DNA of 59,925 nt from an uncultured Oscillospiraceae bacterium (lineage in GTDB: Bacteria; Bacillota; Clostridia; Oscillospirales; Oscillospiraceae), in contig CANRDC010000008.1 of the NCBI GenBank assembly GCA_947629245.1, positions 1-59,925 of the forward strand, read 5' to 3'. Under the pieces are notes generated by a model that saw only the letters and a list, made by a program, of their open reading frames with translations, had not been told where the DNA came from and searched no databases. Within the stretch, counting starts at the first letter, position 1; each line of letters starts with the position of its first letter. A program made the translations under genes and the position numbers. This document shows, one piece after another, positions 1-59,925 of this stretch.

Positions 1-819
1 TGCCGCGCGGCCAAGATCTACGACGCACCGGAGGAGGACCTGGAGGCCCCCGGCGACGAGCCCATCCCTGAGACGGGACGGGACGTGGTCTTTGACTCCG
101 TCACCTTCTCTTACGGCGACAAGCAGGCGCTGAAGGATGTTTCCTTCAAAGTGCCGGAGGGCCAGACCGTGGCCATCGTGGGTCTGTGCGGTAGCGGCAA
201 GACCACGTCCCTGAACCTTTTGGAGCGTTTCTACCGCCCGGACGGCGGTCAGATCACCCTGGGAGGCGTGGACATCGGCAGGATGCCCCTGGACGCCTAC
301 CGGCGGTGCTTCTCCTACGTCCAGCAGCGGCCCGAGATCTTCAGCGGCACCGTGCGCGAGGCTCTGACCTATGGCGTGGGCCGGGAGGTCACTGACGAGG
401 AGCTCATGGAGGCCGCCCGCGTCACGGGCATAGCCGACTACATCGAGAAACAGCCCCAGGGGCTGGATACGCAGATCGCGCCCTCCGGCGGTTCCCTGTC
501 CGGCGGACAGGTCCAGCGGCTGGTGCTGGCCCGGGAGTTTTTGCGTGGCGCGGACGTACTCTTGCTGGACGAGCCCACCTCGGCCCTGGACGCCCAGACG
601 GCCAGGGGAGTCCAGGACGCCGTGCTCACGACCTTCTCCGGCAAGACCATCATCATGGTCACTCACGATCTGAACCTCACCCGCAGTGTGGATAAGATCG
701 TGGTCCTGGAGGACGGGGAGCTGGTGGGCCAGGGGACATACGACAGCCTTATGGCCGCCTGCCCGCTGTTCGGCGAGATGGTGGCCGCCCAGGCCAGAGA
801 GAGGGAGGCGGAGCAATGA
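1..819 (+). CDS. ABC transporter ATP-binding protein, C-terminal part (5' end outside window)
   Basis: The frame is open from base 1 to the TGA at 817-819, giving 272 visible residues, so the gene begins upstream of the window. The visible part is a full nucleotide-binding domain: Walker A GLCGSGKT near visible residues 61-68, Q-loop in YVQQRP, signature LSGGQ, Walker B VLLLDEPTSALD and H-loop MVTHD. The linker before it looks like the junction of a fused membrane-plus-ATPase exporter half. It overlaps the next exporter gene by 4 bases (ATGA), as in heterodimeric exporters. The substrate cannot be read from sequence. Confidence 0.9.
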   Translation, partial: CRAAKIYDAPEEDLEAPGDEPIPETGRDVVFDSVTFSYGDKQALKDVSFKVPEGQTVAIVGLCGSGKTTSLNLLERFYRPDGGQITLGGVDIGRMPLDAYRRCFSYVQQRPEIFSGTVREALTYGVGREVTDEELMEAARVTGIADYIEKQPQGLDTQIAPSGGSLSGGQVQRLVLAREFLRGADVLLLDEPTSALDAQTARGVQDAVLTTFSGKTIIMVTHDLNLTRSVDKIVVLEDGELVGQGTYDSLMAACPLFGEMVAAQAREREAEQ

Positions 820-2525
820 AGGCGATAAAACGCTACGTCAATATCTTCCGGGGCGTGAGACTGCCCTGGATATCCATGCTTGTACTCCTGATCGTGTCGG
901 TGATCGAGGTGACTCTGGGGCTTGCCAGCGTGGAGCTGACGGCGTCCATCATCGACGCCAGCCAGAGTGCCATAGACGGGCAGAGGCTGGCCCGCTACGC
1001 GGTGAACCTGGCCCTCACCGTGGCCGCCACCGTGTTCGAGACGTATTATGGCGGCCTTGTGGATCAGAAGATTGGCGCTGGCGTGCGCGTGAAGATTTGG
1101 GACAAGCTGATGCGCCTGCCCCTGTGCTACTACGACACCGAGAGCGCCAACGACTTGGTGAGCCGTGTCACGTCGGACCCCGGCTCCGCCAGCACGTACA
1201 TCACCGTGGGCATCAGTTGCATCACCACGGTCTACGCCACAGTGACGGCGTTCACCCAGCTTTTCAAGTTCCACACCGGCCTGGCCACATGGTCGCTGCT
1301 GATCATCCCCGCCACCATCGGCATTGGCGCGATATACTCCATACTCTCCTACCACTCCTCCCTGCTGGGGACCAGGGCCTCCGCCAAGACCGTGGGCTAC
1401 ATGACCGAGCACGTACACAATCTGCGGCTCATCAGGGCCCTGGGCACCGAGGAGTACGAGAAGAACAAGTCCAGGGCCATCTTCAAACGCCAATACTGGA
1501 CCGACCTTTACTCCCAGAGCACCGTCGGTTACATCGCCATCAGCATCCAGGTCCTTGGGTGCATGTCCCTGGCCATATCCTTTGTGGCAGGCGGCAAGAT
1601 GGTGGCCGACGGGACCTTGAGCGTGGGGACGCTTATTATCTTCTACGGCTTTTCGTCCATGGTGTCGATACACCTGTCAAACCTCTTCATGGCCTTCGGC
1701 TCCATTATCGGCGCCAACGGCACCCTGAAGAAGGTATCCCAGCTGCTGGAGCAGGCGGACGAGACCGGCGGCGGCCAGGCCGTTGACGGCGAGGAGGACA
1801 TCGTTCTGGAGAACGTCTCTTTCGCCTATAAGGACGTGCCGGTGCTGTCCGATATATCCTGCCGCCTGCCCCGGGGCAAGGTCACGGCCATCGTGGGCAC
1901 CAACGGCGCGGGTAAATCCACTGTGCTGAAGCTGCTGGAGCGGATGTACAAGCCGGACGGCGGCCGCGTACTCTTTGGGGATCGGGATGTGGAGGACTAC
2001 AGCCTGGACTCCTGGCGGCGGGCGCTGGCCATCGTGGCCCAGGACACGCCCCTCATGTCCGGTACGGTGCGGGAGAACCTGACCTACGGCTTAGACCGGG
2101 AGATCGGCGAGGAGGAGCTTGAAAAGGCGGCAAGGCTGGCCAATGCCTACGACTTCGTTATGGAGACTCCCGGCGGCTTCGACGCGGAGGTGGGCCCCGG
2201 CGGGAGCAATTTCTCCGGCGGTCAGAGGCAGTGCCTGGCCATCGCCCGCGCGGTGCTCCGTTCCCCCCGGTATCTCCTTTTGGACGAGGCCACCAGCAAC
2301 CTGGACGCCAAGTGCGAGGATCAGGTATCCACCGCTCTCGACCACCTGATGGAGGGCCGTACCACCGTGATGATCGCCCACAGCTTCCGGGCCACACTGG
2401 CCGCGGATCAGGTCATCGTCATGGACAACGGCCATATCGTGGGCATGGGCACGCCGGAGGAGCTGCTCCGGACCAACGCCTATTATCAGACCTTCGCCCG
2501 TCGCGGCGAAAAGGAGGCAGTATGA
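816..2525 (+). CDS. ABC transporter permease/ATP-binding protein
   Basis: 569 residues: a six-helix type membrane domain (about 1-310) followed by an ATPase domain. Visible motifs are Walker A GTNGAGKST, signature NFSGGQRQ, Walker B YLLLDEATSNLD and H-loop IAHSF. It probably pairs with the preceding partial protein as a heterodimeric exporter in the cytoplasmic membrane. The start ATG overlaps the upstream stop and follows GGGAGGCGGAGCA. The next gene starts inside its stop codon, so the block is translationally coupled. Family knowledge allows drug, lipid or peptide export; the neighbouring chaperone and thioredoxin genes hint at a protein or peptide role, which is inference. Confidence 0.92.
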   Translation: MKAIKRYVNIFRGVRLPWISMLVLLIVSVIEVTLGLASVELTASIIDASQSAIDGQRLARYAVNLALTVAATVFETYYGGLVDQKIGAGVRVKIWDKLMRLPLCYYDTESANDLVSRVTSDPGSASTYITVGISCITTVYATVTAFTQLFKFHTGLATWSLLIIPATIGIGAIYSILSYHSSLLGTRASAKTVGYMTEHVHNLRLIRALGTEEYEKNKSRAIFKRQYWTDLYSQSTVGYIAISIQVLGCMSLAISFVAGGKMVADGTLSVGTLIIFYGFSSMVSIHLSNLFMAFGSIIGANGTLKKVSQLLEQADETGGGQAVDGEEDIVLENVSFAYKDVPVLSDISCRLPRGKVTAIVGTNGAGKSTVLKLLERMYKPDGGRVLFGDRDVEDYSLDSWRRALAIVAQDTPLMSGTVRENLTYGLDREIGEEELEKAARLANAYDFVMETPGGFDAEVGPGGSNFSGGQRQCLAIARAVLRSPRYLLLDEATSNLDAKCEDQVSTALDHLMEGRTTVMIAHSFRATLAADQVIVMDNGHIVGMGTPEELLRTNAYYQTFARRGEKEAV

Positions 2526-3394
2526 TGAAAACAAAAGTGACAAAGCTCTATGACGTGGATCTCATCCCCACGCCGGAGGGCATCCCGGACTGGCATGTGG
2601 ACGAAGCCAGTGTGGGCGCTCTGCTGGAGACCCTGGCCGCCCAACGCTCCACGGAGGCTGAGGTCCGGGAGGTTCAGATGGGGGACACGGTATTTTGTGC
2701 CGCCGGTGGGAAATACGCCGGCCGGACCGTCCTCATCTATCCTGGCCGGAACATGCCCGGAGCGGAGGCGGCGGAGAAAGCCGTTCTCGGTTCCGCTCCC
2801 GGCGGCACGGTCAAGACGGAGCTCGGTGGCGCGCCCGCCCTCCTTACGGTGAAAAAGATCGTCCGCCGCACCCCGGCCAAGATCGACGACGCGCTTATCC
2901 GGGACGAAAACATCGACGGCGTGGACACCGTGGAGAGATACCGGGTGTACATCAAAGATAAGACCGAGGAGCAGAACCGCTCCTTCTCCGCCAAGCACCT
3001 GTCCGCGGCCCTCCGGGAGGAGTTGATCGCCAGAAGCGAATATGAGGTGGACGAGGCGGAGCAGGAGGCCTGGACGGACAACGCCGCCCAAGAGATGCTG
3101 AAAATGTACGAGGCGGAGGGCATCGACCCCCACGTCCCCGAGGAGGGGACGGACTTCCTGACGGACGAGGAGGTAATGGAAAACTTCAAAAATCAGCTTC
3201 GCCCGCAATTCCTTGCCCTGGCCGTGAGCCGTGCCTTCTGTGAGGAGCGCGGCGTCGTCTTCGGGGAGGAGGAGCGGAAGCTCTACGCCGATAACGGCTA
3301 TACCGGCGAGCGGGCAGAGGAGAGCTTTATGGACTCCAAAATGTGGGAGATCCTCTACAACATAGCCCTTAAGAGATTGGAGGAAGCGAAATGA
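2522..3394 (+). CDS. Trigger-factor-like peptidyl-prolyl isomerase/chaperone
   Basis: 290 residues starting at the first of two adjacent ATG codons, overlapping the exporter stop. Residues about 50-115 look like the FKBP-type domain of trigger factor (GDTVFCAAGGKYAGR ... LTVKKI). The rest is a charged, helical segment resembling the trigger factor C-terminal arms. The N-terminal ribosome-binding GFRxGKxP signature of real trigger factor is not visible, so this is a shortened paralogue rather than the housekeeping gene. It lies between an exporter and a thioredoxin, suggesting a role in folding or holding a substrate. Function beyond the fold is inference. Confidence 0.6.
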   Translation: MMKTKVTKLYDVDLIPTPEGIPDWHVDEASVGALLETLAAQRSTEAEVREVQMGDTVFCAAGGKYAGRTVLIYPGRNMPGAEAAEKAVLGSAPGGTVKTELGGAPALLTVKKIVRRTPAKIDDALIRDENIDGVDTVERYRVYIKDKTEEQNRSFSAKHLSAALREELIARSEYEVDEAEQEAWTDNAAQEMLKMYEAEGIDPHVPEEGTDFLTDEEVMENFKNQLRPQFLALAVSRAFCEERGVVFGEEERKLYADNGYTGERAEESFMDSKMWEILYNIALKRLEEAK

Positions 3395-3705
3395 TCCAAG
3401 AGGCAACAGCCAAGACCTTTGACAGTCTCATCGACACAGAATACGCCGTGGTGGACTGCTACGGCGACTACTGCGGGGCATGCGTTATGCTGGAGCCCGT
3501 CTATAAGGAGGTCGCCGCGGACCTGGCCGGTATCCGGTTTATTGAGATAAACATCACCCATGAGTGGGACATCGCCGAGCGGTTCGGCATCGACGCCATG
3601 CCCACCCTGCTCTTTTTCCGGGGCGGCAGGGAGGTACACCGCATCGAGGGGAGCATGGACCGGGAGGAGCTTAACCGGCAAATCGCGGTCATGCTCTATG
3701 AATAA
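3391..3705 (+). CDS. Thioredoxin-like protein
   Basis: 104 residues with a thioredoxin fold: VVDCYGDYCGAC carries the redox pair Cys28-Cys31 (CGAC instead of the usual CGPC), and AMPTLLFF supplies the cis-proline. It has no signal peptide, so it should act in the cytoplasm as a dithiol reductant. The ATG overlaps the previous stop (ATGA). The ferredoxin-thioredoxin-reductase-like gene follows 12 bases after the stop. The pair suggests a dedicated electron route to this thioredoxin, which is inferred from adjacency. Confidence 0.9.
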   Translation: MIQEATAKTFDSLIDTEYAVVDCYGDYCGACVMLEPVYKEVAADLAGIRFIEINITHEWDIAERFGIDAMPTLLFFRGGREVHRIEGSMDREELNRQIAVMLYE

Positions 3706-3717
3706 GGAGGCGCGGCC

Positions 3718-3918
3718 ATGGGAAGGATTCGTGTGAATGAGGACCCGGAGGTAGTGCGCAAGATCCGTGAGGGCCTGAAGCGCACCGGCGGCTACTGCCC
3801 CTGCCGCACTGAGCGCAAGCCCGAATATAAGTGCGTCTGCCAGGAGTTCAAGGCCCAGTGCGCCGACCCGGATTTTGAGGGCTACTGCCACTGCAAGCTC
3901 TACTACAAGGAAAAGTGA
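3718..3918 (+). CDS. Ferredoxin-thioredoxin reductase catalytic-chain-like protein
   Basis: 66 residues, seven cysteines: C27-P-C29, C39-V-C41, C48 and C57-H-C59. In the ferredoxin-thioredoxin reductase catalytic family these CxC and CHC motifs hold a 4Fe-4S cluster next to the active disulfide. The protein is shorter than plant or cyanobacterial chains (about 100 residues or more) but keeps the core. AAGGAGG is placed well before the ATG. It sits last in the exporter-chaperone-thioredoxin operon, and reduction of the adjacent thioredoxin is the obvious proposal. Confidence 0.8.
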   Translation: MGRIRVNEDPEVVRKIREGLKRTGGYCPCRTERKPEYKCVCQEFKAQCADPDFEGYCHCKLYYKEK

Positions 3919-3945
3919 GCTAAAAACTCCCATCTCGGATAAGAT

Positions 3946-4003
3946 ATGCTCCCCCTATCAGAGACAGTGAAAAGGAAAAACACTGTCAAGATAGGGGGAG
4001 CAT
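3946..4003 (+). terminator. Long inverted repeat, probable operon terminator
   Basis: Arms ATGCTCCCCCTATC and GATAGGGGGAGCAT pair perfectly over 14 bp, then GACAGTG/CACTGTC pair after a small bulge, around an A-rich loop. A short TTTCTG follows on the plus strand. It closes the operon ending at 3918. The stem is unusually long for a simple terminator, so a small palindromic repeat element is an alternative. Confidence 0.6.
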
Positions 4004-4071
4004 TTCTGTCACGCAAACTCCCCGGTTTTTGCGCGAACGGCTTGTTTTAATTGGGATTAGTATTATATGTA

Positions 4072-4248
4072 CTACTCCGCCCCTATCCTCTCCTCCAGCG
4101 CCATCATCGCCAGGCAAAATCGCTCCCACGGTGTCAATGCTATCAGTGACGGGTCGCCGTCACGGATGCGCAGGGTGCGGCGGATCTCCTTTGGGATGAC
4201 CACCCGCCCCAGGTCGTCTATGCGCCTGACAATACCGGTTGCCTTCAT
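4072..4248 (-). CDS. AbrB/SpoVT-type DNA-binding protein, short
   Basis: 58 residues. The N-terminus MKATGIVRRIDDLGRVVIPK followed by EIRRTLRI is the swapped-hairpin AbrB/SpoVT DNA-binding domain. The start ATG follows AGGAGGACTTCAAA. After GDP at about residue 34 the sequence leaves the usual family pattern and ends quickly in SLIALTPWERF..., so this is either a minimal AbrB protein or one whose C-terminus was replaced. It lies upstream of, and divergent from, the giant surface protein gene, so it could regulate it; this is inference from position. Confidence 0.72.
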   Translation of the reverse strand: MKATGIVRRIDDLGRVVIPKEIRRTLRIRDGDPSLIALTPWERFCLAMMALEERIGAE

Positions 4249-4465
4249 TTTGAAGTCCTCCTGTCTCTATTTGTTTCGACAGGAATTAGTATCCGCCGTA
4301 ATCCCGCCAATATTCATACTGATTTTCTTTAAAAAGCAGACATTTAAAAAAGCCCGCTTTTTATTTGAGATAGTATTATTGGCCAAAATTTAGGGAACCC
4401 CCGTCCTCTCTCCGTCCCCGAGAGAAAATATTTACAGAAAATTTCAAAAAAGCACAAAAACAGCA

Positions 4466-4494
4466 TTGTAATTTCCAGCCGCGTGTGCTAAAAT
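4466..4494 (+). promoter_or_regulatory. Promoter of the giant surface protein gene
   Basis: TTGTAA (4466-4471), 17-base spacer, TAAAAT (4489-4494). The gap 4249-4598 between the AbrB gene and the start at 4599 holds this promoter and a GC-rich leader. The AT-rich stretch 4310-4465 shows no gene and could hold regulator sites. Confidence 0.6.
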
Positions 4495-4511
4495 GTGTTT
4501 ATCTGTATATA

Positions 4512-4570
4512 GTACCCGCCGGTCCCACCGGCCCTGTGCCTTCTCCCAGATTTTCCCTGGGGGGGGGTAC
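4512..4570 (+). other. Structured 5' leader of the surface protein mRNA
   Basis: GTACCC (4512-4517) can pair with GGGTAC (4565-4570). Inside, GCCGGT-CCC-ACCGGC and CCCAG-ATTTTC-CTGGG form two hairpins, giving a possible three-way junction, followed by AATTTTTTAC. The U-rich tail suggests an attenuator, but it matches no riboswitch consensus I can name. The ribosome site AGGAGG lies at 4585-4590, just after it. Confidence 0.35.
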
Positions 4571-4598
4571 AATTTTTTACATACAGGAGGAAAGAAAC

Positions 4599-7500
4599 AT
4601 GAAAAAACGCCTCTACAAACTGTTGGCCTTCGCGCTAAGCGTCTGCATGGTCGTCGGCCTCATGCCGGCATTGACCCTGACGGCGAGAGCGACAGACTAC
4701 AGCGGACAGAAAATTACCAACATCACCCGTGACGAGTATGGCAATATTACATCTGTCACAATAACTGCAAAGTTGTCCGGGACGATGGTATATAACGGTT
4801 TTCGATTCCATTATTGTCTTGTAGTCATCCCAGATACGCTGACGGTATACACTCATGGAACGCAATTTTACCCTGGGAATACTTCAGAAGGGCAAAATTG
4901 GTGGAATGGAGAAGAGATCGTCAAGTCAGATGATGAGCAGAGGACTTCGGGATGGTACACAGTTACTCTTAATAAGCCCTTTAATCCTTTTGAAAACAAG
5001 CGGATTTCGATTTTCGTAAGGACCGGCGATCCAGATGTTGTTACTAGCTGGGTAAGCGACGTAGGCGGGCAGTTTAAGCTTATTGATGATAACGGCGGGG
5101 GCCTACTACCCGAATACTATCGGGGGCGGAACACCGGAGACATTTATGTCGATCCTACCACTGGCAGCGACGGCAATGACGGCACGTCCAAAAACCCCGT
5201 CAAGACTCTTAAAGAGGCCATGATGCGGGCAAAGGCCACTGGCTCTACCATTCAGGTGGTAGGCGGCGGCTCGGTCAAGACGGCTGTTGAGACTGGCAAG
5301 GACGTTACGATAAAGGGTACGGACGGTGCCTCATTCACCTTCACGGATACAAAGACAGGTGACAGTTATAACGGCCCAGAAGTGAAGATTGGTAGCGACG
5401 GTCAAGTGACCATCGGCGCCGCAGAGGGCAAAACGACATACACTCCTGGCTCCGAGGGAGATGGCGAGCACGTGGCCCATGTGGCCTACGGCGAAGCCGG
5501 TGTGAAGAAGCACGATGTAGGCGTTACCGAGGGTAGCGTGGATATTACTATAGAAGGCACAGATGGCGATGCTACGGCGACAGCATCTGTTTCCAGCTCT
5601 TCAACAGGCGTCGCGATAGACGGCGTGACCTATACAGGCACCACAAGCTACAACCTTGATGATCCTTTTGGCGAGGCTCCCGATGGCACCAGCGCCACTG
5701 TACCCGCCAAGAAGGGCCCGGCGGATGGGTTTAAGCTGGAGGGAACGAGTGAAGGCGGATTCACGGTGAAGCCTGGTGATGAAAACACCGGCAATATCAC
5801 CATTACCAAGGGCGCAGACGGGGCCGAGACCACGGTACCTGACGGCACCGTGAAGGGCACTGTTGATATTCCGACCAGCGGCGACAAGGTTACCGTTAGT
5901 GGAACCGAGTACACCGCCAAGGCGGAGAATACAAAATTGAACCTTGTGTCCACCAGCGGCGAGCCCGGAGAGGATGTTGTCGAGCTCGCTTCCGGAGCGG
6001 TAGATGTGCCACAGGGCAAGGATGTCTATGTTAACGGCAAAAAAGTCGAGGCCACCGACGCCGCCGTCACCGTCACTAAGGACGCCGAGAGCGGCAAGGC
6101 TGAGGTGAAGATTGAGAGCGGCAAAAAGGCCACCATCGGCGGCGTGGAATACACCGGCGAGGCCACTGTCGTACTTGACGAGGAGGGTAACGCCTCCGTT
6201 GCCAAGGGCACTGTGAATCTTCCCTCCAGCGAGGAAGGCGCGGCCAATGGCGAGACCAACGTCGATTTTGGCGATGGTAAGTCCGTCCATGTGAAGAACG
6301 AGGCCACGACAGAGGGCAAGGACGTCGAGGTGAAGGTGCCCGTCAGCGGCGAGAACACCAACGGCCAGGCCACCGTGCCCCAGGGCGGAAGCGTGTCCAT
6401 TAACGACACTGTCTACAACGTCCCCGAGGGCGCAGCCGACGGCAACAACATCTTTGAGTTTGACAAGGACGGGAAGGTGAAGCTCACCGACGGCGCTGTG
6501 GAGCTGGATTCCACGAATGCCGGCGGCGCGGCCAGTAGCGTGGGCTTTGGCAACACCACCATCACCGACAAGGGCGATGGCGACGGCGAGGGCAAGGTCA
6601 AGGTCGTAGCTGACGGCGACAATGCCACTGTCACCGTCCCCAAGGGCGGTAGCGTGACCATCGGCGACACTACATATACAAATACAGGCGACGGCGAGCT
6701 TGAGCTCGAGGTCGACAAGGACGGCAACGTGACCCTCAAGAGCGGCACCGTGGATGTGCCCAATGGCGGAGAGATCAAGGTCGGCGATCACACCTACACC
6801 GCCGGTAGCGCCGGCGCGACCCTGACCACCGAGGACGGCAGCGAGCCCGCCACCCTCACCGAGGGCAGCGTGATCCTCCCCGATGGCGGCAAGGTCAAGA
6901 CCAAGAGCGCGGGCGAGGAAGTCACCGTATCCGGCACCGAGGGCCTTGAGGTCACCGCTGGCGGCGCTGAGGCCGAGGGCGCAAAGGCCAAGGTCAAGGG
7001 CAAAGCCAATGACAGCGTCACCGTCGAAAAGGGCGAGAGCAGCCACAGCTACGCGCTTGACAACGACCAGCCGAAGGACATTGAAAGCACCGGCACCATC
7101 AACGGCCTTGCCGAGGCGCTGGCAAAGGGCGGCTCTACGAATGGCAGTGCTTACGGCGTAAAGCGCGACTCGGCTGCTGAAGGCAACGTCTATACGCTTA
7201 CGGACGATGCCGGTAATATCACCGTGACCGCCGACGCAAGCAGCAAGTTCACCTATGGTGCACAACCTGATGATACAAGCGTCGGCACCTACGAGGTCCC
7301 GGCTGAAAAGAGCGCCAGCTTGACCGCCGACCAGGACGGCAACATCACCCTCACAGAGGGCACCGTGAAGGTCGGCAAGGGCTCCGGCGAAAGCGGTACA
7401 CTTTATGTAGAAGGCATAGACCCTGAAAAGGGTAAGATTTCCGGCGACGGTATAACCGTTACAGCGCCCGGTACCGATTCCGAGGGCGCGGACGTGGAAG

Positions 7501-7763
7501 TCCCCAACGATGGCAAGGTCACCATTGGCGACAAGGAGTACACCGCCAAGGGGGAGGGGACAAAGCTCCACGTAGCCGAGGACGGCACCGTGACCCTCAA
7601 GAGCGGCAAGGTAACGCTTGCCGAGGGCACCAACATGACCATGGACGGTGTGACCTACACCGGCGAGGTCACTGTTGAGAAGACCGAGGACGGATACAAA
7701 GCTACCTTTGACGCGAGCAGTACCGGCAGCGTGTCCCCGGTTGTCAAGAATAAATTGAAATAA
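4599..7763 (+). CDS. N-terminal half of giant repeat surface protein, split by prophage
   Basis: 1054 residues from the ATG after AGGAGGAAAGAAAC. A signal peptide is clear: positively charged MKKR, hydrophobic core, likely cleavage after TARA near residue 30. Residues about 31-190 form a non-repeat domain; about 185-215 contain DIYVDPTTGSDGNDGTSKNP as found at the start of beta-helix domains. The rest is degenerate beta-type repeats rich in Gly, Asp, Thr and Val (pattern VTIGxxxYTxxG...GxVTLxxGTVxV). The true gene is interrupted at 7720-7735. The last nine residues (SPVVKNKLK) are largely read from prophage DNA before a TAA. This fragment should be exported but lacks the SLH anchor, which lies in the half at 53294-57931. 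Confidence 0.88.
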   Translation: MKKRLYKLLAFALSVCMVVGLMPALTLTARATDYSGQKITNITRDEYGNITSVTITAKLSGTMVYNGFRFHYCLVVIPDTLTVYTHGTQFYPGNTSEGQNWWNGEEIVKSDDEQRTSGWYTVTLNKPFNPFENKRISIFVRTGDPDVVTSWVSDVGGQFKLIDDNGGGLLPEYYRGRNTGDIYVDPTTGSDGNDGTSKNPVKTLKEAMMRAKATGSTIQVVGGGSVKTAVETGKDVTIKGTDGASFTFTDTKTGDSYNGPEVKIGSDGQVTIGAAEGKTTYTPGSEGDGEHVAHVAYGEAGVKKHDVGVTEGSVDITIEGTDGDATATASVSSSSTGVAIDGVTYTGTTSYNLDDPFGEAPDGTSATVPAKKGPADGFKLEGTSEGGFTVKPGDENTGNITITKGADGAETTVPDGTVKGTVDIPTSGDKVTVSGTEYTAKAENTKLNLVSTSGEPGEDVVELASGAVDVPQGKDVYVNGKKVEATDAAVTVTKDAESGKAEVKIESGKKATIGGVEYTGEATVVLDEEGNASVAKGTVNLPSSEEGAANGETNVDFGDGKSVHVKNEATTEGKDVEVKVPVSGENTNGQATVPQGGSVSINDTVYNVPEGAADGNNIFEFDKDGKVKLTDGAVELDSTNAGGAASSVGFGNTTITDKGDGDGEGKVKVVADGDNATVTVPKGGSVTIGDTTYTNTGDGELELEVDKDGNVTLKSGTVDVPNGGEIKVGDHTYTAGSAGATLTTEDGSEPATLTEGSVILPDGGKVKTKSAGEEVTVSGTEGLEVTAGGAEAEGAKAKVKGKANDSVTVEKGESSHSYALDNDQPKDIESTGTINGLAEALAKGGSTNGSAYGVKRDSAAEGNVYTLTDDAGNITVTADASSKFTYGAQPDDTSVGTYEVPAEKSASLTADQDGNITLTEGTVKVGKGSGESGTLYVEGIDPEKGKISGDGITVTAPGTDSEGADVEVPNDGKVTIGDKEYTAKGEGTKLHVAEDGTVTLKSGKVTLAEGTNMTMDGVTYTGEVTVEKTEDGYKATFDASSTGSVSPVVKNKLK
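7720..7735. repeat. attL core direct repeat
   Basis: GTACCGGCAGCGTGTC, identical to 53283-53298. It lies in frame within the host gene (codons ACC GGC AGC GTG plus TC). The base just outside differs on the two sides (A at 7719, G at 53282), which fixes the 16-bp limit. Confidence 0.85.
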
Positions 7764-7795
7764 AACAGAAAAAATTTTTTCGGTGGCGTAAAATG

Positions 7796-7826
7796 GGGCT
7801 CCTGGCACAGGCCAGGAGCCCTTTTT
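7796..7826 (+). terminator. Rho-independent terminator just inside the prophage left end
   Basis: GGGCTCCTGGC and GCCAGGAGCCC pair perfectly around ACAG and are followed by CTTTTTG on the plus strand. It lies 33 bases after the new stop codon of the truncated host protein, so the prophage supplies both a stop codon and a terminator for the interrupted host transcript. On the minus strand the tail is only CATTTTA, so it may weakly end the transposase transcript too. Confidence 0.75.
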
Positions 7827-7920
7827 GACGGTCTGGGAGCCCCTCCGTGGGCAAAATGGGCGCAAAAAGGACGCCGGGGCAGCGCAGGCCACCCCGGAGG
7901 CCGGTGCGCCTGGCGTCAGC

Positions 7921-8958
7921 TCATGCGGCTATGTATTCTCTCATCAAGGCGCTGGCCGATTTCCACCCCAGCAGCTTGCGGGGATAGTTATTGATCCACT
8001 GCTCCGCCCGGCGGATGGCCTCAATGTCCACCTCATCAAAGTTGGTGCCCTTGGGAAAGAAACGGCGGACCAGGCGGTTGGCGTTCTCATTGCTGCCCCG
8101 CTCATGGGGAGCATAGGGGTGGCAGTAGTAGACGGTGGTGCGCTTGCCCTTGCGGCGGCAGGATTTCTCCATGCCCTTGTAGTCCTGGAACTCACAGCCA
8201 TTGTCCACCGTGATGCTTTTGAACATCTCATAGAACTTGCGACCCATCCGGCGCTCCAGGCCGTTGAGGGCCCGGACCACGCTGGCGGCGGTGTGATCCG
8301 GCACGGGGATAATGATGCAGGCCCTGGTCAGGCGCTCCGTGAGGACCAAGAGGGCCCGCCGGGAGTGCACCTTGCCCATCACGCTGTCCAGCTCCCAGTG
8401 GCCAAAGGTGGAGCGCTCCGCCACCTCTGCCGGGCGGTGCTCAATGCTCTCACCCTTGGGAGGCCGGGCGGCCTTTTTCTTGCCCTTGGATTTCCGCTTG
8501 CTCCGGCGGCCTCTCTCCGGCAGGTGCTCCGGGGTCAGCTTGAGGAAAACGTCCCCACGGTAGATGTAGTTGTAGAGGGTGCTCTCACAGATGTCCGTGT
8601 TAAAGAGGCCCAGCTCCCGGATTTCAGCCAGGACAGCGCCGGGAGAAAAGTGGTCATCCATGATGCGGTGCTCCACATACTCCGCAAAGGCCCGGTCCGT
8701 GCCCAGCTTGAGGTCCGGCCCCTTGGCCCGGAGGTTGTCCTGGTATCTCTGCTCTGCAATCTCCGGGCAGTAGCGCTCCACAAATTCATAGTCAGCCGTC
8801 ATCTGGAGGCACATGCCCCGCTTGATTTCGTTGTAAATGGTGGTGCGGCAGACGCCCAGGGCCTCTGCAATTTTCGTTTTGGGCGTGCCGATCTTGAGCA
8901 TCCGCTCCAGGGTCAGCCGGTCCTCCCAGTCCATTTGATGAAAGCCTTTGTAATTCAT
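7921..8958 (-). CDS. IS30-family DDE transposase, candidate prophage integrase
   Basis: 345 residues, starting at ATG 8958 after GAGGAGGCGCACC. The N-terminal part has the IS30 helix-turn-helix (KIAEALGVCRTTIYNEIKRG). The catalytic domain shows D in HWELDSVMG, D in ITVDNGCEF and E in ERGSNENANRL, with the IS30 ending RRFFPKGTNF. It sits next to attL, downstream of two XRE regulators: the usual seat of an integrase. No tyrosine or serine recombinase is visible elsewhere in the element. No IS30-type terminal inverted repeats are visible in the 56-base gap before it, so it looks like a phage gene rather than an inserted IS. A terminator at 8982-9011 separates it from the XRE gene. Its role in integration is inference. 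Confidence 0.85.
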   Translation of the reverse strand: MNYKGFHQMDWEDRLTLERMLKIGTPKTKIAEALGVCRTTIYNEIKRGMCLQMTADYEFVERYCPEIAEQRYQDNLRAKGPDLKLGTDRAFAEYVEHRIMDDHFSPGAVLAEIRELGLFNTDICESTLYNYIYRGDVFLKLTPEHLPERGRRSKRKSKGKKKAARPPKGESIEHRPAEVAERSTFGHWELDSVMGKVHSRRALLVLTERLTRACIIIPVPDHTAASVVRALNGLERRMGRKFYEMFKSITVDNGCEFQDYKGMEKSCRRKGKRTTVYYCHPYAPHERGSNENANRLVRRFFPKGTNFDEVDIEAIRRAEQWINNYPRKLLGWKSASALMREYIAA

Positions 8959-8981
8959 GGTGCGCCTCCTCAAAAAGTGTA

Positions 8982-9011
8982 AAAGAAAAGGGCGGGGATG
9001 GCTCCCCGCCC
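8982..9011 (-). terminator. Terminator between XRE gene and transposase
   Basis: Read on the minus strand: GGGCGGGGA, loop GCCA, TCCCCGCCC, then TTTTCTTTT. It lies right after the XRE gene stop and about 25 bases before the transposase start, with no room for a full promoter. Transposase expression would need read-through. Confidence 0.75.
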
Positions 9012-9014
9012 ATG

Positions 9015-9254
9015 TCACATGGCTCTGTATCGTGCCAGGAGGGTGACGGCCTCACCATCCGGCAGGATGTCCTCCAGCTTGCAGTGGAGGGTGGTGCAGA
9101 GCTTGAGCATTGTGGCCAAACTGGCTTTGCTGAGGTCTTTAGCCCCCTGCTCATAATACTGGAGCATCCGGGTGTTGATGCCAGCGGCGGTGGCCAGCTC
9201 AGATTGTGACAGGCCGCAAGCCTGGCGGACGTTTTGCAATTTGCTGTTTCTCAT
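9015..9254 (-). CDS. XRE-family helix-turn-helix regulator
   Basis: 79 residues from ATG 9254 after GGAGGAGATGCCCAC; the helix-turn-helix is in LSQSELATAAGINTRMLQYY. Its promoter (-35 TTGACA, -10 TATAAT) encloses a perfect palindrome, strongly suggesting autorepression or control by the neighbouring repressor. It lies between the main repressor and the transposase in the lysogeny module. An excision or lysogeny control role is inferred from this position. Confidence 0.85.
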   Translation of the reverse strand: MRNSKLQNVRQACGLSQSELATAAGINTRMLQYYEQGAKDLSKASLATMLKLCTTLHCKLEDILPDGEAVTLLARYRAM

Positions 9255-9278
9255 GTGGGCATCTCCTCCTTTGCCTCT

Positions 9279-9306
9279 ATTATACACCTTTAGGTGTATA
9301 TGTCAA
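9279..9306 (-). promoter_or_regulatory. XRE promoter with embedded palindromic operator
   Basis: On the minus strand TTGACA (9306-9301), 16-base spacer, TATAAT (9284-9279). The palindrome TATACACCTAAAGGTGTATA (9300-9281) has 9-bp perfect arms, fills the spacer and overlaps the -10. A bound regulator would block polymerase. Confidence 0.85.
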
Positions 9307-9348
9307 GATAAAAAATCAGCGGCCCGCCGGAAATTTTGGGCCGCTGTT

Positions 9349-9633
9349 CTATTTCTTGCGATGCCTCAGCATGTCCGCCAGCTCAGACAGCAGGGCAATC
9401 TCCCGCTCATCCAGGCCGGTGACATCCACCACGGCGCTCCTGTCCAGTCCCAGGAGGTAGTCCGTGGACACAGAGAACACCTTGGAGAGCTCCACCAGAC
9501 AGGCCGGGGATGGCATGGAGAGGCCCTGCTCCCAGGAGTTGACGCCGTTGCGGGTGAGGCCCATGCGGCGGGCAAGCTCCGCCTGGCTCCAGCCCCGTGC
9601 CTCCCGCAGCTTTTTGATGATGTCAGCAGTCAT
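9349..9633 (-). CDS. XRE-family prophage repressor candidate
   Basis: 94 residues from ATG 9633 after GAGAGGAGGCGGAGCC. The helix-turn-helix WSQAELARRMGLTRNGVNSW is typical of CI-like and SinR-like phage regulators, and a short helical C-terminus may dimerise. It has no LexA-type peptidase domain, so induction would not be by self-cleavage. It is divergent from the plus-strand membrane protein gene with an operator between them. Confidence 0.85.
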   Translation of the reverse strand: MTADIIKKLREARGWSQAELARRMGLTRNGVNSWEQGLSMPSPACLVELSKVFSVSTDYLLGLDRSAVVDVTGLDEREIALLSELADMLRHRKK

Positions 9634-9657
9634 GGCTCCGCCTCCTCTCCCGTCCAT

Positions 9658-9733
9658 TATATTTTGCCGTTTTGATAAGTTATTATCAATTTTGGCTCTA
9701 ATACTTGACGCATGGCCGGTGGGCTCTTATAAT
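9658..9733. promoter_or_regulatory. Divergent lysogeny control region
   Basis: Plus strand: TTGACG (9705-9710), 17-base spacer, TATAAT (9728-9733), driving the gene at 9772. Minus strand: a TATAAT (9663-9658) faces the repressor gene, with poor -35 match. Between them is the palindrome TTGATAAGTTATTATCAA (9672-9689), 7-bp perfect arms, a likely operator. Confidence 0.75.
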
Positions 9734-9771
9734 GGAATAAAAAAGAATAAAAGAGAAAGACGGAGGACACC

Positions 9772-10449
9772 ATGAAAAAGTTTTTGCGGATAGCTGGGGG
9801 CATCATCCTGGCCCTGGGAGCCTTGGGCGGCCTCATCACCTTTGCCATGGAGCGCAGGCCGGAGGTGGCCGTCATGGCCATTGTGCTGGCCGTCCTGGCC
9901 GTCCTGCTGCTGAGGCCAAGGCGGAGCACCACCTCCCGCCAGACGCCCGCAGAGGCCCCTCTGGAGCCCCAGCAGGCCCCGCCGGTGAGCTTTGCGCCCA
10001 GGGATGTGCCGGAGGACATCCTGGACCAGATGCGGCGCTCCTATGGCCCCATGCAGGCCCAGGAGGACGCCCGCATCATGGCGGAGAGTTTCCGGCTGGT
10101 CCAGGACACGGTGAGCTTTGACACATTTCTCATGCGTCTGGACCTGGCCCGGCAAAAGGCCTTGACCCTCTTGCAGGCGGAGCAGGCCGGGTGCCGGGGT
10201 GTTAAAAAGCCGGAGGTCCATAGGGCTTGTGAGAGCGTGCTGGCCAGCGCCCAGAGCGCCAAGGTGGCATTTTTGGAGCGCTCCTACATCAAGGAAACAA
10301 ATGAGGCCCTGCTCCTCAAGACGCCCTCCGGCCAGCGCAAGCGCCTGGAGGCCTATCTGGAGAAATTGCGGGAGCATGAGGAGGACTTTCTGGATGTGGC
10401 GGAGGCCTATGAGCAGACGGTCAAAAAGGTGGAGGCCTTGAGGCCATAA
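9772..10449 (+). CDS. Prophage membrane-anchored protein, unknown function
   Basis: 225 residues; the only intact plus-strand gene of the prophage. Two hydrophobic segments near the N-terminus (about 5-25 and 32-47) are followed by a Pro-rich linker and a long charged helical region, probably coiled coil, ending LREHEEDFLDVAEAYEQ. A consensus promoter drives it from the lysogeny switch, and GGAGGACACC precedes its ATG. Expression apart from the lytic genes suggests a lysogenic function such as exclusion of other phages. I do not recognise the family. Confidence 0.75.
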   Translation: MKKFLRIAGGIILALGALGGLITFAMERRPEVAVMAIVLAVLAVLLLRPRRSTTSRQTPAEAPLEPQQAPPVSFAPRDVPEDILDQMRRSYGPMQAQEDARIMAESFRLVQDTVSFDTFLMRLDLARQKALTLLQAEQAGCRGVKKPEVHRACESVLASAQSAKVAFLERSYIKETNEALLLKTPSGQRKRLEAYLEKLREHEEDFLDVAEAYEQTVKKVEALRP

Positions 10450-10484
10450 AAAAAGCGGGAGGAGCTGCTGCCCCTCCCGCTTTC
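10446..10484. terminator. Bidirectional terminator
   Basis: AGCGGGAGG and CCTCCCGCT pair across a short loop. On the minus strand a run of seven T follows, ending the late operon after the holin gene; on the plus strand TTTCTCT follows, ending the gene at 9772-10449. Confidence 0.8.
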
Positions 10485-10488
10485 TCTG

Positions 10489-10926
10489 TCATTCGCTGCC
10501 GGTGTCCGTAGCCGGGGGCTCCTCATCCTCCGGGGCCTCCAGCGCCACCGGGGCCTCCAGGCCCTCCAGGTTTTCCAGGAGGTCATCAGGGGGCTTGCCG
10601 CTGGTCTTGCTCAGGATCATGTCTTTCAATTTCAAAAATACATCCTTGGCGTAGAGGGCATAGGCGGTGAGCAGGGCCAGGTTGGCCGCCGTCATCAAAT
10701 TCACCGTCTGGCCGTCCACCTCAATGGCGATGATGTCCGGGTTGAGGTAGCCGGACATGTAAAAGCCCACAAAGCAGGCGGCCACCACGGCCCCCTTGAT
10801 GGCTCCGTTGCGGAGCCGCACGGGGTCAAACTCCCCGGAAAAGAGGGCGTCCAGGCTGCCCAGGACAATGTTGATGACCACCAGCAGCACCAGGCCGATG
10901 GCCAGCCGGAGCACAGATTGTGTCAT
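10489..10926 (-). CDS. Phage holin candidate
   Basis: 145 residues with an N-terminal hydrophobic helix (about 7-24), two more hydrophobic segments (about 44-60 and 80-92) and a charged acidic C-terminus rich in Pro and Glu. It is the last gene of the late operon, directly after the endolysin, where holins are usual. GAGAGGAAAGC precedes the ATG. It would open the membrane to the endolysin. The family is not certain. Confidence 0.7.
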   Translation of the reverse strand: MTQSVLRLAIGLVLLVVINIVLGSLDALFSGEFDPVRLRNGAIKGAVVAACFVGFYMSGYLNPDIIAIEVDGQTVNLMTAANLALLTAYALYAKDVFLKLKDMILSKTSGKPPDDLLENLEGLEAPVALEAPEDEEPPATDTGSE

Positions 10927-10944
10927 GCTTTCCTCTCTTTCTCC

Positions 10945-11973
10945 TCAGCACAGGGTGAGGTCCTTGATGTTGACAGCGGCGGTGACCACGCCGTTGATGC
11001 CGATGACCACCCGGTCCTTGTCCACCTGCATGACCGTGTAGGTGCGGGAGTAGACAAAGGACGCCAGGCCGCCGCCGGTGTAGGTCTTGGCCCCGCTCCG
11101 CAGCTTGACGGTGGAGCCCTTGACGATGGCGGCGGAGCCCTCCACCTTGATGTCAGCGATGTCCACCCAGCCGTAGACGTTGGAGCCGCCCCCGGCGGTC
11201 CAGATGAGGTGGACGGGGTGCCGCCCGGACTTGGCCAGGCTGGTGACAGTGGCCTTGCCGGGCTTGCAGGTCTTGCCGTTGGTGGCGTTGGAGCTGGCAT
11301 AGTGCTTGGTGCCCGTAAAGGTCACCACATCGCCCACAGAGGGCCACACAGCGCCGTCCGTGGACGGGGTTGGCTGGGATGCCTCCCCGCCTCCAGAGGC
11401 CGCCACAGCGCCCGTGTAGTCCACCCAGGGGAGCTTGCCGTGCTTGGTCCAGGTTCGGGTGTTGTAGCCGGACTTTTTGCCGATGTTGCCCACCGCCGTG
11501 ATCTGCACCTTATTGTCCCACTTGGGGGTGCACTCCACGGCCAGGCCGTCCCCAATGTAGATGCCGATGTGCCCGGACAGCCAGACGGCCTCACCGGGCA
11601 GCATGGAGGCCCAGCCGGTGGTGCTCACCTCCAGGCACTCTTTAATCACGGTGTCCGCCCCGTGGTCCGGGACGCCGTTGCTGCCGTAGGCCGCCCCGCC
11701 GTAAACCTTGGAGGCGTCACCACGCCAGCCCCAGAGGATGCCTTTGATGAGGTTTACACAGTCAAAGCCATACACGGGAGGGTTCTGATTGGCCGCCGCT
11801 TTAATCATGGCGGTGCGGGCGGGGTCTTTGTTGTAGGTGTGATTGTTGCAGTAGCGGCTCACGTTGGAGCCGGTGAGAGGAGCGCCAAAGCATCCCATCA
11901 CATACAGTGTGCGGTAGTTTTTGGCGATGTCCACGGCCTTGTCCACCAGGGCCTTGAAAGTCATCTTGCTCAC
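10945..11973 (-). CDS. NlpC/P60-type endolysin
   Basis: 342 residues, GTG start after GGAGGCAAGACCT. The N-terminal half is a cysteine peptidase: catalytic Cys in GFDCVNLIKG and His in GHIGIYIGDG. A Gly/Ser linker near residue 195 leads to two SH3-like wall-binding modules in the C-terminal half. It cleaves peptidoglycan cross-peptides at lysis. It has no signal peptide, so it relies on the holin encoded next to it. Confidence 0.88.
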   Translation of the reverse strand: MSKMTFKALVDKAVDIAKNYRTLYVMGCFGAPLTGSNVSRYCNNHTYNKDPARTAMIKAAANQNPPVYGFDCVNLIKGILWGWRGDASKVYGGAAYGSNGVPDHGADTVIKECLEVSTTGWASMLPGEAVWLSGHIGIYIGDGLAVECTPKWDNKVQITAVGNIGKKSGYNTRTWTKHGKLPWVDYTGAVAASGGGEASQPTPSTDGAVWPSVGDVVTFTGTKHYASSNATNGKTCKPGKATVTSLAKSGRHPVHLIWTAGGGSNVYGWVDIADIKVEGSAAIVKGSTVKLRSGAKTYTGGGLASFVYSRTYTVMQVDKDRVVIGINGVVTAAVNIKDLTLC

Positions 11974-11987
11974 AGGTCTTGCCTCCT

Positions 11988-12266
11988 TTAGTCTTTCAGT
12001 ACGATCTCCGCAAGGCGGACAGCGATGTCCGCCCCATACTTGTCCGCAAAGCGGATGAGAAATTTCTGGGCATATTTCGCCCTGTTCTCATTCTTGCTTT
12101 TCCAGTAGTAAAAGCCGCCCCAGGCTCCATCTGTCAGCAGGGAGGCCCCGGCCAGAGCGCCCAGGGCCGTGACATCACGGCCCATGAGCGTCCCGGCCAC
12201 GGTAGCGATGCACAGCAGGACAGAGAGGGTGATGTGGAGCACCAGCATCTTTTTTGAGAACTCCAT
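11988..12266 (-). CDS. Small phage membrane protein
   Basis: 92 residues. ATG 12266 follows a GGGGGCGGCGGGGG stretch; a TTG at 12284 is an alternative start. One or two hydrophobic segments in the first half (LVLHITLSVLLCIATVAG and ALAGASLLTDGAWGG) precede a charged helix. Its place in the lysis block suggests a second holin or a regulator of lysis. The family is unrecognised. Confidence 0.65.
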   Translation of the reverse strand: MEFSKKMLVLHITLSVLLCIATVAGTLMGRDVTALGALAGASLLTDGAWGGFYYWKSKNENRAKYAQKFLIRFADKYGADIAVRLAEIVLKD

Positions 12267-12280
12267 CCCCCGCCGCCCCC

Positions 12281-12604
12281 TCAATAGAGAGCGCTCACGC
12301 CCTGCTCCGTCAAAAAGTCTTTCTGCTCATGTTTGACCTTGCGGGCGTATTCCAGAGCGGCCTCCATCTCACCGTTGCAGTGGCCGCTCTTGATGGCGGC
12401 GGCGGTGGCCTCCCCCAGGGCAATGGCTGCCCCGGTGCTCTTGATGATGAGGATTTCATTTTTCTCACGGGCCTGCTCCCGTGCCTCCATGCGCTCATCA
12501 CGCTTGGTGATGCGGCGCTGGAGGAGCCAGGAGCAGAAAGCCGTGATTGCGGTGGGGATGCCCAGCAGGGACACCAGCCCTGCCAGAGAAAGCTCAATAG
12601 TCAT
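12281..12604 (-). CDS. Small phage membrane protein with coiled coil
   Basis: 107 residues, one N-terminal membrane helix (about 4-27), then a charged helical stretch (KRDERMEAREQAREKNE) and a cytoplasmic-type tail. GAGGAGGCTGGCACCC precedes the ATG. It lies between tail adhesin genes and the endolysin, so a lysis accessory function is likely but unproven. Confidence 0.68.
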   Translation of the reverse strand: MTIELSLAGLVSLLGIPTAITAFCSWLLQRRITKRDERMEAREQAREKNEILIIKSTGAAIALGEATAAAIKSGHCNGEMEAALEYARKVKHEQKDFLTEQGVSALY

Positions 12605-12621
12605 GGGTGCCAGCCTCCTCT

Positions 12622-13098
12622 TTATTCCTCAGTGTACTCCGCCCAGATGTTGGAGCCGATGCCCGCCCCGCCGGGCTCCCAGGTGTTAGCGTCCACCTGG
12701 GACACCCAGCGCTTGCCATTGTGGGTGACCTTGGCCCCCTTGGCATAGGCGTCATGGGCCCCCACGGGCTGGGACCACTCCGGCCACTCCTCCGCCGGGT
12801 CACTGGTCAGCGCCCACAGGGAGGCCGCCTTGTCCGGCTCCCAGCCGGTCTGGGAGGTGTGCGCCTGCACACAGCGGTAGAGCTTGCCGTTGTAGCGGCG
12901 GAGCTGCCCCACGGTGTAGGCCTCATTGGGGGCCCACTCCGCAAAGAGCAGGGACTGCTCCCCGGCGGTCACATCGTCAATCTGGCCGCCCTCCGCCAGC
13001 ACCACAAAGGCAATGGCGGCGGCATCCTCCCGCTGCTGGATGTACCTGGCCGCCTCATGGATGGACTTGAGGCTCTGGCCCTGATAAATTACGCTCAC
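12622..13098 (-). CDS. Carbohydrate-binding-module phage protein
   Basis: 158 residues, GTG start overlapping the stop of the DGR target gene. Two aromatic-rich modules, EAYTVGQLRRYNGKLYRC and DAYAKGAKVTHNGKRW, resemble CBM5/12 chitin-binding repeats common in tail tip proteins. It probably binds surface glycan at the tail tip. Translational coupling to the DGR-diversified protein suggests that the two work together. Confidence 0.75.
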   Translation of the reverse strand: MSVIYQGQSLKSIHEAARYIQQREDAAAIAFVVLAEGGQIDDVTAGEQSLLFAEWAPNEAYTVGQLRRYNGKLYRCVQAHTSQTGWEPDKAASLWALTSDPAEEWPEWSQPVGAHDAYAKGAKVTHNGKRWVSQVDANTWEPGGAGIGSNIWAEYTEE

Positions 13099-14909
13099 TG
13101 GAAAGCACCTCCGATGTTGTTAATATAGCCGCCCTGGTCAGCGGCCCCCCGGCCCACGGAGAGCTTGAAGTTAAAGGCCCAGCCCTTGGCGGCGGTCTTG
13201 TTCTCAAAGACGTGGTTGGCACCAGATTTGATGTCAGCCGTGGCGTCCTCCCAGGCGGGGGCGTCATCCTTGGCGTTGTTCGTGACCAGCACCTGGAGGT
13301 CAGCGTCCACAGGCAGAGCGCCCACGATCCTGAGCACCATGATGGTGATGTCATCGTCCGCCGTCAGCGGCTCCGCCAGGGTGATAGTGGCCTTGGTGAC
13401 CTTTTTCTCAAAGGTCACGGTGTAGGGCGTGCTGTCCGCCTTGCCGTCATTGGCCACCACCTTGAGAGTGTGGGGGCCGTTGAGGACCTTTTGCCAGTTG
13501 GCGGCGGTCACGGCCTGGAAAGTGTTTTCTCCCCCAAGGCTGGCCTGATAGGAGCGCTGGACCGTCCCGTCCAGATACTCCTTGACCGTCACGGTGTCCT
13601 GGTCCGCATCGGTCACCTTGTATTTGAAGTCAAAGGCGTCCTCCTTGGTGCCCAGGTCGCTCCCGCTGGCCGTGTCGCTGGTGATGACGGGGTAGGCGTT
13701 ATTGTCCACCGTGCGGGCCTCACTGGTGCGCCAGTCGCTGGTGGCGTTGTAGCTGTCATAGGCCCGCACACGGTAGGTCACGGTGTTCCACCCGGCGGTG
13801 ATGGTGTCGGTGTAGGTCAGCGCCGTGCCCTTATAGAGCGGGGTCCAGCCGCCGGTGCCGTCCACCTGCCGCTCCAGCTCATAGCCGCTCAGGTTGTCAT
13901 CACTGTCCACCGCCTGGGTCCAGGAGATGGCCGTGGTGCTGCCGCCACGGACCAGGGCCGGGACGGTGATGGAGCCGGGAGCGCCGGGGGCCCGGTTATT
14001 GATGACCGTGCGGACATCGCTGGTGCACCAGCCGCTCTCAAGGCCCTCCGTGTCTCTGGCCTTGACCCGGTAGCGGACAGACACGGTGCCAAAGGTCACG
14101 GTGTCCGTGGTGGTGGCGGCGGAGCTTTGATAGATTTGGGACCACTGGCTGCCGCCGTCCGTGCTTTTCTCCACAATGTAGCTGGCCAGGTTGCTCTCAG
14201 CGTCCGTGGAGGGGGCCCAGGAGATGGTGATGGTGGTGCCGCCGTTGATGGTGGCGGGGACATTGATGCTGGCAGGTGTAGAGGGGGCGGTGTTCTTGAA
14301 CACAGAGCCGTCATCGCTCACCATGAGGGAGGAGGAGAGAGTGAAAGCGGGGCGGGACCCGTAGGTGCTGTCGCAGTAGTTGCCGCTGACATTGCCATTG
14401 GAATTCAAGTAAACGGCGTAGTTGGTGTAGTCCGTGTACGGGGAGCGGGTCCATTGGACATCTGCACTGCCGTTGTACTTGGCAATCTGGAGGTCAGCGG
14501 CCTTGGGGAGCGCCGTGCCCTCCTTGTTAAACCAGCTTTCCGTCTTGCCCAGCTCCGTGGCGGACAGGGCAAAGACGGCCCGCTTGAGGGTGGTGACGGT
14601 GGTGTTGCCGTTGCCGGGGGTGTAGTAGAAAGTGGTCTGTCCCATGTCCGTCTGGATCACCGGGTCCAGCAGCGCCTTATAGGTGCTGTTAAACCATTTG
14701 TCCAGGTCACAGGTGGCATAGGCGTTGACGTTGGTGGCGTGCCAGACACGCTTGTCATAGATGTCCTTGCGGACCACCAGAGTGCGCCCCGTGCCGTTGA
14801 GGCTGCTCTCGTAGTTATGTTGGGCCACATAGAACTCCACCAGCGTGCCGCCCTCTTTGAGCTTGACGGTGCTGCCGATGGCCTTGCTGCCCAGGGTAGA
14901 TGTTGCCAT
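13095..14909 (-). CDS. DGR variable target protein 1, tail adhesin with FnIII repeats
   Basis: 604 residues from ATG 14909, which overlaps the RT stop (TAATG) after AAAGGAGGTCATC. The N-terminal 200 residues form a DUF6273/C-type-lectin-like module holding the variable region at residues 155-188 (TNYAVYLNSNGNVSGNYC...). After it come at least two fibronectin type III repeats (TISWAPSTDAESNLASYIVE; AISWTQAVDSDDNLSGYELE), then a beta-rich C-terminal domain. The VR is thus internal, not C-terminal as in most DGR targets. It lies with the tail fibre and baseplate genes and is the probable receptor-binding protein. Confidence 0.85.
   Translation of the reverse strand: MATSTLGSKAIGSTVKLKEGGTLVEFYVAQHNYESSLNGTGRTLVVRKDIYDKRVWHATNVNAYATCDLDKWFNSTYKALLDPVIQTDMGQTTFYYTPGNGNTTVTTLKRAVFALSATELGKTESWFNKEGTALPKAADLQIAKYNGSADVQWTRSPYTDYTNYAVYLNSNGNVSGNYCDSTYGSRPAFTLSSSLMVSDDGSVFKNTAPSTPASINVPATINGGTTITISWAPSTDAESNLASYIVEKSTDGGSQWSQIYQSSAATTTDTVTFGTVSVRYRVKARDTEGLESGWCTSDVRTVINNRAPGAPGSITVPALVRGGSTTAISWTQAVDSDDNLSGYELERQVDGTGGWTPLYKGTALTYTDTITAGWNTVTYRVRAYDSYNATSDWRTSEARTVDNNAYPVITSDTASGSDLGTKEDAFDFKYKVTDADQDTVTVKEYLDGTVQRSYQASLGGENTFQAVTAANWQKVLNGPHTLKVVANDGKADSTPYTVTFEKKVTKATITLAEPLTADDDITIMVLRIVGALPVDADLQVLVTNNAKDDAPAWEDATADIKSGANHVFENKTAAKGWAFNFKLSVGRGAADQGGYINNIGGAFQ
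14346..14445 (-). repeat. DGR variable repeat 1 (VR1)
   Basis: 100 bp aligning without gaps to TR 16180-16279. There are 11 differences, every one at an A of the TR coding (minus) strand. The GC-rich end (GGGTCCCGCCCCGCT on the minus strand) is unchanged and acts as the initiation-of-homology block; it is followed by TTC here and by CTG in TR. Confidence 0.95.
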
Positions 14910-15934
14910 TAGATGACCTCCTTTAGAATGTTTTGAACACGGTCCCGCACTTGCTGGCGCAGGGTCCAAGTGTTGCCATGAGCGGCGTGGGCATCCCACG
15001 CTTGCCAGGATTGCAGGATTTCCTCACGGGTCACCAGGCCCAGAGGGTAGTCCCGCTCCCAGCGCCGGAGCTTGGCCCGCATCCGCTTGATGCTGCTATG
15101 CCGCAGCTTGCGGATGACCTGGCCGCTCTCCGTGATGTAGGTGTGAAAGCCAAGAAAGTCAATCCCGTTGCGCAAGGGGAAAATCTGGGTTTTCTCATTG
15201 AGCTCCAGGCCCAGGTCTGCCATATACGCCCGGATTTCCCGGAGGCAGTATTGCAGGTAGTCCTTGTCTGGGCAGATGAGGAAAAAGTCATCCATGTAGC
15301 GGCCATAGTAGCGGATGCGGAGCTTTTCCTTGACAAAGTGGTCAAACTCATCCAGAAACAGGAGCGCAAAGAGCTGGGAGGTCTGATAGCCCAGCGGCAG
15401 GCCGTCTGAGCAGTCGATGTAGACACAGAGCAGGTCATAAACAATGGGCTCAAGGCACAGCTTTTGGAGCTTGGCCTTGAGCCTGTCGTGGTCTATGCTT
15501 GCAAAGAAGTGGCGCACATCACACTTGAGGACCCAGCCCTCCGTGGTGCGGTATTTCCTCCAGTAGTCGATGAAAAAGCCCCGGAGCCGGTCCAGGCCAA
15601 AGTGGAGGCCCTTGCCCTTTTGGGATGCGTAGTTATCCAAAATAAAGCTCCGGGTGATCCGCTCATAGAGGAGGTTGTCCACAATAGCGTGCTGGACCAC
15701 CTTGTCCACAAACGCCGGAGCCTGCACCAGCCTTTTCTTGGGCTCAAAGACATAGAACACACGGAAAAGGCCGGGGCGGTATATCTTGGTTTTCAGAATA
15801 TAAATCAGGTTGACGATGTTCTCCAGCAGATGCACCTCATAGTGGGCGGTGGCAGCTCTGGAGCGCTTACCTCTCCTGGCGGCAAGGTAGGCCTTGTATA
15901 GCACCGCAAAGGTGCAGATTTGCAGAAAAGTCAA
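14909..15934 (-). CDS. DGR reverse transcriptase
   Basis: 341 residues with a TTG start preceded by AGGAGGCCACCCGC. Catalytic aspartates lie in KCDVRHFFASID (near 139) and in YMDD (near 213-216). LPLGYQTSQLFA carries the SQ motif typical of DGR reverse transcriptases, and a C-terminal thumb region follows. It copies the TR RNA with adenine-specific errors; the cDNA replaces VR sequence in target genes. It lies between TR and target 1, transcribed in the same direction. Confidence 0.95.
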   Translation of the reverse strand: MTFLQICTFAVLYKAYLAARRGKRSRAATAHYEVHLLENIVNLIYILKTKIYRPGLFRVFYVFEPKKRLVQAPAFVDKVVQHAIVDNLLYERITRSFILDNYASQKGKGLHFGLDRLRGFFIDYWRKYRTTEGWVLKCDVRHFFASIDHDRLKAKLQKLCLEPIVYDLLCVYIDCSDGLPLGYQTSQLFALLFLDEFDHFVKEKLRIRYYGRYMDDFFLICPDKDYLQYCLREIRAYMADLGLELNEKTQIFPLRNGIDFLGFHTYITESGQVIRKLRHSSIKRMRAKLRRWERDYPLGLVTREEILQSWQAWDAHAAHGNTWTLRQQVRDRVQNILKEVI

Positions 15935-16334
15935 GCGGGTGGCCTCCTGTCGGCAGTGTGACCGGCCATCCTCTCCTCATGCGCTGGTCCGGCGTCACGA
16001 TGACAGGACCGGCAGCGGCCCACTCTCTCAAGTGAGCCCCACCCGGTCATGCCGGGCGGGTTGCCTCAGCGCAATGTGTTTGCCTTGACGTGGGCCAAGG
16101 CTGGATGTGACCTCCTTTGATGTGATGGGTGGCACGGTTTTTGGGCTTTGGGCCTACTAATATCTGGCCTTACCATCAGAGCGGGGCGGGACCCGTTGGT
16201 GTTGTTGCAGTTGTTGTTGTTGACATTGCCATTGGAATTCAAGTAAACGGCGTTGTTGGTGTTGTTCGTGTTCGGGGAGGTAGAGAAAAAATAGGTCACA
16301 CCCAGATATAACGGCTCTGGGCCAATATATCCAA
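15935..16334 (-). ncRNA. DGR template RNA region
   Basis: 400 bases without a protein gene, between the Avd-like gene and the RT, containing TR at 16180-16279. The stretch 15950-16170 between TR and the RT start is GC-rich with several short inverted repeats, as expected for the structured DGR RNA spacer that primes cDNA synthesis. It would be read on the minus strand as part of the late transcript. RNA ends cannot be set from sequence. Confidence 0.7.
16180..16279 (-). repeat. DGR template repeat (TR)
   Basis: On the minus strand it is built of AAC codons (reading N-N or N-N-N-N runs), the usual DGR design that allows many residues but no stop codons. It matches VR1 over 100 bp and VR2 over 64 bp with differences only at adenines. 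Confidence 0.96.
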
Positions 16335-16895
16335 TTATGAAGTTTTGGAGCTTTTCACCATGGCCTCCGCAATTTGTGCGGCCATCTGGCTCATCTTTGC
16401 AAGCTCCTGGGCGGCCTTGGCCTCCCGGAGCATTGCCGCCCTGTTGCCATCGCTCCGTTTCCAGCTCAGGGCCTTTTGATGGACGGGGCGGACCAGCTCA
16501 GTCCAATAGTGGCATTGGTCATCCGTGATGTACTTTTTCTTGTAGGAGATGTCAATGAGCTGGGACATGGTGCCGCAGTCCATGAGGACGGCATCCAGGT
16601 CATGGAGGCGCTGCTCATAGTCCGTCTCAAAGTAGCGCCCATCTGCCGCAATGCAGTTTTGCAGGATGCGGAGGGCGCAGTCCTCCAGGCGGGCACAGAG
16701 GTGGGAGGCCTGGGCCTTGGGAAAATGGGGCTTGCCGTCATCCCTCAGCTTTTCATAGAGGACCCGCTCCACCAGCTTGCCGCTCTCCATGACATAGCCG
16801 TTGACCCTTTTGTATTCCGGCTCTTTGGCCTTGACCCGCTGGATGGTGTAGTCCAGCAGGTCCTTGGCCATGGGGATGATGTCATAGTTTGGCAT
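16335..16895 (-). CDS. Candidate DGR accessory protein (Avd-like helical bundle)
   Basis: 186 residues, all-helical pattern, starting in a TAATG overlap with the tail fibre gene. Its position directly upstream of TR matches accessory variability determinant (Avd) genes. The segment SQLIDISYKKKYITDDQCHYW recalls the four-helix bundle family that includes Avd, but the protein is about 60 residues longer, with an extra Ala/Lys-rich C-terminal helix. A tail accessory protein is an alternative. Avd binds RT and template RNA in known DGRs; the role here is inferred from fold and position. Confidence 0.6.
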   Translation of the reverse strand: MPNYDIIPMAKDLLDYTIQRVKAKEPEYKRVNGYVMESGKLVERVLYEKLRDDGKPHFPKAQASHLCARLEDCALRILQNCIAADGRYFETDYEQRLHDLDAVLMDCGTMSQLIDISYKKKYITDDQCHYWTELVRPVHQKALSWKRSDGNRAAMLREAKAAQELAKMSQMAAQIAEAMVKSSKTS

Positions 16896-17629
16896 TAGAA
16901 CTCAATCCTTGCAAAGGCCTCATTCCACACGCCGGTGACCACCACGCCCGCCAGAGAGGCAAAGGTCACAGTGAAAGAGTTACCGGTGATGTTGGTGCCG
17001 TATTTCAGCTCAAGCACGCCCAGGCGGCCATCCAGGTCACCCAGGGAGGCACGGATGTCCGGGTGGGTGTCCTCCCCCTCATTGTGGGTCTGGACAGCGG
17101 CGGGGATGGCCTGCCGGATGTCCTCATGGCTGGCAGGGTCCGTGTTGTGCTCAGAGATGGCCCGCTCAAGGTCCTCCTGGCTCACCGTGTCCAGGGAGGG
17201 CACAATGGTGAACTCCAGCACGGAGCTGTCCGCCACTACAATGTGCATGACCATGGTGAGCCGCCCGTCCACGCCGGTGGAGATGGCCACCTTTTCCGTG
17301 TCCGGGGTGTTGCAGATGGCGATGAGCGCCCCGTCCTCAGAGTAGAGGCCCATCTCACGGCAGACAAAGTTGCCCACGCTGTCATCAATGATGATTTTGA
17401 CATCCAGCATATTGGGCACCGTGGGATTGACCACGGCGGACACGATGGGGCCCCGCCAGAGCTCATGGACAAGAGCGTCCTGGTCCGTGGTGGGGACGTA
17501 GTAGCTGCCGCCGCCGTCACCGGCAGCGGCCTGGGTGATCTTGAGCTTGGTGCCCTCCAGGATGCACTCCGTGATGCGGGCGGAGCCCGTGGTGGTGATT
17601 TTGGTGCCATAGCGCTTTTCATCAGGCAT
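16895..17629 (-). CDS. Phage tail fibre / tail collar protein
   Basis: 244 residues from the second of two close ATG codons (spacing 9 from AGGAGG). The N-terminal 150 residues resemble the tail fibre N-terminal domain (DUF3751 type): TTTGSARITECILEGTKLKI and VCREMGLYSEDGALIAI. A short helical and beta C-terminus follows. It attaches fibres or adhesins to the baseplate. It overlaps the upstream tail gene by 8 bases. It is short for a complete fibre, which fits the 604-residue DGR target supplying the receptor-binding part. Confidence 0.82.
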   Translation of the reverse strand: MPDEKRYGTKITTTGSARITECILEGTKLKITQAAAGDGGGSYYVPTTDQDALVHELWRGPIVSAVVNPTVPNMLDVKIIIDDSVGNFVCREMGLYSEDGALIAICNTPDTEKVAISTGVDGRLTMVMHIVVADSSVLEFTIVPSLDTVSQEDLERAISEHNTDPASHEDIRQAIPAAVQTHNEGEDTHPDIRASLGDLDGRLGVLELKYGTNITGNSFTVTFASLAGVVVTGVWNEAFARIEF

Positions 17630-18263
17630 TGTCATTTTCCTCCTGTTCAAATGGATAGATTTCAACCTTGGCGTGATATTCCAGAGGCCCGGCCATCTTG
17701 AGGCCGCCGGAGCTCTCCAGCTCATTGACCAGCAGGGGCCACAGGTCCATAATCACGGAGCGCTCCGTGTAGGCCCCCATGTGCACCGCTCCCGTGGATT
17801 GCAGGGCGGATGTCATAAGCACCCGCATATTGGAGGGGCGGATGGCCAGCACCATCTCCAGGATTTGAGCCGCCAGGGCGTCCGCATCCGGCAGGATGGT
17901 GTAGTCCAGTTGGATGTCCACGGTGTAGTCCTGCACCGTCTCAGAGTGCCCGGAGGGGCCGCAGATGTTGCTCACCCACCGCCGGAGCCAGGGCAGGGTG
18001 TAGGGCAGCTCTAAATTCCACATGGCCTTGAGGCGGGTTTTGCGGGCCTCCAGGGTGTCCGTGTCCTTGGGGTGGATGCGCAGGTCCTCCTCCCAGGTCT
18101 TAACGCCCCACTCCGTGGCGCTGTCCAGGAATTGATTGGCCAGGATGAGGGCCATGGCGTCCCACGCAAGGGAGATTTCCGGCTCATTGGCCTCATTGAT
18201 CTCCTGGAACTCCACCACCTCCCGGAGCACCGGGGGCAGGTAGTCAATTAGTTTTCTATCCAT
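17622..18263 (-). CDS. Tail protein, YmfQ/DUF2313 family
   Basis: 213 residues starting MDRKLIDYLPPVLREVVEF, the usual opening of YmfQ/XkdU-type baseplate wedge proteins, with TLEARKTRLKAMWNLELPYT in the middle. It follows baseplate J in transcription order as in PBSX-like phages, and the genes overlap. It joins the baseplate to the tail fibres. Confidence 0.82.
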   Translation of the reverse strand: MDRKLIDYLPPVLREVVEFQEINEANEPEISLAWDAMALILANQFLDSATEWGVKTWEEDLRIHPKDTDTLEARKTRLKAMWNLELPYTLPWLRRWVSNICGPSGHSETVQDYTVDIQLDYTILPDADALAAQILEMVLAIRPSNMRVLMTSALQSTGAVHMGAYTERSVIMDLWPLLVNELESSGGLKMAGPLEYHAKVEIYPFEQEENDNA

Positions 18264-19476
18264 TGACGGCCCCCCTCACAGGGATGCTGTCAGCGTCCAG
18301 GACCAGGTTGACCTCCTGGCCATTGATCTGGGTGCCGCCAATGTCCGTGACCACGGTGGAACACTCCGCCAGGATGCGGCTCTCTATCTGGGAGATGCGC
18401 ACGGTCAAAAAATCAGAGCCGGCCCAGCTCTGGGCCAGCTCCTTGAAATAGGCGTCCAGGACGCCCTCCACATAGCTCTTGGCGGCCTCCCAGCTCCAGC
18501 CGGGGGCATAGGTCAGATGGAGGGTGACATCCACCTCCTGGGCCGCCACACCGGCCACATTGACCACATGGCCGATGGGGGCAAGCCCCAGCCCCTCCCC
18601 GGCGTTTTGGGTGGGGTCAATGGCCGTCTGGATGGCCTCCAGGAGCACGCTGGTGGGGGCGGTAAAGTCAGAGGCCAGCACCACCAGCTTGACGGTGCCG
18701 CCCACGGTGAGCAGCTTGTCCTTGGCCGCTTTGTGCACGGCGGTGAGCCATGCGGCCACGGCATCCGGCAGGCCGCCCACGGCGCTCTCAAACCACTCCG
18801 TGACCTCCTTGCCGGGGATGAGCTCCGCCGGGTGCAGGTTTTCATTCCAGACGGGGTGCACCTTGACGCCGCCCACGCCGGGCATGGCCAGCACTTTCTC
18901 CGTGTAGTCCGCTTGGTTTCCGCCAAAGGCCTGGGACTGGAAACTGTCAAGGACCCGCTGCCGGAAAGCCTCCGTTTCCTCCACGTCCTCACCGGGGATG
19001 AGCAGCTCCACCAGCTCCGCATGGGTCAGCCCGTCCACATACTCAATGGGGATGAGCGTGCCGGAGTAGCTATTGGCGGCAGAGCCGGGCGTCTCGCAGG
19101 TGAGGCGGTAGCTCAGGAGGCCCTCCTCACCGTCCTGCTCTGCCATGCGCTCCGTGACCACAAAATTGAGGTCATCGCAGGAGTAGCGGGACCAGAGGGG
19201 GACCTCCACATCAAACTCACCCCGGAAAACGGCGGCGGTGGCATCATAGGGGGCCAGGTCCCGGCACTTTGCAATCTCAATGAGATATTGCCGGGGGGCC
19301 GTACTGATCCGGGAGGCCCGGAGGATGAAGTCCGCCTCAATGTAGAGCATGGCCAGCTCTGCCATGGAGGGGGCCACACCGTTGAACACCATGGAGCCCT
19401 CCCGCTTGTCAATGCCGGAGGACACCCGGCCCAAAGCCCTCTGGACCAGGGCCTCATAGGTCATATTCTCATACAT
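18256..19476 (-). CDS. Baseplate J-like protein (XkdT type)
   Basis: 406 residues. The N-terminus MYENMTYEALVQRALGRV and the ETEAFRQRVLDSFQSQAFGG segment are characteristic of baseplate J/XkdT, the wedge protein of contractile tails. GGAGGTTGAAATCTAATC precedes the ATG. It supports a myovirus morphology together with the sheath gene. Confidence 0.92.
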   Translation of the reverse strand: MYENMTYEALVQRALGRVSSGIDKREGSMVFNGVAPSMAELAMLYIEADFILRASRISTAPRQYLIEIAKCRDLAPYDATAAVFRGEFDVEVPLWSRYSCDDLNFVVTERMAEQDGEEGLLSYRLTCETPGSAANSYSGTLIPIEYVDGLTHAELVELLIPGEDVEETEAFRQRVLDSFQSQAFGGNQADYTEKVLAMPGVGGVKVHPVWNENLHPAELIPGKEVTEWFESAVGGLPDAVAAWLTAVHKAAKDKLLTVGGTVKLVVLASDFTAPTSVLLEAIQTAIDPTQNAGEGLGLAPIGHVVNVAGVAAQEVDVTLHLTYAPGWSWEAAKSYVEGVLDAYFKELAQSWAGSDFLTVRISQIESRILAECSTVVTDIGGTQINGQEVNLVLDADSIPVRGAVNG

Positions 19477-19478
19477 GA

Positions 19479-19889
19479 TTAGATTTCAACCTCCGTTTCC
19501 ATGTCTATCTCTCCATAGATGGTGTAGACCTTAAAAGTGGCCGTCACGCTCCGCCTGCCGGTTTCAAAGGTCCACTCCCCGGTGCCGGTGATGCGGTCAT
19601 CCTGGAGCAGGGCCTCATTGACCCGGCGCTTGATTTCGCTCATGGCGTAGTCCTTGGGCTTGCCGATGAGGTCAGCCCGCTCTATGCCGTAGCGCCAGGA
19701 GTAGATGGGCCAGGCGTAGCGGTCCACATTCAAGATGAGATAAATGGCCTGGTAGAGGGCATCCCGCCCGTCTGTCATGCCGCTCACCCGCTTGCGGTCA
19801 ATGTCCAGCTTGTGGGTATAGCCCGGCTGCTCATCAAAGACAAGAGTGATGAGGTCCAGGTTTTCCCCGGTAGTAGGTAGTGTAGCCAT
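19479..19889 (-). CDS. Baseplate protein, XkdS/DUF2634 family
   Basis: 136 residues, small gp25-like baseplate wedge protein; YAWPIYSWRYGIERADLIGK is typical of DUF2634. The start overlaps the upstream gene stop (TAATG). The order XkdQ, DUF2577, DUF2634, baseplate J is conserved in PBSX-like tails. Confidence 0.85.
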   Translation of the reverse strand: MATLPTTGENLDLITLVFDEQPGYTHKLDIDRKRVSGMTDGRDALYQAIYLILNVDRYAWPIYSWRYGIERADLIGKPKDYAMSEIKRRVNEALLQDDRITGTGEWTFETGRRSVTATFKVYTIYGEIDMETEVEI

Positions 19890-20311
19890 TACTCAGGAGC
19901 CTCCCATCTGTCCAGGACAATGAATTTTTGCCCGCCGTCACAGCGGAGCAGGATGACCTTTTCCCCGGTCTTGAGGGCCAGGTGCACCCGCCACTTTTTG
20001 CGCCCCTGGTATTTGTGATTGTGGGAGGCAAAGGCGGCGTCACCCGCTCCGCCGCTCTCATTTTCGGTGTAGTGGGGGCCCTCACTCTTGCCCAGGCCCT
20101 CAATGGTGGACATCTCCACATTGAAGTCCCGGACAGCGTTGGTGAGGATGAGCTGGGCCTCACCCAGCTTTTTCTTTTGGTCCACGGTGATCTCCAGCGG
20201 GCCGGTGGCGGTGACGGTGCCAAAGCACACGGACATAGGCCCATCCGCCTTGACGGCCTCCACCGCCGCCTGTTTCACCGCCCGGACCAGGGCGTTGATG
20301 TCAAGAGACAA
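19889..20311 (-). CDS. Tail protein, DUF2577 family (XkdR-like)
   Basis: 140 residues if translation begins at TTG 20311, preceded by GAGGTGG and overlapping the XkdQ-like stop. No better ATG has a ribosome site. The protein is OB-fold-like with a Gly/His loop (FASHNHKYQGRKKW) and ends KTGEKVILLRCDGGQKFIVL, the DUF2577 signature end. It is part of the baseplate hub. Confidence 0.75.
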   Translation of the reverse strand: MSLDINALVRAVKQAAVEAVKADGPMSVCFGTVTATGPLEITVDQKKKLGEAQLILTNAVRDFNVEMSTIEGLGKSEGPHYTENESGGAGDAAFASHNHKYQGRKKWRVHLALKTGEKVILLRCDGGQKFIVLDRWEAPE

Positions 20312-21266
20312 ATGTACCACCTCGCATTTTGCACTCCATGAGATGCTGGCCATCACTGAAAGTGTGCTTGACCTGCTCCACCATGAGGTAGTTGGAGAGG
20401 TTGATGTCCCCCAGGCCCAGCATCACCACCAGCAGCGTGCCCGCCCGGACCCGGATGTCACCCAGGATGTTGGAGAGGCGCAATGTGCGGGTTTTGGTGT
20501 TGTAGAGGCTCAGGAGGGCATCTGCCATGGCCTTGGCGTTGGCGGTGCTGTTGATTTTCTCATAATACTGGAGCACGCCCCATTGATTGATGCTTGAGCC
20601 GTCCTGGGCAATGTAGATTTCCCGCTTGCCGGTGTCCTTGTTCTCATAGGAGAGCTTGATTTTGTCATAGGTCTGGGAGGCGATGGAGCTTTTATAGTCA
20701 AACTCTCCGGCGGTTGTATCGTCAATGAGCATCCCCAGTTTCATGCTCCCCAAGGCCTTGAGGGTCAGCTTGCCCACGTCATCATAGAGCACAAACATCT
20801 GGCCGGTGGCCTTGAGGGTTTCATCCAGGGCGTTTTGCACGATGTCAAAGAGGGTCTGGTTATCCTCTACACGGCTGGCTATTTTGTAGCCGGTGTCATC
20901 CAGGGCCCCACACTGGAGCTGGAAGTCCTCCGCCACCATTCTGAGGACCTCAGTGGCGGTCTTGCCGGTGTAGACATAGGTGTCCTTGTTCTTGAAATAG
21001 TAGAGCTGGTCATACACCGTGATGGTGATGACCTTGGGGTTGCTGCCCTTGCGGCTCTTTTCAAACACAAAGCCATAAAAGACAGGGGTGCCGTCCACGG
21101 AAAAGCGGCAGGGGTCCCCCTCTTGAAAGCTCAGGCCGTCCGATTTCACCACGTCCGCCACCAGCTTGCCCGGCTGGCCTTGCCGCTCCCATTCGATGGT
21201 GACACCCTCCACCACCGGCGGGAGCATGATTTGGCTGCCGTGTTGGATCAGGAGCTCATAACTCAT
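20301..21266 (-). CDS. Tail hub protein XkdQ-like
   Basis: 321 residues related to phage late control/gpD-type hub proteins: [32 protein letters not shown] and a C-terminal [14 protein letters not shown]. It forms the central hub at the tail tip through which the tape measure exits. It follows the LysM protein with a 4-base overlap. Confidence 0.85.
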
Positions 21267-21931
21267 GGGATGGTGAGCACCTGCCCCACATAGATGAGAT
21301 TGGGATTGCTGATTTTATCCGTGTTGGCATTGTAGATTTTGGTGTACTGGGCCCCGGCTCCATAATACTTGGCGGCGATGGCCCAGAGGGTGTCACCTTT
21401 TTTGACAGTGTAGGTCTTGGCGGTGGGGGCGGTGCTGGCGTCCCGCTCTTTCTCCACCGCCACGGTCTTTGGCTGGGGTGTCTGGTCTTGCGTTGGCTGG
21501 GCGGTAGGTGTACTCTCCTGCACGGTCACGGTTTTTGTGCCGTAGTCCCTCCATTGCTTGAGGTTGACATCCACGCTCACATCCAGCCCTTTTTTGGCGT
21601 CCTCCACAATGTTGTAGTCCTCACAGCTCACCTGGATGTTGGTGTCATAGAGGGCCCGCCCATTGGGGGTGCGCCGGACCAGTATAAATTGGGTGTGCTT
21701 TTTCTCCGTCTTGAGCCGCTCCAAAATGCCCAGGTAGTAGTCCGGGGACCTGCCCCCCGCCAGCATGGAAAACTCAAAGGGCACCACGATCTCAGAGAGG
21801 CCGGGGGTGCGGAGAAAGTTGATTTCACCCTCATCCAGCAGCACAAGGGTCTTGTTTTTGTTCTTGACCTTGACGGTCAGCTTGGCAGGGGTGGGAAATT
21901 CCACCCCGTCCAGGTAGCAGGCGTAGCTCAT
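21263..21931 (-). CDS. LysM-domain tail protein (XkdP-like)
   Basis: 222 residues from ATG 21931 after AAAGGAGGTCACCA. The N-terminal domain (1-140) is of the XkdP type and a linker rich in Thr/Gln/Pro follows. The last 45 residues are a LysM peptidoglycan-binding domain ([18 protein letters not shown] ... [14 protein letters not shown]). It sits between tape measure and hub, and probably positions the tail tip on the cell wall. Confidence 0.9.
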
Positions 21932-21988
21932 TGGTGACCTCCTTTTTTCCACGGGAAAAAACACCGCATTGAGGCAGGCGGGGTGTGT

Positions 21989-24199
21989 TTACGCATGGAC
22001 GCCCTCCGCCGCCGTCAGCAGGGCATCTGTAAAGCCGTCCGTGAGCTCCGTGATGATGCCGTCCAGGTCAGCGCTGCCGTCAATCCTGTTGGTCATGCCG
22101 GTCATGTCAATCTTGACCTCCGCCGTGGTAAAGCGGTTGATGGCATCCCGCTCCGCAATGTCCCGGAGGTAGGAAAGCTCCTCCTCACTCACATCCAGGC
22201 TGTCAGCCATGCTGCCGGTGTTCCCGGCGATGTCCCCCACGTCCCCGGCCATGTCATCCAGAGTAAAGCCAGCCCCAGCGCCCATGGCGTCCTGGGTGTA
22301 GCCCTCCAGCGTGCCGGGCTCATAATCAAAGTTGAAAGCGCTGCCCACCTTGTCCGCCACACCGTCACCCCAGGCGGCCCCGGCCTTGAAAGCGTCAGAG
22401 GCCCAGCCGTCCGTGAACGTGTCAAAGGTGCTAAAGCCCTCAGAAAAGGCGTCACCCACGCTGGCATAGTCCTCCACGTTGCCATAGGCCTCCGCAGACT
22501 TGGCGGCAAACTCATCCGCCTTGGCCGTGATGCCGGAGTAGTCGAACTCCACAAACGGCAGCTTATTGAGGGCGGCACAGATGCCCTCCACCACCGTCAA
22601 GGCAGTGGACAGCAGGCCAAAAAACCAGCCTTGCACGTTGGAGATGACATTGTGGAAAGCGGTGCCGATGTTGGAGCAGGCGGCCCCCAGGGCGTTCCAG
22701 ATGCCCAGGGCGATGTTGGCCACCGTGAGCCCCAGATTTTTGAAAAATGCTATGACCACGTTGATGCCGCCGGTGATGACGCCAAAGGCAGAGTTGGCGG
22801 CCCCGGTGGTCTTTGCTATCCAGCTACACAGGGCCACAATGCCCGCTATGAGGGCAATGATGGCAATGACAATCCAGGTGATGGGGCAGGCCAGCAGGGC
22901 GGCGTTGAGGCCCACCTGGGCCCCCGTGGCCGTTGTAGTGGCGGCGGCCTCCGCCAGGGTGGCCCCGGATTTCCAGGCCGCAGCAGCGGCGGCCATGACC
23001 TCCAGGCCATTGTGGATGCCCTCCACAATATTGATGGCCAGCAGGGCCCCGTGGTAGGCCAGGAGAGCGGCCACCACACCCATCACGATGGGACCCAGCC
23101 AGCTCCAGTTGTCTTGGATCAGGCTGGCAAAGGTGATTGCACCGTTGGCCATGTCCGTGAGGATGGAGATGATGATGCCAAGGGTGCCCGCAAAGCCCAG
23201 GGCCAGCTCTTGGATTTGCGGGAGGTTTTGGCGGAAAACGCCCATAAAATTGAGCACGGCAGGATAGAGGCCAGCGCCCACCGTTTCCTTGATGTCCCCC
23301 AGGGCGTTGTTGAACTGGATGATTTGGCCCTCCGGGGTGTTGCTCATAGTCTCATAGAGGCCCGCCCAGCCCTCATCAATCACAGAGCCGATGACGGCGG
23401 CGGCCTGCATGTCATTACTCAGCCCCACATAGTCCTCACCCAGCTCCGCCACAATCTGGGCCTGGGTGGCGGTGCCCTCAATGATGGCCTTTTGCGTGTC
23501 GGAGAACTCAAAGCCCTTTTTGGTCATGGCGTCATAGCTGCCGGACATTATCTTGCCAATGCCGGTGGCATAGTCCACCATGGCGGTGGGGTCAACCTCT
23601 CCGCCGCCGCTCATGCCCATGGCGTAGTTGCTGAGGGTGTCCATCATGCTGAGGATGGCCTGGCCGTCCTCAAAGTAGGTGGAGAGCTCCGCAGCGCCTG
23701 CAATCATGGCCTCATCACCATAGATGCCCTTGCTCTGGATTTCGCTGGCCTTGTCCAGCACCTGGTCATAATACTCCAGGGTGCCCATGTTGCCCATGAC
23801 AGTCTGGAGCTGGACCTGGGCGTCAATCTGGATGTCCGCCGCCTCCAGGCTCTCTTGGACAATGTTCTTGATGGTGGACAGGCTGGCATAGGCGGCCACC
23901 ATGGAGGTGATCTTGCCCAGGAGCTGCCCGGCGGCATCACTGCCGCTGGAGAGGCTCCTGTTAAAGCTCCGCTCCTGGTCATCCGCCTCACCCAGCTCAC
24001 GGGTCATGCGCTCAATTTCGCTGTTGGCCTGGGCCAGCTCAGTGTGGGCGGCCCTAAAAAGGGAGGTGTCCATGGCCTCCCCGCTGGCCGCCTGCATGTC
24101 CTCAAAAGAGCGGAGGGTGGTGTCCAGGGCCAGCGTGATTTTTTTGAGGACGGCAGACATGCCATCATTGAGTGTCATCTGGGATCTGATAGATGCCAC
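21989..24199 (-). CDS. Tail tape measure protein
   Basis: 736 residues, GTG start after GAGGAGGTGAGCAT. The N-terminus is coiled coil (ELAQANSEIERMTRELGEADDQ). Several hydrophobic segments lie in the middle (LALGFAGTLGIIISIL, GPIVMGVVAALLAY, ITWIVIAIIALIAGIVAL), and the C-terminus is Gly/Ala/Asp-rich. Length and pattern fit tape measure proteins that set tail length and help DNA cross the membrane. It follows the two-frame chaperone gene as in most tailed phages. Confidence 0.92.
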   Translation of the reverse strand: MASIRSQMTLNDGMSAVLKKITLALDTTLRSFEDMQAASGEAMDTSLFRAAHTELAQANSEIERMTRELGEADDQERSFNRSLSSGSDAAGQLLGKITSMVAAYASLSTIKNIVQESLEAADIQIDAQVQLQTVMGNMGTLEYYDQVLDKASEIQSKGIYGDEAMIAGAAELSTYFEDGQAILSMMDTLSNYAMGMSGGGEVDPTAMVDYATGIGKIMSGSYDAMTKKGFEFSDTQKAIIEGTATQAQIVAELGEDYVGLSNDMQAAAVIGSVIDEGWAGLYETMSNTPEGQIIQFNNALGDIKETVGAGLYPAVLNFMGVFRQNLPQIQELALGFAGTLGIIISILTDMANGAITFASLIQDNWSWLGPIVMGVVAALLAYHGALLAINIVEGIHNGLEVMAAAAAAWKSGATLAEAAATTTATGAQVGLNAALLACPITWIVIAIIALIAGIVALCSWIAKTTGAANSAFGVITGGINVVIAFFKNLGLTVANIALGIWNALGAACSNIGTAFHNVISNVQGWFFGLLSTALTVVEGICAALNKLPFVEFDYSGITAKADEFAAKSAEAYGNVEDYASVGDAFSEGFSTFDTFTDGWASDAFKAGAAWGDGVADKVGSAFNFDYEPGTLEGYTQDAMGAGAGFTLDDMAGDVGDIAGNTGSMADSLDVSEEELSYLRDIAERDAINRFTTAEVKIDMTGMTNRIDGSADLDGIITELTDGFTDALLTAAEGVHA

Positions 24200-24260
24200 A
24201 TGCTCACCTCCTCATGGTAAAGTGGGCGGCCCCCGCCGGACCGGCAGGGGCCGCTTGGCT

Positions 24261-24467
24261 CTATCGTCTCTTGCCTTTTCTCCGTGCCTTGCTCTTGAGC
24301 TCCGCCTCCTTTTTGCGCTCCGTTTCCACACGGATGTCAATGGAGGCTATGACAAAGGCACGGTCCTCCCGTGGGAGGTCCAGGAACTTGGACGGCTCCC
24401 AGCCAAACTTTTGCAGACAGAAATGCGCATAGTTGGCCTCTGGGTCACCGTCCTGGATCAGTTTTTT
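24261..24467 (-). CDS. Frameshift extension of tail assembly chaperone (GT-like)
   Basis: A second frame, lacking its own start, continues past the XkdN-like stop. On the minus strand GCA AAA AAC TGA contains the slippery heptamer A-AAA-AAC (24467-24461). A -1 shift reads into LIQDGDPEANYAHFCLQKFG... and ends at the TAG 24263-24261, adding about 66 charged, Lys/Arg-rich residues. This matches the G/GT arrangement of tailed phages, where the minor longer product bridges tail tube and tape measure. The tape measure gene follows directly. Confidence 0.88.
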   Translation of the reverse strand, partial: KKLIQDGDPEANYAHFCLQKFGWEPSKFLDLPREDRAFVIASIDIRVETERKKEAELKSKARRKGKRR

Positions 24468-24886
24468 GCCTCATCCACCAGGTCCTGCTCCGCCTTAAAG
24501 CCATTGATGCGGAAAACCTCCGTCACATAGTCATCAAACTCCCCGCCAATGAGCATGGCCCCCAGCAGCTCCTCCGGCTTGGTCACGCCCCAGCTATCCT
24601 GGAGCTCCGCATTGTTGAGGTCCGGGAACACAGTGCACTTGGCGGCCACCTTGGCCTGGAAAGCATAGGTGTCAAGCTGAGTGGAAAACTGGTTTTTCTT
24701 GCCGGGCACCGGCACCTGCCGGATGCAGCCGCCACGGATGCGGGCGTATTCGTCCGCCGGGATGCAGCGGACCTCCCACTGGATGGGGGCACCGTCCTCC
24801 CCCTTGAAACGGGGGGAGGCGGTGATTTTGACATTGGGGACCTGCTCCACATTGGGACGCAGGAAAGCGGTCAGGGTGTTGCTCAT
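24458..24886 (-). CDS. Tail assembly chaperone (XkdN-like), zero frame
   Basis: 142 residues from ATG 24886 after GGAGGAAATTGACCC; begins MSNTLTAFLRPNVEQVPNVK. Acidic and helical in its C-terminal part (GEFDDYVTEVFRINGF). It ends just 0-3 bases after a slippery heptamer, so most ribosomes make this short form and some make the fused form. It coats the tape measure during tail assembly in related phages. Confidence 0.9.
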   Translation of the reverse strand: MSNTLTAFLRPNVEQVPNVKITASPRFKGEDGAPIQWEVRCIPADEYARIRGGCIRQVPVPGKKNQFSTQLDTYAFQAKVAAKCTVFPDLNNAELQDSWGVTKPEELLGAMLIGGEFDDYVTEVFRINGFKAEQDLVDEAKN

Positions 24887-24921
24887 GGGTCAATTTCCTC
24901 CTTGTTAGATGGTGCCCGCCC

Positions 24922-25395
24922 TTACATGTAGGACGGGTTGGTGTGCTTTTCGGGGCGGCTGAAGCTGTCGCAGAAGCCCTCAATGGCCTGCTCCACAAAT
25001 TCACCCTCAGCGTTGAACATGGACAGGAGGACATCCCCATCCAGCACGCAGTCATTGTAAATCTTGGTGCTCCGGCCCACAGAGGTGGCAGGGTCCTCAT
25101 TGGAGGTCTGGATGGTGAAAGTGGGCATCACGCCGGTGTTGATGAACTCCTCCACGATCTCATCAAAAATCTCCGTGCACTTGTAGATGGTCATGGAGAA
25201 AGCCAGCACGGCGGTCTGGGCCTTGTGGCCGATGACCACAGCCCCCAGCCGGGGGACCTCCTGGGTGTTGATGGTGGCCTTGCCCTCAAAGTCCTTGGCC
25301 ATCAGCATGGAATAGCGGACGCCGTTGCGGGTGACAAAACACTCCGCAAAATTGGCGCTCACGGCGTCCTGGGTGTTCATAGTAGGCTTGGGCAT
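24922..25395 (-). CDS. Tail tube protein (XkdM-like)
   Basis: 157 residues, opening MPKPTMNTQDAVSANFAECF, followed by ATINTQEVPRLGAVVIGHK, as in XkdM core tail proteins. It polymerises as the inner tube of the contractile tail. GGAGGGATAGACG precedes the ATG; it lies 14 bases downstream of the sheath gene. Confidence 0.92.
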   Translation of the reverse strand: MPKPTMNTQDAVSANFAECFVTRNGVRYSMLMAKDFEGKATINTQEVPRLGAVVIGHKAQTAVLAFSMTIYKCTEIFDEIVEEFINTGVMPTFTIQTSNEDPATSVGRSTKIYNDCVLDGDVLLSMFNAEGEFVEQAIEGFCDSFSRPEKHTNPSYM

Positions 25396-25409
25396 CGTCT
25401 ATCCCTCCT

Positions 25410-26735
25410 TTACTGAATGATGACGCTCATGTAGAGCTGGGCCATGGCATTGACGATGTTGAGCCCGTCCACGATGAGCAGCACGGCCTTTTTCTTGTCC
25501 CCCTGCTCACAGGTGACAATGTTCTCATCAAAGTCCTCCACGGCCCGGATTTTCTCCAGCTCCTGGATGAGCTTGACGGCATCGCCCCACAGGGAGGCCC
25601 GCCCGGAGGCGTCATTGGGGACGGTGCCCAGATAGCGGGTGTTGAAGATGACGGCCATGTCATTGGCGATCTGGTCACACACCCGGATGGTCTGGTTGCT
25701 CTGGAACACCTCACCCTTGGTGTCAGACAGGGTGAGGAGGGTGTTGATGTCCTCCAGCACCCGGACATCCCCGTTGACGTTGTGGAACATGAATTTGCCC
25801 GCCTTGAGGGCCGCCTCAAGGTCCGCCTGGGAGATGTCGGTGTCCAGGATCAACTCACCATCATACTTGGTGTTGGTGAGGGACTTATTGACGGCCACGC
25901 CCGCATGGGCCCCGGTGGCCCAGTAGACAATGGCCTGCTCATCCACCTGGATGGAGGCATGGGTGGCGGTGTTCCACACGCCAATGATGCCCTCATAGTC
26001 CGCCTTGGAGGGTTTCCAGGCCACAAGCTGGAACTTGGCCCCCACCTCATCCCGCAGGCGCTCCGTGAACTCAGAATAGAGCTGCACAATGGTGGCATCC
26101 GCCGCAGGGCAGCAGAGCGCATTGAAAGCATAGGGCTCAATCTTGTCCAGGAAAGCCTGGTGTGCGTCACCGTCAATCTGGGTGGCGTCCGCTCCACCGG
26201 CCAGGGGCTCCCCGGCGGTGGCGGCCAGCTCCGCCCCGGCCTTGAAGTCCACATAGTCATTGCCCACCAGGTCAGCGGCCTTTTCCACATCCTCCTGGAT
26301 GTCCACCTGGATGCCGTCCAGGTAGGTGGCCACATCCCAGTGCTCCGGGGTGTCCACGTTGGCGGCAATGGTCACGGTGATGTCATTGCCCCGCACACCC
26401 GGATATTTGGCGGTGGCGTAGTCGTTCTCAGCCTTTTTGCCGTCAGCGCCCAGGCGGTAGCAGTAGACGGTGGTGGCGTGCAGGAAAATCTCCCGCAGGG
26501 GCAGCATCTTGGGGTGGTCATACCCATACCCAAAGATGGCTTTGCTGTTTTTCTGGAAGTCCCCAGAGGTCACGGTGAACACCTTACCCTCCGGGCCCCA
26601 GCTCAGATTGAACGGGGCCGCCGCATAGCCTCTGTCAGACAGAGCGGCGGACGCCCGTGCCACGCTGGAAAAATTGATATAGCTGCCGGGCAGGACCTTG
26701 TTCTGGGTCAGCCAGGTGCCTCCGCCAAGAGCCAT
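25410..26735 (-). CDS. Tail sheath protein (XkdK-like)
   Basis: 441 residues with the standard sheath opening MALGGGTWLTQNKVLPGSYI, a variable middle, and the conserved C-terminal domain (QANDM-type VFNTRYLGTVPNDASGR and LIVDGLNIVNAMAQLYMSV). It forms the contractile outer layer of the tail and defines the phage as myovirus-like. Confidence 0.95.
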   Translation of the reverse strand: MALGGGTWLTQNKVLPGSYINFSSVARASAALSDRGYAAAPFNLSWGPEGKVFTVTSGDFQKNSKAIFGYGYDHPKMLPLREIFLHATTVYCYRLGADGKKAENDYATAKYPGVRGNDITVTIAANVDTPEHWDVATYLDGIQVDIQEDVEKAADLVGNDYVDFKAGAELAATAGEPLAGGADATQIDGDAHQAFLDKIEPYAFNALCCPAADATIVQLYSEFTERLRDEVGAKFQLVAWKPSKADYEGIIGVWNTATHASIQVDEQAIVYWATGAHAGVAVNKSLTNTKYDGELILDTDISQADLEAALKAGKFMFHNVNGDVRVLEDINTLLTLSDTKGEVFQSNQTIRVCDQIANDMAVIFNTRYLGTVPNDASGRASLWGDAVKLIQELEKIRAVEDFDENIVTCEQGDKKKAVLLIVDGLNIVNAMAQLYMSVIIQ

Positions 26736-26736
26736 A

Positions 26737-26916
26737 TTATCTCACCTTGCCTTTCCTAAATTTCTCAATCATGCCATCCACCTCAGCCAGGGTGTAGGCC
26801 TTGCCGGGCTCCAGCAGGGCCCGGATGAGGTCCCGCCGGTTGGCGTAGCGCTTGGAGGCCGCAAGCTGCTCTCTGGTGAAAGTGGCCGCAGCCGCCGTGG
26901 TTTCGGTCTTTGCCAT
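26737..26916 (-). CDS. Small conserved phage protein
   Basis: 59 residues from ATG 26916 after AACAGGAGGGATAAC. Ala/Thr-rich start, then a helical basic segment (AASKRYANRRDLIRALLEPG) and the end EKFRKGKVR. It is wedged between the tail terminator and sheath genes with 1-base spacing, so it is surely translated as part of the tail operon. The function is unknown. Confidence 0.75.
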   Translation of the reverse strand: MAKTETTAAAATFTREQLAASKRYANRRDLIRALLEPGKAYTLAEVDGMIEKFRKGKVR

Positions 26917-26917
26917 G

Positions 26918-27349
26918 TTATCCCTCCTGTTCAATTCGCAGAGTTTCCATCATGTCCAGCTCCGGCACGATGCGGACAAAATGGTCATAAGTGGCGGTGA
27001 CGTGGAGCACCCCGTCCGCCACCTGCCAGTCAATGCCGGTGGCGTGGATGGTGTCCCCCTCCGGGGTGGTGATGTCACCCAGGACCAGGCTGAGGTCCTG
27101 GGCCATCCTGTTGCACTCCTCCGGGGCCTTTTTGGGGTCCACCGGGTAGTAGATGACATCCACCAGCGGCGTCCGCCGCCAGCGGGGTCCCACCTGTTTG
27201 GAGTGGCCGCCGCCGGGCAGGACCACATTGAGGTCCCCCGGCTTGAGCCCTTGCGTCACATTCCTGCCGTGCACCTGCCGGTCAGGAAAAGCGGCGTGGA
27301 GCGCAAGGCTCACGCCGTCATAAATGCTGTTGATGCTGATTTCAGACAT
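26918..27349 (-). CDS. Tail terminator protein candidate (DUF6838-like)
   Basis: 143 residues starting MSEISINSIYDGVSLALHAA after GGGAGGTGTTCA. It is a compact alpha/beta protein with LVDVIYYPVDPKKAPEECNR and GTGIDWQVADGVLHV-type strands, matching the small tail terminator protein placed just before the sheath in Xkd-like phages. It would cap the tail for joining to the head. Confidence 0.75.
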   Translation of the reverse strand: MSEISINSIYDGVSLALHAAFPDRQVHGRNVTQGLKPGDLNVVLPGGGHSKQVGPRWRRTPLVDVIYYPVDPKKAPEECNRMAQDLSLVLGDITTPEGDTIHATGIDWQVADGVLHVTATYDHFVRIVPELDMMETLRIEQEG

Positions 27350-27812
27350 TGAACACCTCCCGCAAAAGCTGCTCCAGCTTTTTCTCCAGGACGGCGGGGG
27401 CCATCTTTTCCAGGTCCTGCTCAGACAGTGTGAGGAAATACTGCCCCGGCACCCAGCCCTTGCCGCCGGGTGTGCGGTGGCCAAACTCCACATAGCTGGC
27501 ATAGGTGATGGGGTTGATGACCTCAATGTGGTAGTTGACGCCCTGCTTGTAGACGGGCAGGCCTTGGGCATAGGCGGTGCCGCTGCTGCCGCTCTGCTTG
27601 CCGGTCCAGCCCCTTCGCAGGGTGCCGCCCTTTTTGCCGCTTGCCTTGGGATATTGCCCCACAGGGGTGCGGGGGATGACCAGGGCCAGCAGCCGGGCGG
27701 CCAGCTCTCTGGAGGCGTCATAGCAGAATTTCTGCATATCCACGCTCTGGAGCTTTGCCATGTTGGTGCGGAGCTTTTGCAGTTGCTTATAGCTACATTG
27801 GCCCCAGCGCAT
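27342..27812 (-). CDS. HK97 gp10-like head-tail protein (XkdI type)
   Basis: 156 residues from ATG 27812, overlapping the preceding stop (TAATG). Contains TPVGQYPKASGKKGGTLRRGW and YASYVEFGHRTPGG, hallmarks of gp10-family neck proteins. It acts at the head-tail joint. Confidence 0.87.
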   Translation of the reverse strand: MRWGQCSYKQLQKLRTNMAKLQSVDMQKFCYDASRELAARLLALVIPRTPVGQYPKASGKKGGTLRRGWTGKQSGSSGTAYAQGLPVYKQGVNYHIEVINPITYASYVEFGHRTPGGKGWVPGQYFLTLSEQDLEKMAPAVLEKKLEQLLREVFNV

Positions 27813-28174
27813 TACGCCCACCCCTTGAAAAGCTCCAGCGGCACCTCCTGGTGATAGGTGAACACAGCGGACTTGCCGCTCCGCTCATAGTCTTTGGTGA
27901 CCTTGTGCTGGGTGACAGTGATTTTTGACCCCTCCGGGATTTCCACGGAGGGGTCAATGTAGAGCACCACAGTCTGCACCACCTGGGCGGCCTCCTCAGA
28001 GGGGACCGTGCTGGTGATGGTCTTGTGGGAGATGCGGCAGGGCAGATTTTCCGCCAGGACACGCTCCTGGGGCTCCGTGCGGCCATTGGCGGGGTTGAGC
28101 GCCCCGTCCTGCACGGTGATGGTGGCCCTGCCCACCCAGAGGCTCTTTATGGCCTTTTCGTAGGCGTTCACCAC
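27812..28174 (-). CDS. Head closure protein (XkdH-like)
   Basis: 120 residues, GTG start after AGGAGGATTAA. It is beta-rich with DGALNPANGRTEPQERVLAENLPCR-type sequence and KITVTQHKVTKDYERSG near the end, as in XkdH/gp16-like stoppers. It overlaps both neighbours by 1-7 bases. It closes the portal channel after packaging. Confidence 0.82.
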   Translation of the reverse strand: MVNAYEKAIKSLWVGRATITVQDGALNPANGRTEPQERVLAENLPCRISHKTITSTVPSEEAAQVVQTVVLYIDPSVEIPEGSKITVTQHKVTKDYERSGKSAVFTYHQEVPLELFKGWA

Positions 28175-28569
28175 TTAATCCTCCTAAAGGCCGCCAGGAT
28201 GCTCTCCGGGGGGTGCATGAGCTGGTCCAGCAGGGCGTCAAAACGGGCCTCCGGGTTAGAGGCACCATCACTGGCCCCCGCCAGGGTGACAGACACGTCC
28301 CCCTCCGTGATGCTCTTGGCCGGGGCGGAGAAGTCAAAGCCCTCCACCCCGTCCAAAGCTCCAGCGGCTTTCTTGTCAAAGAGGAATTGCCCGGCCACCA
28401 TGTCCACCAGCGTGTAGAGGAGGCCGTCCGGCAGCTCCCGGTGGTGGATGTTGGACAGGATGGCCACCCTGCACTTGCGGATCAGATACTCCAGGCCGGG
28501 CCGGTCCTCATCGGTGGCCTTATAACCCAGCATGGCCAGCCGGGCCACCACCTCAGCGTAGACATCCAC
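28168..28569 (-). CDS. Head-tail connector (DUF3199/YqbG-like)
   Basis: 133 residues, GTG start. Helical, opening MDVYAEVVARLAMLGYKATD with VDMVAGQFLFDKKAAG in the middle, as in gp15/YqbG-type adaptor proteins. It follows the capsid gene in transcription order, where adaptors bind the portal ring. Confidence 0.82.
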   Translation of the reverse strand: MDVYAEVVARLAMLGYKATDEDRPGLEYLIRKCRVAILSNIHHRELPDGLLYTLVDMVAGQFLFDKKAAGALDGVEGFDFSAPAKSITEGDVSVTLAGASDGASNPEARFDALLDQLMHPPESILAAFRRIKW

Positions 28570-28581
28570 CGGGCCGTCACC

Positions 28582-29754
28582 TTACCCTCTGGACAGGATG
28601 CGGCAGATGAGGATGGCCTTGTCAGCGATGTAGGAGCGGTCCTGCTCCTGGTCCTCACCAGAGTGCACGATGTCCCAGTTGGCACCGTTCTCCAGCTCCG
28701 CATCCGTGGGGGAGAGGGAGGCCTGGCTCTTTTTCTCATAGGAGATGCCAAAGGGCGCAAACACCTTGCGCTGGCGGGTGTAGAGGGTGTCCTGGCCGCC
28801 GTTGGTCTTGGGGTCACGGGCCATCTCATTGGGCACCTTGGCACCCAGGTCCTCAAAGCTGAGGACGCCCTCACCCAGGGTGTAGGTGGTGTAGAGAGTG
28901 CCCGGCACCACAAAGGCGTTTTCCTGGACCTCCCCGTCCCCAAAGTAGGGCTTGGCATCGTCCTTTTTGATTTCGCCGTCCTCGCTGCCCTCCGTGGTGA
29001 CTTTCAGAGCGCCGGGGTCACCCTCAGCGGCGGGGAAATACCCATCCACGGCGGGCATCCCGTCATCCACCACCACCAGCTTGCCGCCCCAGGTGTAGAG
29101 GGACAGGTCACGGGTCATGCCGTCCTTGTCCGTAAACTTGAGAGCGGTGAGCAGGTTGAGGTTTTCCAGGTTGGTGGCCACGGTGGAGTGCATAAACACC
29201 AGGGCAAAATTCTTTTTGCGGTCACCGCAGGCCTTGGCGGTGGCGGTGTTGAGAGTGGTGGCCTGCATGGGGCCCGCCACCTCAAGGGTGTGCTTGGCCA
29301 CAAAGGCCTGGCCCTGCTTGGAGGTCATGGAGAAAACGCCCTTGAGGATGGCCAGGATGGTGTCCTGGTCCACGTCCTCCCAGTAGTTGGCCACCTGAGC
29401 GGCCACGTTGTCCATGAAGTCCACACCGCCGGTGATGTCGTAGGAAAAGTCACGCTCCACCCATGCCTTGGCCCGGCCAATGACCACCACGCCCTGCTCA
29501 AAGGTCTTGGTGTTGGTGGCGGTGATGTCGGTCTGGCCGTCATAGTTGACGGCCTCCCCGTCCAGCAGGCCCCTCATGGCGATGCGGGCATAGGCGGTGC
29601 CGTCCTGGGAGCCCAGCACCGCCCGGATGTCCGGGTTGCCGGTCAGCACACGGGACTTGCGCATCTCATTGAGGCGCACACGGGGCACCCGGTCGGCCTT
29701 ATACTTGAAAGCCTGGGGGTTAAAGCTCTTGGCATCAAATTTGTTGTCAGCCAT
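28582..29754 (-). CDS. Major capsid protein (XkdG-like)
   Basis: 390 residues; HK97-like capsid family by size, place and sequence (YDITGGVDFMDNVAAQVANYW, AKACGDRKKNFALVFMHSTV). AAAGGATGAATAGAA precedes the ATG. A Gly/Asp/Glu-rich loop near residues 240-260 may be surface-exposed. It comes after scaffold and a small Ala/Thr-rich protein. Confidence 0.92.
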   Translation of the reverse strand: MADNKFDAKSFNPQAFKYKADRVPRVRLNEMRKSRVLTGNPDIRAVLGSQDGTAYARIAMRGLLDGEAVNYDGQTDITATNTKTFEQGVVVIGRAKAWVERDFSYDITGGVDFMDNVAAQVANYWEDVDQDTILAILKGVFSMTSKQGQAFVAKHTLEVAGPMQATTLNTATAKACGDRKKNFALVFMHSTVATNLENLNLLTALKFTDKDGMTRDLSLYTWGGKLVVVDDGMPAVDGYFPAAEGDPGALKVTTEGSEDGEIKKDDAKPYFGDGEVQENAFVVPGTLYTTYTLGEGVLSFEDLGAKVPNEMARDPKTNGGQDTLYTRQRKVFAPFGISYEKKSQASLSPTDAELENGANWDIVHSGEDQEQDRSYIADKAILICRILSRG

Positions 29755-29771
29755 TTCTATTCATCCTTTCT

Positions 29772-30287
29772 TTACTCAGTAGTTTTGGAGGTCTTGCGCT
29801 TGGTGGCCGCAGAGGCCGCCTTGGTAGGCACAGAGGCCACCGCAGGCTCAGAGGTGGGCGTGGACACGGTGGCGATGCTGGGCCCCTCAGAGGCCTCCAG
29901 AGAGGCCATGCTGGGGCCCTCCATGCCGGGGGCTCCACCGGGGACGGCCTTGGCCGCCACCTTATCCGCCACGGCGGTGATGAAAGTGTCATCCGCCTGG
30001 AGCTTGGTGGACACGCCGGAGGTGAGGGCCTCATTGGTCTTGAGCTTTTCAGCCAGGGCAGAGATGAAAGTGTCATCCGCCTGGAGCTTTTCGGCCACAC
30101 TGCCCGCCAGCTCCTCCACATCTCCGCCCCCGCCGCCGGGGGTCACGTTGCTGGCCATAAACTGCACGATGCCCTCCAGGGAGGCGGGCATCTCCTTGAC
30201 GTTCTTGCCGGTCAAGGCGCTGGCCAGGTTTTGCAGGGCCTCCTCCAGGGAGATGGCCCCGCTGGGCTTGGTGATGAGGCTTGCCAT
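29772..30287 (-). CDS. Phage head-associated protein with repeated motif
   Basis: 171 residues; KLQADDTFI occurs twice (near 70 and 100), around a KLKTNEALTSG unit, and the last third is low-complexity Ala/Thr/Ser/Pro ending KRKTSKTTE. It lies between scaffold and capsid genes. It could be a capsid decoration or fibre protein. I do not recognise a family. Confidence 0.68.
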   Translation of the reverse strand: MASLITKPSGAISLEEALQNLASALTGKNVKEMPASLEGIVQFMASNVTPGGGGGDVEELAGSVAEKLQADDTFISALAEKLKTNEALTSGVSTKLQADDTFITAVADKVAAKAVPGGAPGMEGPSMASLEASEGPSIATVSTPTSEPAVASVPTKAASAATKRKTSKTTE

Positions 30288-30299
30288 TGTATCACTCCT

Positions 30300-30956
30300 T
30301 TACTCAAGTTTTGCATCCGGGTTTTTGGCCAGATACTCCGCCAGCTCAGAGTAGGACATCTCAGAGGGCTTTTTCTCACCCTCCGGCTTGTGGTCCCCAC
30401 CCTCGCCGGGTTTCCAGCCGTCCCGGTGCGTGGACGTATCGCCAGAAAAGAGAAAGTCCGTGGCGGCGTCCTTTTTCATGGCCTCCACTCTGGCGGTCAG
30501 GGTCACCGTGCCGCCAGCGGCGTCCTTGGACACCACCTTGCCGTCCTCAATCCGGGCATTTTTAAGAAAGTCCTCCAGCACCGCCCTCACGGCGGTGTTG
30601 TTGCGGGAGCCCATGGTGGTGAGCTCCGCATCCACGGCGGCCAGCAGCTTGACACGGGCCAGCTCTTTCTCATAGTTGGCCTTGTCCGTCTTGCTCTGCT
30701 GCTCCATCTGCTCAATCTGCTTTTTGAGGGCCTCATTGTCCCCGGTAGACTTTTTCAGCTCCTCAAGCTGCTTGGCGTAGGTCTTGGAGCTCTCAGTGAG
30801 CTGCCCCACCTGAGTCTCCAGCTCCGTGACCTTGGCGGCCTTGGTGTTGAAGTCCGCACGGGCCACAAAGCCCTTGCCGATCTCCTGAGACACCGCCGTG
30901 TCAATTTCGGGGGTGTACGCCGCCCCCAGGATGGTTTTGAGCCATTCCAGTGCCAT
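30300..30956 (-). CDS. Capsid scaffolding protein (GP20-like)
   Basis: 218 residues. A long coiled coil spans about 40-110 (KVTELETQVGQLTESSKTYA, KQIEQMEQQSKTDKANYEKE), followed by ELTTMGSRNNTAVRAVLEDF, which is typical of phage minor structural protein GP20. It shapes the procapsid. A terminator-like hairpin lies 100 bases upstream (31061-31094), so its level may be set separately. Confidence 0.88.
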   Translation of the reverse strand: MALEWLKTILGAAYTPEIDTAVSQEIGKGFVARADFNTKAAKVTELETQVGQLTESSKTYAKQLEELKKSTGDNEALKKQIEQMEQQSKTDKANYEKELARVKLLAAVDAELTTMGSRNNTAVRAVLEDFLKNARIEDGKVVSKDAAGGTVTLTARVEAMKKDAATDFLFSGDTSTHRDGWKPGEGGDHKPEGEKKPSEMSYSELAEYLAKNPDAKLE

Positions 30957-31060
30957 GATGATTTACCTCCTTGTGTTGTTCCACTGTCCTTTTTCTCCGG
31001 CCAGTCCCGGTATTGTGGAGCCCCTTTTGTTATCCGCCGGGCCAGCGGTATTTGGGTATG

Positions 31061-31094
31061 AAAAAAGCACCACACCTTTTGGGTGTGATGCTTT
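31061..31094 (-). terminator. Intra-operon terminator before the scaffold gene
   Basis: On the minus strand AAGCATCACACCC, loop AAAA, GGTGTGGTGCTT, then TTTTTT. It sits in the 158-base gap 30957-31114, after the portal/minor-head genes and before scaffold and capsid. It would reduce read-through or process the transcript; no clear promoter is visible after it. Confidence 0.75.
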
Positions 31095-31114
31095 AATCAA
31101 CAAACTGGGGTTGC

Positions 31115-31315
31115 TTATCCGGCCAAGTAGTTGAGGAGCGCCTGCACCTCATAGGCCTTGGTGGTCATCTCTTGGCCAGGGCCAAGGCTATTGATGAGAA
31201 AATCAGCCAGAGCCTCATCATCCTCAGCGGTCATAAAGCTGTCATCTTGTGCATCATCTGGCACCTTGACGCCCGCCTCCCGCAAGAGGGAAAGCTGCTG
31301 TTTATCCAGTTTCAT
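31115..31315 (-). CDS. Small phage protein, unknown
   Basis: 66 residues from ATG 31315 after GGAGGTAAGC; begins MKLDKQQLSLLREAGVKVPD. Acidic middle (AEDDEALADFLINSL), end EVQALLNYLAG. It overlaps the minor head protein gene by 14 bases and lies just before the terminator. The function is unknown. Confidence 0.68.
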   Translation of the reverse strand: MKLDKQQLSLLREAGVKVPDDAQDDSFMTAEDDEALADFLINSLGPGQEMTTKAYEVQALLNYLAG

Positions 31316-32648
31316 GCTTACCTCCATATTTCTTTTGGAGCCGTTTCCCCGTGCGCCAGGTGGTCACCACAGTGTCAGTGTCCGGGTTATAGGCCACCGT
31401 AGCATTAAAGCCTATATACTGCACAGAGGGCTCCTTGCGTTCATTGTATTTGATGTCAGTGATGTGCATGGGATGCTCCAAAGCATCAACGGCCTCTGAT
31501 ACTTTGACCACTCTTGAGCCAGCCTGGTCAAGAAAATGGTCCTTGATGGCCTTGACTTCCCGCCCGTCACTGGTTTTCACGCCAATTATACCATGCCACT
31601 CCGATGGTTGCAAGATATTGGCCTTTTTCCAGTCCTCAAATTTGGTGTCAGCAGGGACCTTGTGGGTGGTGCCGTCCGGGTTGCGGGTCCAGCGCTCTCC
31701 AATGCCCTCCATGTCCTCAAAATAGGGGCAGGTGCAGCACCGGCACCATGGATGGAATGGGGGAGCGGTGAGGCCCACCTGATACTCAGACATTTTGAAC
31801 ACTTTACCGTCCAGCGCTCCGCAGAGGGGGCAGGTGTCCTTGTCGAAAGAGGCCACGATCTTGAATTGTTCCACGCCCAGAGCGGTGAAACAGTCCTTTT
31901 GAGCGGTGCTGGCAAAATAGGCGCTCTCAGTCATCACCAGCCGCCCGGCCTTGGTCCTGGCCACCCCAAACTGCTTGGTGATGGCGGAGATGGCACGGTC
32001 CGGGGCCTCTCCCCGGATTATCATTTGCGTGAGGTTGGTGTTGACGCTGTTGACCAGGCTCTGCTTATTGGTCCAGCACCTATCACGGAAAGTGAGGTTG
32101 TCAGCGGTCCAGGGCCGGGAGAGGACCTTTTTGATGGTGTCCTCATTGAGGGCCTGCATGGTCCAGCCCACCCCAAGGCCCCGCTGGACCTCAAAGGCGG
32201 TGTGGTAGTAGCTGCCCTCATACATCCGCCGGGCGGCCTCATCCACAAAGTCAAGCTGATTGGCGTAGAGCACCTCTGCCTGCTGCTGGAGCTGGAGCTT
32301 GAGGGCGTCCAGCCGGGAGATGTGCACCCTGGCGCTGGCGTTCTCCAGCTCTTTCATCCAGGCCCCATCAAGGGCGTTTTGCTGGCCGTGGGCAATGTAC
32401 TCTCCCACGGTCCAGTGGAACTCCGCCAGCTCATCACTGTTGAGCAGGCGCTTGGCATCCGCAAAGGTGATGCCGTTATTGTCTGCAAAGCGCTGATACC
32501 ACACGGCCATCTGGCGCTCAATCTCCGCCTGGGCGGCGGCAAATTGGGCCTCCATGTTTTCCACATAGGAGTAGGACTGGTCCAGGAGGGCGTCCTCCAT
32601 GCGTTTCATGCGCTGGGCCCAGTATGCGGCATTACTCTGTCTGGCCAT
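31302..32648 (-). CDS. Minor head / head morphogenesis protein (SPP1 gp7-like)
   Basis: 448 residues. The N-terminal helical region is followed by a conserved C-terminal Cys/His cluster (KDTCPLCGALDG, FHPWCRCCTCPYFED) found in the phage Mu gpF/SPP1 gp7 head morphogenesis family. The last 90 residues form an extra domain with VKTSDGREVKAIKDHFLDQ, reminiscent of phage-encoded barnase-EndoU-ColicinE5-type extensions. It binds portal and enters the virion in relatives. Confidence 0.87.
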   Translation of the reverse strand: MARQSNAAYWAQRMKRMEDALLDQSYSYVENMEAQFAAAQAEIERQMAVWYQRFADNNGITFADAKRLLNSDELAEFHWTVGEYIAHGQQNALDGAWMKELENASARVHISRLDALKLQLQQQAEVLYANQLDFVDEAARRMYEGSYYHTAFEVQRGLGVGWTMQALNEDTIKKVLSRPWTADNLTFRDRCWTNKQSLVNSVNTNLTQMIIRGEAPDRAISAITKQFGVARTKAGRLVMTESAYFASTAQKDCFTALGVEQFKIVASFDKDTCPLCGALDGKVFKMSEYQVGLTAPPFHPWCRCCTCPYFEDMEGIGERWTRNPDGTTHKVPADTKFEDWKKANILQPSEWHGIIGVKTSDGREVKAIKDHFLDQAGSRVVKVSEAVDALEHPMHITDIKYNERKEPSVQYIGFNATVAYNPDTDTVVTTWRTGKRLQKKYGGKHETG

Positions 32649-34170
32649 CGTCCTCACCGCCCGTCACGGGAGGCGTGCCGCCGTCCTGGGGCGGATTATT
32701 GCCTCCGCCCCGGTTGGCCTCAAAGGCCGCCCGGTATGGATCAGCAGCAGCCTCCTCTTTCTCCCGCTTGATGCGCTCAAGCTCCTGCTCCGGGTCAGTG
32801 ACCCAGGGGTGCATTTTTATGATGGTTTCATCGGAGAGGATGCCCACGGAGTTTTTGCAGTTGGTGATGGTTTCGCTCTCATTGATGAGCACGTCCCGGT
32901 CAAAGATGATTTTGACCTCAGCGCCGTCAAAATTGCCCTTGCCGGTGTTGGCCAGGTGCTTATTGACAAACCAGAGCAGCTCCTCCATGCTGGCCTGAAA
33001 TTCCATCTCAATGCCGTTGGCGTCCAGGTCGATGTCACTATACATGCTCTGAATGTTCATCTGATTTGGGTTTCCGCTCATGCGGTCATCCTTGGCGTCA
33101 TAGCCTCTGGCGTTCTCAATGATGGCGTCCTTGAGGAGGGCCAGCAGGGCCTTGTAGTTTTCGCTGTTGACCTCCAGGGTGAGGGTGTCCACCCCGCCGT
33201 CAGAGCCCTCATAGGAGCGGACCTTGACGGCCCCATAGGTGGCCAGGTTGCGGCGGAATTTCCCCAAGTCCTCCCCGTCATAGTTTTTGATGACCAGGAT
33301 GGTGGTGTGGATGTCCTCCTCCATCTGATTGGCAAAGTTGGAGAGCACGCTGTTATAGGCATCCTGGAGGCACTTGATGCGGGAGAGGAGGGGCAGCTCA
33401 TGGTGGGATGCCTTAAAGCATACCAGAGGGATGCGCTCCCAGTTGTAGCCCCGGACCTCCCCGGTGGCGGTGTCCGTTTCCATGATGTAGTCCCCGGTGT
33501 AGCCGTCCGGGTCCGGGGTGAGTGTGCCGTCATCCTCCCGGACAAAGCTGTCCACCCCGCCGCCGTGCATGACCTCCACCTTGACCACATCCTTGCACTG
33601 CTCCGTCTCATCGTATTCCTGGACCACATAGACGTGGATGGCGGCGTCCAGGATGGTGTGGTCAGCATCCGCCCAAAACGGGAGGACCTCATCCGCCGGA
33701 AAGCGCTTAAAGGCCAGCTCGCCGCCCTCATAGTAGGGATAGAGCCAGGCCTTGCCGCCTATCCAGGCACCCTCACCCACATTGCGGAGGGTCCGCCGGA
33801 AACGGGCCCCCAGCACCGTGGCCAGGGCCTCTGCATAGGCCTTGTTCTCAGCGTCAAAGGAAAAGGGGCGGCCAAAGGAGTAGTTGGTCTTTTGGTCCAC
33901 CATCTTGGAGTATTGATTGTCCACCAGCCGGTTATTGGGCAGGTGGTGGAGCACCGTGGGCTTGCCCTCATCATCCAGGGCAATGCGCTCCCGGTGGAGG
34001 ACGGCCTGGTCCCCGTCATAGTAGACCTCACCCGCAAGCTGCCGCTTGCGCTCCTCAGAGTGGAGCCATGCAGTGATCTCCAGCTCCAGAAAGCGCTTGT
34101 CCGTCATGCCCCGGCGGAAATTGGAGGCCACCCGCCCGGAGCAGTCCTCTCTCAAATTCAAAGTCACCAT
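32632..34170 (-). CDS. Portal protein (SPP1 gp6-like)
   Basis: 512 residues from ATG 34170 after GTGAGGTGAGCACA. YYDGDQAVLHRERIALDDEG and LVDNQYSKMVDQKTNYSFGR are typical of SPP1 gp6-like portals; the C-terminus is disordered and acidic (PPQDGGTPPVTGGEDDGQTE). It forms the DNA channel at the capsid vertex and docks terminase. Confidence 0.92.
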   Translation of the reverse strand: MVTLNLREDCSGRVASNFRRGMTDKRFLELEITAWLHSEERKRQLAGEVYYDGDQAVLHRERIALDDEGKPTVLHHLPNNRLVDNQYSKMVDQKTNYSFGRPFSFDAENKAYAEALATVLGARFRRTLRNVGEGAWIGGKAWLYPYYEGGELAFKRFPADEVLPFWADADHTILDAAIHVYVVQEYDETEQCKDVVKVEVMHGGGVDSFVREDDGTLTPDPDGYTGDYIMETDTATGEVRGYNWERIPLVCFKASHHELPLLSRIKCLQDAYNSVLSNFANQMEEDIHTTILVIKNYDGEDLGKFRRNLATYGAVKVRSYEGSDGGVDTLTLEVNSENYKALLALLKDAIIENARGYDAKDDRMSGNPNQMNIQSMYSDIDLDANGIEMEFQASMEELLWFVNKHLANTGKGNFDGAEVKIIFDRDVLINESETITNCKNSVGILSDETIIKMHPWVTDPEQELERIKREKEEAAADPYRAAFEANRGGGNNPPQDGGTPPVTGGEDDGQTE

Positions 34171-34180
34171 TGTGCTCACC

Positions 34181-34528
34181 TCACAGACATCCCGCCCGTT
34201 GCCAGGCGGCGTATAATTTCGGGCCTTGGATGGCCACCCAGTCCACCATCTCCTCACACAGCGGCCAGCAGTCCGTGGGCTGGGCGTTGACGCTCAGGCC
34301 GCTCTCATAGAGAAAAGCGTGGGCCAGCTCATGGCGGGTGCATTTCCGCTTGTAGGCGTCCAGGTCTTTCAAGCGGCTGGGGTCCTTGCGCTCTGCTGTC
34401 GTGTACTCTCGGACCACTATGGTCTTGGTGGAGGTGTCACAGTAGCCGTCACAGTCCTCCAGGCCGGGGTCCTTGGCCTTGGCCACATATCGCAAAGTGT
34501 AGGGGACGCCCAAAACACTGATTTTCAC
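34181..34528 (-). CDS. HExxH zinc metallopeptidase-like phage protein
   Basis: 115 residues, GTG start after GAGGTGCAAGC. RHELAHAFLYESG holds an HExxH zinc site; the downstream EEMVDWVA supplies a possible third ligand (Glu). The size fits the small zincin-like proteins often encoded between terminase and portal in Clostridia phages. Substrate unknown. Confidence 0.8.
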   Translation of the reverse strand: MKISVLGVPYTLRYVAKAKDPGLEDCDGYCDTSTKTIVVREYTTAERKDPSRLKDLDAYKRKCTRHELAHAFLYESGLSVNAQPTDCWPLCEEMVDWVAIQGPKLYAAWQRAGCL

Positions 34529-34541
34529 GCTTGCACCTCAC

Positions 34542-35765
34542 TCAAAAACTGTAAAGCTCCGGCGCATAGACCTTGTGGACAAAATAGCGCACATCGTCCA
34601 TGCTATGGTCATTTTCCTTGATGGGCCGGTCATCCTTGGCTTTTTCATCCCATCTATACATGCCAAACTCCCGGATGCAGTCCGTGCACCCGGAGCAGAT
34701 GAAGATGTCCCCGCTCTGGAGGCGGGCGGCCACGTTGCGGATGCCGTCCACCACGGCGTTGGAGGCCTTTTCCACCCTAAAGCGCCCATGGCGGCAGATG
34801 GTTTCAATAAAGCTGGCGGCGGAGGGGTCCACAATGACCATGGAGATGTGGAGGTCACCGGCCAGCTTTTCCAGCTCCGCATAGTGCTCCTCATCGGTCC
34901 GCTGCCGCCCCTCCTTGCGGCTGTCAAAGTAATACTCCCGCATCCTGTACCACTTGCCCCCGGCCCGGCCCCAGAGGCCAATGCTGGTGGGGTTGACGGT
35001 GCCATAGTCGCAGGAGAGTATATAGCGGTCATAGGGCCTGGAGATTGGAGGCACCACATGAAAGTCTTTGTTGAACATGGTGTAAATCAGGCCCTCCGCC
35101 ACCACCCAGAGGCCCCGGATGAAACGGTCATAAAACACCCCGGAGTATAGGCTCTCATAGCGGGCCTTGACTGCCGGGGAGAGGCTGAGGTTGTCATCCA
35201 TGGTGAAATGGAGGTGGAGCATGTTGCGCTTGCCCGCCTCCAGGACCCAGTTGAGATAAAACCAGTGGGATGGCCCCTCTGGGTTGCAGTTAAACCAGAG
35301 AGTGGACCCGGCCACGGAGCACCGGGCGCAGGCCTGCTCCACAAAGGACCTGGGCATCAAGGCCACCTCATCCAGCAGGATGCCCGCCAGCGTGATGCCC
35401 TGGATCAGAGAGGCGCTGCTCTCATCCTTGCCGCCAAAGAGATAGAACGTGTTGACCCGCCCGGCGGCGCTCACGGTGATTTTGTTCTCAGAGCGGTGCT
35501 CCTTGAATTTGAACACCCCCGCCAGCCAGACGGGGAGGTTATTGGTGACATTGCGGCGCAGGCTCTCAATGGTCTTGCCGCAGATGGCAAAGTTTTGGCC
35601 CTCAAAGCGGGTCATGGCCCACATGGTAAAGCCCACCGTCATGGCCACCGTCTTGCCGGAGCGGATGGAGCCGTCACAGATGATGCCGTCATAGCCGTCA
35701 AAGCCGGGCCTATTCCACCAGGTCATGGCCAGGTTTTGCCGGGGGCTCAATCTCTGGTATTCCAT
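34542..35765 (-). CDS. terL: Terminase large subunit (PBSX/XtmB type)
   Basis: 407 residues. The N-terminal ATPase has a Walker A-like GSIRSGKT, a Walker B near ILLDEVAL, and coupling residues after it. The C-terminal nuclease has acidic residues in SCDYGTVNPTSIGLWG and MVIVDPSAASF. It drives DNA packaging and cutting. It starts 56 bases inside the 3' end of the small subunit gene. Confidence 0.94.
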   Translation of the reverse strand: MEYQRLSPRQNLAMTWWNRPGFDGYDGIICDGSIRSGKTVAMTVGFTMWAMTRFEGQNFAICGKTIESLRRNVTNNLPVWLAGVFKFKEHRSENKITVSAAGRVNTFYLFGGKDESSASLIQGITLAGILLDEVALMPRSFVEQACARCSVAGSTLWFNCNPEGPSHWFYLNWVLEAGKRNMLHLHFTMDDNLSLSPAVKARYESLYSGVFYDRFIRGLWVVAEGLIYTMFNKDFHVVPPISRPYDRYILSCDYGTVNPTSIGLWGRAGGKWYRMREYYFDSRKEGRQRTDEEHYAELEKLAGDLHISMVIVDPSAASFIETICRHGRFRVEKASNAVVDGIRNVAARLQSGDIFICSGCTDCIREFGMYRWDEKAKDDRPIKENDHSMDDVRYFVHKVYAPELYSF

Positions 35766-36276
35766 CCGTGTCTATCTCCTCTCTGGTGCTCTGCTCTATC
35801 ACCTCAAAAATGTTGTTTCCAGGCTCCTCCGTGCTGTTGCTCCTGGTATCAAAGACGCCCAGGTGCTTGCCCAGGAGCTCCAGGGCCCTCACCTTGTCAT
35901 GCAGCTTGATCTTGACGCCCAGGTTGGCACTGTACTCAATGCCAGCTATGGCCGGGCGCTTTTGGGCGGGGACATCTTTTGTGGGCTTTACGCTGAGGAG
36001 CCCGGCGGCGTTGACCTCCACAAAGTCCGTGCCGTTGGCAAAAGCGATGGCGGCCAGCTCCTCCAGCACTCTCTCCTGGGTGATTTCCAGCTTGTCTTGG
36101 AGCTCTCCCCGGCGCTTTTGAATTTCAGCGGCAATGTTAGGTTTTGTCAGGTTTTCAGCCCCTATTGCTCTGGCGGTCTTTTCACTGTATCCCGCCCGGA
36201 TAGCGGCGGCGGTGGCGTTCAAGTCCACCAGATACTCAGATACAAACCGCTTTTGCTTTGGCGTCAGCTTGGCCAT
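35710..36276 (-). CDS. terS: Terminase small subunit (XtmA type)
   Basis: 188 residues from ATG 36276. MAKLTPKQKRFVSEYLVDLN followed by ATAAAIRAGYSEKTARAIGAEN is the helix-turn-helix DNA-binding domain of terminase small subunits. A C-terminal oligomerisation region rich in Glu follows. It is the first gene after the late control region 36277-36475. Confidence 0.93.
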   Translation of the reverse strand: MAKLTPKQKRFVSEYLVDLNATAAAIRAGYSEKTARAIGAENLTKPNIAAEIQKRRGELQDKLEITQERVLEELAAIAFANGTDFVEVNAAGLLSVKPTKDVPAQKRPAIAGIEYSANLGVKIKLHDKVRALELLGKHLGVFDTRSNSTEEPGNNIFEVIEQSTREEIDTDGIPEIEPPAKPGHDLVE

Positions 36277-36475
36277 GCTCACCACCCCATCACAGAAATA
36301 GAAAAAGCCGCCCCGGCTGGGGGCAGCTTGCGGTCAAATGCGCAGCGGCAGGGGTCCGGCTTTAGCTCCCATCACCCTGCCGCTGTCTAACCAAGGAGGT
36401 GTTGCTCATCTTGAGGCATACACCCGCAATAGCATTGTAGCACACACCCTTGCAACATGTGCAACATGTGCAACG
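36277..36475 (-). promoter_or_regulatory. Late-gene control region: iterated sites, promoter, hairpin leader
   Basis: Read on the minus strand: two tandem CACATGTTG units and a partial third lie at 36453-36475, then TACAAT (36439-36434) as -10 about 19 bases after a TTGCAC. The roughly 150-base leader holds a GCGGCAGGG/CCCTGCCGC hairpin and then a terminator-like AAGCTGCCCC...GGGGCGGCTT followed by TTTCT (about 36301-36335), before terS. This fits an activated or antiterminated late promoter. The activator may be the ArpU-like protein encoded just upstream. Confidence 0.55.
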
Positions 36476-36883
36476 TCATTCCTGCTTGATGTAACGGTAG
36501 CACAGCATCCGCACGTTTCCGGCGTTGTTCCCTCCGCCGATGCAGGCCGCCACCTGCTCCCAGGGGAGGCCATTCACAAAGCGATAAGTGAAAATCTGCC
36601 GGAGGAGGCTGTCATCAATGCTGGAGATGTAGCGCTCCAGCCTGCTCCGCTCATAGAGGCATTGCTGGTGCTTGGCCTCAATGATGCCCCGCAGGTCAGC
36701 GATCTCCGCCGCATAGGTGCCCACCTTGTCCACCACCCCAGGGGCGTGAGGCATCCCGGTGAGGACCTGGGCACCCGGCAGCGCCTTGAGCTCCAGCTCC
36801 CGGAGGCGCTGCTGGTCCATCTCAATCTCCCGGTTGAGCCAGTAAAGCTGGGAGAGCTCCTTGAGGGTCATGCGCTCAGTCAT
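36476..36883 (-). CDS. ArpU/sigma-like late transcription regulator candidate
   Basis: 135 residues from ATG 36883 after GGGAGGATGCCG. The N-terminal coiled coil (LYWLNREIEMDQQRLRELEL) leads to a C-terminal helix-turn-helix resembling sigma region 4 (IFTYRFVNGLPWEQVAACIG...NNAGNVRMLCYRYI). Such DUF1492/ArpU-type proteins switch on late genes in Firmicutes phages. It sits directly upstream of the late control region, which has iterated sites. Confidence 0.75.
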   Translation of the reverse strand: MTERMTLKELSQLYWLNREIEMDQQRLRELELKALPGAQVLTGMPHAPGVVDKVGTYAAEIADLRGIIEAKHQQCLYERSRLERYISSIDDSLLRQIFTYRFVNGLPWEQVAACIGGGNNAGNVRMLCYRYIKQE

Positions 36884-37256
36884 CGGCATCCTCCCAGGCC
36901 TCCGCCTGCTCGCCTCTCCAGACGGGCTTGCAGTTACCCGCCCCCATGAGGCACCCCACGGTGCACACCTTGCAAGGGTCCCCACCGGCCATGACAAAGT
37001 GCAGGTCCGCAATGGCCCGGAGGAGCCTGGCGTTAAGGGCCTGGGCCCCCTGGCTGGCCACCTCATAGTCCGCCTTGGCCTTGTCCACCATGGCCTCCAG
37101 CTCCTCCGTGGCCGCCCGCTGCCGGAGGTCCCGGATGACCTGCTGGTCCGCCTCATGCTGGATGGTCAGCCGGGCATTTTCCCGGATCAGCTCATCCACA
37201 AAAATCTGGTCCCCATTCAGCATCACGCTGGGGGCGCTCTTGATATATTCGCTCAT
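36876..37256 (-). CDS. Phage protein with coiled coil and Cys cluster
   Basis: 126 residues; residues 20-70 are coiled coil, then ALNARLLRAIADLHFVMAGG and a Cys cluster CKVCTVGCLMGAGNC that may hold zinc. It overlaps both neighbours by 4-8 bases. The function is not recognised. Confidence 0.68.
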   Translation of the reverse strand: MSEYIKSAPSVMLNGDQIFVDELIRENARLTIQHEADQQVIRDLRQRAATEELEAMVDKAKADYEVASQGAQALNARLLRAIADLHFVMAGGDPCKVCTVGCLMGAGNCKPVWRGEQAEAWEDADD

Positions 37257-38659
37257 GCCACAAACTCCTCCTTGATTTTCTTAATTCTGGCCTTGAGGGC
37301 CCGCATGACGGCCTCATGGGTGTCTGCTCTGTCCCGGATGGTGGCCATCACATCCTCATCCTGGCAGCCCTGCACTATCAGGTAGTGAATATAAACCTTG
37401 TCATAGGGTGAGCCCTGCCGCCACAAGCGGCAGTTGCCCTGGTCATTGAGCTCAAAGGACCAGTTGAGGCCGTACCACACCACATGGCGGCCCCCGGCCT
37501 GGAGATTGAGGCCATAGGCACAGCTTGCCGGGTGCACCAGCAGCACGTCCACCTCTCCGTTGTTCCAGGCCTCCTCATCCTCCACGCCCTTATACACCCT
37601 CACCCGCAGCTTGTCCCGGCGGCCCCGGTTGTACTTTTCCAGGCGCTCCAGGATGCGGTCACGGTCATGCTGGTAGCCGTAGAACGTCAGCGCAGGCTCC
37701 CCGTCCAGGCGCTCCAGCAGCTCCATGTAGGCGTCCAGCTTGCAGTCATGGACGGGGACCACCTGGCCCTCCGTGCCGTAGACAGCGCCGTTGCAGAATT
37801 GCAGGAGCTTTCCCACCAGGACGGCGGCGGTGGAGGCCGTGACCACGTTCTCATCCACCTCCAGCAGCAGGTCACGCTCAAACTGCTTATAGTCCCGCAT
37901 GGCCTTGGCGTCCAGCATCACCGGCACCTCATGCTGGATGTTCTCCGGCAGTTGCAGGTAGTCCTCCGCTTTCATGGAGATGCAGATGTCAGAGATGGCG
38001 GACAGGACTGCCGCCTCAGCGCCGTCCTTGGCCTTATAACTGAAAATCTGGGTCCGGCTCCTCTGGTCCGGGTCAAAGTAGCGCTCCCGGTATTGCCCCA
38101 GGGTGGTCCCCAGGCGCTCCCCGCCGTCCAGGAGATACACCTGGGCCCACAGGTCAATGAGGCCCTTGGAGGACGGTGTGCCGGTCAGCAGGACCATCTT
38201 TTTGACAAAGCGCCGGATGCGGCGCATGGCCTTGAAACGCTTGGAGCTGGGATTTTTGAAAGATGTGCTCTCATCCAGCACCACCATGTCAAAGGGCCAG
38301 GCCTGCTTGAAGTAGTCCACCAGCCACTCCACATTTTCCCGGTTGATGATGTAGACATCCGCCGGAGTGCTCAGGGCCTTGATGCGCTTGGAGGCGCTCC
38401 CCAGCACCACGGAGATGCGCAGGTTGTGGAGGTGGTCCCACTTGGCGGCCTCCTTGCTCCAGGTGGCCTCTGCCACCTTTTTGGGGGCCACCACCAGCAC
38501 CTTGCTCACCTGCCAGCGGAAATATTTGAGAACATTGACGGCGGAGAGGGTGATGACGGTTTTGCCCAGGCCGGGCCGGAGAAACAGGCCCACCGCAGGG
38601 TCCTCCACCACCCGCTGGATGCAGTAGGCCTGGTAGTCATGCGGGGAGAACTGCATCAC
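37253..38659 (-). CDS. SNF2-type DNA helicase
   Basis: 468 residues, GTG-ATG start after GGGAGGTGTTCA. Two RecA-like domains: motif I LRPGLGKT, motif II VLDESTSF, motif III LLTGTPSS, and motif VI region near QGNCRLWRQG. This is the phage SNF2 helicase that usually lies beside VRR-NUC and VapE genes. It probably remodels or unwinds phage DNA during replication or packaging. Confidence 0.9.
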   Translation of the reverse strand: MMQFSPHDYQAYCIQRVVEDPAVGLFLRPGLGKTVITLSAVNVLKYFRWQVSKVLVVAPKKVAEATWSKEAAKWDHLHNLRISVVLGSASKRIKALSTPADVYIINRENVEWLVDYFKQAWPFDMVVLDESTSFKNPSSKRFKAMRRIRRFVKKMVLLTGTPSSKGLIDLWAQVYLLDGGERLGTTLGQYRERYFDPDQRSRTQIFSYKAKDGAEAAVLSAISDICISMKAEDYLQLPENIQHEVPVMLDAKAMRDYKQFERDLLLEVDENVVTASTAAVLVGKLLQFCNGAVYGTEGQVVPVHDCKLDAYMELLERLDGEPALTFYGYQHDRDRILERLEKYNRGRRDKLRVRVYKGVEDEEAWNNGEVDVLLVHPASCAYGLNLQAGGRHVVWYGLNWSFELNDQGNCRLWRQGSPYDKVYIHYLIVQGCQDEDVMATIRDRADTHEAVMRALKARIKKIKEEFVA

Positions 38660-38933
38660 TGAACACCTCCCGCAAAAATTCCTTTACGGCGTCCAGCCCA
38701 TAAAGCACCCGGACATCCGCCCCCCGCTTTTCCATCTCACTCCGCTGCCACCGCTGGAGTTTGGCCAGCCGCCCCACCTCCGTCTTGAGCTCCACAAAGA
38801 TGGTCCTCCCATCCGGCAGGATCACCAGCCGGTCCGGCACACCAGGGTTGCCGGGTGACACAAACTTGTAGCAGAGCCCTCCGTGCCGTTTTACCTCCCG
38901 GACCAGGTGGGCCTCTATGCTGCTTTCTTTCAT
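38637..38933 (-). CDS. VRR-NUC domain nuclease
   Basis: 98 residues from ATG 38933, which has GGAGGCAAGCG at ideal spacing; upstream ATG codons lack one. It is a PD-(D/E)xK-type VRR-NUC: GNPGVPDRLVILPDGRTIFV then ELKTE with the catalytic Asp, Glu and Lys. It overlaps the SNF2 gene by 23 bases. It is probably a Holliday-junction or flap-type nuclease acting with the helicase. Confidence 0.9.
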   Translation of the reverse strand: MKESSIEAHLVREVKRHGGLCYKFVSPGNPGVPDRLVILPDGRTIFVELKTEVGRLAKLQRWQRSEMEKRGADVRVLYGLDAVKEFLREVFSDAVLPA

Positions 38934-38973
38934 CGCTTGCCTCCGTTTCCGGGGCGCTCGTTTTCGGGCCATT

Positions 38974-39248
38974 TGTAACATTGCAACATCATTTCTATAA
39001 TTTCTCGCGTGTAGGCGGATTAGAGAGTTTATATTTTCTCTATTCTCTCTAAATCCTCTATTTTTCTACTTAATAGAAAATAAATGTTACAATGTTACAA
39101 AATGCCGTAAAGCCTTGCGCCCCAAGGGTTTCCGCCGTTACATTGACTGTAACATTGACTGTAACATGTTACAATTACCAGATTTTTACATGTTACATTT
39201 TCCGGCCAATGTAACGGCAATGTTACACCCAATTTTTTACATGTTACA
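38974..39248. repeat. TGTTACA/TGTAACA iteron array, candidate replication origin
   Basis: The 310-base gap 38934-39243 has no gene but about 11 copies of TGTTACA or TGTAACA, some with one mismatch. Copies start at 38974, 39085, 39093, 39136 (CGTTACA), 39148, 39160, 39167, 39191, 39210 (TGTAACG), 39221 and 39242. A 12-base period is visible at 39148/39160. An AT-rich stretch (39000-39085) lies beside the array. Iterons plus AT-rich DNA next to a primase-helicase gene suggest a phage origin or a dense regulator-binding array. Confidence 0.7.
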
Positions 39249-41649
39249 CCCATTTTCTGGTAAATCCACGCTGGGCTCCACAGTAGCCGTAGCGCATGAC
39301 CTTGGCTGCTCTGCCCCAGTCCGTGCAGGCCTCAATGATGCTGTTGATCTCAGCGGTGTCTGAGTAGCGGATGTCCTTTTGCCTGCCGTCCAGGGCCTCA
39401 CACCACACCTCAAGGGCACACACCCGGTCACGGTCCACCAGCTTGACCTCACCCTGGACACCACCGGCCCAGAACATCCGGCGGCGGTCAAGGGGCCATT
39501 TCTGCCAGTCCTCCGGCACCTGCCGGGCAATGAAGTCCAGCACAATGCCCTCCCTGGTGCTCACCTCACGGTGCTCCTCCTGCTTGACCTTGGCGGCGGC
39601 CTCCAGCTCATCCCGGAGGTATAGGGGCTCTCCCGCCTGCCAGCGGACCACGGCCTCCGCCCAGAGCTGGTCAACCTCTCCGGCCAGGTCCGCCCACACG
39701 CTCTTGGTGATGCGGCCCTTGCCCACGTCCACGGGCCAGAAACGGCGGTTGCCGGTGCGGTCCTGGAGATAGTCCCCGGTGTTGGTGGTGCCAAAAAAGA
39801 CACAGCAGCGGGGGAGCTCCTTGACGTGGCGGCCATAGGCGGCCCGGAAACGGTCATTGCGCAGGCTCAGAAACTGCTTGATGCGGGCAATGTCCGTGCG
39901 GCGGAAAGCGTCCAGCTCCGCCACCTCCACCAGCCAGACGCCCTGGAGCAGCTCAGAGGCCTCCTTGCCCTCAAAGGTGCGGATGCTGTCATTAAACCAG
40001 CCCTTGCTCATGCGGTCCAGCAGCGTACTCTTGCCTATGCCCTGGGGCCCGGAGAGGATGAGCATGTTGTCATACTTGCTGCCGGGCACCATGGCACGGG
40101 TCACGGCGGCGGCAAAGGCCTTGCGGGTCACCGCCCTGGTGTAGGGGCTGTCCTCCGCCCCCAGGTAGTCCACAAAGAGGGTGTCCAGCCGGGGCACACC
40201 GTCCCAGTGGAGGCCCCGGAGGTAGTCCTGCACATCATTGAAAGCGTGGGCGGTGGAGTGCAGGGAGAGCGCCCCGTCAATCTTGCCGTTGCCGGTGATG
40301 TGGTAGATGCGCTCCATGTACCAGTAGAGGCCCTCATTGTCATTGTCATCCCAGAGGCGGCGCTGGGTGCGCATGTCCCATGGGAGAGCGCCCAGGACCT
40401 CCCCACGGCCCGCAAAGCGATTGAGGGCAAACTTGCCCTTGAGCAGCGGGTCATTCTCCAGGATGATCCAGACGTTATCAATGGTAGCCTTGGGGAGGCC
40501 CGTCTGATTGTTCACGGCCAGCTTGGTCATCCAGTTGGCCGGGTCCTCACCGTTGGTGGCCTCCACACCGTCAAAGTCCTTGATGGCGTCCTCATAGCGT
40601 TCCTTGCTCATAAGGGCGGCCACATCGGCATCCGCCACGGCCAGCTCACACATGGCCCGGTAGCTGGGGAGCCGGTTGGTGGGCGTGCCCGGCTGGGCCT
40701 CATCGTCACGATCCCCAAAGCGGTGCAGGCGGACCAGGTCAAAGGCATTGACCAGGCGGCCACTGCATGGGTCCGTGGCGTGGTGGGAATAGAGGAATTT
40801 GCCGTTGTCATAGATGACAGCGCCCCCGGTGGTGGAGCCGCCCAGGTAGGTGTAGCGCCCAGGCGTGCCGTCCACCGGCTCATAGATGCCGGGGAGCAGC
40901 TCATCCATGGCCCGGTAGATGTCATAGGTGCGGCAGAAAGCGCCCACCACACCGCTCTTGGCCTCCGGGTCACCCTGCTTGACGGCCAGCTTGGGGAGGC
41001 TCAGAGCGCCCGGCACCTGGGGCCAGAGGGTGCAGTCCCGCCAGTCCTCATATTGGCCCAGGAGGCCCGTGGCGCACAGCAGGGGCTTGTCCCGCCACAC
41101 ATAGATGTATTGGCTGTCAGAGCAGCAGGAGGGCCAATACATGAGCCTGGACACCTCAAAGGTGGTGGGGTCCATGAGCTCCATGCCGATATAGGCGGCC
41201 ATCTTGCGGGCCAGGGGCTCATACTCATCCGCAGACACGGTGCGGTCCAGCGGCAGGAGTACCCGCAGGCGGGGAGCCGCCGGGCTATGCTTGCGGGTGG
41301 AGTAGATGCAGTAGCCGCAGCCCAGGGCGTCCACCCGGCGGAGCACATCATCTGTGCCACCGGCGGGGATGTTGTCCAGGTCCAGGGTGAGGATGTCCCT
41401 GCCGGTCACATTGTTGGCCTTGCGCCGGGGCCCTGAGAGGGTCCCGGCCATAAAGCCGCCCACGTCCTTGAGGTCATCCTGCTGGGCCTTTTTCATGTTG
41501 AGATACTCAGCCAGGGGCTCCGTGCCTCTGGCCGGGGTCTGGAGCCGGGCCCACAGCTCAGAGATGAGCATGGTCTGGGGCGTCCAGTTTACGGCCCGCC
41601 GGTTATTCCCGGCGGAGATGGTTATTTTTCTGTCGTGTTGCATGTGCAT
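39244..41649 (-). CDS. VapE-family primase-helicase
   Basis: 801 residues from ATG 41649 after GCGAGGTGCCGCCATC. The N-terminal third looks like an AEP-type primase (DILTLDLDNI and STRKHSPAAPRLRVLLPLD give the DxD and SxxH motifs). The C-terminal third is the VapE P-loop ATPase: Walker A GPQGIGKST, Walker B WLVEVAELDAF, sensor FFGTTNTGDYL, and RNRRFWPVD-type end. It probably starts and drives phage DNA replication from the iteron region touching its 3' end. Confidence 0.9.
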   Translation of the reverse strand: MHMQHDRKITISAGNNRRAVNWTPQTMLISELWARLQTPARGTEPLAEYLNMKKAQQDDLKDVGGFMAGTLSGPRRKANNVTGRDILTLDLDNIPAGGTDDVLRRVDALGCGYCIYSTRKHSPAAPRLRVLLPLDRTVSADEYEPLARKMAAYIGMELMDPTTFEVSRLMYWPSCCSDSQYIYVWRDKPLLCATGLLGQYEDWRDCTLWPQVPGALSLPKLAVKQGDPEAKSGVVGAFCRTYDIYRAMDELLPGIYEPVDGTPGRYTYLGGSTTGGAVIYDNGKFLYSHHATDPCSGRLVNAFDLVRLHRFGDRDDEAQPGTPTNRLPSYRAMCELAVADADVAALMSKERYEDAIKDFDGVEATNGEDPANWMTKLAVNNQTGLPKATIDNVWIILENDPLLKGKFALNRFAGRGEVLGALPWDMRTQRRLWDDNDNEGLYWYMERIYHITGNGKIDGALSLHSTAHAFNDVQDYLRGLHWDGVPRLDTLFVDYLGAEDSPYTRAVTRKAFAAAVTRAMVPGSKYDNMLILSGPQGIGKSTLLDRMSKGWFNDSIRTFEGKEASELLQGVWLVEVAELDAFRRTDIARIKQFLSLRNDRFRAAYGRHVKELPRCCVFFGTTNTGDYLQDRTGNRRFWPVDVGKGRITKSVWADLAGEVDQLWAEAVVRWQAGEPLYLRDELEAAAKVKQEEHREVSTREGIVLDFIARQVPEDWQKWPLDRRRMFWAGGVQGEVKLVDRDRVCALEVWCEALDGRQKDIRYSDTAEINSIIEACTDWGRAAKVMRYGYCGAQRGFTRKWV

Positions 41650-41978
41650 GATGGCGGCACCTCGCATGAGTTGATGGGGATTTTGTGCCATTGCTTGCAG
41701 TGCTGGGTGTAAAGGGTCAAGAGAGGCTGGGGCCTGCCCGTGTAGGCATTGGGGACGGGCCGGGTGTCACAGTGCCCGGCCCTGCCCTGGAGGTCCTCCA
41801 GGGGCCTCCAGTGGCCGCAGGTGAGGCAGCAGCGCCGGGTCACCTTGAGCCTCCACCAGGCCACGGCCCTGGCCTTAATGGCATAGGTGGTGATGTGGAT
41901 GATCTGCCGGAGGTATGTGTAACGGCGGACCCGCTTGCGGATGCGCCGGATGTCCGGGGTCTTGTAGCAGTCAGCCAT
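41622..41978 (-). CDS. Small zinc-finger-like phage protein
   Basis: 118 residues; basic start (DIRRIRKRVRRYTYLRQI), then Cys-rich CCLTCGHWRPLEDLQGRAGHC and a C-terminal tail with more Cys. It overlaps the VapE gene by 28 bases. A zinc ribbon binding DNA or RNA is plausible; function unknown. Confidence 0.65.
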   Translation of the reverse strand: MADCYKTPDIRRIRKRVRRYTYLRQIIHITTYAIKARAVAWWRLKVTRRCCLTCGHWRPLEDLQGRAGHCDTRPVPNAYTGRPQPLLTLYTQHCKQWHKIPINSCEVPPSCTCNTTEK

Positions 41979-41989
41979 GGTGTCCTCCT

Positions 41990-42364
41990 CTATGAGATTT
42001 CATTTTGCCAGGCCTCCACGTCCACGCCCAGCTCCTTGAGCTTGATGCGCTCCGGGTAGATGTCATCTATTTGGTAATACTCCCGCATCCGCCGGTGCTC
42101 CTCAGCCATGGCCAGGTAGAAGTCATGGAGGCGCTTGGGGCCAAAGCCCAGATGGCGGTGCAGGGTCCAGAGCACCATTGTGTCAAGGTCCAGGGCCAGC
42201 CGGGCATCCGCCTCCATGCACTGCCGGTTGATTTCCTCCCGCATGGCGGTGACCTGGGTGGGCGTCATCCGGCCAAGGTCAGAGAGCTTGATGTTGACAG
42301 TGGGCTCTTTAGGTGGGACGGGCAGGCCAGCCTTGGCCGCCCGCCTCCGTTGCGCTCTGTTCAT
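41990..42364 (-). CDS. Phage protein, unknown
   Basis: 124 residues. A basic tail MNRAQRRRAAKAGLPVPPKE leads to a helical domain with TMVLWTLHRHLGFGPKRLHDFY. Sizes and sequence like this are common next to VapE in Clostridia phages, but no function is known to me. The start overlaps the next gene's stop by 4 bases. Confidence 0.7.
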   Translation of the reverse strand: MNRAQRRRAAKAGLPVPPKEPTVNIKLSDLGRMTPTQVTAMREEINRQCMEADARLALDLDTMVLWTLHRHLGFGPKRLHDFYLAMAEEHRRMREYYQIDDIYPERIKLKELGVDVEAWQNEIS

Positions 42365-42552
42365 CTATGCCGCCGGGGGCAGCGCCCGGCCTCCTCAGTG
42401 GGTTGCCAGTCCTCCACCACGATGACAGGCCCCTCCGGGCGGTCATCACAGATAAAGTCCCCGTCCCCTATGTATTGGCAATTCTCGCACATGCCGGGGT
42501 CACAGATGCGGGGCTTTTCCTGCCGGGAGTAGCGCTTGCGCCGTTTCCTCAT
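42361..42552 (-). CDS. Small Cys-rich phage protein
   Basis: 63 residues; basic start MRKRRKRYSRQEKPR, then CDPGMCENCQYIGDGDFICD with four Cys that may hold zinc. It overlaps both neighbours by 4 bases (ATGA). The function is unknown. Confidence 0.68.
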   Translation of the reverse strand: MRKRRKRYSRQEKPRICDPGMCENCQYIGDGDFICDDRPEGPVIVVEDWQPTEEAGRCPRRHR

Positions 42553-42824
42553 GCGGGCCCGCCTCCCTCCGTGGCGATCTCTCCGGCACAGGCCGCATAG
42601 CCTGCCAGGTCCACAAAGCTGTCCGCCTTGACACCGGCCTTGATGCGGGCCACCTTGAGCAGGGCCATCATCATGGCCACATCCTTGGAGGTGAACGTGA
42701 CGCCCATGTAGGCGGTCCAGAGCTTGCCGATGAGGGCAAAGCTGTCCTCCGGGGTGCCGTAGTCCTCCTCACGCTCACCGCAGACACAGACACGGGCGGC
42801 CTCTAAAATCTCAGCTCTTTTCAT
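42549..42824 (-). CDS. DUF6378-family phage protein
   Basis: 91 residues: MKRAEILEAARVCVCGERE then DYGTPEDSFALIGKLWTAYM and KDVAMMMALLKVARIKAG, the pattern of the DUF6378 family common beside phage nucleotide genes. It overlaps ThyX by 14 bases. All-helical, possibly related to nucleotide metabolism; function unproven. Confidence 0.78.
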   Translation of the reverse strand: MKRAEILEAARVCVCGEREEDYGTPEDSFALIGKLWTAYMGVTFTSKDVAMMMALLKVARIKAGVKADSFVDLAGYAACAGEIATEGGGPA

Positions 42825-43455
42825 GGGGCACCTCCACCTTGATGTCATCGAAAACCACGGGGACAAGCTCCTGGAAACGGCGGAGCAGGGGGATGGCCAC
42901 CTCCCGCATCTGGGGGTGGGCCGCAGGGGCGGTGCGCAGCTTGAAAAAGTGCCGCCATTCCCGGAGATTGGCCGTCATCACCACCTCAGTCTTGAGGCTG
43001 TTGGGGAGGACAGAGCGGGCCTCCTGGGGCGTGGCCCCGGCGGCCAGCAGGGCCATGTAGCGCTCCTCAGCCGCCTCCATAGCAGCTTTCCAGATGAAAA
43101 ACTCCGGGGAGTGGACGCCCCAGAAACAGGGCTTGATGACGGTGATCTCATTGCCAAAGCCGTCTTTGGAGTAGTTGCAGTAGCGGGTGCTCTCCTGGCA
43201 GTAGGAGGCCAGGCGGTGGCGGACAATCTCATGGGACACGCCCCGGTCCACCACAAACTTGACGGTGATGCTGTCATGCTCCAGCACGGCCTCATGGCCA
43301 CGCTTGATGATGCCCGCCACAAAGGACTGGGCAGAGGTGCCCGTGATGCGGGCCTCAGACTTGTAGCACACCCGGCCACAGCGCTCAATGTGCTGGAGGA
43401 TGGTGGCGCTGTCCACGGGGCTGAGGATTTCAAAATAGGGCGTGGTGATTTTCAT
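42811..43455 (-). CDS. thyX: Flavin-dependent thymidylate synthase ThyX
   Basis: 214 residues with the ThyX signature RHRLASYCQESTRY (RHRxxSxxxxSxR). It converts dUMP to dTMP using FAD and methylene-tetrahydrofolate, supplying dTMP for phage replication. It lies between the C5 methyltransferase and DUF6378 genes with 4-14 base overlaps. Confidence 0.95.
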   Translation of the reverse strand: MKITTPYFEILSPVDSATILQHIERCGRVCYKSEARITGTSAQSFVAGIIKRGHEAVLEHDSITVKFVVDRGVSHEIVRHRLASYCQESTRYCNYSKDGFGNEITVIKPCFWGVHSPEFFIWKAAMEAAEERYMALLAAGATPQEARSVLPNSLKTEVVMTANLREWRHFFKLRTAPAAHPQMREVAIPLLRRFQELVPVVFDDIKVEVPHEKS

Positions 43456-44783
43456 GCGCTTAACTCCTCTCTGATTAGGTGGGAGCAGTTGGCCAGGACC
43501 AGGGCCTTGGCCACGATGGGCACCACACTGTTGCCGATGCGGGCCACCTGCTCCTTGATGGGGTAGGGCTTGCCCTCGCTGTCATGGGTGATGATGTAGT
43601 CCGCCGGAAAGCCCTGCATGAGCTTGAGCTCCGGCTCCGGCTTGAGCATCCGCAGGAAAATGTCCTTGAGGATGTATTTCTCCCCGTCCAGCTCCAGCAC
43701 CACATTGACCAGGCCAAAGCGGTCTTTGGTGGTGATGGTGGCTAAGGGCTCCTCAATGGCCTGCCCGCATCCGTTGCCATAGTATTTGATGAGGAAAGCG
43801 GACACCAGGCCAAAGTGCCCCGGTGAGGTGGTAATGGTGTGGAGCGGCTCCTGGCATCCCTGGCCGGTGCCGGTCTTGTAGAACTTGGTTATAAAGGCGG
43901 TCACCAGGCCATATCTGTTGCTGGTGTCAATGGTCTTGATGGGATCAGTCAGGAGCTGCCCCCGTGCGTCCCCCACCTCAGTCTCTCCGTGGTACTGGAT
44001 GAGGAAAGAAACGGCCTCTTTGTTGTTCAGAATGTAGGGGGCGGGGTTATCCACCACATACTTGCGGTAGCCATTGGCAATGCGGCGCATGGTGGCATCC
44101 GCCAGCGGCTTGGGCCGGTTGAAGATGGATTTTCCCAGGTCCGTCCAGTCAATGAAGTCACCGCAGGGGACCCACTTTTTGAGGCCGTGGCCGCCGGTCT
44201 TGCTATGCGATGGCACCGGCCAGGAGATGGGGCGCTTGTCCAGTCTGAAAACTGCATACCAGCGTTTCCGTGTGGTGGGCGCTCCAAAGTCAGCGGCCAC
44301 CAGCTCCCGGCTCTCAAAGGTGTAGCCCAGGTCACACATGGCCTTTATGAATTTGTTGTAGTCCTCCCCGGCACGCTCCTTGATGGGCCTGCCGCTGTCA
44401 TCCAGGGGCCCCCACTGCTGGATTTCCTCCACGTTCTCCATGATGATGACCTCCGGCAGGATGGCCTTGGCGTGCTTGTGGACGGCCCAGGGGAGGATGC
44501 GGAGCCCCTGGTGCCGGGGTTGTCCGCCTTTTGCCTTGGAGTGACTGGTGCAGTCCGGGGAGGCCCACATCAAATCAACCTTTCTGCCTGCCACATATTT
44601 CTGGAGGTCCACATCAAAGATGTCCTCCGTGAGGTGCAGAGTGTGGGGGTGATTGACCTTGTGGATGCGGATGGCCTCCGGGTCATGGTTGATGGCAATG
44701 TCAATGGGGCGGTTGAGGGCCATCTCAATGCCCTTGCTGGCTCCTCCGCCGCCCGCAAAACAGTCAATAATCAATCCGCTCAT
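43452..44783 (-). CDS. DNA cytosine-C5 methyltransferase
   Basis: 443 residues from ATG 44783. Motif I is DCFAGGGGASKG; motif IV is ASPDCTSHSKAKGG, an SPDC variant of the usual PPC, with the catalytic Cys kept; motif VI MENVEEI; motif IX/X RIGNSVVPIVAKAL. It probably marks phage DNA against host restriction. No partner nuclease gene is adjacent. The target sequence cannot be read. Confidence 0.92.
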   Translation of the reverse strand: MSGLIIDCFAGGGGASKGIEMALNRPIDIAINHDPEAIRIHKVNHPHTLHLTEDIFDVDLQKYVAGRKVDLMWASPDCTSHSKAKGGQPRHQGLRILPWAVHKHAKAILPEVIIMENVEEIQQWGPLDDSGRPIKERAGEDYNKFIKAMCDLGYTFESRELVAADFGAPTTRKRWYAVFRLDKRPISWPVPSHSKTGGHGLKKWVPCGDFIDWTDLGKSIFNRPKPLADATMRRIANGYRKYVVDNPAPYILNNKEAVSFLIQYHGETEVGDARGQLLTDPIKTIDTSNRYGLVTAFITKFYKTGTGQGCQEPLHTITTSPGHFGLVSAFLIKYYGNGCGQAIEEPLATITTKDRFGLVNVVLELDGEKYILKDIFLRMLKPEPELKLMQGFPADYIITHDSEGKPYPIKEQVARIGNSVVPIVAKALVLANCSHLIREELSA

Positions 44784-44796
44784 GCGGGTCCTCCTA

Positions 44797-45024
44797 TCAG
44801 TTGATTTTTCCAGTGGAAAAAAGGGTGTTGTCCGGGTGAAAGCCATGCCGGGCAAGGTAGCGCTCCGCCTGCATCTCCTGGGTAAAGGTGCGGCTCTTGC
44901 GGCGCTGCCTGTCACGCCCCAGGACCACGGTGGAGCCAATGCCCTTGATGACCCACTGAAACTTGCCGTGCTTGGTGACGCCGTTGTAGTAGACAGCCTC
45001 ACCCTTGTCATTTGCCATGCGCAT
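44797..45024 (-). CDS. Small phage protein, unknown
   Basis: 75 residues from ATG 45024 (AAGGAGGCAAAGACC at 8-base spacing); a second ATG at 45018 is possible. Contains KFQWVIKGIGSTVVLGRDRQ and FTQEMQAERYLARHGF; resembles small basic phage proteins next to polymerases. Function unknown. Confidence 0.65.
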   Translation of the reverse strand: MRMANDKGEAVYYNGVTKHGKFQWVIKGIGSTVVLGRDRQRRKSRTFTQEMQAERYLARHGFHPDNTLFSTGKIN

Positions 45025-45041
45025 GGTCTTTGCCTCCTTGG

Positions 45042-47030
45042 TCAGTCTTTTCTAAAGAATTTCCCCACCCAGCCGTCAGCATTGAGGGGCAGGTCCGGGG
45101 CCCAGGGGATGGGCTGGCGCATGATCTCACAGACGGTGGCCAGCATGGTGTCATCATCCGCCCAGGGCTTGATGTCCACCACCACCTCATCATGTATGTG
45201 GAACACCACCGGCAGCCCGGCGGCCTCCAGGCGGTCAATGGCCCCGGCCAGGGCGTCACGGGCGATGGCCTGCACCACGTTCTCCACTAGCTTGCCCCCA
45301 TAGGTTTCAATCTGTTTCCAGCGCTTGGTTTTCTGGTCCATGCCCATGTAGGCAATGGAGGGGCGGCCCCATTCATTCTGGCCAATGCTGGGGCTCACAT
45401 AGTAGAGCTTGCGGCCAGAGGGGAGCAGGATGGTGAAACAGTCCACGCCCTGGTTATAGTCAAACTCACGGGAGAGGAGCAGGCCATTGAGGCCCACGCT
45501 GCCGCCCTCCGTGATGACCTGCACAGCGGCGTTGTCCATGCTATACCACAGGTCACGGATGCGCTTGTTGGCCTCCCGCCAGCGGGTCACGATGTCCGGC
45601 AGGTCCTCCTCCGGGATGCCCATGTCCAGGGCCCCCATGTTGATGAGGGCCCCGGTGCTGCCCTGGTAGCCCAGGGCCAGCTCCGCCACCTTGCCCTTTT
45701 GCCGGAGGGAATACTCCGGGTTGCCCTTTTTGATGAGCTCAATGGGCACCCCAAACATCTGGGAGGCGGATGCCTCATAAATCTTGCCATGGGTGCGGAA
45801 CACCTCAAGCCGCCACTGCTCTCCGGCCAGCCATGAGATGACACGGGCCTCTATGGCGGAAAAGTCAGCGTCAATGAGGACGTGCCCCTCCGGGGCCACA
45901 AAGGCCGTGCGGATGAGCTGGCTGAGGGTGTCAGGCACGGAGCCATAGATGGCCTTGAGGGCGTCCAGCTTGCGGTCACGGACCAGCTCACGGGCCAGGG
46001 CCAGGGGCTCAGTGTAGGTGCGGGGGAGGTTTTGGACCTGGACCAGACGCCCGGCCCATCTGCCGGTGCGGTTGGCCCCATAGAACTGGAGCAGGCCCCG
46101 GACCCGGCCATCCGGGCACACAGCGGCCTCTATGGCGTCATATTTCTTGGTGGAGGTCTTGCCCAGCTCCTGCCGGATTTCCAGCATCCGGCGGACGTGG
46201 GGGCTGTTGCCGTCCTTATTGAGCAGCCGGGCCACGGTGTCCTTGCGCAGGTCACCCAGCTCCTCACCCATCTCCTCCTCCAGCCAGCGGGTGAGCTGGC
46301 CCACGCTGTTTGGGTTGTCCAGCTTGGAGAGGGCGGTGGCCTCCTGCATCAAGCTCTTGCGCACGGTGTCCCCCAGGTAGAGGGCCCCCTGCACAAAGTC
46401 CATGTCCACGGCCACGCCACGGGCATTGATGATGAGGTCAATCTCCCATTGCCTCTGCACCCAGTCCGGCACGGGGAAAGCGGAGAGCCTCCGCTCAATC
46501 TCCATCTCTGTCACCATGTCCTGGGCGTTGTACTCCTTGAAAAGCTGCCATTTGGCGGGGTCATGCTGGGGGAGGTTGCGGGTGCGGCCCCCGTTGGCCT
46601 TGGAGGGGGCGCAGGGGGTGCAGAAATAGCGGATCAGGGCCTTGCCGGTGTTGAGCTTGCGCTTGTCCTCTGCCAGCCCCAGGGCCTTGCCGGTGGCGTC
46701 CAGGCCTGCCGTGTAGCCGCAGTAAAGCCCATGGAACATGGTGCACCGCCACTGCTCCGGCGGCAGCCAGCCCAGAAACTTGGACAGGCAGCCCCACTCA
46801 AAGGGGGCGTTGTATGCGTGCTTGATGTAGTCTGGAGAGGTGAGGGCCTGGACAAGCCACGGGGGCAAGTGCTCCCCCGTGGCTATGTCAATGACTTGGA
46901 CCGGGGCACCATCCAGACTGTACCCAAAGAGCAGGATGGCAAAGTCCGGGGAGGATATATACTTTTGAGCCCCGGCCTTTGCGATGGGTACGCTTGAAAA
47001 AGTCTCAAGGTCAATGCTGAGGTGGTGCAT
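45042..47030 (-). CDS. Phage DNA polymerase, family A
   Basis: 662 residues. The N-terminal DnaQ-like exonuclease has DLETF. The polymerase domain has motif A IDADFSAIEARV, motif B in RQKGKVAELALGYQGSTGA, and motif C VFHIHDEVVVD. AGGAGGACACC precedes the ATG. It replicates phage DNA with the VapE primase-helicase and the DUF2815 protein encoded just upstream in transcription. Confidence 0.94.
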   Translation of the reverse strand: MHHLSIDLETFSSVPIAKAGAQKYISSPDFAILLFGYSLDGAPVQVIDIATGEHLPPWLVQALTSPDYIKHAYNAPFEWGCLSKFLGWLPPEQWRCTMFHGLYCGYTAGLDATGKALGLAEDKRKLNTGKALIRYFCTPCAPSKANGGRTRNLPQHDPAKWQLFKEYNAQDMVTEMEIERRLSAFPVPDWVQRQWEIDLIINARGVAVDMDFVQGALYLGDTVRKSLMQEATALSKLDNPNSVGQLTRWLEEEMGEELGDLRKDTVARLLNKDGNSPHVRRMLEIRQELGKTSTKKYDAIEAAVCPDGRVRGLLQFYGANRTGRWAGRLVQVQNLPRTYTEPLALARELVRDRKLDALKAIYGSVPDTLSQLIRTAFVAPEGHVLIDADFSAIEARVISWLAGEQWRLEVFRTHGKIYEASASQMFGVPIELIKKGNPEYSLRQKGKVAELALGYQGSTGALINMGALDMGIPEEDLPDIVTRWREANKRIRDLWYSMDNAAVQVITEGGSVGLNGLLLSREFDYNQGVDCFTILLPSGRKLYYVSPSIGQNEWGRPSIAYMGMDQKTKRWKQIETYGGKLVENVVQAIARDALAGAIDRLEAAGLPVVFHIHDEVVVDIKPWADDDTMLATVCEIMRQPIPWAPDLPLNADGWVGKFFRKD

Positions 47031-47042
47031 GGTGTCCTCCTA

Positions 47043-47771
47043 TCACATGGGCAGGCCGGTGATGGGGTTGATGCCGTTGTTCACGGCCCAGGGAGGGCTC
47101 CCAGCGCCCGCAGGAGCGGCGGCAGGGGCCACAGGAGTGGTGGGGTAGGCACCGGCCACGGGGGCCGCAGAGGGGGCACCGTAGGCCACAGGAGCGCCGG
47201 GGACAGCGGGGTTGGTGGCGGGCATGGCGCCGATCCCGGCAAAGTCAGAGGCAGCGGAGGCGGTGCCAGCCAGGGGCTCCCCGTCACGGGTCTTGAGGAC
47301 GTTGCCCAGGCCACAGCCCACGCCCTTGTTGCCGCTGTTGGAGTAGCCAAAAAAGCGGATGGTGACACGGGCATACATGCCACTGTAAATGTCCGCCGGG
47401 GAGAGCTCACAGGTGATGTTGTCGATGCCCACCACCTGGGGCTTGTTCTTGGTGCTGGCGGTCATCACCCAGTGGCCCTTGCACTCATCGCCAAAGGGCA
47501 CGCCGGAGGGGCGCACACCGTCCCCGTCATAGATGGGCACCCGGAGCATGGGGGGCCGGGCACCGTTCCACACCTTGCTCACGGCGTCATTGGCGGCGGA
47601 CTGGATGGCGGCGTCAATGTCAGCCTTGGTGGCCACGTCCGTCTTGGGGATGAGCAGGGTGACGGAGTATTTGGGCTCCCCGCCGGGCTGGGCGGCCCTG
47701 GGGGTGGTCAGGTTGGCATAGGACAGGCGGACCTCACCGGTCAGCACTTTCATGGGGTCATTCTGATACAT
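47043..47771 (-). CDS. DUF2815 ssDNA-binding protein
   Basis: 242 residues, beginning MYQNDPMKVLTGEVRLSYAN, with KYSVTLLIPKTDVATKADID and RFFGYSNSGNKGVGCGLGNV, matching DUF2815, an OB-fold single-strand-binding replacement in Firmicutes phages. The last 70 residues are Pro/Ala/Gly-rich and end GINPITGLPM, like an SSB interaction tail. Confidence 0.9.
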   Translation of the reverse strand: MYQNDPMKVLTGEVRLSYANLTTPRAAQPGGEPKYSVTLLIPKTDVATKADIDAAIQSAANDAVSKVWNGARPPMLRVPIYDGDGVRPSGVPFGDECKGHWVMTASTKNKPQVVGIDNITCELSPADIYSGMYARVTIRFFGYSNSGNKGVGCGLGNVLKTRDGEPLAGTASAASDFAGIGAMPATNPAVPGAPVAYGAPSAAPVAGAYPTTPVAPAAAPAGAGSPPWAVNNGINPITGLPM

Positions 47772-47787
47772 TGCAGTAATCTCCTTT

Positions 47788-48198
47788 TCATAAATTCATT
47801 TGGTGTTTAGTATCAATCCAGAGCTCCTGGATTTTCACCCATTTGTCATGGAGGGCCTTGGAGCGCTTGACGGCGCTGGTGAGCTCCTCATTGTGGGCCT
47901 TGACGGCAGCGGCGGCCTCAATCTCCTTGCGGGTCCGCCGCCGGGCGGGCTTTTCGATGAGCCGCCAGCCGTCTTGGTATTCCTTGGAGGCCTTGGTCCA
48001 GGCCTCCTTGCTCTCCGCCACCTGGTCCTCAAGGAACTGCCCCACGGTGTGGATGGCCTCCTCATTCTCACTGGCCCAGCCGGGGTGGAGAGCGATGCGG
48101 AAAATTTTGTTGATGTTCTTGAGGGGCAGGATGTGGAGCTGGGGCAGGCAGAGGTGGAGGTGATAGTCCCCCTGCTGGATGTGCACCGTGTCCATCAT
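47788..48198 (-). CDS. Phage protein, unknown
   Basis: 136 residues. Histidine-rich start MMDTVHIQQGDYHLHLCLPQ, then a long charged helical region (RRTRKEIEAAAAVKAHNEEL). It overlaps the DUF2800 gene by 4 bases and precedes DUF2815, so it belongs to the replication cluster. No family recognised. Confidence 0.7.
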   Translation of the reverse strand: MMDTVHIQQGDYHLHLCLPQLHILPLKNINKIFRIALHPGWASENEEAIHTVGQFLEDQVAESKEAWTKASKEYQDGWRLIEKPARRRTRKEIEAAAAVKAHNEELTSAVKRSKALHDKWVKIQELWIDTKHQMNL

Positions 48199-49430
48199 GT
48201 GGTGGCCACCCCGGCAAAGTCAGTGGCGGCGGGGTTGTAGGGCTCCCGCTTGTCAGTGGCCAGGGCCAGCGTGGGCTTGCCCAGGGGCTTAAAGACAAAG
48301 CTGCCGATCTTGGCCGCAAACTCCGCCTTGCCCATGAGTTTCTCCAGCTCAGAGAGGCTCTTGGGCTTGCGGTCATACACCAGGGCCTCATCATAGCCAG
48401 CCTCAATGATGGCCTTGAGGGCGGCATCCTGGTCCGTAAAGGTGCGGTTGCTCCGGCCCGCCACCAGTTTCCAGCCCTCAATGGGCTTGCCATCCAGCAG
48501 GGTCTTGGTGGCGTATTCCTCCAGGTCTTTGTACCACTGGAGGAGATGCTGGCCACGGATCAGGAGCTCACCCACCTCCGCATCTGAGAGGAGCGGGTGG
48601 ACCATATTGCCATGGGGGCCGATGTGCCCCGCCTCCTGGGGGACCAGCTCCCCCGGCTGGACCGTGCCAAGGGGCACACAGTCCTTGAAGTCCTCCAGGG
48701 CGGTGTTGATGTTGGCACGGGCCCGGCACTGGGCTTTGCCCCGGCAAAAGCGGCAGTGGTCACCGGGGACAAACTCCCCCAGGCCTGCATAGGCCTTTTG
48801 GGCGATGGGCCGCACGCTGTCACCCCATGCCAGCAGCTCTGCCACGGTCACCTCATCGGTGGTGTAGCTGTCAAGGCGGGGCTGGTCAATGGACATGCGG
48901 ACCCGCTTGATGGTGTCCCCAAAAATGGGGGCGTAGCGCTTGAGAGCGCCCAGGGCATAGAGCCGCATCTGGGGGTTGCCCACGGCGGACACGGGGACGC
49001 CCTTGCCGTGCTTGTAGTCCACGATGTTGAGCACGTCACCGCCGATGATGCAGCAGTCACAGGTGCCAAAGCCCTCCGGCACATACTCAGAAAAATCCAC
49101 CTTGACCTCCACCGCAATGGTGGGGGTGGTGTCATAGCTCATCACGATCTCATCAATGTGCTCCAGGTAGAGGTCAGAGGTCTTGTCCATCTCCGGGGAG
49201 TAGAGGGGGTCCTTTTTGAGCTTATTGAGCCGGGTGGTGTAGGAGCGGGAGCTCATGGTGGTGGATTTCTTGAGCACCTTGAGCTCACAGATGGCGTGGG
49301 CCAGGCGGCCCTCCTCCGCATAGTCACTGGTGCGCTCCGGCAGCCCCTCCTCAAAGCGGGGGGCCGCCGTGCACTTGAGCCAGCGGGAGGCGGAGCTTGC
49401 GGAAAGCAAGGCGTGTTTCTCAGGAGGCAT
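48195..49430 (-). CDS. DUF2800 PD-(D/E)xK exonuclease (Cas4/RecB-like)
   Basis: 411 residues, beginning MPPEKHALLSASSASRWLKC as DUF2800 does. The nuclease core includes LNIVDYKHGKG with the catalytic Asp and Lys, and CRFCRGKAQCRA gives a Cys cluster like the Fe-S site of Cas4/AddB nucleases. It likely provides recombination or end processing with DUF2815. Confidence 0.9.
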   Translation of the reverse strand: MPPEKHALLSASSASRWLKCTAAPRFEEGLPERTSDYAEEGRLAHAICELKVLKKSTTMSSRSYTTRLNKLKKDPLYSPEMDKTSDLYLEHIDEIVMSYDTTPTIAVEVKVDFSEYVPEGFGTCDCCIIGGDVLNIVDYKHGKGVPVSAVGNPQMRLYALGALKRYAPIFGDTIKRVRMSIDQPRLDSYTTDEVTVAELLAWGDSVRPIAQKAYAGLGEFVPGDHCRFCRGKAQCRARANINTALEDFKDCVPLGTVQPGELVPQEAGHIGPHGNMVHPLLSDAEVGELLIRGQHLLQWYKDLEEYATKTLLDGKPIEGWKLVAGRSNRTFTDQDAALKAIIEAGYDEALVYDRKPKSLSELEKLMGKAEFAAKIGSFVFKPLGKPTLALATDKREPYNPAATDFAGVATT

Positions 49431-49442
49431 GGGGCACCTCCA

Positions 49443-49985
49443 TCAAATCTGAGCGCCCAGGGCCCGGAGCTCAGTGGCAAAGGTGCCATACTGGGTGGGC
49501 TGGAGCTGGGTGACAGCGGCGATGCCATACTTGCCCAGCAGGGCCAGCAGGGCGTCCATCTTGCCCATGTCCACCAGGGCGGCACCGGCACGGGCGATCT
49601 GGTCCAGGGTGTAGGCGGGCGGCGTGGCCGTGGGCACGGCGGGGGCCGGGTTAGAATGGGAGGCAGCAGTCTCCGGGGCAGGCGTGGGGGCCTGGGGCGT
49701 CACAGGGGCAGGGGTAGGGACTGCCGCAGGGGCAGGGGTAGGGTTTACCACAGGCACCGGCGTGGGGGCCACAGGAGCCGCAGGAGCGGCGGGAGCGGGG
49801 CCGGGCATGGTGGTGGGCACCGGGGACACGGGAGCCGCCTGGGGCACCACAGGGGCCGCAGGAGCGGCAGAGGGCCGGGGCATGTCCGGCGTGAGGATGG
49901 TGGGGTCCACAGCGATGGCGTCAGCCAGCTTGGAGATGGCGGCGGCCAGGTCCGGGACCTCAATCTTGATTTTCATTTCCAGCAT
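49443..49985 (-). CDS. Pro/Ala-rich phage protein, unknown
   Basis: 180 residues from ATG 49985 after GGAGGATTATAGCA. A short N-terminal domain (MLEMKIKIEVPDLAAAISKL) and a C-terminal helical domain (YTLDQIARAGAALVDMGKMD) flank about 90 residues of low-complexity Pro-Ala-Val-Thr. Both end domains resemble small single-strand-binding accessory proteins, but I cannot assign a function. Confidence 0.72.
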   Translation of the reverse strand: MLEMKIKIEVPDLAAAISKLADAIAVDPTILTPDMPRPSAAPAAPVVPQAAPVSPVPTTMPGPAPAAPAAPVAPTPVPVVNPTPAPAAVPTPAPVTPQAPTPAPETAASHSNPAPAVPTATPPAYTLDQIARAGAALVDMGKMDALLALLGKYGIAAVTQLQPTQYGTFATELRALGAQI

Positions 49986-50082
49986 TGCTATAATCCTCCT
50001 TGGTATCGGTTTCTTGGCAGTCGCAGCGCTCTCCGGGGTCAAGGTGAGCGCCACAGTGGGGACAGGTGCGGTAGTAGGGCAT
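49960..50082 (-). CDS. 40-residue zinc-ribbon phage protein
   Basis: Starts MPYYRTCPHCGAHLDPGERC and ends in NENQD. Two CxxC/CxC sites (CPHC and CDC) suggest one zinc. GGAGGATTGAGACA precedes the ATG, and it overlaps the next gene's start by 26 bases. Small zinc ribbons of this type are common in phage early operons. Confidence 0.7.
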   Translation of the reverse strand: MPYYRTCPHCGAHLDPGERCDCQETDTKEDYSNAGNENQD

Positions 50083-50086
50083 TGTC

Positions 50087-50782
50087 TCAATCCTCCAAAA
50101 TGCTTGTCCAGCGTTCAAAGGCCTCCATCACTTTGCGGGAGTGCTCTGTCTGGTAGATGCCAGCGTCCCAAAGCCTCCGGGCACCCGTGGGGCCGTTATT
50201 GTAGGCCATCACGGCCAGCTCCGGGTCCCCGTAGGCCTCAAGCTGCTGACCTATCATGTAGACACCGGCCTCAATGTTTCCGGCGTAGGTGAGCGGGTCC
50301 ATGCCCAGGTCCTTGAGCCAGGCGTGATTGATTTTGTTGATCTGCATGAGGCCATAGTCATTGGTGGAGCTCTGGGCATCCGGGTCAAAATGGCTTTCCA
50401 CCTCCGCAATGGCCAGCGCCAGCGCATAGGGCACGTTGTAGCGCTCACAGCAGTCCTGCATGATGTCCTGGAGCTCATAGCTCAGGAGCCGCCCCTCACT
50501 CACGATGTCATCACGATGCCGGACCGGCTCCGGGGTGCTCTCAGGTGCAAGCTGGGAGCCCTCTGGGGCCGGTGCCTCACTCTGGGGCACCGTGGACACG
50601 GTGGGGTCTGCCGGGGCCGCAGGGGGCTCCACAGAGGGCCCAGCGGCAAAGATGCGGCCCACCAGGCACCCCACCAGACAGCCGATGAGGAAAGCGGTGC
50701 CCAGGAGCACCAGGAGAGCGGTGAGCCGCTCCCGTGCCTGGCGTTGACGTGTACGCCGGGCGTCAATTCCTTGGGCGGTCAT
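50087..50782 (-). CDS. Membrane-anchored lytic transglycosylase (SLT)
   Basis: 231 residues: a basic N-terminus, one membrane helix (about 20-48), a Pro/Glu-rich linker, then an SLT domain with catalytic Glu in AIAEVESHFDP, GLMQINK and MAYNNGPTG. The domain would face the cell wall. It lies in the early region, not the tail or lysis genes, and 2 bases from the second DGR target, so it may act in the lysogen or early in infection. Confidence 0.9.
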   Translation of the reverse strand: MTAQGIDARRTRQRQARERLTALLVLLGTAFLIGCLVGCLVGRIFAAGPSVEPPAAPADPTVSTVPQSEAPAPEGSQLAPESTPEPVRHRDDIVSEGRLLSYELQDIMQDCCERYNVPYALALAIAEVESHFDPDAQSSTNDYGLMQINKINHAWLKDLGMDPLTYAGNIEAGVYMIGQQLEAYGDPELAVMAYNNGPTGARRLWDAGIYQTEHSRKVMEAFERWTSILED

Positions 50783-50784
50783 GG

Positions 50785-51399
50785 TCAGGCCTCGCCGGTT
50801 GACACCCGGCGGCGGATTTCGTCCAGCATCTCTCTGATGGAGAACTGGGCCAGGGCCTTGGTGATCTCCTCCGGCTGGATGCCGTCAAGCTCAACGGAGT
50901 GGTGGGAGGAAATGAGGAAAGCGGGGCGGGACCCGTAGGTGTAGCCGCAGTAGCCGTTGTAGACATCGCCATCGGAATTCAAGCCCGCCACCCATTCGTC
51001 ATCATCGTCCACCTCTGGGGTGCTCCAGGGGGTGGCCAGCCACTCCCAGCTCTCCGGCTTGGGCAGGATGGCGTGGTACTTGCGGACCTCATCCAGGGTG
51101 AGCGGGGCGGCCTTGCACTTGCAAAAGCCATATTGCTTGCTGCCGTTGACGGCGGTGAGGTCCACGATGCGGGGCAGGACCTCCTCCGGGTGGTTTTCGG
51201 TCAGGGCCTCCAGCCAGGGGCCGTTGAGGTGGTCCATGAGGGTGCTCTTGGCAAAGTCATTGTCCGTGCCAAAGGGCTTTTGGACCTGATTGGTGGCCAG
51301 GAGCAGGGTGCCGTCCGTGCGGTGCTCCAGCACCAGGCAGGGCTCCCCGTGGAACTTGATGAGCTGGCCGGGGGCGGCGCTCAAAACAGGGGTTTTCAT
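50785..51399 (-). CDS. DGR variable target protein 2 (remote)
   Basis: 204 residues from ATG 51399 after AAAGGAGGATCACCGC. DUF6273-like N-terminal part (GQLIKFHGEPCLVLEHRTDG, NGSKQYGFCKCKAAP) leads to the variable region at about residues 139-160 (GLNSDGDVYNGYCGYTYGSR), then about 44 helical residues. The variable block is homologous to that of target 1 but there are no FnIII repeats and no signal peptide. It lies 35 kb from the RT, in the early region next to a lytic transglycosylase. Confidence 0.85.
   Translation of the reverse strand: MKTPVLSAAPGQLIKFHGEPCLVLEHRTDGTLLLATNQVQKPFGTDNDFAKSTLMDHLNGPWLEALTENHPEEVLPRIVDLTAVNGSKQYGFCKCKAAPLTLDEVRKYHAILPKPESWEWLATPWSTPEVDDDDEWVAGLNSDGDVYNGYCGYTYGSRPAFLISSHHSVELDGIQPEEITKALAQFSIREMLDEIRRRVSTGEA
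50920..50983 (-). repeat. DGR variable repeat 2 (VR2)
   Basis: 64 bp aligning to TR 16180-16243. There are 10 differences, all at TR adenines of the coding strand. Past 50983 the sequence no longer matches TR. The GC-rich initiation block is identical to VR1, and both VRs read GCTTTC where TR reads GCTCTG. Confidence 0.93.
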
Positions 51400-51418
51400 G
51401 CGGTGATCCTCCTTTGTG

Positions 51419-51619
51419 TTAATCATCCAGGTCATCCGGCGGCTCAATGTCAATGAGGTTTTCCGCCTGGGTGATGATTTCAGAAACGATGTAGCGGATG
51501 GACAGGCCCGTCTTGGCTTTCAAGCGGCGGACCACTTTCTCCGCCTCCGGGCTGAGGCGTACAACGCCCAGGCACTCATTGGAGACGGCAGGGGCCTTGA
51601 GGACAATGGGGTTGCTCAT
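51419..51619 (-). CDS. Small ribbon-helix-helix-type protein
   Basis: 66 residues: CLGVVRLSPEAEKVVRRLKA followed by TGLSIRYIVSEIITQAENLI, the strand-helix-helix pattern of Arc/CopG-type DNA-binding proteins. GGAGGAAATCACCCT precedes the ATG. A regulator of the early operon is likely. Confidence 0.72.
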   Translation of the reverse strand: MSNPIVLKAPAVSNECLGVVRLSPEAEKVVRRLKAKTGLSIRYIVSEIITQAENLIDIEPPDDLDD

Positions 51620-51663
51620 AGGGTGATTTCCTCCTTTGGTTAGATGGAAGTGATGCGGGTGGT

Positions 51664-51912
51664 TTATGCCCCGGCAGCCTTGCGCCCCCTCCGCTCAAAG
51701 GCCTGCTGGACCCTGAGCTGGGCCAGGTCAGCATCATAGCGCAGGCGCTTATTGGGGAGCCTGGTGCCGTCCCGTCCTCTTTTGAGCTCCGTGTATAGGC
51801 TTGAAAGCGGCCAGGCCACCGTGTTTGCAATGTCCTTGACGGCGGTGCCAGCCTCCCACAGCCCTTGGATTTTCAGCCGGTCCGCATGGGAGCGGATGGT
51901 GTAGTCTGCCAT
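51664..51912 (-). CDS. Small helix-turn-helix protein
   Basis: 82 residues from ATG 51912 after AAGGAGGTGAAACCA. HADRLKIQGLWEAGTAVKDI followed by ANTVAWPLSSLYTELKRG is an HTH resembling the N-terminal domain of IS30 transposases, including the family-like xxLYxELKRG end. A small DNA-binding regulator or excision-directing partner of the IS30-like transposase is a possible reading (inference). Confidence 0.7.
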   Translation of the reverse strand: MADYTIRSHADRLKIQGLWEAGTAVKDIANTVAWPLSSLYTELKRGRDGTRLPNKRLRYDADLAQLRVQQAFERRGRKAAGA

Positions 51913-51976
51913 TGGTTTCACCTCCTTGTAGCAGGCATAGGTGGTATATGCACAAGCGGCAGGGCCGCATTGTGAC

Positions 51977-52522
51977 CTAATTGGTGGGCGGTCCGGGCTT
52001 GTAGCGCTTGAACTCCTCATAGAGCTCTTGCCGCCGGGCCTCCGTGATAAAGTCAAGCTGCCGGGCCAGGTCCAGGGCTCCGATGTGGGACCAGTACCAG
52101 GCCAGCTTGGCCTCCGGGCTCTTGGCCCGTCCGATCTCCCGCACGGCCTCCTCTTTCATGGAGGCAAGGCGCTTTTCCACGTCCAGGTCCATGTCTTTCC
52201 AGGAGGCCCCGCAGGTGGGGCAGTAGGTAAAGGGCGGGGTGAAAGTCCCGCAGACGGGGCACAGCTCCCCGTCCTCAATGGGGTAGAGGTCCACGGTGTC
52301 ACCCGCCGGGGGCTCATCCAGGTCATAGAGCCCATTGCCGCCCACCGTGCTCTCAGAGCAGTTGAGCAGGATGGCGTAGTGATTGCACCAGCGCTGGCCG
52401 TCCGCATAGCGGAGGGCCTCCTCAACCTCTCCCAGGGTGAGCTGGCCACGGGCCTTGGACACACGGACCATAATGGTGTCATGCCGGTCATAGGCGTGCT
52501 CAATCTTAATGCCACGTTTCAT
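51977..52522 (-). CDS. Zinc-ribbon phage protein, unknown
   Basis: 181 residues with CPVCGTFTPPFTYCPTCGAS, a double CxxC zinc ribbon, in the middle. The N-terminal part has QRWCNHYAILLNCSES and the C-terminal part is helical. It belongs to the early operon with GAGGACGCC before the ATG. Function unknown. Confidence 0.7.
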   Translation of the reverse strand: MKRGIKIEHAYDRHDTIMVRVSKARGQLTLGEVEEALRYADGQRWCNHYAILLNCSESTVGGNGLYDLDEPPAGDTVDLYPIEDGELCPVCGTFTPPFTYCPTCGASWKDMDLDVEKRLASMKEEAVREIGRAKSPEAKLAWYWSHIGALDLARQLDFITEARRQELYEEFKRYKPGPPTN

Positions 52523-52567
52523 GGCGTCCTCCTTGGTGCCCTCGTTACCTCCGGGGCGGGCCGGTTA

Positions 52568-53194
52568 TTATCTGTACTGGGCACACAAGAGGCCGCAGAT
52601 GGAGGTGGGCAGGTCAAAGGGGATGCCCCGGAGCTCATTCACCTTGTCAATCATGGCGGTGATGCCCGCCAGCATCCAGACATCCACGTCCTGGGCCGCA
52701 TCGGTGAGGATTTCCACAGCACGGATGGTGTCTTTCATGCAGTCCATCATCACCTTGGCGTTGTTCTCAGCGGTGCACACCATCATCTTGAGCTCCCCGG
52801 AGGGGTTGGCCTGCATGGCCTTGACGGCGGCATCCTCCTTGGCCTTGTTCTCCAGCTCCTTGACATACTCCACGGTGTAGTAGTAGGTCAGGCGCTGGAG
52901 CCGCTTGGCCACGTCCTGGCGCTGCTCCATGGTGGCCTCACTCTCCTGCTCCTTGGGCTCCTCAGTGGCCTCCGCAGCGGGCTCCTCAATCCACACGTTG
53001 ATGGTCTTGCCGTTGCTCAGGTTGACCTCCAGGCGGTTGCCCAGGTCACAGATGTAGTCATAGTAGTGGCCGTCTGCCGTGCTCCGGTAGATGGGGTAGC
53101 CCGCCCGGCTGGTGCTGCTGAGGTCCTGCTCATAGTCAGTGGGGAAAATCTTGTTGACCTCATTCCAGGCCTGCTCTTTACTGGTGACTGTCAT
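52568..53194 (-). CDS. First gene of the leftward early operon, unknown
   Basis: 208 residues; N-terminal TVTSKEQAWNEVNKIFPTDY and SNGKTINVWIEE, a Glu-rich linker (EEPAAEATEEPKEQESEAT), then a helical C-terminus with KLMQANPSG-type and VMMDCMKDTIRAVEILTDAA sequence. CAAGGAGGGCTCCAAA precedes the ATG. It is the gene nearest attR, so it is likely expressed first after induction. Family not recognised. Confidence 0.72.
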   Translation of the reverse strand: MTVTSKEQAWNEVNKIFPTDYEQDLSSTSRAGYPIYRSTADGHYYDYICDLGNRLEVNLSNGKTINVWIEEPAAEATEEPKEQESEATMEQRQDVAKRLQRLTYYYTVEYVKELENKAKEDAAVKAMQANPSGELKMMVCTAENNAKVMMDCMKDTIRAVEILTDAAQDVDVWMLAGITAMIDKVNELRGIPFDLPTSICGLLCAQYR

Positions 53195-53217
53195 TTTGGA
53201 GCCCTCCTTGGTGGTAT

Positions 53218-53269
53218 AAAAAAATTGAGTTGAACGGTGGAAAGCTGTCGCTTTCCGTGTTCAACTCAA
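53218..53269 (-). terminator. Terminator at the prophage right end
   Basis: On the minus strand TTGAGTTGAACACGGAAAGC folds on its complement across a GACA loop and is followed by seven T. It stands between the attachment site and the first early gene, blocking minus-strand transcription entering from the host side. In the excised circle it blocks read-through from the lysogeny module. Confidence 0.8.
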
Positions 53270-53282
53270 TTATAGTGGGCAG

Positions 53283-53298
53283 GTACCGGCAGCGTGTC
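53283..53298. repeat. attR core direct repeat
   Basis: GTACCGGCAGCGTGTC, identical to 7720-7735, and in the same reading phase of the split host gene. An in-frame TAG at 53273-53275 lies just upstream within prophage DNA. Confidence 0.85.
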
Positions 53299-56200
53299 TA
53301 ATAATACTACCACCTATACCCCCGGCACCTCCGGCGACAGCGAGGTCAAGGTTGACGAAAACGGCACCATCACCGGCACACTTGGCACTGGTGGCAATAT
53401 TACCACTGAAGCTGGCGAATACACCACCGACGACAGCGCCAAATTTACCGCTGACAATAAGGGCAACGTGACCCTCAACGAGGGCTCCATCAAGACCCCC
53501 GCCGAGGGCGGCAGCGTGACAGTGTCCTCCGGCGAGGCCGACGGTGCGAAGGATTACACCGTTGAGGGCAACGACGTCACCGTAACCAAGGGCAGCCCCA
53601 GCTCCGCCAAGGTCGGCGAGGGCGGCACCCTGAAGGTCACTGAGGGCGAAAATACCACTGAGTATACCGCCCCCACAGGAAAAACCGCTGAAGTACAGCT
53701 CACCAAGGACGGCCCCGTGCTCAAAGATGGCGCGGTTGAGCTGGATAATGGAGAGGCTATCGGCGTAAATGGCGCCACCGTTGAGACCACAGGTGACAAG
53801 GTCACCGTGACCAAGGATAGCGATGACGACGGCAAGGCCACCGTGGACATCCCCGAGGGCGCCAAGGCCAAGATCAACGGCGTCGAGGTAGAGGGCCCCG
53901 CGAAAGTGGAGATTGACAGCTCCGGCCAAGCCACTGTGACGCCTAACCCGGCGGGAAAGAGCGCCTCCGTTGTGGTTGACGGAGTGAAATATGTCGATTC
54001 CAACGAGAGCGGTGGAGAGGGTAAGGTCACTATTGACGAGGCTGGTAGGGTAACCGCTGAGAATATGAACCCCACTGTCGAGCTCCCCACTGGCCGCATC
54101 CATGTGCCTGCGGGCCAGAGTGTGTCTTTTGACGATAGCACTGGTGGCAATACCACCGTGACAGGCGGTGACTCCGACGGTTGCTGGATCGAAGTTGCCG
54201 AGGACGGCACCGTCACGGTATATGAGGATAATAACAGCGATAATGTGGTTGGAACCTATAAGAACGAGGGCAAGAGCGACGAAGGTGACAATCTCCAGCT
54301 CACCGTATCTTCCGAGTCCGGTACCGCCGAGCTCAAGGGCGGCACCGTCCACGCCGAAAAGGGCAGCCCCGTCAAGGTGGGCGATAATACCTACACCCCC
54401 GGCGACGACGGCATGACCCTGAAATACCCCGGCGAAGAGGATGACAACACCCCCACCCTCACCGAGGGCAGCGTGGTTCCCGCTGAGAACGCCCCCGTCA
54501 AGGTCGGCGAGAACACCTACACCCCCCAGAACGATAATGTGGAGATTACATCAGAAGGTGTGGTGGGTAGCAAAGAGGAGGACGCCAAGATCAAGTTTAA
54601 GGGTAAGGACGAAGAGACAGAAAAGGAGTACCTGATCCCCGCGGGCAAGACCAGTAGCCCCGATAGTGAAAATAAGACTCTTACGTCCCCCGCCCAGCAG
54701 AAGCTGACAACAGCAGAGTCTGGGTTCGGCAGTGCCGGTACCAGCGTTAAGCAGGGCGAAAATGGCGACGCCTACTTTGAGAGCACGGGCGACGGCGGCG
54801 AGTTGACCCTGACGCCCAACGCCTCCGCGGTCGTGAAGGACAGCGCCGAAAACGAGACTACCTTTAAGAACACTGACCCTGATAACGACGCCAAGCTTAC
54901 CCTTGACTCCAACGGCAACGCCACCCTCACCGACGGCACAGTCAAGATGACCGGCGAGGGCGCTGAGGGCAAGGGCACCTCCGTCACGGTCAACGGCAAT
55001 ACCATCACCAGCAAGGACGCCACCGTCACCGCCCCCGGCAAGGGCGCGGGCGACACGGAAGAGCCGGGCAGCGCGGACGTGACAATTACCGGCCCCGACG
55101 GCAAGGTCACAATCGGTGAGAAAGAGTACAGCGCGTCTGACGGCGACCTCACCCTCCACGTAGCCCCCAACGGCGACGTGAGCCTCAAGGAGGGCAAGGT
55201 CGGCCTCGCGGATGACAGCTCCATCAAGTTCGGAGATACTGAAATCACCAACCCGGCGAGTAGCGGCAGTGGCAACGTCACCGTCGAGGCCACCGAAGAC
55301 AAGGCTACAGTGACGGTCCCGACCGGTGAAGGCAACTCCGTCGAAATCGGCGGCAAGGAGTACAAAAACGCCGGTGATGGCGATCTTAAACTTGAGGTCG
55401 CTCCCGATGGCGAAGTATATCTGAACAGTGGCAAGGTGCAGGTGCAGGATGGCGCCAGGGTGACGTTCCCGGTCGGTGATGAAGGGCACCAGCATTTTGT
55501 GGCCGGCGACGACGTGACCGTTGAGAAGACTGCTGAATCCAAATACAAAGTTACAGTTCCCGCAAACGGCAGTGCCGTGTTTAACAGCTTCGAGATAAAA
55601 GACCATTCCGGTAGCGGTATTGAGCTTGAAATCACCGCAAACGGCGCGGCACTTACAAACGGCTCTGCCGACATCGGCACGAATATGGAGCTCACCGTCA
55701 GCAACGCCAAGGTCAAGAACGCCGGCCCCGGCGACGTGACCGTTGAGAAGACCGCTGACGGCGGAGAGATTACCATCCCCGCTGGCACCACCGCCACAGT
55801 CAACGGCGTGGAGGTCAAGGGCCCCGCGAAGGTCACTGTTGACGGCGACGGCAAAGCCACCGTCAAGCCTGAACCCGCCGGAGCGGGCAAGTCAGTCACC
55901 GTCGGCGGCGTGACCTACACCGACACCAGCGAGGACGGAAGCGGAAAAGTTGAAATCAGCAAGGACGGAACGGTCAAAGCCGAAAACATGTCCGCGGCCA
56001 TTGAGAAGCTCCCCGTCGAGGGACTTGTAGTCCCCGCGGGCCAGACCCTCACCTACAAGGCCGGCGGCAAAGATGTCACCCTCAAGGGCGGCGCCAGCGA
56101 CTCCAAGATTGACATCGCCGCCAACGGCGACATCACCATGGAATCCGGCAATCTGACCATCAAGGGCGACGTGACGACCAAAAAGGCCGCCGACGAAAGC

Positions 56201-57931
56201 GAAGCCACTTGGCAGTACGTCGGCGACGTGACCCTGAAGCTGACCGACGAGGATGGCAAGGCCGTCGAGGGCGTTGATGAAAGCAAGGTGAAAGTAACCG
56301 GCAAGGATGCGAAAGGCGTAGAAATAATTGTCGATCCAAGCCAGATCGAAGTCAATCCCGACGGCACCGTCACCCTGAAAGACGTCCCCTACGGTTCTTA
56401 CACTGTTGAGGTCGAAGGCGCTACTGGTAAAAAGACCACTACCACCGTCACCGTCAACGGCGCCAGCACCACCTCTTCCATGACCGTAGATACTAACTTG
56501 ACGGTTGAGACAGAAGTGACTGGAAGCGCAGCCGTAAAGCCCTCCGCCGCGGAGAACCTGGAGAGCCTTGTGGACTCCAGCGACCGTCAGGAGGCGGCTG
56601 AGGCTACAAGCTCCGCTGAGGTCAAAATCGAGCTTAAGGTTGATACAGCAGATGGCGCAGGTGGCGAAAAAACTGCGATAGATACGATTAAAGGTGACGT
56701 CAATATCGAAGCAAACGCCTACGTTGACGTAACCGTTGAAAAGACGGTTACAATTGACGGTGATTCCGAGGGCCCTGAGGAAATTCACAACACCCCCAGC
56801 CTCATCACCATGCGCTTCCCGGTTGATAGTAAAATCCTTGGTTCCAAGACCATTAACAGCGATAATGCTGATTGCATCCAGGTATTCCGCTATCACGACG
56901 GCAGCGCGGCCAAGATGCGCAAGGTCAGCCCCAGCGCCGGTAAGACCGCTAACTTCGAGTGCTACTACATCGAGGTCAGCCCCGACAGCGACAGCTCGAT
57001 CACCGTCGTTGTCAAGGCCAACAAGTTCTCCGTCTACGCCTTCGGCGTGGCGGATAGCGCGATACTGCCTCAGGATCCAAGCACCGGCGGTGGCGGCGGC
57101 GTGGTCGCCTACCCCGTGACGCTCCCCGAGAGCGTTGACAACGGCACCGTCAGCGCCAACTACTCCAGCGCCGCCCCCGGCGTCACCGTCACCCTCACCG
57201 TGACTCCCGACGACGGCTACACCATGGGTAGCATCACCATCACCGACAGGAACGGCAACATCATCCATGTTATCGACAATGGCGACGGGACATACAGCTT
57301 CACAATGCCGAGCAGCGGAGTGGTCGTAAGTGCCGAATTTAAGCTCACCGTCTGCGACGGCGGCGACAACTGCCCCAGCAGAGCGTTCCCGGATCTTGAC
57401 GTGAAGGCCTGGTATCACGAGTACACAGACTACGTCATCGAAACAAAGCTGATGCAGGGCAGCGGCGGGCTCTTCAAGCCCAACGGCACGCTGACCCGCG
57501 CCGAGATGGTCACCGTCCTGTGGAACATGAACGGCAGGGGCGTTGTGAACTATCTTATGACCTACGGTGACGTCAGCGAGGAGGACTGGTACGCTGAGGC
57601 CATCCGCTGGGCCACCAGCGAGGGCGTGGTTGACGGCTATGACAACGGCAACTTCGGCCCCAACGACAAGATAACCCGCGAGCAGATGGCGAAGATGCTG
57701 TACAATTACGAGAAGAAGTACGGCGACGGCGGCTTCACGGGCGAGTGGATGTTCCCGCTTCCCTTTGCCGACACCGCCAAGATAAACGACTGGGCCTACG
57801 AGGCGGTAGCGTGGTGCTACATGAACGGCGTAATAAACGGCAAGGACGGCAACGTCTTTGACCCCGCCGGAAACGCCCTCCGTTGCGAGCTGGCGAAGGT
57901 CCTGACCGTGTACAACCAGATCGACGACTAA
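53294..57931 (+). CDS. C-terminal half of giant surface protein, with SLH anchor
   Basis: 1544 residues beyond the shared Val codon (GTG 53294); no ribosome site or signal peptide precedes it, so as it stands it is probably silent or not exported. Beta-type repeats like those of 4599-7763 run to about residue 960. A Cna-B-like module (about 975-1055; GKAVEGVDESKVKV) and a globular segment follow, then a repeat with GYTMGSITITDRNGN, and three SLH domains over the last 180 residues (RAFPDLDVKAWYHEYTDYVI; TYGDVSEEDWYAEAIRWATS; FADTAKINDWAYEAVAWCYM). Joined to the left half, the frame gives 2589 residues with signal peptide and wall anchor. Confidence 0.9.
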   Translation: MSNNTTTYTPGTSGDSEVKVDENGTITGTLGTGGNITTEAGEYTTDDSAKFTADNKGNVTLNEGSIKTPAEGGSVTVSSGEADGAKDYTVEGNDVTVTKGSPSSAKVGEGGTLKVTEGENTTEYTAPTGKTAEVQLTKDGPVLKDGAVELDNGEAIGVNGATVETTGDKVTVTKDSDDDGKATVDIPEGAKAKINGVEVEGPAKVEIDSSGQATVTPNPAGKSASVVVDGVKYVDSNESGGEGKVTIDEAGRVTAENMNPTVELPTGRIHVPAGQSVSFDDSTGGNTTVTGGDSDGCWIEVAEDGTVTVYEDNNSDNVVGTYKNEGKSDEGDNLQLTVSSESGTAELKGGTVHAEKGSPVKVGDNTYTPGDDGMTLKYPGEEDDNTPTLTEGSVVPAENAPVKVGENTYTPQNDNVEITSEGVVGSKEEDAKIKFKGKDEETEKEYLIPAGKTSSPDSENKTLTSPAQQKLTTAESGFGSAGTSVKQGENGDAYFESTGDGGELTLTPNASAVVKDSAENETTFKNTDPDNDAKLTLDSNGNATLTDGTVKMTGEGAEGKGTSVTVNGNTITSKDATVTAPGKGAGDTEEPGSADVTITGPDGKVTIGEKEYSASDGDLTLHVAPNGDVSLKEGKVGLADDSSIKFGDTEITNPASSGSGNVTVEATEDKATVTVPTGEGNSVEIGGKEYKNAGDGDLKLEVAPDGEVYLNSGKVQVQDGARVTFPVGDEGHQHFVAGDDVTVEKTAESKYKVTVPANGSAVFNSFEIKDHSGSGIELEITANGAALTNGSADIGTNMELTVSNAKVKNAGPGDVTVEKTADGGEITIPAGTTATVNGVEVKGPAKVTVDGDGKATVKPEPAGAGKSVTVGGVTYTDTSEDGSGKVEISKDGTVKAENMSAAIEKLPVEGLVVPAGQTLTYKAGGKDVTLKGGASDSKIDIAANGDITMESGNLTIKGDVTTKKAADESEATWQYVGDVTLKLTDEDGKAVEGVDESKVKVTGKDAKGVEIIVDPSQIEVNPDGTVTLKDVPYGSYTVEVEGATGKKTTTTVTVNGASTTSSMTVDTNLTVETEVTGSAAVKPSAAENLESLVDSSDRQEAAEATSSAEVKIELKVDTADGAGGEKTAIDTIKGDVNIEANAYVDVTVEKTVTIDGDSEGPEEIHNTPSLITMRFPVDSKILGSKTINSDNADCIQVFRYHDGSAAKMRKVSPSAGKTANFECYYIEVSPDSDSSITVVVKANKFSVYAFGVADSAILPQDPSTGGGGGVVAYPVTLPESVDNGTVSANYSSAAPGVTVTLTVTPDDGYTMGSITITDRNGNIIHVIDNGDGTYSFTMPSSGVVVSAEFKLTVCDGGDNCPSRAFPDLDVKAWYHEYTDYVIETKLMQGSGGLFKPNGTLTRAEMVTVLWNMNGRGVVNYLMTYGDVSEEDWYAEAIRWATSEGVVDGYDNGNFGPNDKITREQMAKMLYNYEKKYGDGGFTGEWMFPLPFADTAKINDWAYEAVAWCYMNGVINGKDGNVFDPAGNALRCELAKVLTVYNQIDD

Positions 57932-57942
57932 CTCCCCACACC

Positions 57943-57971
57943 AAAACCCGCCCCCCTGGGGGGCGGGTTTT
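57943..57971 (+). terminator. Terminator of the surface protein gene
   Basis: AAAACCCGCCCCC and GGGGGCGGGTTTT pair around a 3-base loop, 12 bases after the stop codon, with the T run in the 3' arm. Confidence 0.85.
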
Positions 57972-58015
57972 GACGTTAAAAAACACTTTGACAGATACGA
58001 GGTGGAAAATGTATT

Positions 58016-58729
58016 ATGGGGAGGAAGCTCTATTATAAAACTCGGAGCGCAAAAAGGGGAGGCTGGCGAGCGTCGGCCCGAAGGACGCCACGGTATTTGA
58101 CTGCGCACGTGGCGAACAGAGTGGCGTTTCCGCTAATGACGGGATCAAATTATGCCAACGCGGAATTGTACAGCTGGCCGACCGGGACTGATGATCAGAG
58201 CGGGTGGCAAGACCGTTCAACCGGCCAAATGCCCCGGATGCTTACGAGTGACGAGGGGGAGATGCTTAGTTATATTGGCATGTCTGATGCAAATATCACA
58301 AAGTGCGCGGCCATTGGCAACAATGTTTTCTATCTGGCCTGCCAGAACAGCCGCCTGGCGGGATGGCGCCACCCAAAAACAAACGTGCCCTTCATGTGGG
58401 ATCGAATCAACATTGGCGACGTGGAAATCAGGGGCGTATTTCCTGTGTTTGATAGTCTCCTGGAAGTACAACTACCGGAAGAATACCTACGTGAATCGGA
58501 GATCAACCAGTTCAATTACCTCAATGAGTTGTTGAGGGAGCGAATAGATGACCCTTATATCAGCCAATTGTTCGATGATGAACAAAAAGAAATGATCAGA
58601 CGAGGCAAAAAGCCTCGCGGATACACATGGCACCATAATCAGCAACCAGGCTTGATGCAGCTTGTTAGAACTGATATACACGCAAGGACAGCGCACACCG
58701 GCGGGGACTCCATCTGGTGCGGCCGCTAA
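58016..58729 (+). CDS. Polymorphic-toxin C-terminal domain, WHH/HNH nuclease
   Basis: 237 residues. The last 35 residues carry GYTWHHNQQPGLMQLVRTDI then HARTAHTGG, the WHH/GHH version of the HNH-endonuclease toxin fold. The middle (NVPFMWDRINIGDVEIRGVF, PVFDSLLEVQLPEEYL) resembles the pre-nuclease part of such toxins. The first 60 residues are low-quality sequence with no delivery domain or signal peptide, so this may be an orphan toxin module cut from a larger carrier. The SUKH immunity gene follows 17 bases later. It has no strong ribosome site. Confidence 0.78.
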   Translation: MGRKLYYKTRSAKRGGWRASARRTPRYLTAHVANRVAFPLMTGSNYANAELYSWPTGTDDQSGWQDRSTGQMPRMLTSDEGEMLSYIGMSDANITKCAAIGNNVFYLACQNSRLAGWRHPKTNVPFMWDRINIGDVEIRGVFPVFDSLLEVQLPEEYLRESEINQFNYLNELLRERIDDPYISQLFDDEQKEMIRRGKKPRGYTWHHNQQPGLMQLVRTDIHARTAHTGGDSIWCGR

Positions 58730-58746
58730 AGAAAAGGAGGAAGATA

Positions 58747-59148
58747 ATGAATAATATCACATGGGACTTCGCGGAGCCCCTGAGCTCATCAGACGCGCTC
58801 GAGACATTTGAGCGCCAATATTCCCATGAGATCCCGGGCACACTTAAAGCTCTTATTCTGGAGCATAACGGCGGGTATCCTGACAAGGACGTTTTCGACA
58901 GGCCCCGGGAGGGGATGGTCTTTTCAAACCTCCTGTCCTTCAATGAGGACAGCGAGGAGAGCGTATACCTGTACCTGCCCACATTTGAGTACGCGGGCGG
59001 GATCACCGCCCTTCCTTTCGCCACAGACGGGTTTGGGAACCTGCTCTGCGAGTTGGACGGCAAGATCTACTTCTGGTGGCATGAGACCGAGGAGTTTGAC
59101 CCGGTGGCGGGATCAATAGACGAGCTTCTAAACATGCTCCACCCCTGA
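58747..59148 (+). CDS. SMI1/KNR4 (SUKH) family immunity protein
   Basis: 133 residues from ATG 58747 after AAAGGAGGAAGATA. LETFERQYSHEIPGTLKALI then LEHNGGYPDKDVF and ITALPFATDGFGNLLCELDG is the SUKH-1 pattern, ending IDELLNMLHP. These cytoplasmic proteins bind and block nuclease toxins encoded next to them. It directly follows the WHH toxin. Confidence 0.9.
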   Translation: MNNITWDFAEPLSSSDALETFERQYSHEIPGTLKALILEHNGGYPDKDVFDRPREGMVFSNLLSFNEDSEESVYLYLPTFEYAGGITALPFATDGFGNLLCELDGKIYFWWHETEEFDPVAGSIDELLNMLHP

Positions 59149-59180
59149 TCCCCCAATTTCGCCCCTCCCGCACGTTTCCT

Positions 59181-59213
59181 TGTCGGAAAAGCCCGTCAGG
59201 GCTTTTTCCGACA
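59181..59213. terminator. Terminator after the immunity gene
   Basis: TGTCGGAAAAGCCC and GGGCTTTTTCCGACA pair around a short loop 32 bases past the immunity stop, in both directions rich in T after the stem. Confidence 0.75.
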
Positions 59214-59305
59214 GTCTTCCGCGGCCCATCCGGGCCGCGTCAGTCTGTCAAAAAACTTCCCATTTTCCCCTCAAATATGGTACAATAGTCCGTGAGGTGA
59301 CAGAC

Positions 59306-59925
59306 ATGGACGAATGGAGCAAAGACGCGCGGCGGGATGTAGTGATTACGGACATAGACGCATTGGTGCCGGAGGACCATCTACTGCGAAAAATAGAGAA
59401 GGTCATGGACTACGGCTGGATATACGAGCGGCTGGACCCGTATTACAAGCACGAGGGGCGGCCGCCGGTGGACCCGGTGGTGATCATCAAGATGGTGTTG
59501 CTGCAGCATCTGTATGGCCTTCCCTCCATGCGCCGTACAAACGCCGAGATCGACGTCAATGTGGCGTACCGCTGGTTTTTGGGATATAACCTGCTTGACC
59601 GGATCCCCCACTTTGCCACGGTGAGCTATGCTTTCTGCAACAGATTTCCACCGTCGCTGACGGAGGAGATCTTCGAGCATATCCTGAACAAAGCCATCAA
59701 CAACAGGATGGTGGAACCAAGCGCGGTATTCATAGACGGGACACACATAAAAGCGTCAGCCAATAAGAAGAAATTCCAGAAGGAACAGGTAAAGAGAGTA
59801 GCGAAGGTCTATGACGAACAGCTCCGGCGGGAAGTGAATGAGGAACGTGAGAAGCTGGGGAAGAAGCCTATCAATGATGACGATGACGACAGCGACGACA
59901 GCAATAGCGGAGGGACAGTAGAGAA
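59306..59925 (+). CDS. IS1182-type transposase, 3' end outside window
   Basis: 206 residues visible, frame open to the window end. ATG 59306 follows GTGAGGTGACAGAC. DVVITDIDALVPEDHLLRKI and AEIDVNVAYRWFLGYNLLD are typical of IS1182/DUF772 N-termini; FIDGTHIKASANKKK carries the first catalytic Asp. A flexible Asp-rich segment follows at the end. The IS end is not located; the terminator at 59181-59213 lies just upstream. Confidence 0.88.
   Translation, partial: MDEWSKDARRDVVITDIDALVPEDHLLRKIEKVMDYGWIYERLDPYYKHEGRPPVDPVVIIKMVLLQHLYGLPSMRRTNAEIDVNVAYRWFLGYNLLDRIPHFATVSYAFCNRFPPSLTEEIFEHILNKAINNRMVEPSAVFIDGTHIKASANKKKFQKEQVKRVAKVYDEQLRREVNEEREKLGKKPINDDDDDSDDSNSGGTVE

Follow-up and report, generated by a model that had tools for sequence, protein, structure and literature searches.

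The window, i.e., the whole analysed stretch of 59,925 nucleotides from an uncultured Oscillospiraceae bacterium (contig CANRDC010000008.1), holds a 45.5-kb prophage that lies between the two halves of a giant gene for an SLH surface protein. The phage is contractile-tailed, temperate, DGR-bearing and Lagaffe-like: tail sheath, baseplate wedge, RT, Avd, TR/VR and transposase are all present, and the combination of contractile tail, DGR and IS30-like integrase is that of the Lagaffe-type IS30 phages. The features are given below with coordinates and strand.

4599..7735, +, N-terminal half of the giant gene (repetitive body), through the left repeat copy
7720..7735, left repeat copy, interpreted as target-site duplication; most likely 15 bp (7721-7735) and one base by chance
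7736..7765, -, left phage tip
7747-7742, -, TTGACA (putative -35 half), 6 nt inward from the left tip
7796..7826, +, terminator-like hairpin opposing host transcription that enters the left end
7921..9018, -, IS30-like DDE transposase, phrog_4646
9015..9287, -, small Cro/C1-type HTH regulator, upstream of the transposase gene with a 4-base overlap
9279..9306, -, promoter-like site of the HTH-transposase operon, TTGACA-16-TATAAT, 12/12; spacer palindrome by eye
13095..14999, -, DGR target gene; variable repeat 14346-14445
14909..15934, -, DGR reverse transcriptase
16180..16279, -, DGR template repeat
16335..16895, -, DGR accessory protein Avd
36476..53194, -, early/replication block
51664..52056, -, DNA-binding protein akin to the N-terminal HTH of the transposase, without catalytic domain, phrog_11420
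53218..53269, -, hairpin plus U-tract, terminator-like; 5' foot starts in the -10/start region
53269..53283, -, right phage tip (end 53282 or 53283, one base ambiguous)
53274-53269, -, TATAAT (putative -10 half) in the right tip
53283..53298, right repeat copy, interpreted as target-site duplication; 53284-53298 if read as 15 bp
53299..57931, +, C-terminal half of the giant gene, three SLH domains

The early block codes for an HTH DNA-binding protein, exonuclease, ssDNA-binding protein, DNA polymerase, methyltransferase, thymidylate synthase, primase-helicase, endonuclease, helicase, a regulator and several unknowns. The DGR template and variable repeats agree at 89%, and every difference stands at a plus-strand T, i.e., a minus-strand A (by eye). 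Rfam gave no match at gathering scores, and no tRNA was found.

The interrupted SLH gene

The sequence-only reading had described a 16-bp repeat present at both junctions in the same phase. Exactly two copies were found in the window (7720-7735 and 53283-53298), sharing one codon phase, and the count is still two when up to 2 mismatches are allowed window-wide (chance expectation 0.05). Its claim that the prophage splits one SLH gene is likewise borne out: joined in silico, the halves give 2628 codons from 4485, stop counted, or 2589 aa from the ATG at 4599, with a start that resembles a signal peptide (by eye) and three SLH domains at the other end. The frame of the C-terminal half is open from 53276 to 57931, and no export signal was seen on this half. 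The phage does supply the N-terminal half with a stop codon (7761-7763, in phage DNA) and a terminator-like hairpin (7796-7826), as had been proposed.

Both half-genes were probably one 2589-codon SLH gene, contiguous before the insertion, because 116 residues across the join align at 34.5% with a repeat inside this protein (E 6e-6, low-complexity filter switched off). An uninterrupted ortholog, the check suggested earlier, was not among the matches listed in a genus search of 35 genomes (the window's own plus 34 others), those listed being distant relatives only. The initial blastp, run with composition correction and filter off, produced long alignments crossing the join, whereas with both on only about residues 1928-2347 remained; this is also the only part of the joined residues common to the five giant ORFs compared (three stretches, two genomes).

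Integration enzyme and target duplication

Phage_integrase (PF00589) and Resolvase (PF00239) gave no match at E <= 0.01 on the contig, and the sole integration gene detected is the IS30-like DDE transposase (phrog_4646, E 4.9e-119). It has the HTH plus DDE (rve) composition of the IS30 family, with HTH_38 at 29.5 bits (above the cut-off of 27) and rve at 29.6 bits (E 8.8e-7, under the cut-off of 32.6). A PDB search with the transposase returned no convincing relative (best E 0.16).

A repeat of 15-17 bp directly adjoins the same phage tips in 11 of 14 candidate insertions, the window included, and its sequence differs in all 11; the other three were not scorable (two contigs start inside the element, one is without a recognisable left tip). 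Judged from these insertions, the window repeat is a target-site duplication and not the att core it had been taken for, most likely of 15 bp plus one chance base. The equal codon phase of the two copies is then automatic, because the repeat is a duplicated target. IS30 members usually duplicate 2 bp (partial source PMC5821093), so the target step of the window phage family, with 15-17 bp in 11 insertions, differs from the typical one. A plain IS whose transposase is 36% identical makes 13-14 bp duplications at 5/5 copies. No fixed target motif was seen among the 11 targets; three of them fold as strong hairpins (z below -3.5), and the window target does not (z -0.06).

The 16-mer was also considered as a conserved phage attP and rejected: with up to 3 mismatches it was missing from the tips of all related phages then compared, the 3-mismatch matches (L014, L018, L019, L020, L037, L041) being away from the tips. 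The terminal inverted repeat of the window prophage is weak (13/28, equalled by 29/500 shuffles). Among 18 elements such repeats are strong in Lagaffe, G433, G253:C42 and nd4, and at chance level in G406:C9 and G268. In G253:C42 an extra 15-base match was observed off the tips, between the left flank and the phage interior.

Circle junctions

Eleven circle junctions have been sequenced in relatives; in them about 2 nt lie between the tips, and the repeat is absent. The assembly of the window's own genome has 0 matches to a circle junction of the window phage, and this junction is therefore a predicted one. Since the tips of the relatives join without the repeat, circularisation would not rejoin the host gene. 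The 2-nt spacing is found in nd12/MT837638, nd4/MT835922, Dulem34/G253:C1 and G149. The last has both lysogen ends as well as a tip-to-tip junction, and the 2 nt at the junction are the last 2 nt of the right flank, an identity that is weak alone because this flank is an A-run. The near-identical phages nd12 and MT837638 differ by one base in the 17-bp spacer, within the 2-nt coupling.

An out-of-sample test comprised 14 phage records, of which about 330 bases past the transposase match were read. Intact junctions were present in five (nd12, MT837638, nd4, Dulem34, MT835543); in MT835922 the left tip continues into other DNA, MT836490 has a left-tip-like motif at the record end without a -10, and two records are inoviruses with other sequence after the transposase match. 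The remaining five showed no tip (MT839279, MT836832, MT839862, MT839311, MT837900); in these the reading began where the protein match ended and not at a verified stop codon. A search of viral contigs with the right-tip protein gave 10 candidates, none of them confirmed.

A putative split promoter and its terminator-like hairpin

When the tips are joined in the predicted junction, the TTGACA of the left tip and the TATAAT of the right tip are brought to a spacing of 17 bp and point towards the early genes, with 12/12 consensus at this spacing. The -10 fits best at 17 in 9/11 sequenced junctions, with a mean score of 4.55 of 6 (next best spacing 3.18; background at spacers 27-59, 1.62, sd 0.49). 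Lagaffe has a tie between 16 and 17, and Dulem34 scores 3 at 17 and 4 at 18. For junctions predicted from lysogen ends the best fit is 17 in eight of 11, the exceptions being G050 and G253:C1 (best at 18) and G253:C42 (15). On the early strand of the lysogen, 36000-53320 has no promoter-like match above 9/12, the nearest to the tip lying at 50110. We infer that the joined tips form a sigma-70 promoter that would drive the early genes in the circle alone. New here is that each phage end apparently carries half of a promoter.

The plus-strand hairpin at 7796-7826 folds at -27.4 kcal/mol (z -6.1) and is absent from the list of the consensus scan. On the early side, a hairpin plus U-tract starting inside the promoter was found in 21/21 distinct elements folded, in all of which the hairpin foot lies at -3 to -13 of the predicted start. 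The foot test was positive in 20/20 tested elements versus 13/1000 shuffles, the hairpin cut-offs and the U-tract selection rule having been set post hoc and the elements sharing ancestry; a first version took inner T-runs in G050 and G406:C5, with no stem foot, and the U-tract rule was then changed. RNA reading through from the host would thus form the full stem, and RNA started at the junction would be without its foot, although the shortened RNA of five elements retains pairing close to the U-tract.

Interpretation

We give a probability of about 0.8 to a joint reading composed of IS30-like transposition, a 15-bp target duplication, a copy-out circle and a junction promoter with a one-way terminator. 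Within it, the tip positions, the long duplication with a sequence that changes between sites, and the relatives' circle junctions of about 2 nt were established by comparison. A Lagaffe-like phage would have transposed into the SLH gene using its IS30-like DDE transposase, duplicating 15 bp. As with IS30, a phage circle would be copied out carrying about 2 nt of flank, and the host gene would therefore not be restored. Joining of the tips would assemble a sigma-70 promoter from the left-tip -35 and the right-tip -10, and the terminator with its 5' foot in this promoter would halt RNA from the host and pass RNA started at the junction. The early genes of the prophage would stay silent until circularisation.

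The same repeat and frame could be explained by an att core of 16 bp at which the phage integrated site-specifically and from which it could excise precisely and reversibly, turning the giant gene on as in the comK/sigK type, a switch that the sequence-only reading had put forward. The repeat in phase and the intact joined frame agree with it; it has nevertheless become very improbable, as neither integrase class has a domain on the contig, no fixed site was seen, the repeat sequence varies at every scorable insertion, the repeat is missing from the circle junctions sequenced in relatives, and IS30 shows no precise excision in the part of the literature used (PMC9333248). There, the element is described as copied out with the donor unaltered and without precise excision regenerating the target. 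Loss of such elements is not impossible, because ISApl1 copies are reported lost from donors (excerpts of PMC5821093) and IS30 dimers are able to lose one copy (PMC9333248, in part). Lytic phage induction would also kill the cell. The giant gene looks broken, not switchable.

An assembly chimera, in which a phage contig was misjoined to host contigs, is the least probable account, even though the host assembly is fragmented (146 contigs, 87% completeness): both joins lie exactly at the tips, and the repeat has the length seen in ten other insertions, which come from eight assemblies or records, one of them the window's own genome. Ordinary IS30-like transposition, with the tip hexamers merely parts of transposase-binding inverted repeats and the early genes driven from elsewhere, deserves more weight and is still unlikely. 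The -35 and -10 do fall within the terminal repeats, which are strong in Lagaffe (22/28) and several others, but the preference for spacing 17 in both sequenced and predicted junctions, the perfect consensus predicted for the window and the early strand free of matches above 9/12 speak for a promoter assembled at the junction.

The joint reading can be extended to the proposal that DNA shape sets lysis-lysogeny in a widespread phage class, the early promoter existing only with the ends joined and a directional terminator being built in. We hold this tentatively, at slightly less than even odds; under it the silence of the prophage would come from the severed promoter and not chiefly from a bound repressor. 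The idea of a surface-protein switch is hereby replaced by a testable rule for a prophage family, covering end positions, target duplication and possible quiescence. If true, phages such as Lagaffe would gain a direct molecular marker of induction in a start site confined to the circle, and the overlap of promoter and terminator would be a compact one-way insulator. The long duplication made by an IS30-like enzyme raises a biochemical question.

Comparison with known systems

The comK (Listeria) and sigK (Bacillus) elements employ large serine recombinases, a fixed site and precise excision. Like the window prophage, they are prophage-type elements that split a host gene; unlike them, the window contig has no match to a site-specific recombinase, and no fixed site was seen.

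IS30 of E. coli and other copy-out/paste-in elements have a DDE transposase, as the window phage does, 2-nt tip spacing, as sequenced in relatives of the phage, and a fusion promoter, predicted in the phage (PMC9333248, PMC7780238, each in part): IS30 forms a junction with 2-bp spacing and the promoter Pjunc (PMC9333248), and fusion promoters at the junction are described for copy-out elements (PMC7780238). The window phage differs in its duplication of 15 bp instead of 2, in its cargo, a 45-kb phage, and in its predicted promoter, which points away from the transposase into the early genes. The IS30-type IS1630 of Mycoplasma fermentans, a simple IS, has duplications of variable length (16, 23, 25 and 26 bp at four of seven copies, from part of PMC3317919), whereas the window phage family is constant at 15-17 bp.

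The portion of the FP_Lagaffe paper considered here (PMC5883640) gives an IS30-type integrase and flanking direct repeats and reports no classical integrase; in that portion the repeats are not interpreted as a target duplication, the main text does not use the word promoter, and virion numbers are not raised by mitomycin C, peroxide or bile salts. The transposases of phages nd12 and nd4 are 52% and 49% identical to that of the window, and both phages have an intact tip-to-tip junction directly after the transposase, the comparison covering about 4 kb of each GenBank record. FP_Lagaffe itself (Faecalibacterium phage, Lagaffevirus; transposase 48% identical) is about 48 kb in size and, like the window phage, of myovirus type, with DGR and Avd and an HTH regulator beside the IS30-type transposase; its junction is located between the transposase and the HTH DNA-binding protein.

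Interrupted surface-protein gene

The insertion of a prophage into the giant SLH surface-protein gene is real. As the sequence-only reading had noted, the flanking 16-mer is present at both junctions (7720-7735 and 53283-53298) in one codon phase; it has exactly two copies in the window, and still two when two mismatches are allowed (expected 0.05). The gene piece left of the prophage (N-half) runs from the ATG at 4599 to a stop at 7763 within phage DNA, so that the phage does supply this stop, as claimed, and the piece right of it (C-half) is an open frame from 53276 to 57931 with three SLH domains before its end. Fusion of the halves by script gave an intact frame of 2628 codons from 4485 including the stop (2589 aa from ATG 4599), in agreement with the proposed interruption of a single frame. 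The halves were probably once a single gene, because 116 residues across the join match one of the protein's own internal repeats (34.5%, E 6e-6; filter off). The uninterrupted 2589-residue gene, which that reading had proposed to seek in relatives, was not found among the matches listed in a genus search of 35 genomes (the host's own and 34 others); five giant ORFs from two of the searched genus genomes are alike only over residues ~1928-2347. The region directly past the gene (58016-59148) encodes a colicin-DNase/WHH nuclease-like protein and a SUKH-type protein, in what looks like an interbacterial toxin-immunity pair.

Phage genes

The phage between the repeats comprises 45,547 bases, with head, portal, terminase, contractile tail, lysis and replication genes. 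The PHROGs scan covered 40 ORFs, all on the minus strand; two plus-strand ORFs scanned with Pfam gave no match. The PHROGs scan and a repeat comparison also revealed a DGR with RT, Avd and two repeats:

16180-16279, template repeat of the DGR
14346-14445, variable repeat of the DGR

By eye, every difference between these repeats sits on template adenines, so that the DGR target gene has, judging from the repeats, undergone diversification. Phage_integrase and Resolvase domains were absent from the window contig; the same scans matched 15 and 8, respectively, elsewhere in the genome. The sole integration gene found encodes an IS30-like transposase at the left phage end, with identities of 48% to Faecalibacterium phage FP_Lagaffe (Lagaffe) and of 52% and 49% to the phage records nd12 and nd4. 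Filamentous phages (L194 and L195; bajarodino viruses 74 and 13) also carry related transposases; the sequence that follows the gene differs there.

Ends and target-site duplications

Behind the transposase gene, conservation among relatives reaches TTGAC[A/T] and ~6 further bases and then gives way to unrelated DNA, a left-tip boundary seen in nine contigs (L016, L017, L018, L020, L021, L041, L044, L047 and L065). Both ends were inspected in 14 candidate insertions including the window (G and C handles denote related genomes and their contigs, L handles DNA stretches). A direct repeat lies precisely at the tips in 11 of the 14, with a different sequence in all 11 and a length of 15 bp (n=6), 16 bp (n=3; window, G050, G268) or 17 bp (n=2; G124, G433). 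The remaining three lack a repeat: in G349:C44 and G349:C75 the contig starts within the element, and G369:C2 has no recognisable left tip and a DNA-binding-protein match 70 kb off; G253:C42 has an additional 15-base match not at the tips. Five of five copies of a plain 1278-bp IS (L200-L204; transposase 36% identical) have target duplications of 13-14 bp. Because the phage insertions have 15-17 bp and the plain IS 13-14 bp, this branch of IS30-like transposases is, by sequence comparison, one that produces long target duplications, and the window phage is placed in a family of transposing phages that share them.

The window 16-mer is best read as a 15-bp duplication plus one chance base. The alternative, a 16-bp att core, is contradicted by the different repeat at each of the 11 insertions and by the lack of integrase and resolvase domains on the contig; for a duplicated target the equal phase of both copies is automatic and thus uninformative on regulation. 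A strong hairpin is present in three of the 11 targets, the window target not being among them. A second element in the host genome (L180, G000:C56), with roughly 6 kb between 15-bp repeats, has the same type of tips, DNA-binding protein, HTH and transposase; it is too short for a complete phage and is therefore a remnant or satellite.

Among 18 elements, the inverted-repeat match of the tips was strong in Lagaffe (22/28), G433, G253:C42 and nd4, weak in the window (13/28, reached by 29/500 shuffles) and at chance level in G406:C9 and G268.

Circle junctions

Tips and duplications, like the junctions of relatives, are established by sequence comparison. None of eleven sequenced tip-to-tip junctions (L012, L061, G435, Lagaffe, G440, G149, nd12, MT837638, nd4, Dulem34 and MT835543) contains a 15-bp insert between the tips; set against lysogens, the free forms have the order left tip, ~2 nt, right tip. 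The single difference between nd12 and MT837638 in the 17-bp spacer falls in this ~2-nt coupling. The left tip of nd4 is common to MT835922, where it continues into other DNA, and Dulem34 and lysogen G253:C1 agree at the right tip and in the outermost bases of the left one. The G149 assembly holds both lysogen ends and a tip-to-tip junction, with an N gap between; the 2 nt of this junction are the same as those that end the right flank, an A-run. The order in this assembly (L166, 1380-1760) is right lysogen end, N gap, junction, and the arrangement may be either a tandem prophage or a mixed circular form.

Proposed split promoter and one-way terminator

Counted from the phage tips, TTGACA is 6 nt inward on the left and TATAAT 8-9 nt inward on the right; the two share a strand and are 45 kb apart. 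The window junction was not found in the assembly of its own genome and is hence predicted only; with 2 nt between the tips it would give a 12/12 promoter with a 17-bp spacer, oriented toward the early genes. The best -10 spacing is 17 in 9/11 sequenced junctions (Lagaffe ties at 16/17; Dulem34 reaches 4 at 18 against 3 at 17), and the mean -10 score, among elements related to each other, is 4.55/6 at 17, 3.18 at the next best spacer (21) and 1.62 (sd 0.49) at background spacers 27-59. In junctions predicted from lysogen ends, 17 was best in 8/11 (G050 and G253:C1 at 18, G253:C42 at 15). The early strand of the lysogen (36000-53320) has three promoter-like matches of 9/12 each, of which the one at 50110 is closest to the tip. 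For the HTH-transposase operon there is a separate perfect match, at 9306-9279 (minus), whose spacer contains a palindrome (by eye).

Integration in this phage family thus looks like the cutting of an apparent promoter into two halves, which the circle join would reassemble; if active, the joined tips of the window phage would, from their layout, drive its early genes. An early gene at 51664-52056 (minus) encodes an HTH protein similar to the DNA-binding part of the transposase; this protein may be a regulator of the junction promoter that acts by binding the tips.

53269-53218, minus, hairpin with U-tract immediately behind the -10

By folding, RNA reading through from the window host would form the full stem (-27.3 kcal/mol), and junction-started RNA would lack 9/20 pairs at the foot (-14.3). 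In all 22 folded junction sequences (21 distinct elements), the stem foot precedes the predicted start by 3-13 nt. Such a hairpin was found in 20/20 related elements versus 13/1000 shuffles, with thresholds chosen with the data known and the second G149 row and MT837638 excluded; the U-tract rule was revised after the initial one had settled on inner T-runs for G050 and G406:C5 and lost their stems. By eye, the outer stems vary in sequence and keep complementarity. The hairpin would stop host-entering RNA yet let junction-started RNA through, which suggests a one-way terminator. Its directionality may be incomplete in G149, G124, G253:C1, G268 and G000:C56, because the shortened RNA still pairs near the U-tract.

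Comparison with known elements

IS30, in the available text of PMC9333248, is copied out as a circle with 2-bp spacing, leaving the donor unaltered and without precise target-regenerating excision; the relatives' junctions, with tips ~2 nt apart, resemble this circle. By analogy, the window phage would be copied out, and clean repair of the giant gene by its own enzyme is not expected. The proposed phage-controlled gene switch, comparable to comK or sigK, is not supported, as the relatives' junctions lack the repeat and IS30, in that text, lacks precise excision. Losses by other routes are described, from dimers for IS30 (PMC9333248) and as deletions for ISApl1 (PMC5821093), and the giant gene could be repaired by rare recombination of one short repeat with the other.

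Typical IS30 members differ from the phage family in the 2-bp duplications given in the portion of PMC5821093 consulted, as against 15-17 bp, whereas IS1630 resembles it, with 16-26 bp at four of seven copies (PMC3317919, in part). Lagaffe, the nearest relative with a published paper examined, likewise has an IS30-type integrase and, 'more surprisingly' to its authors, direct repeats at its ends (PMC5883640, excerpt). Literature searches gave, among the matches listed, no title or opening of an abstract on a junction promoter or overlapping terminator for IS30-type phages. Fusion promoters are known from IS circle junctions, where they drive the transposase (PMC7780238, in extract), whereas the phage join would drive early genes.
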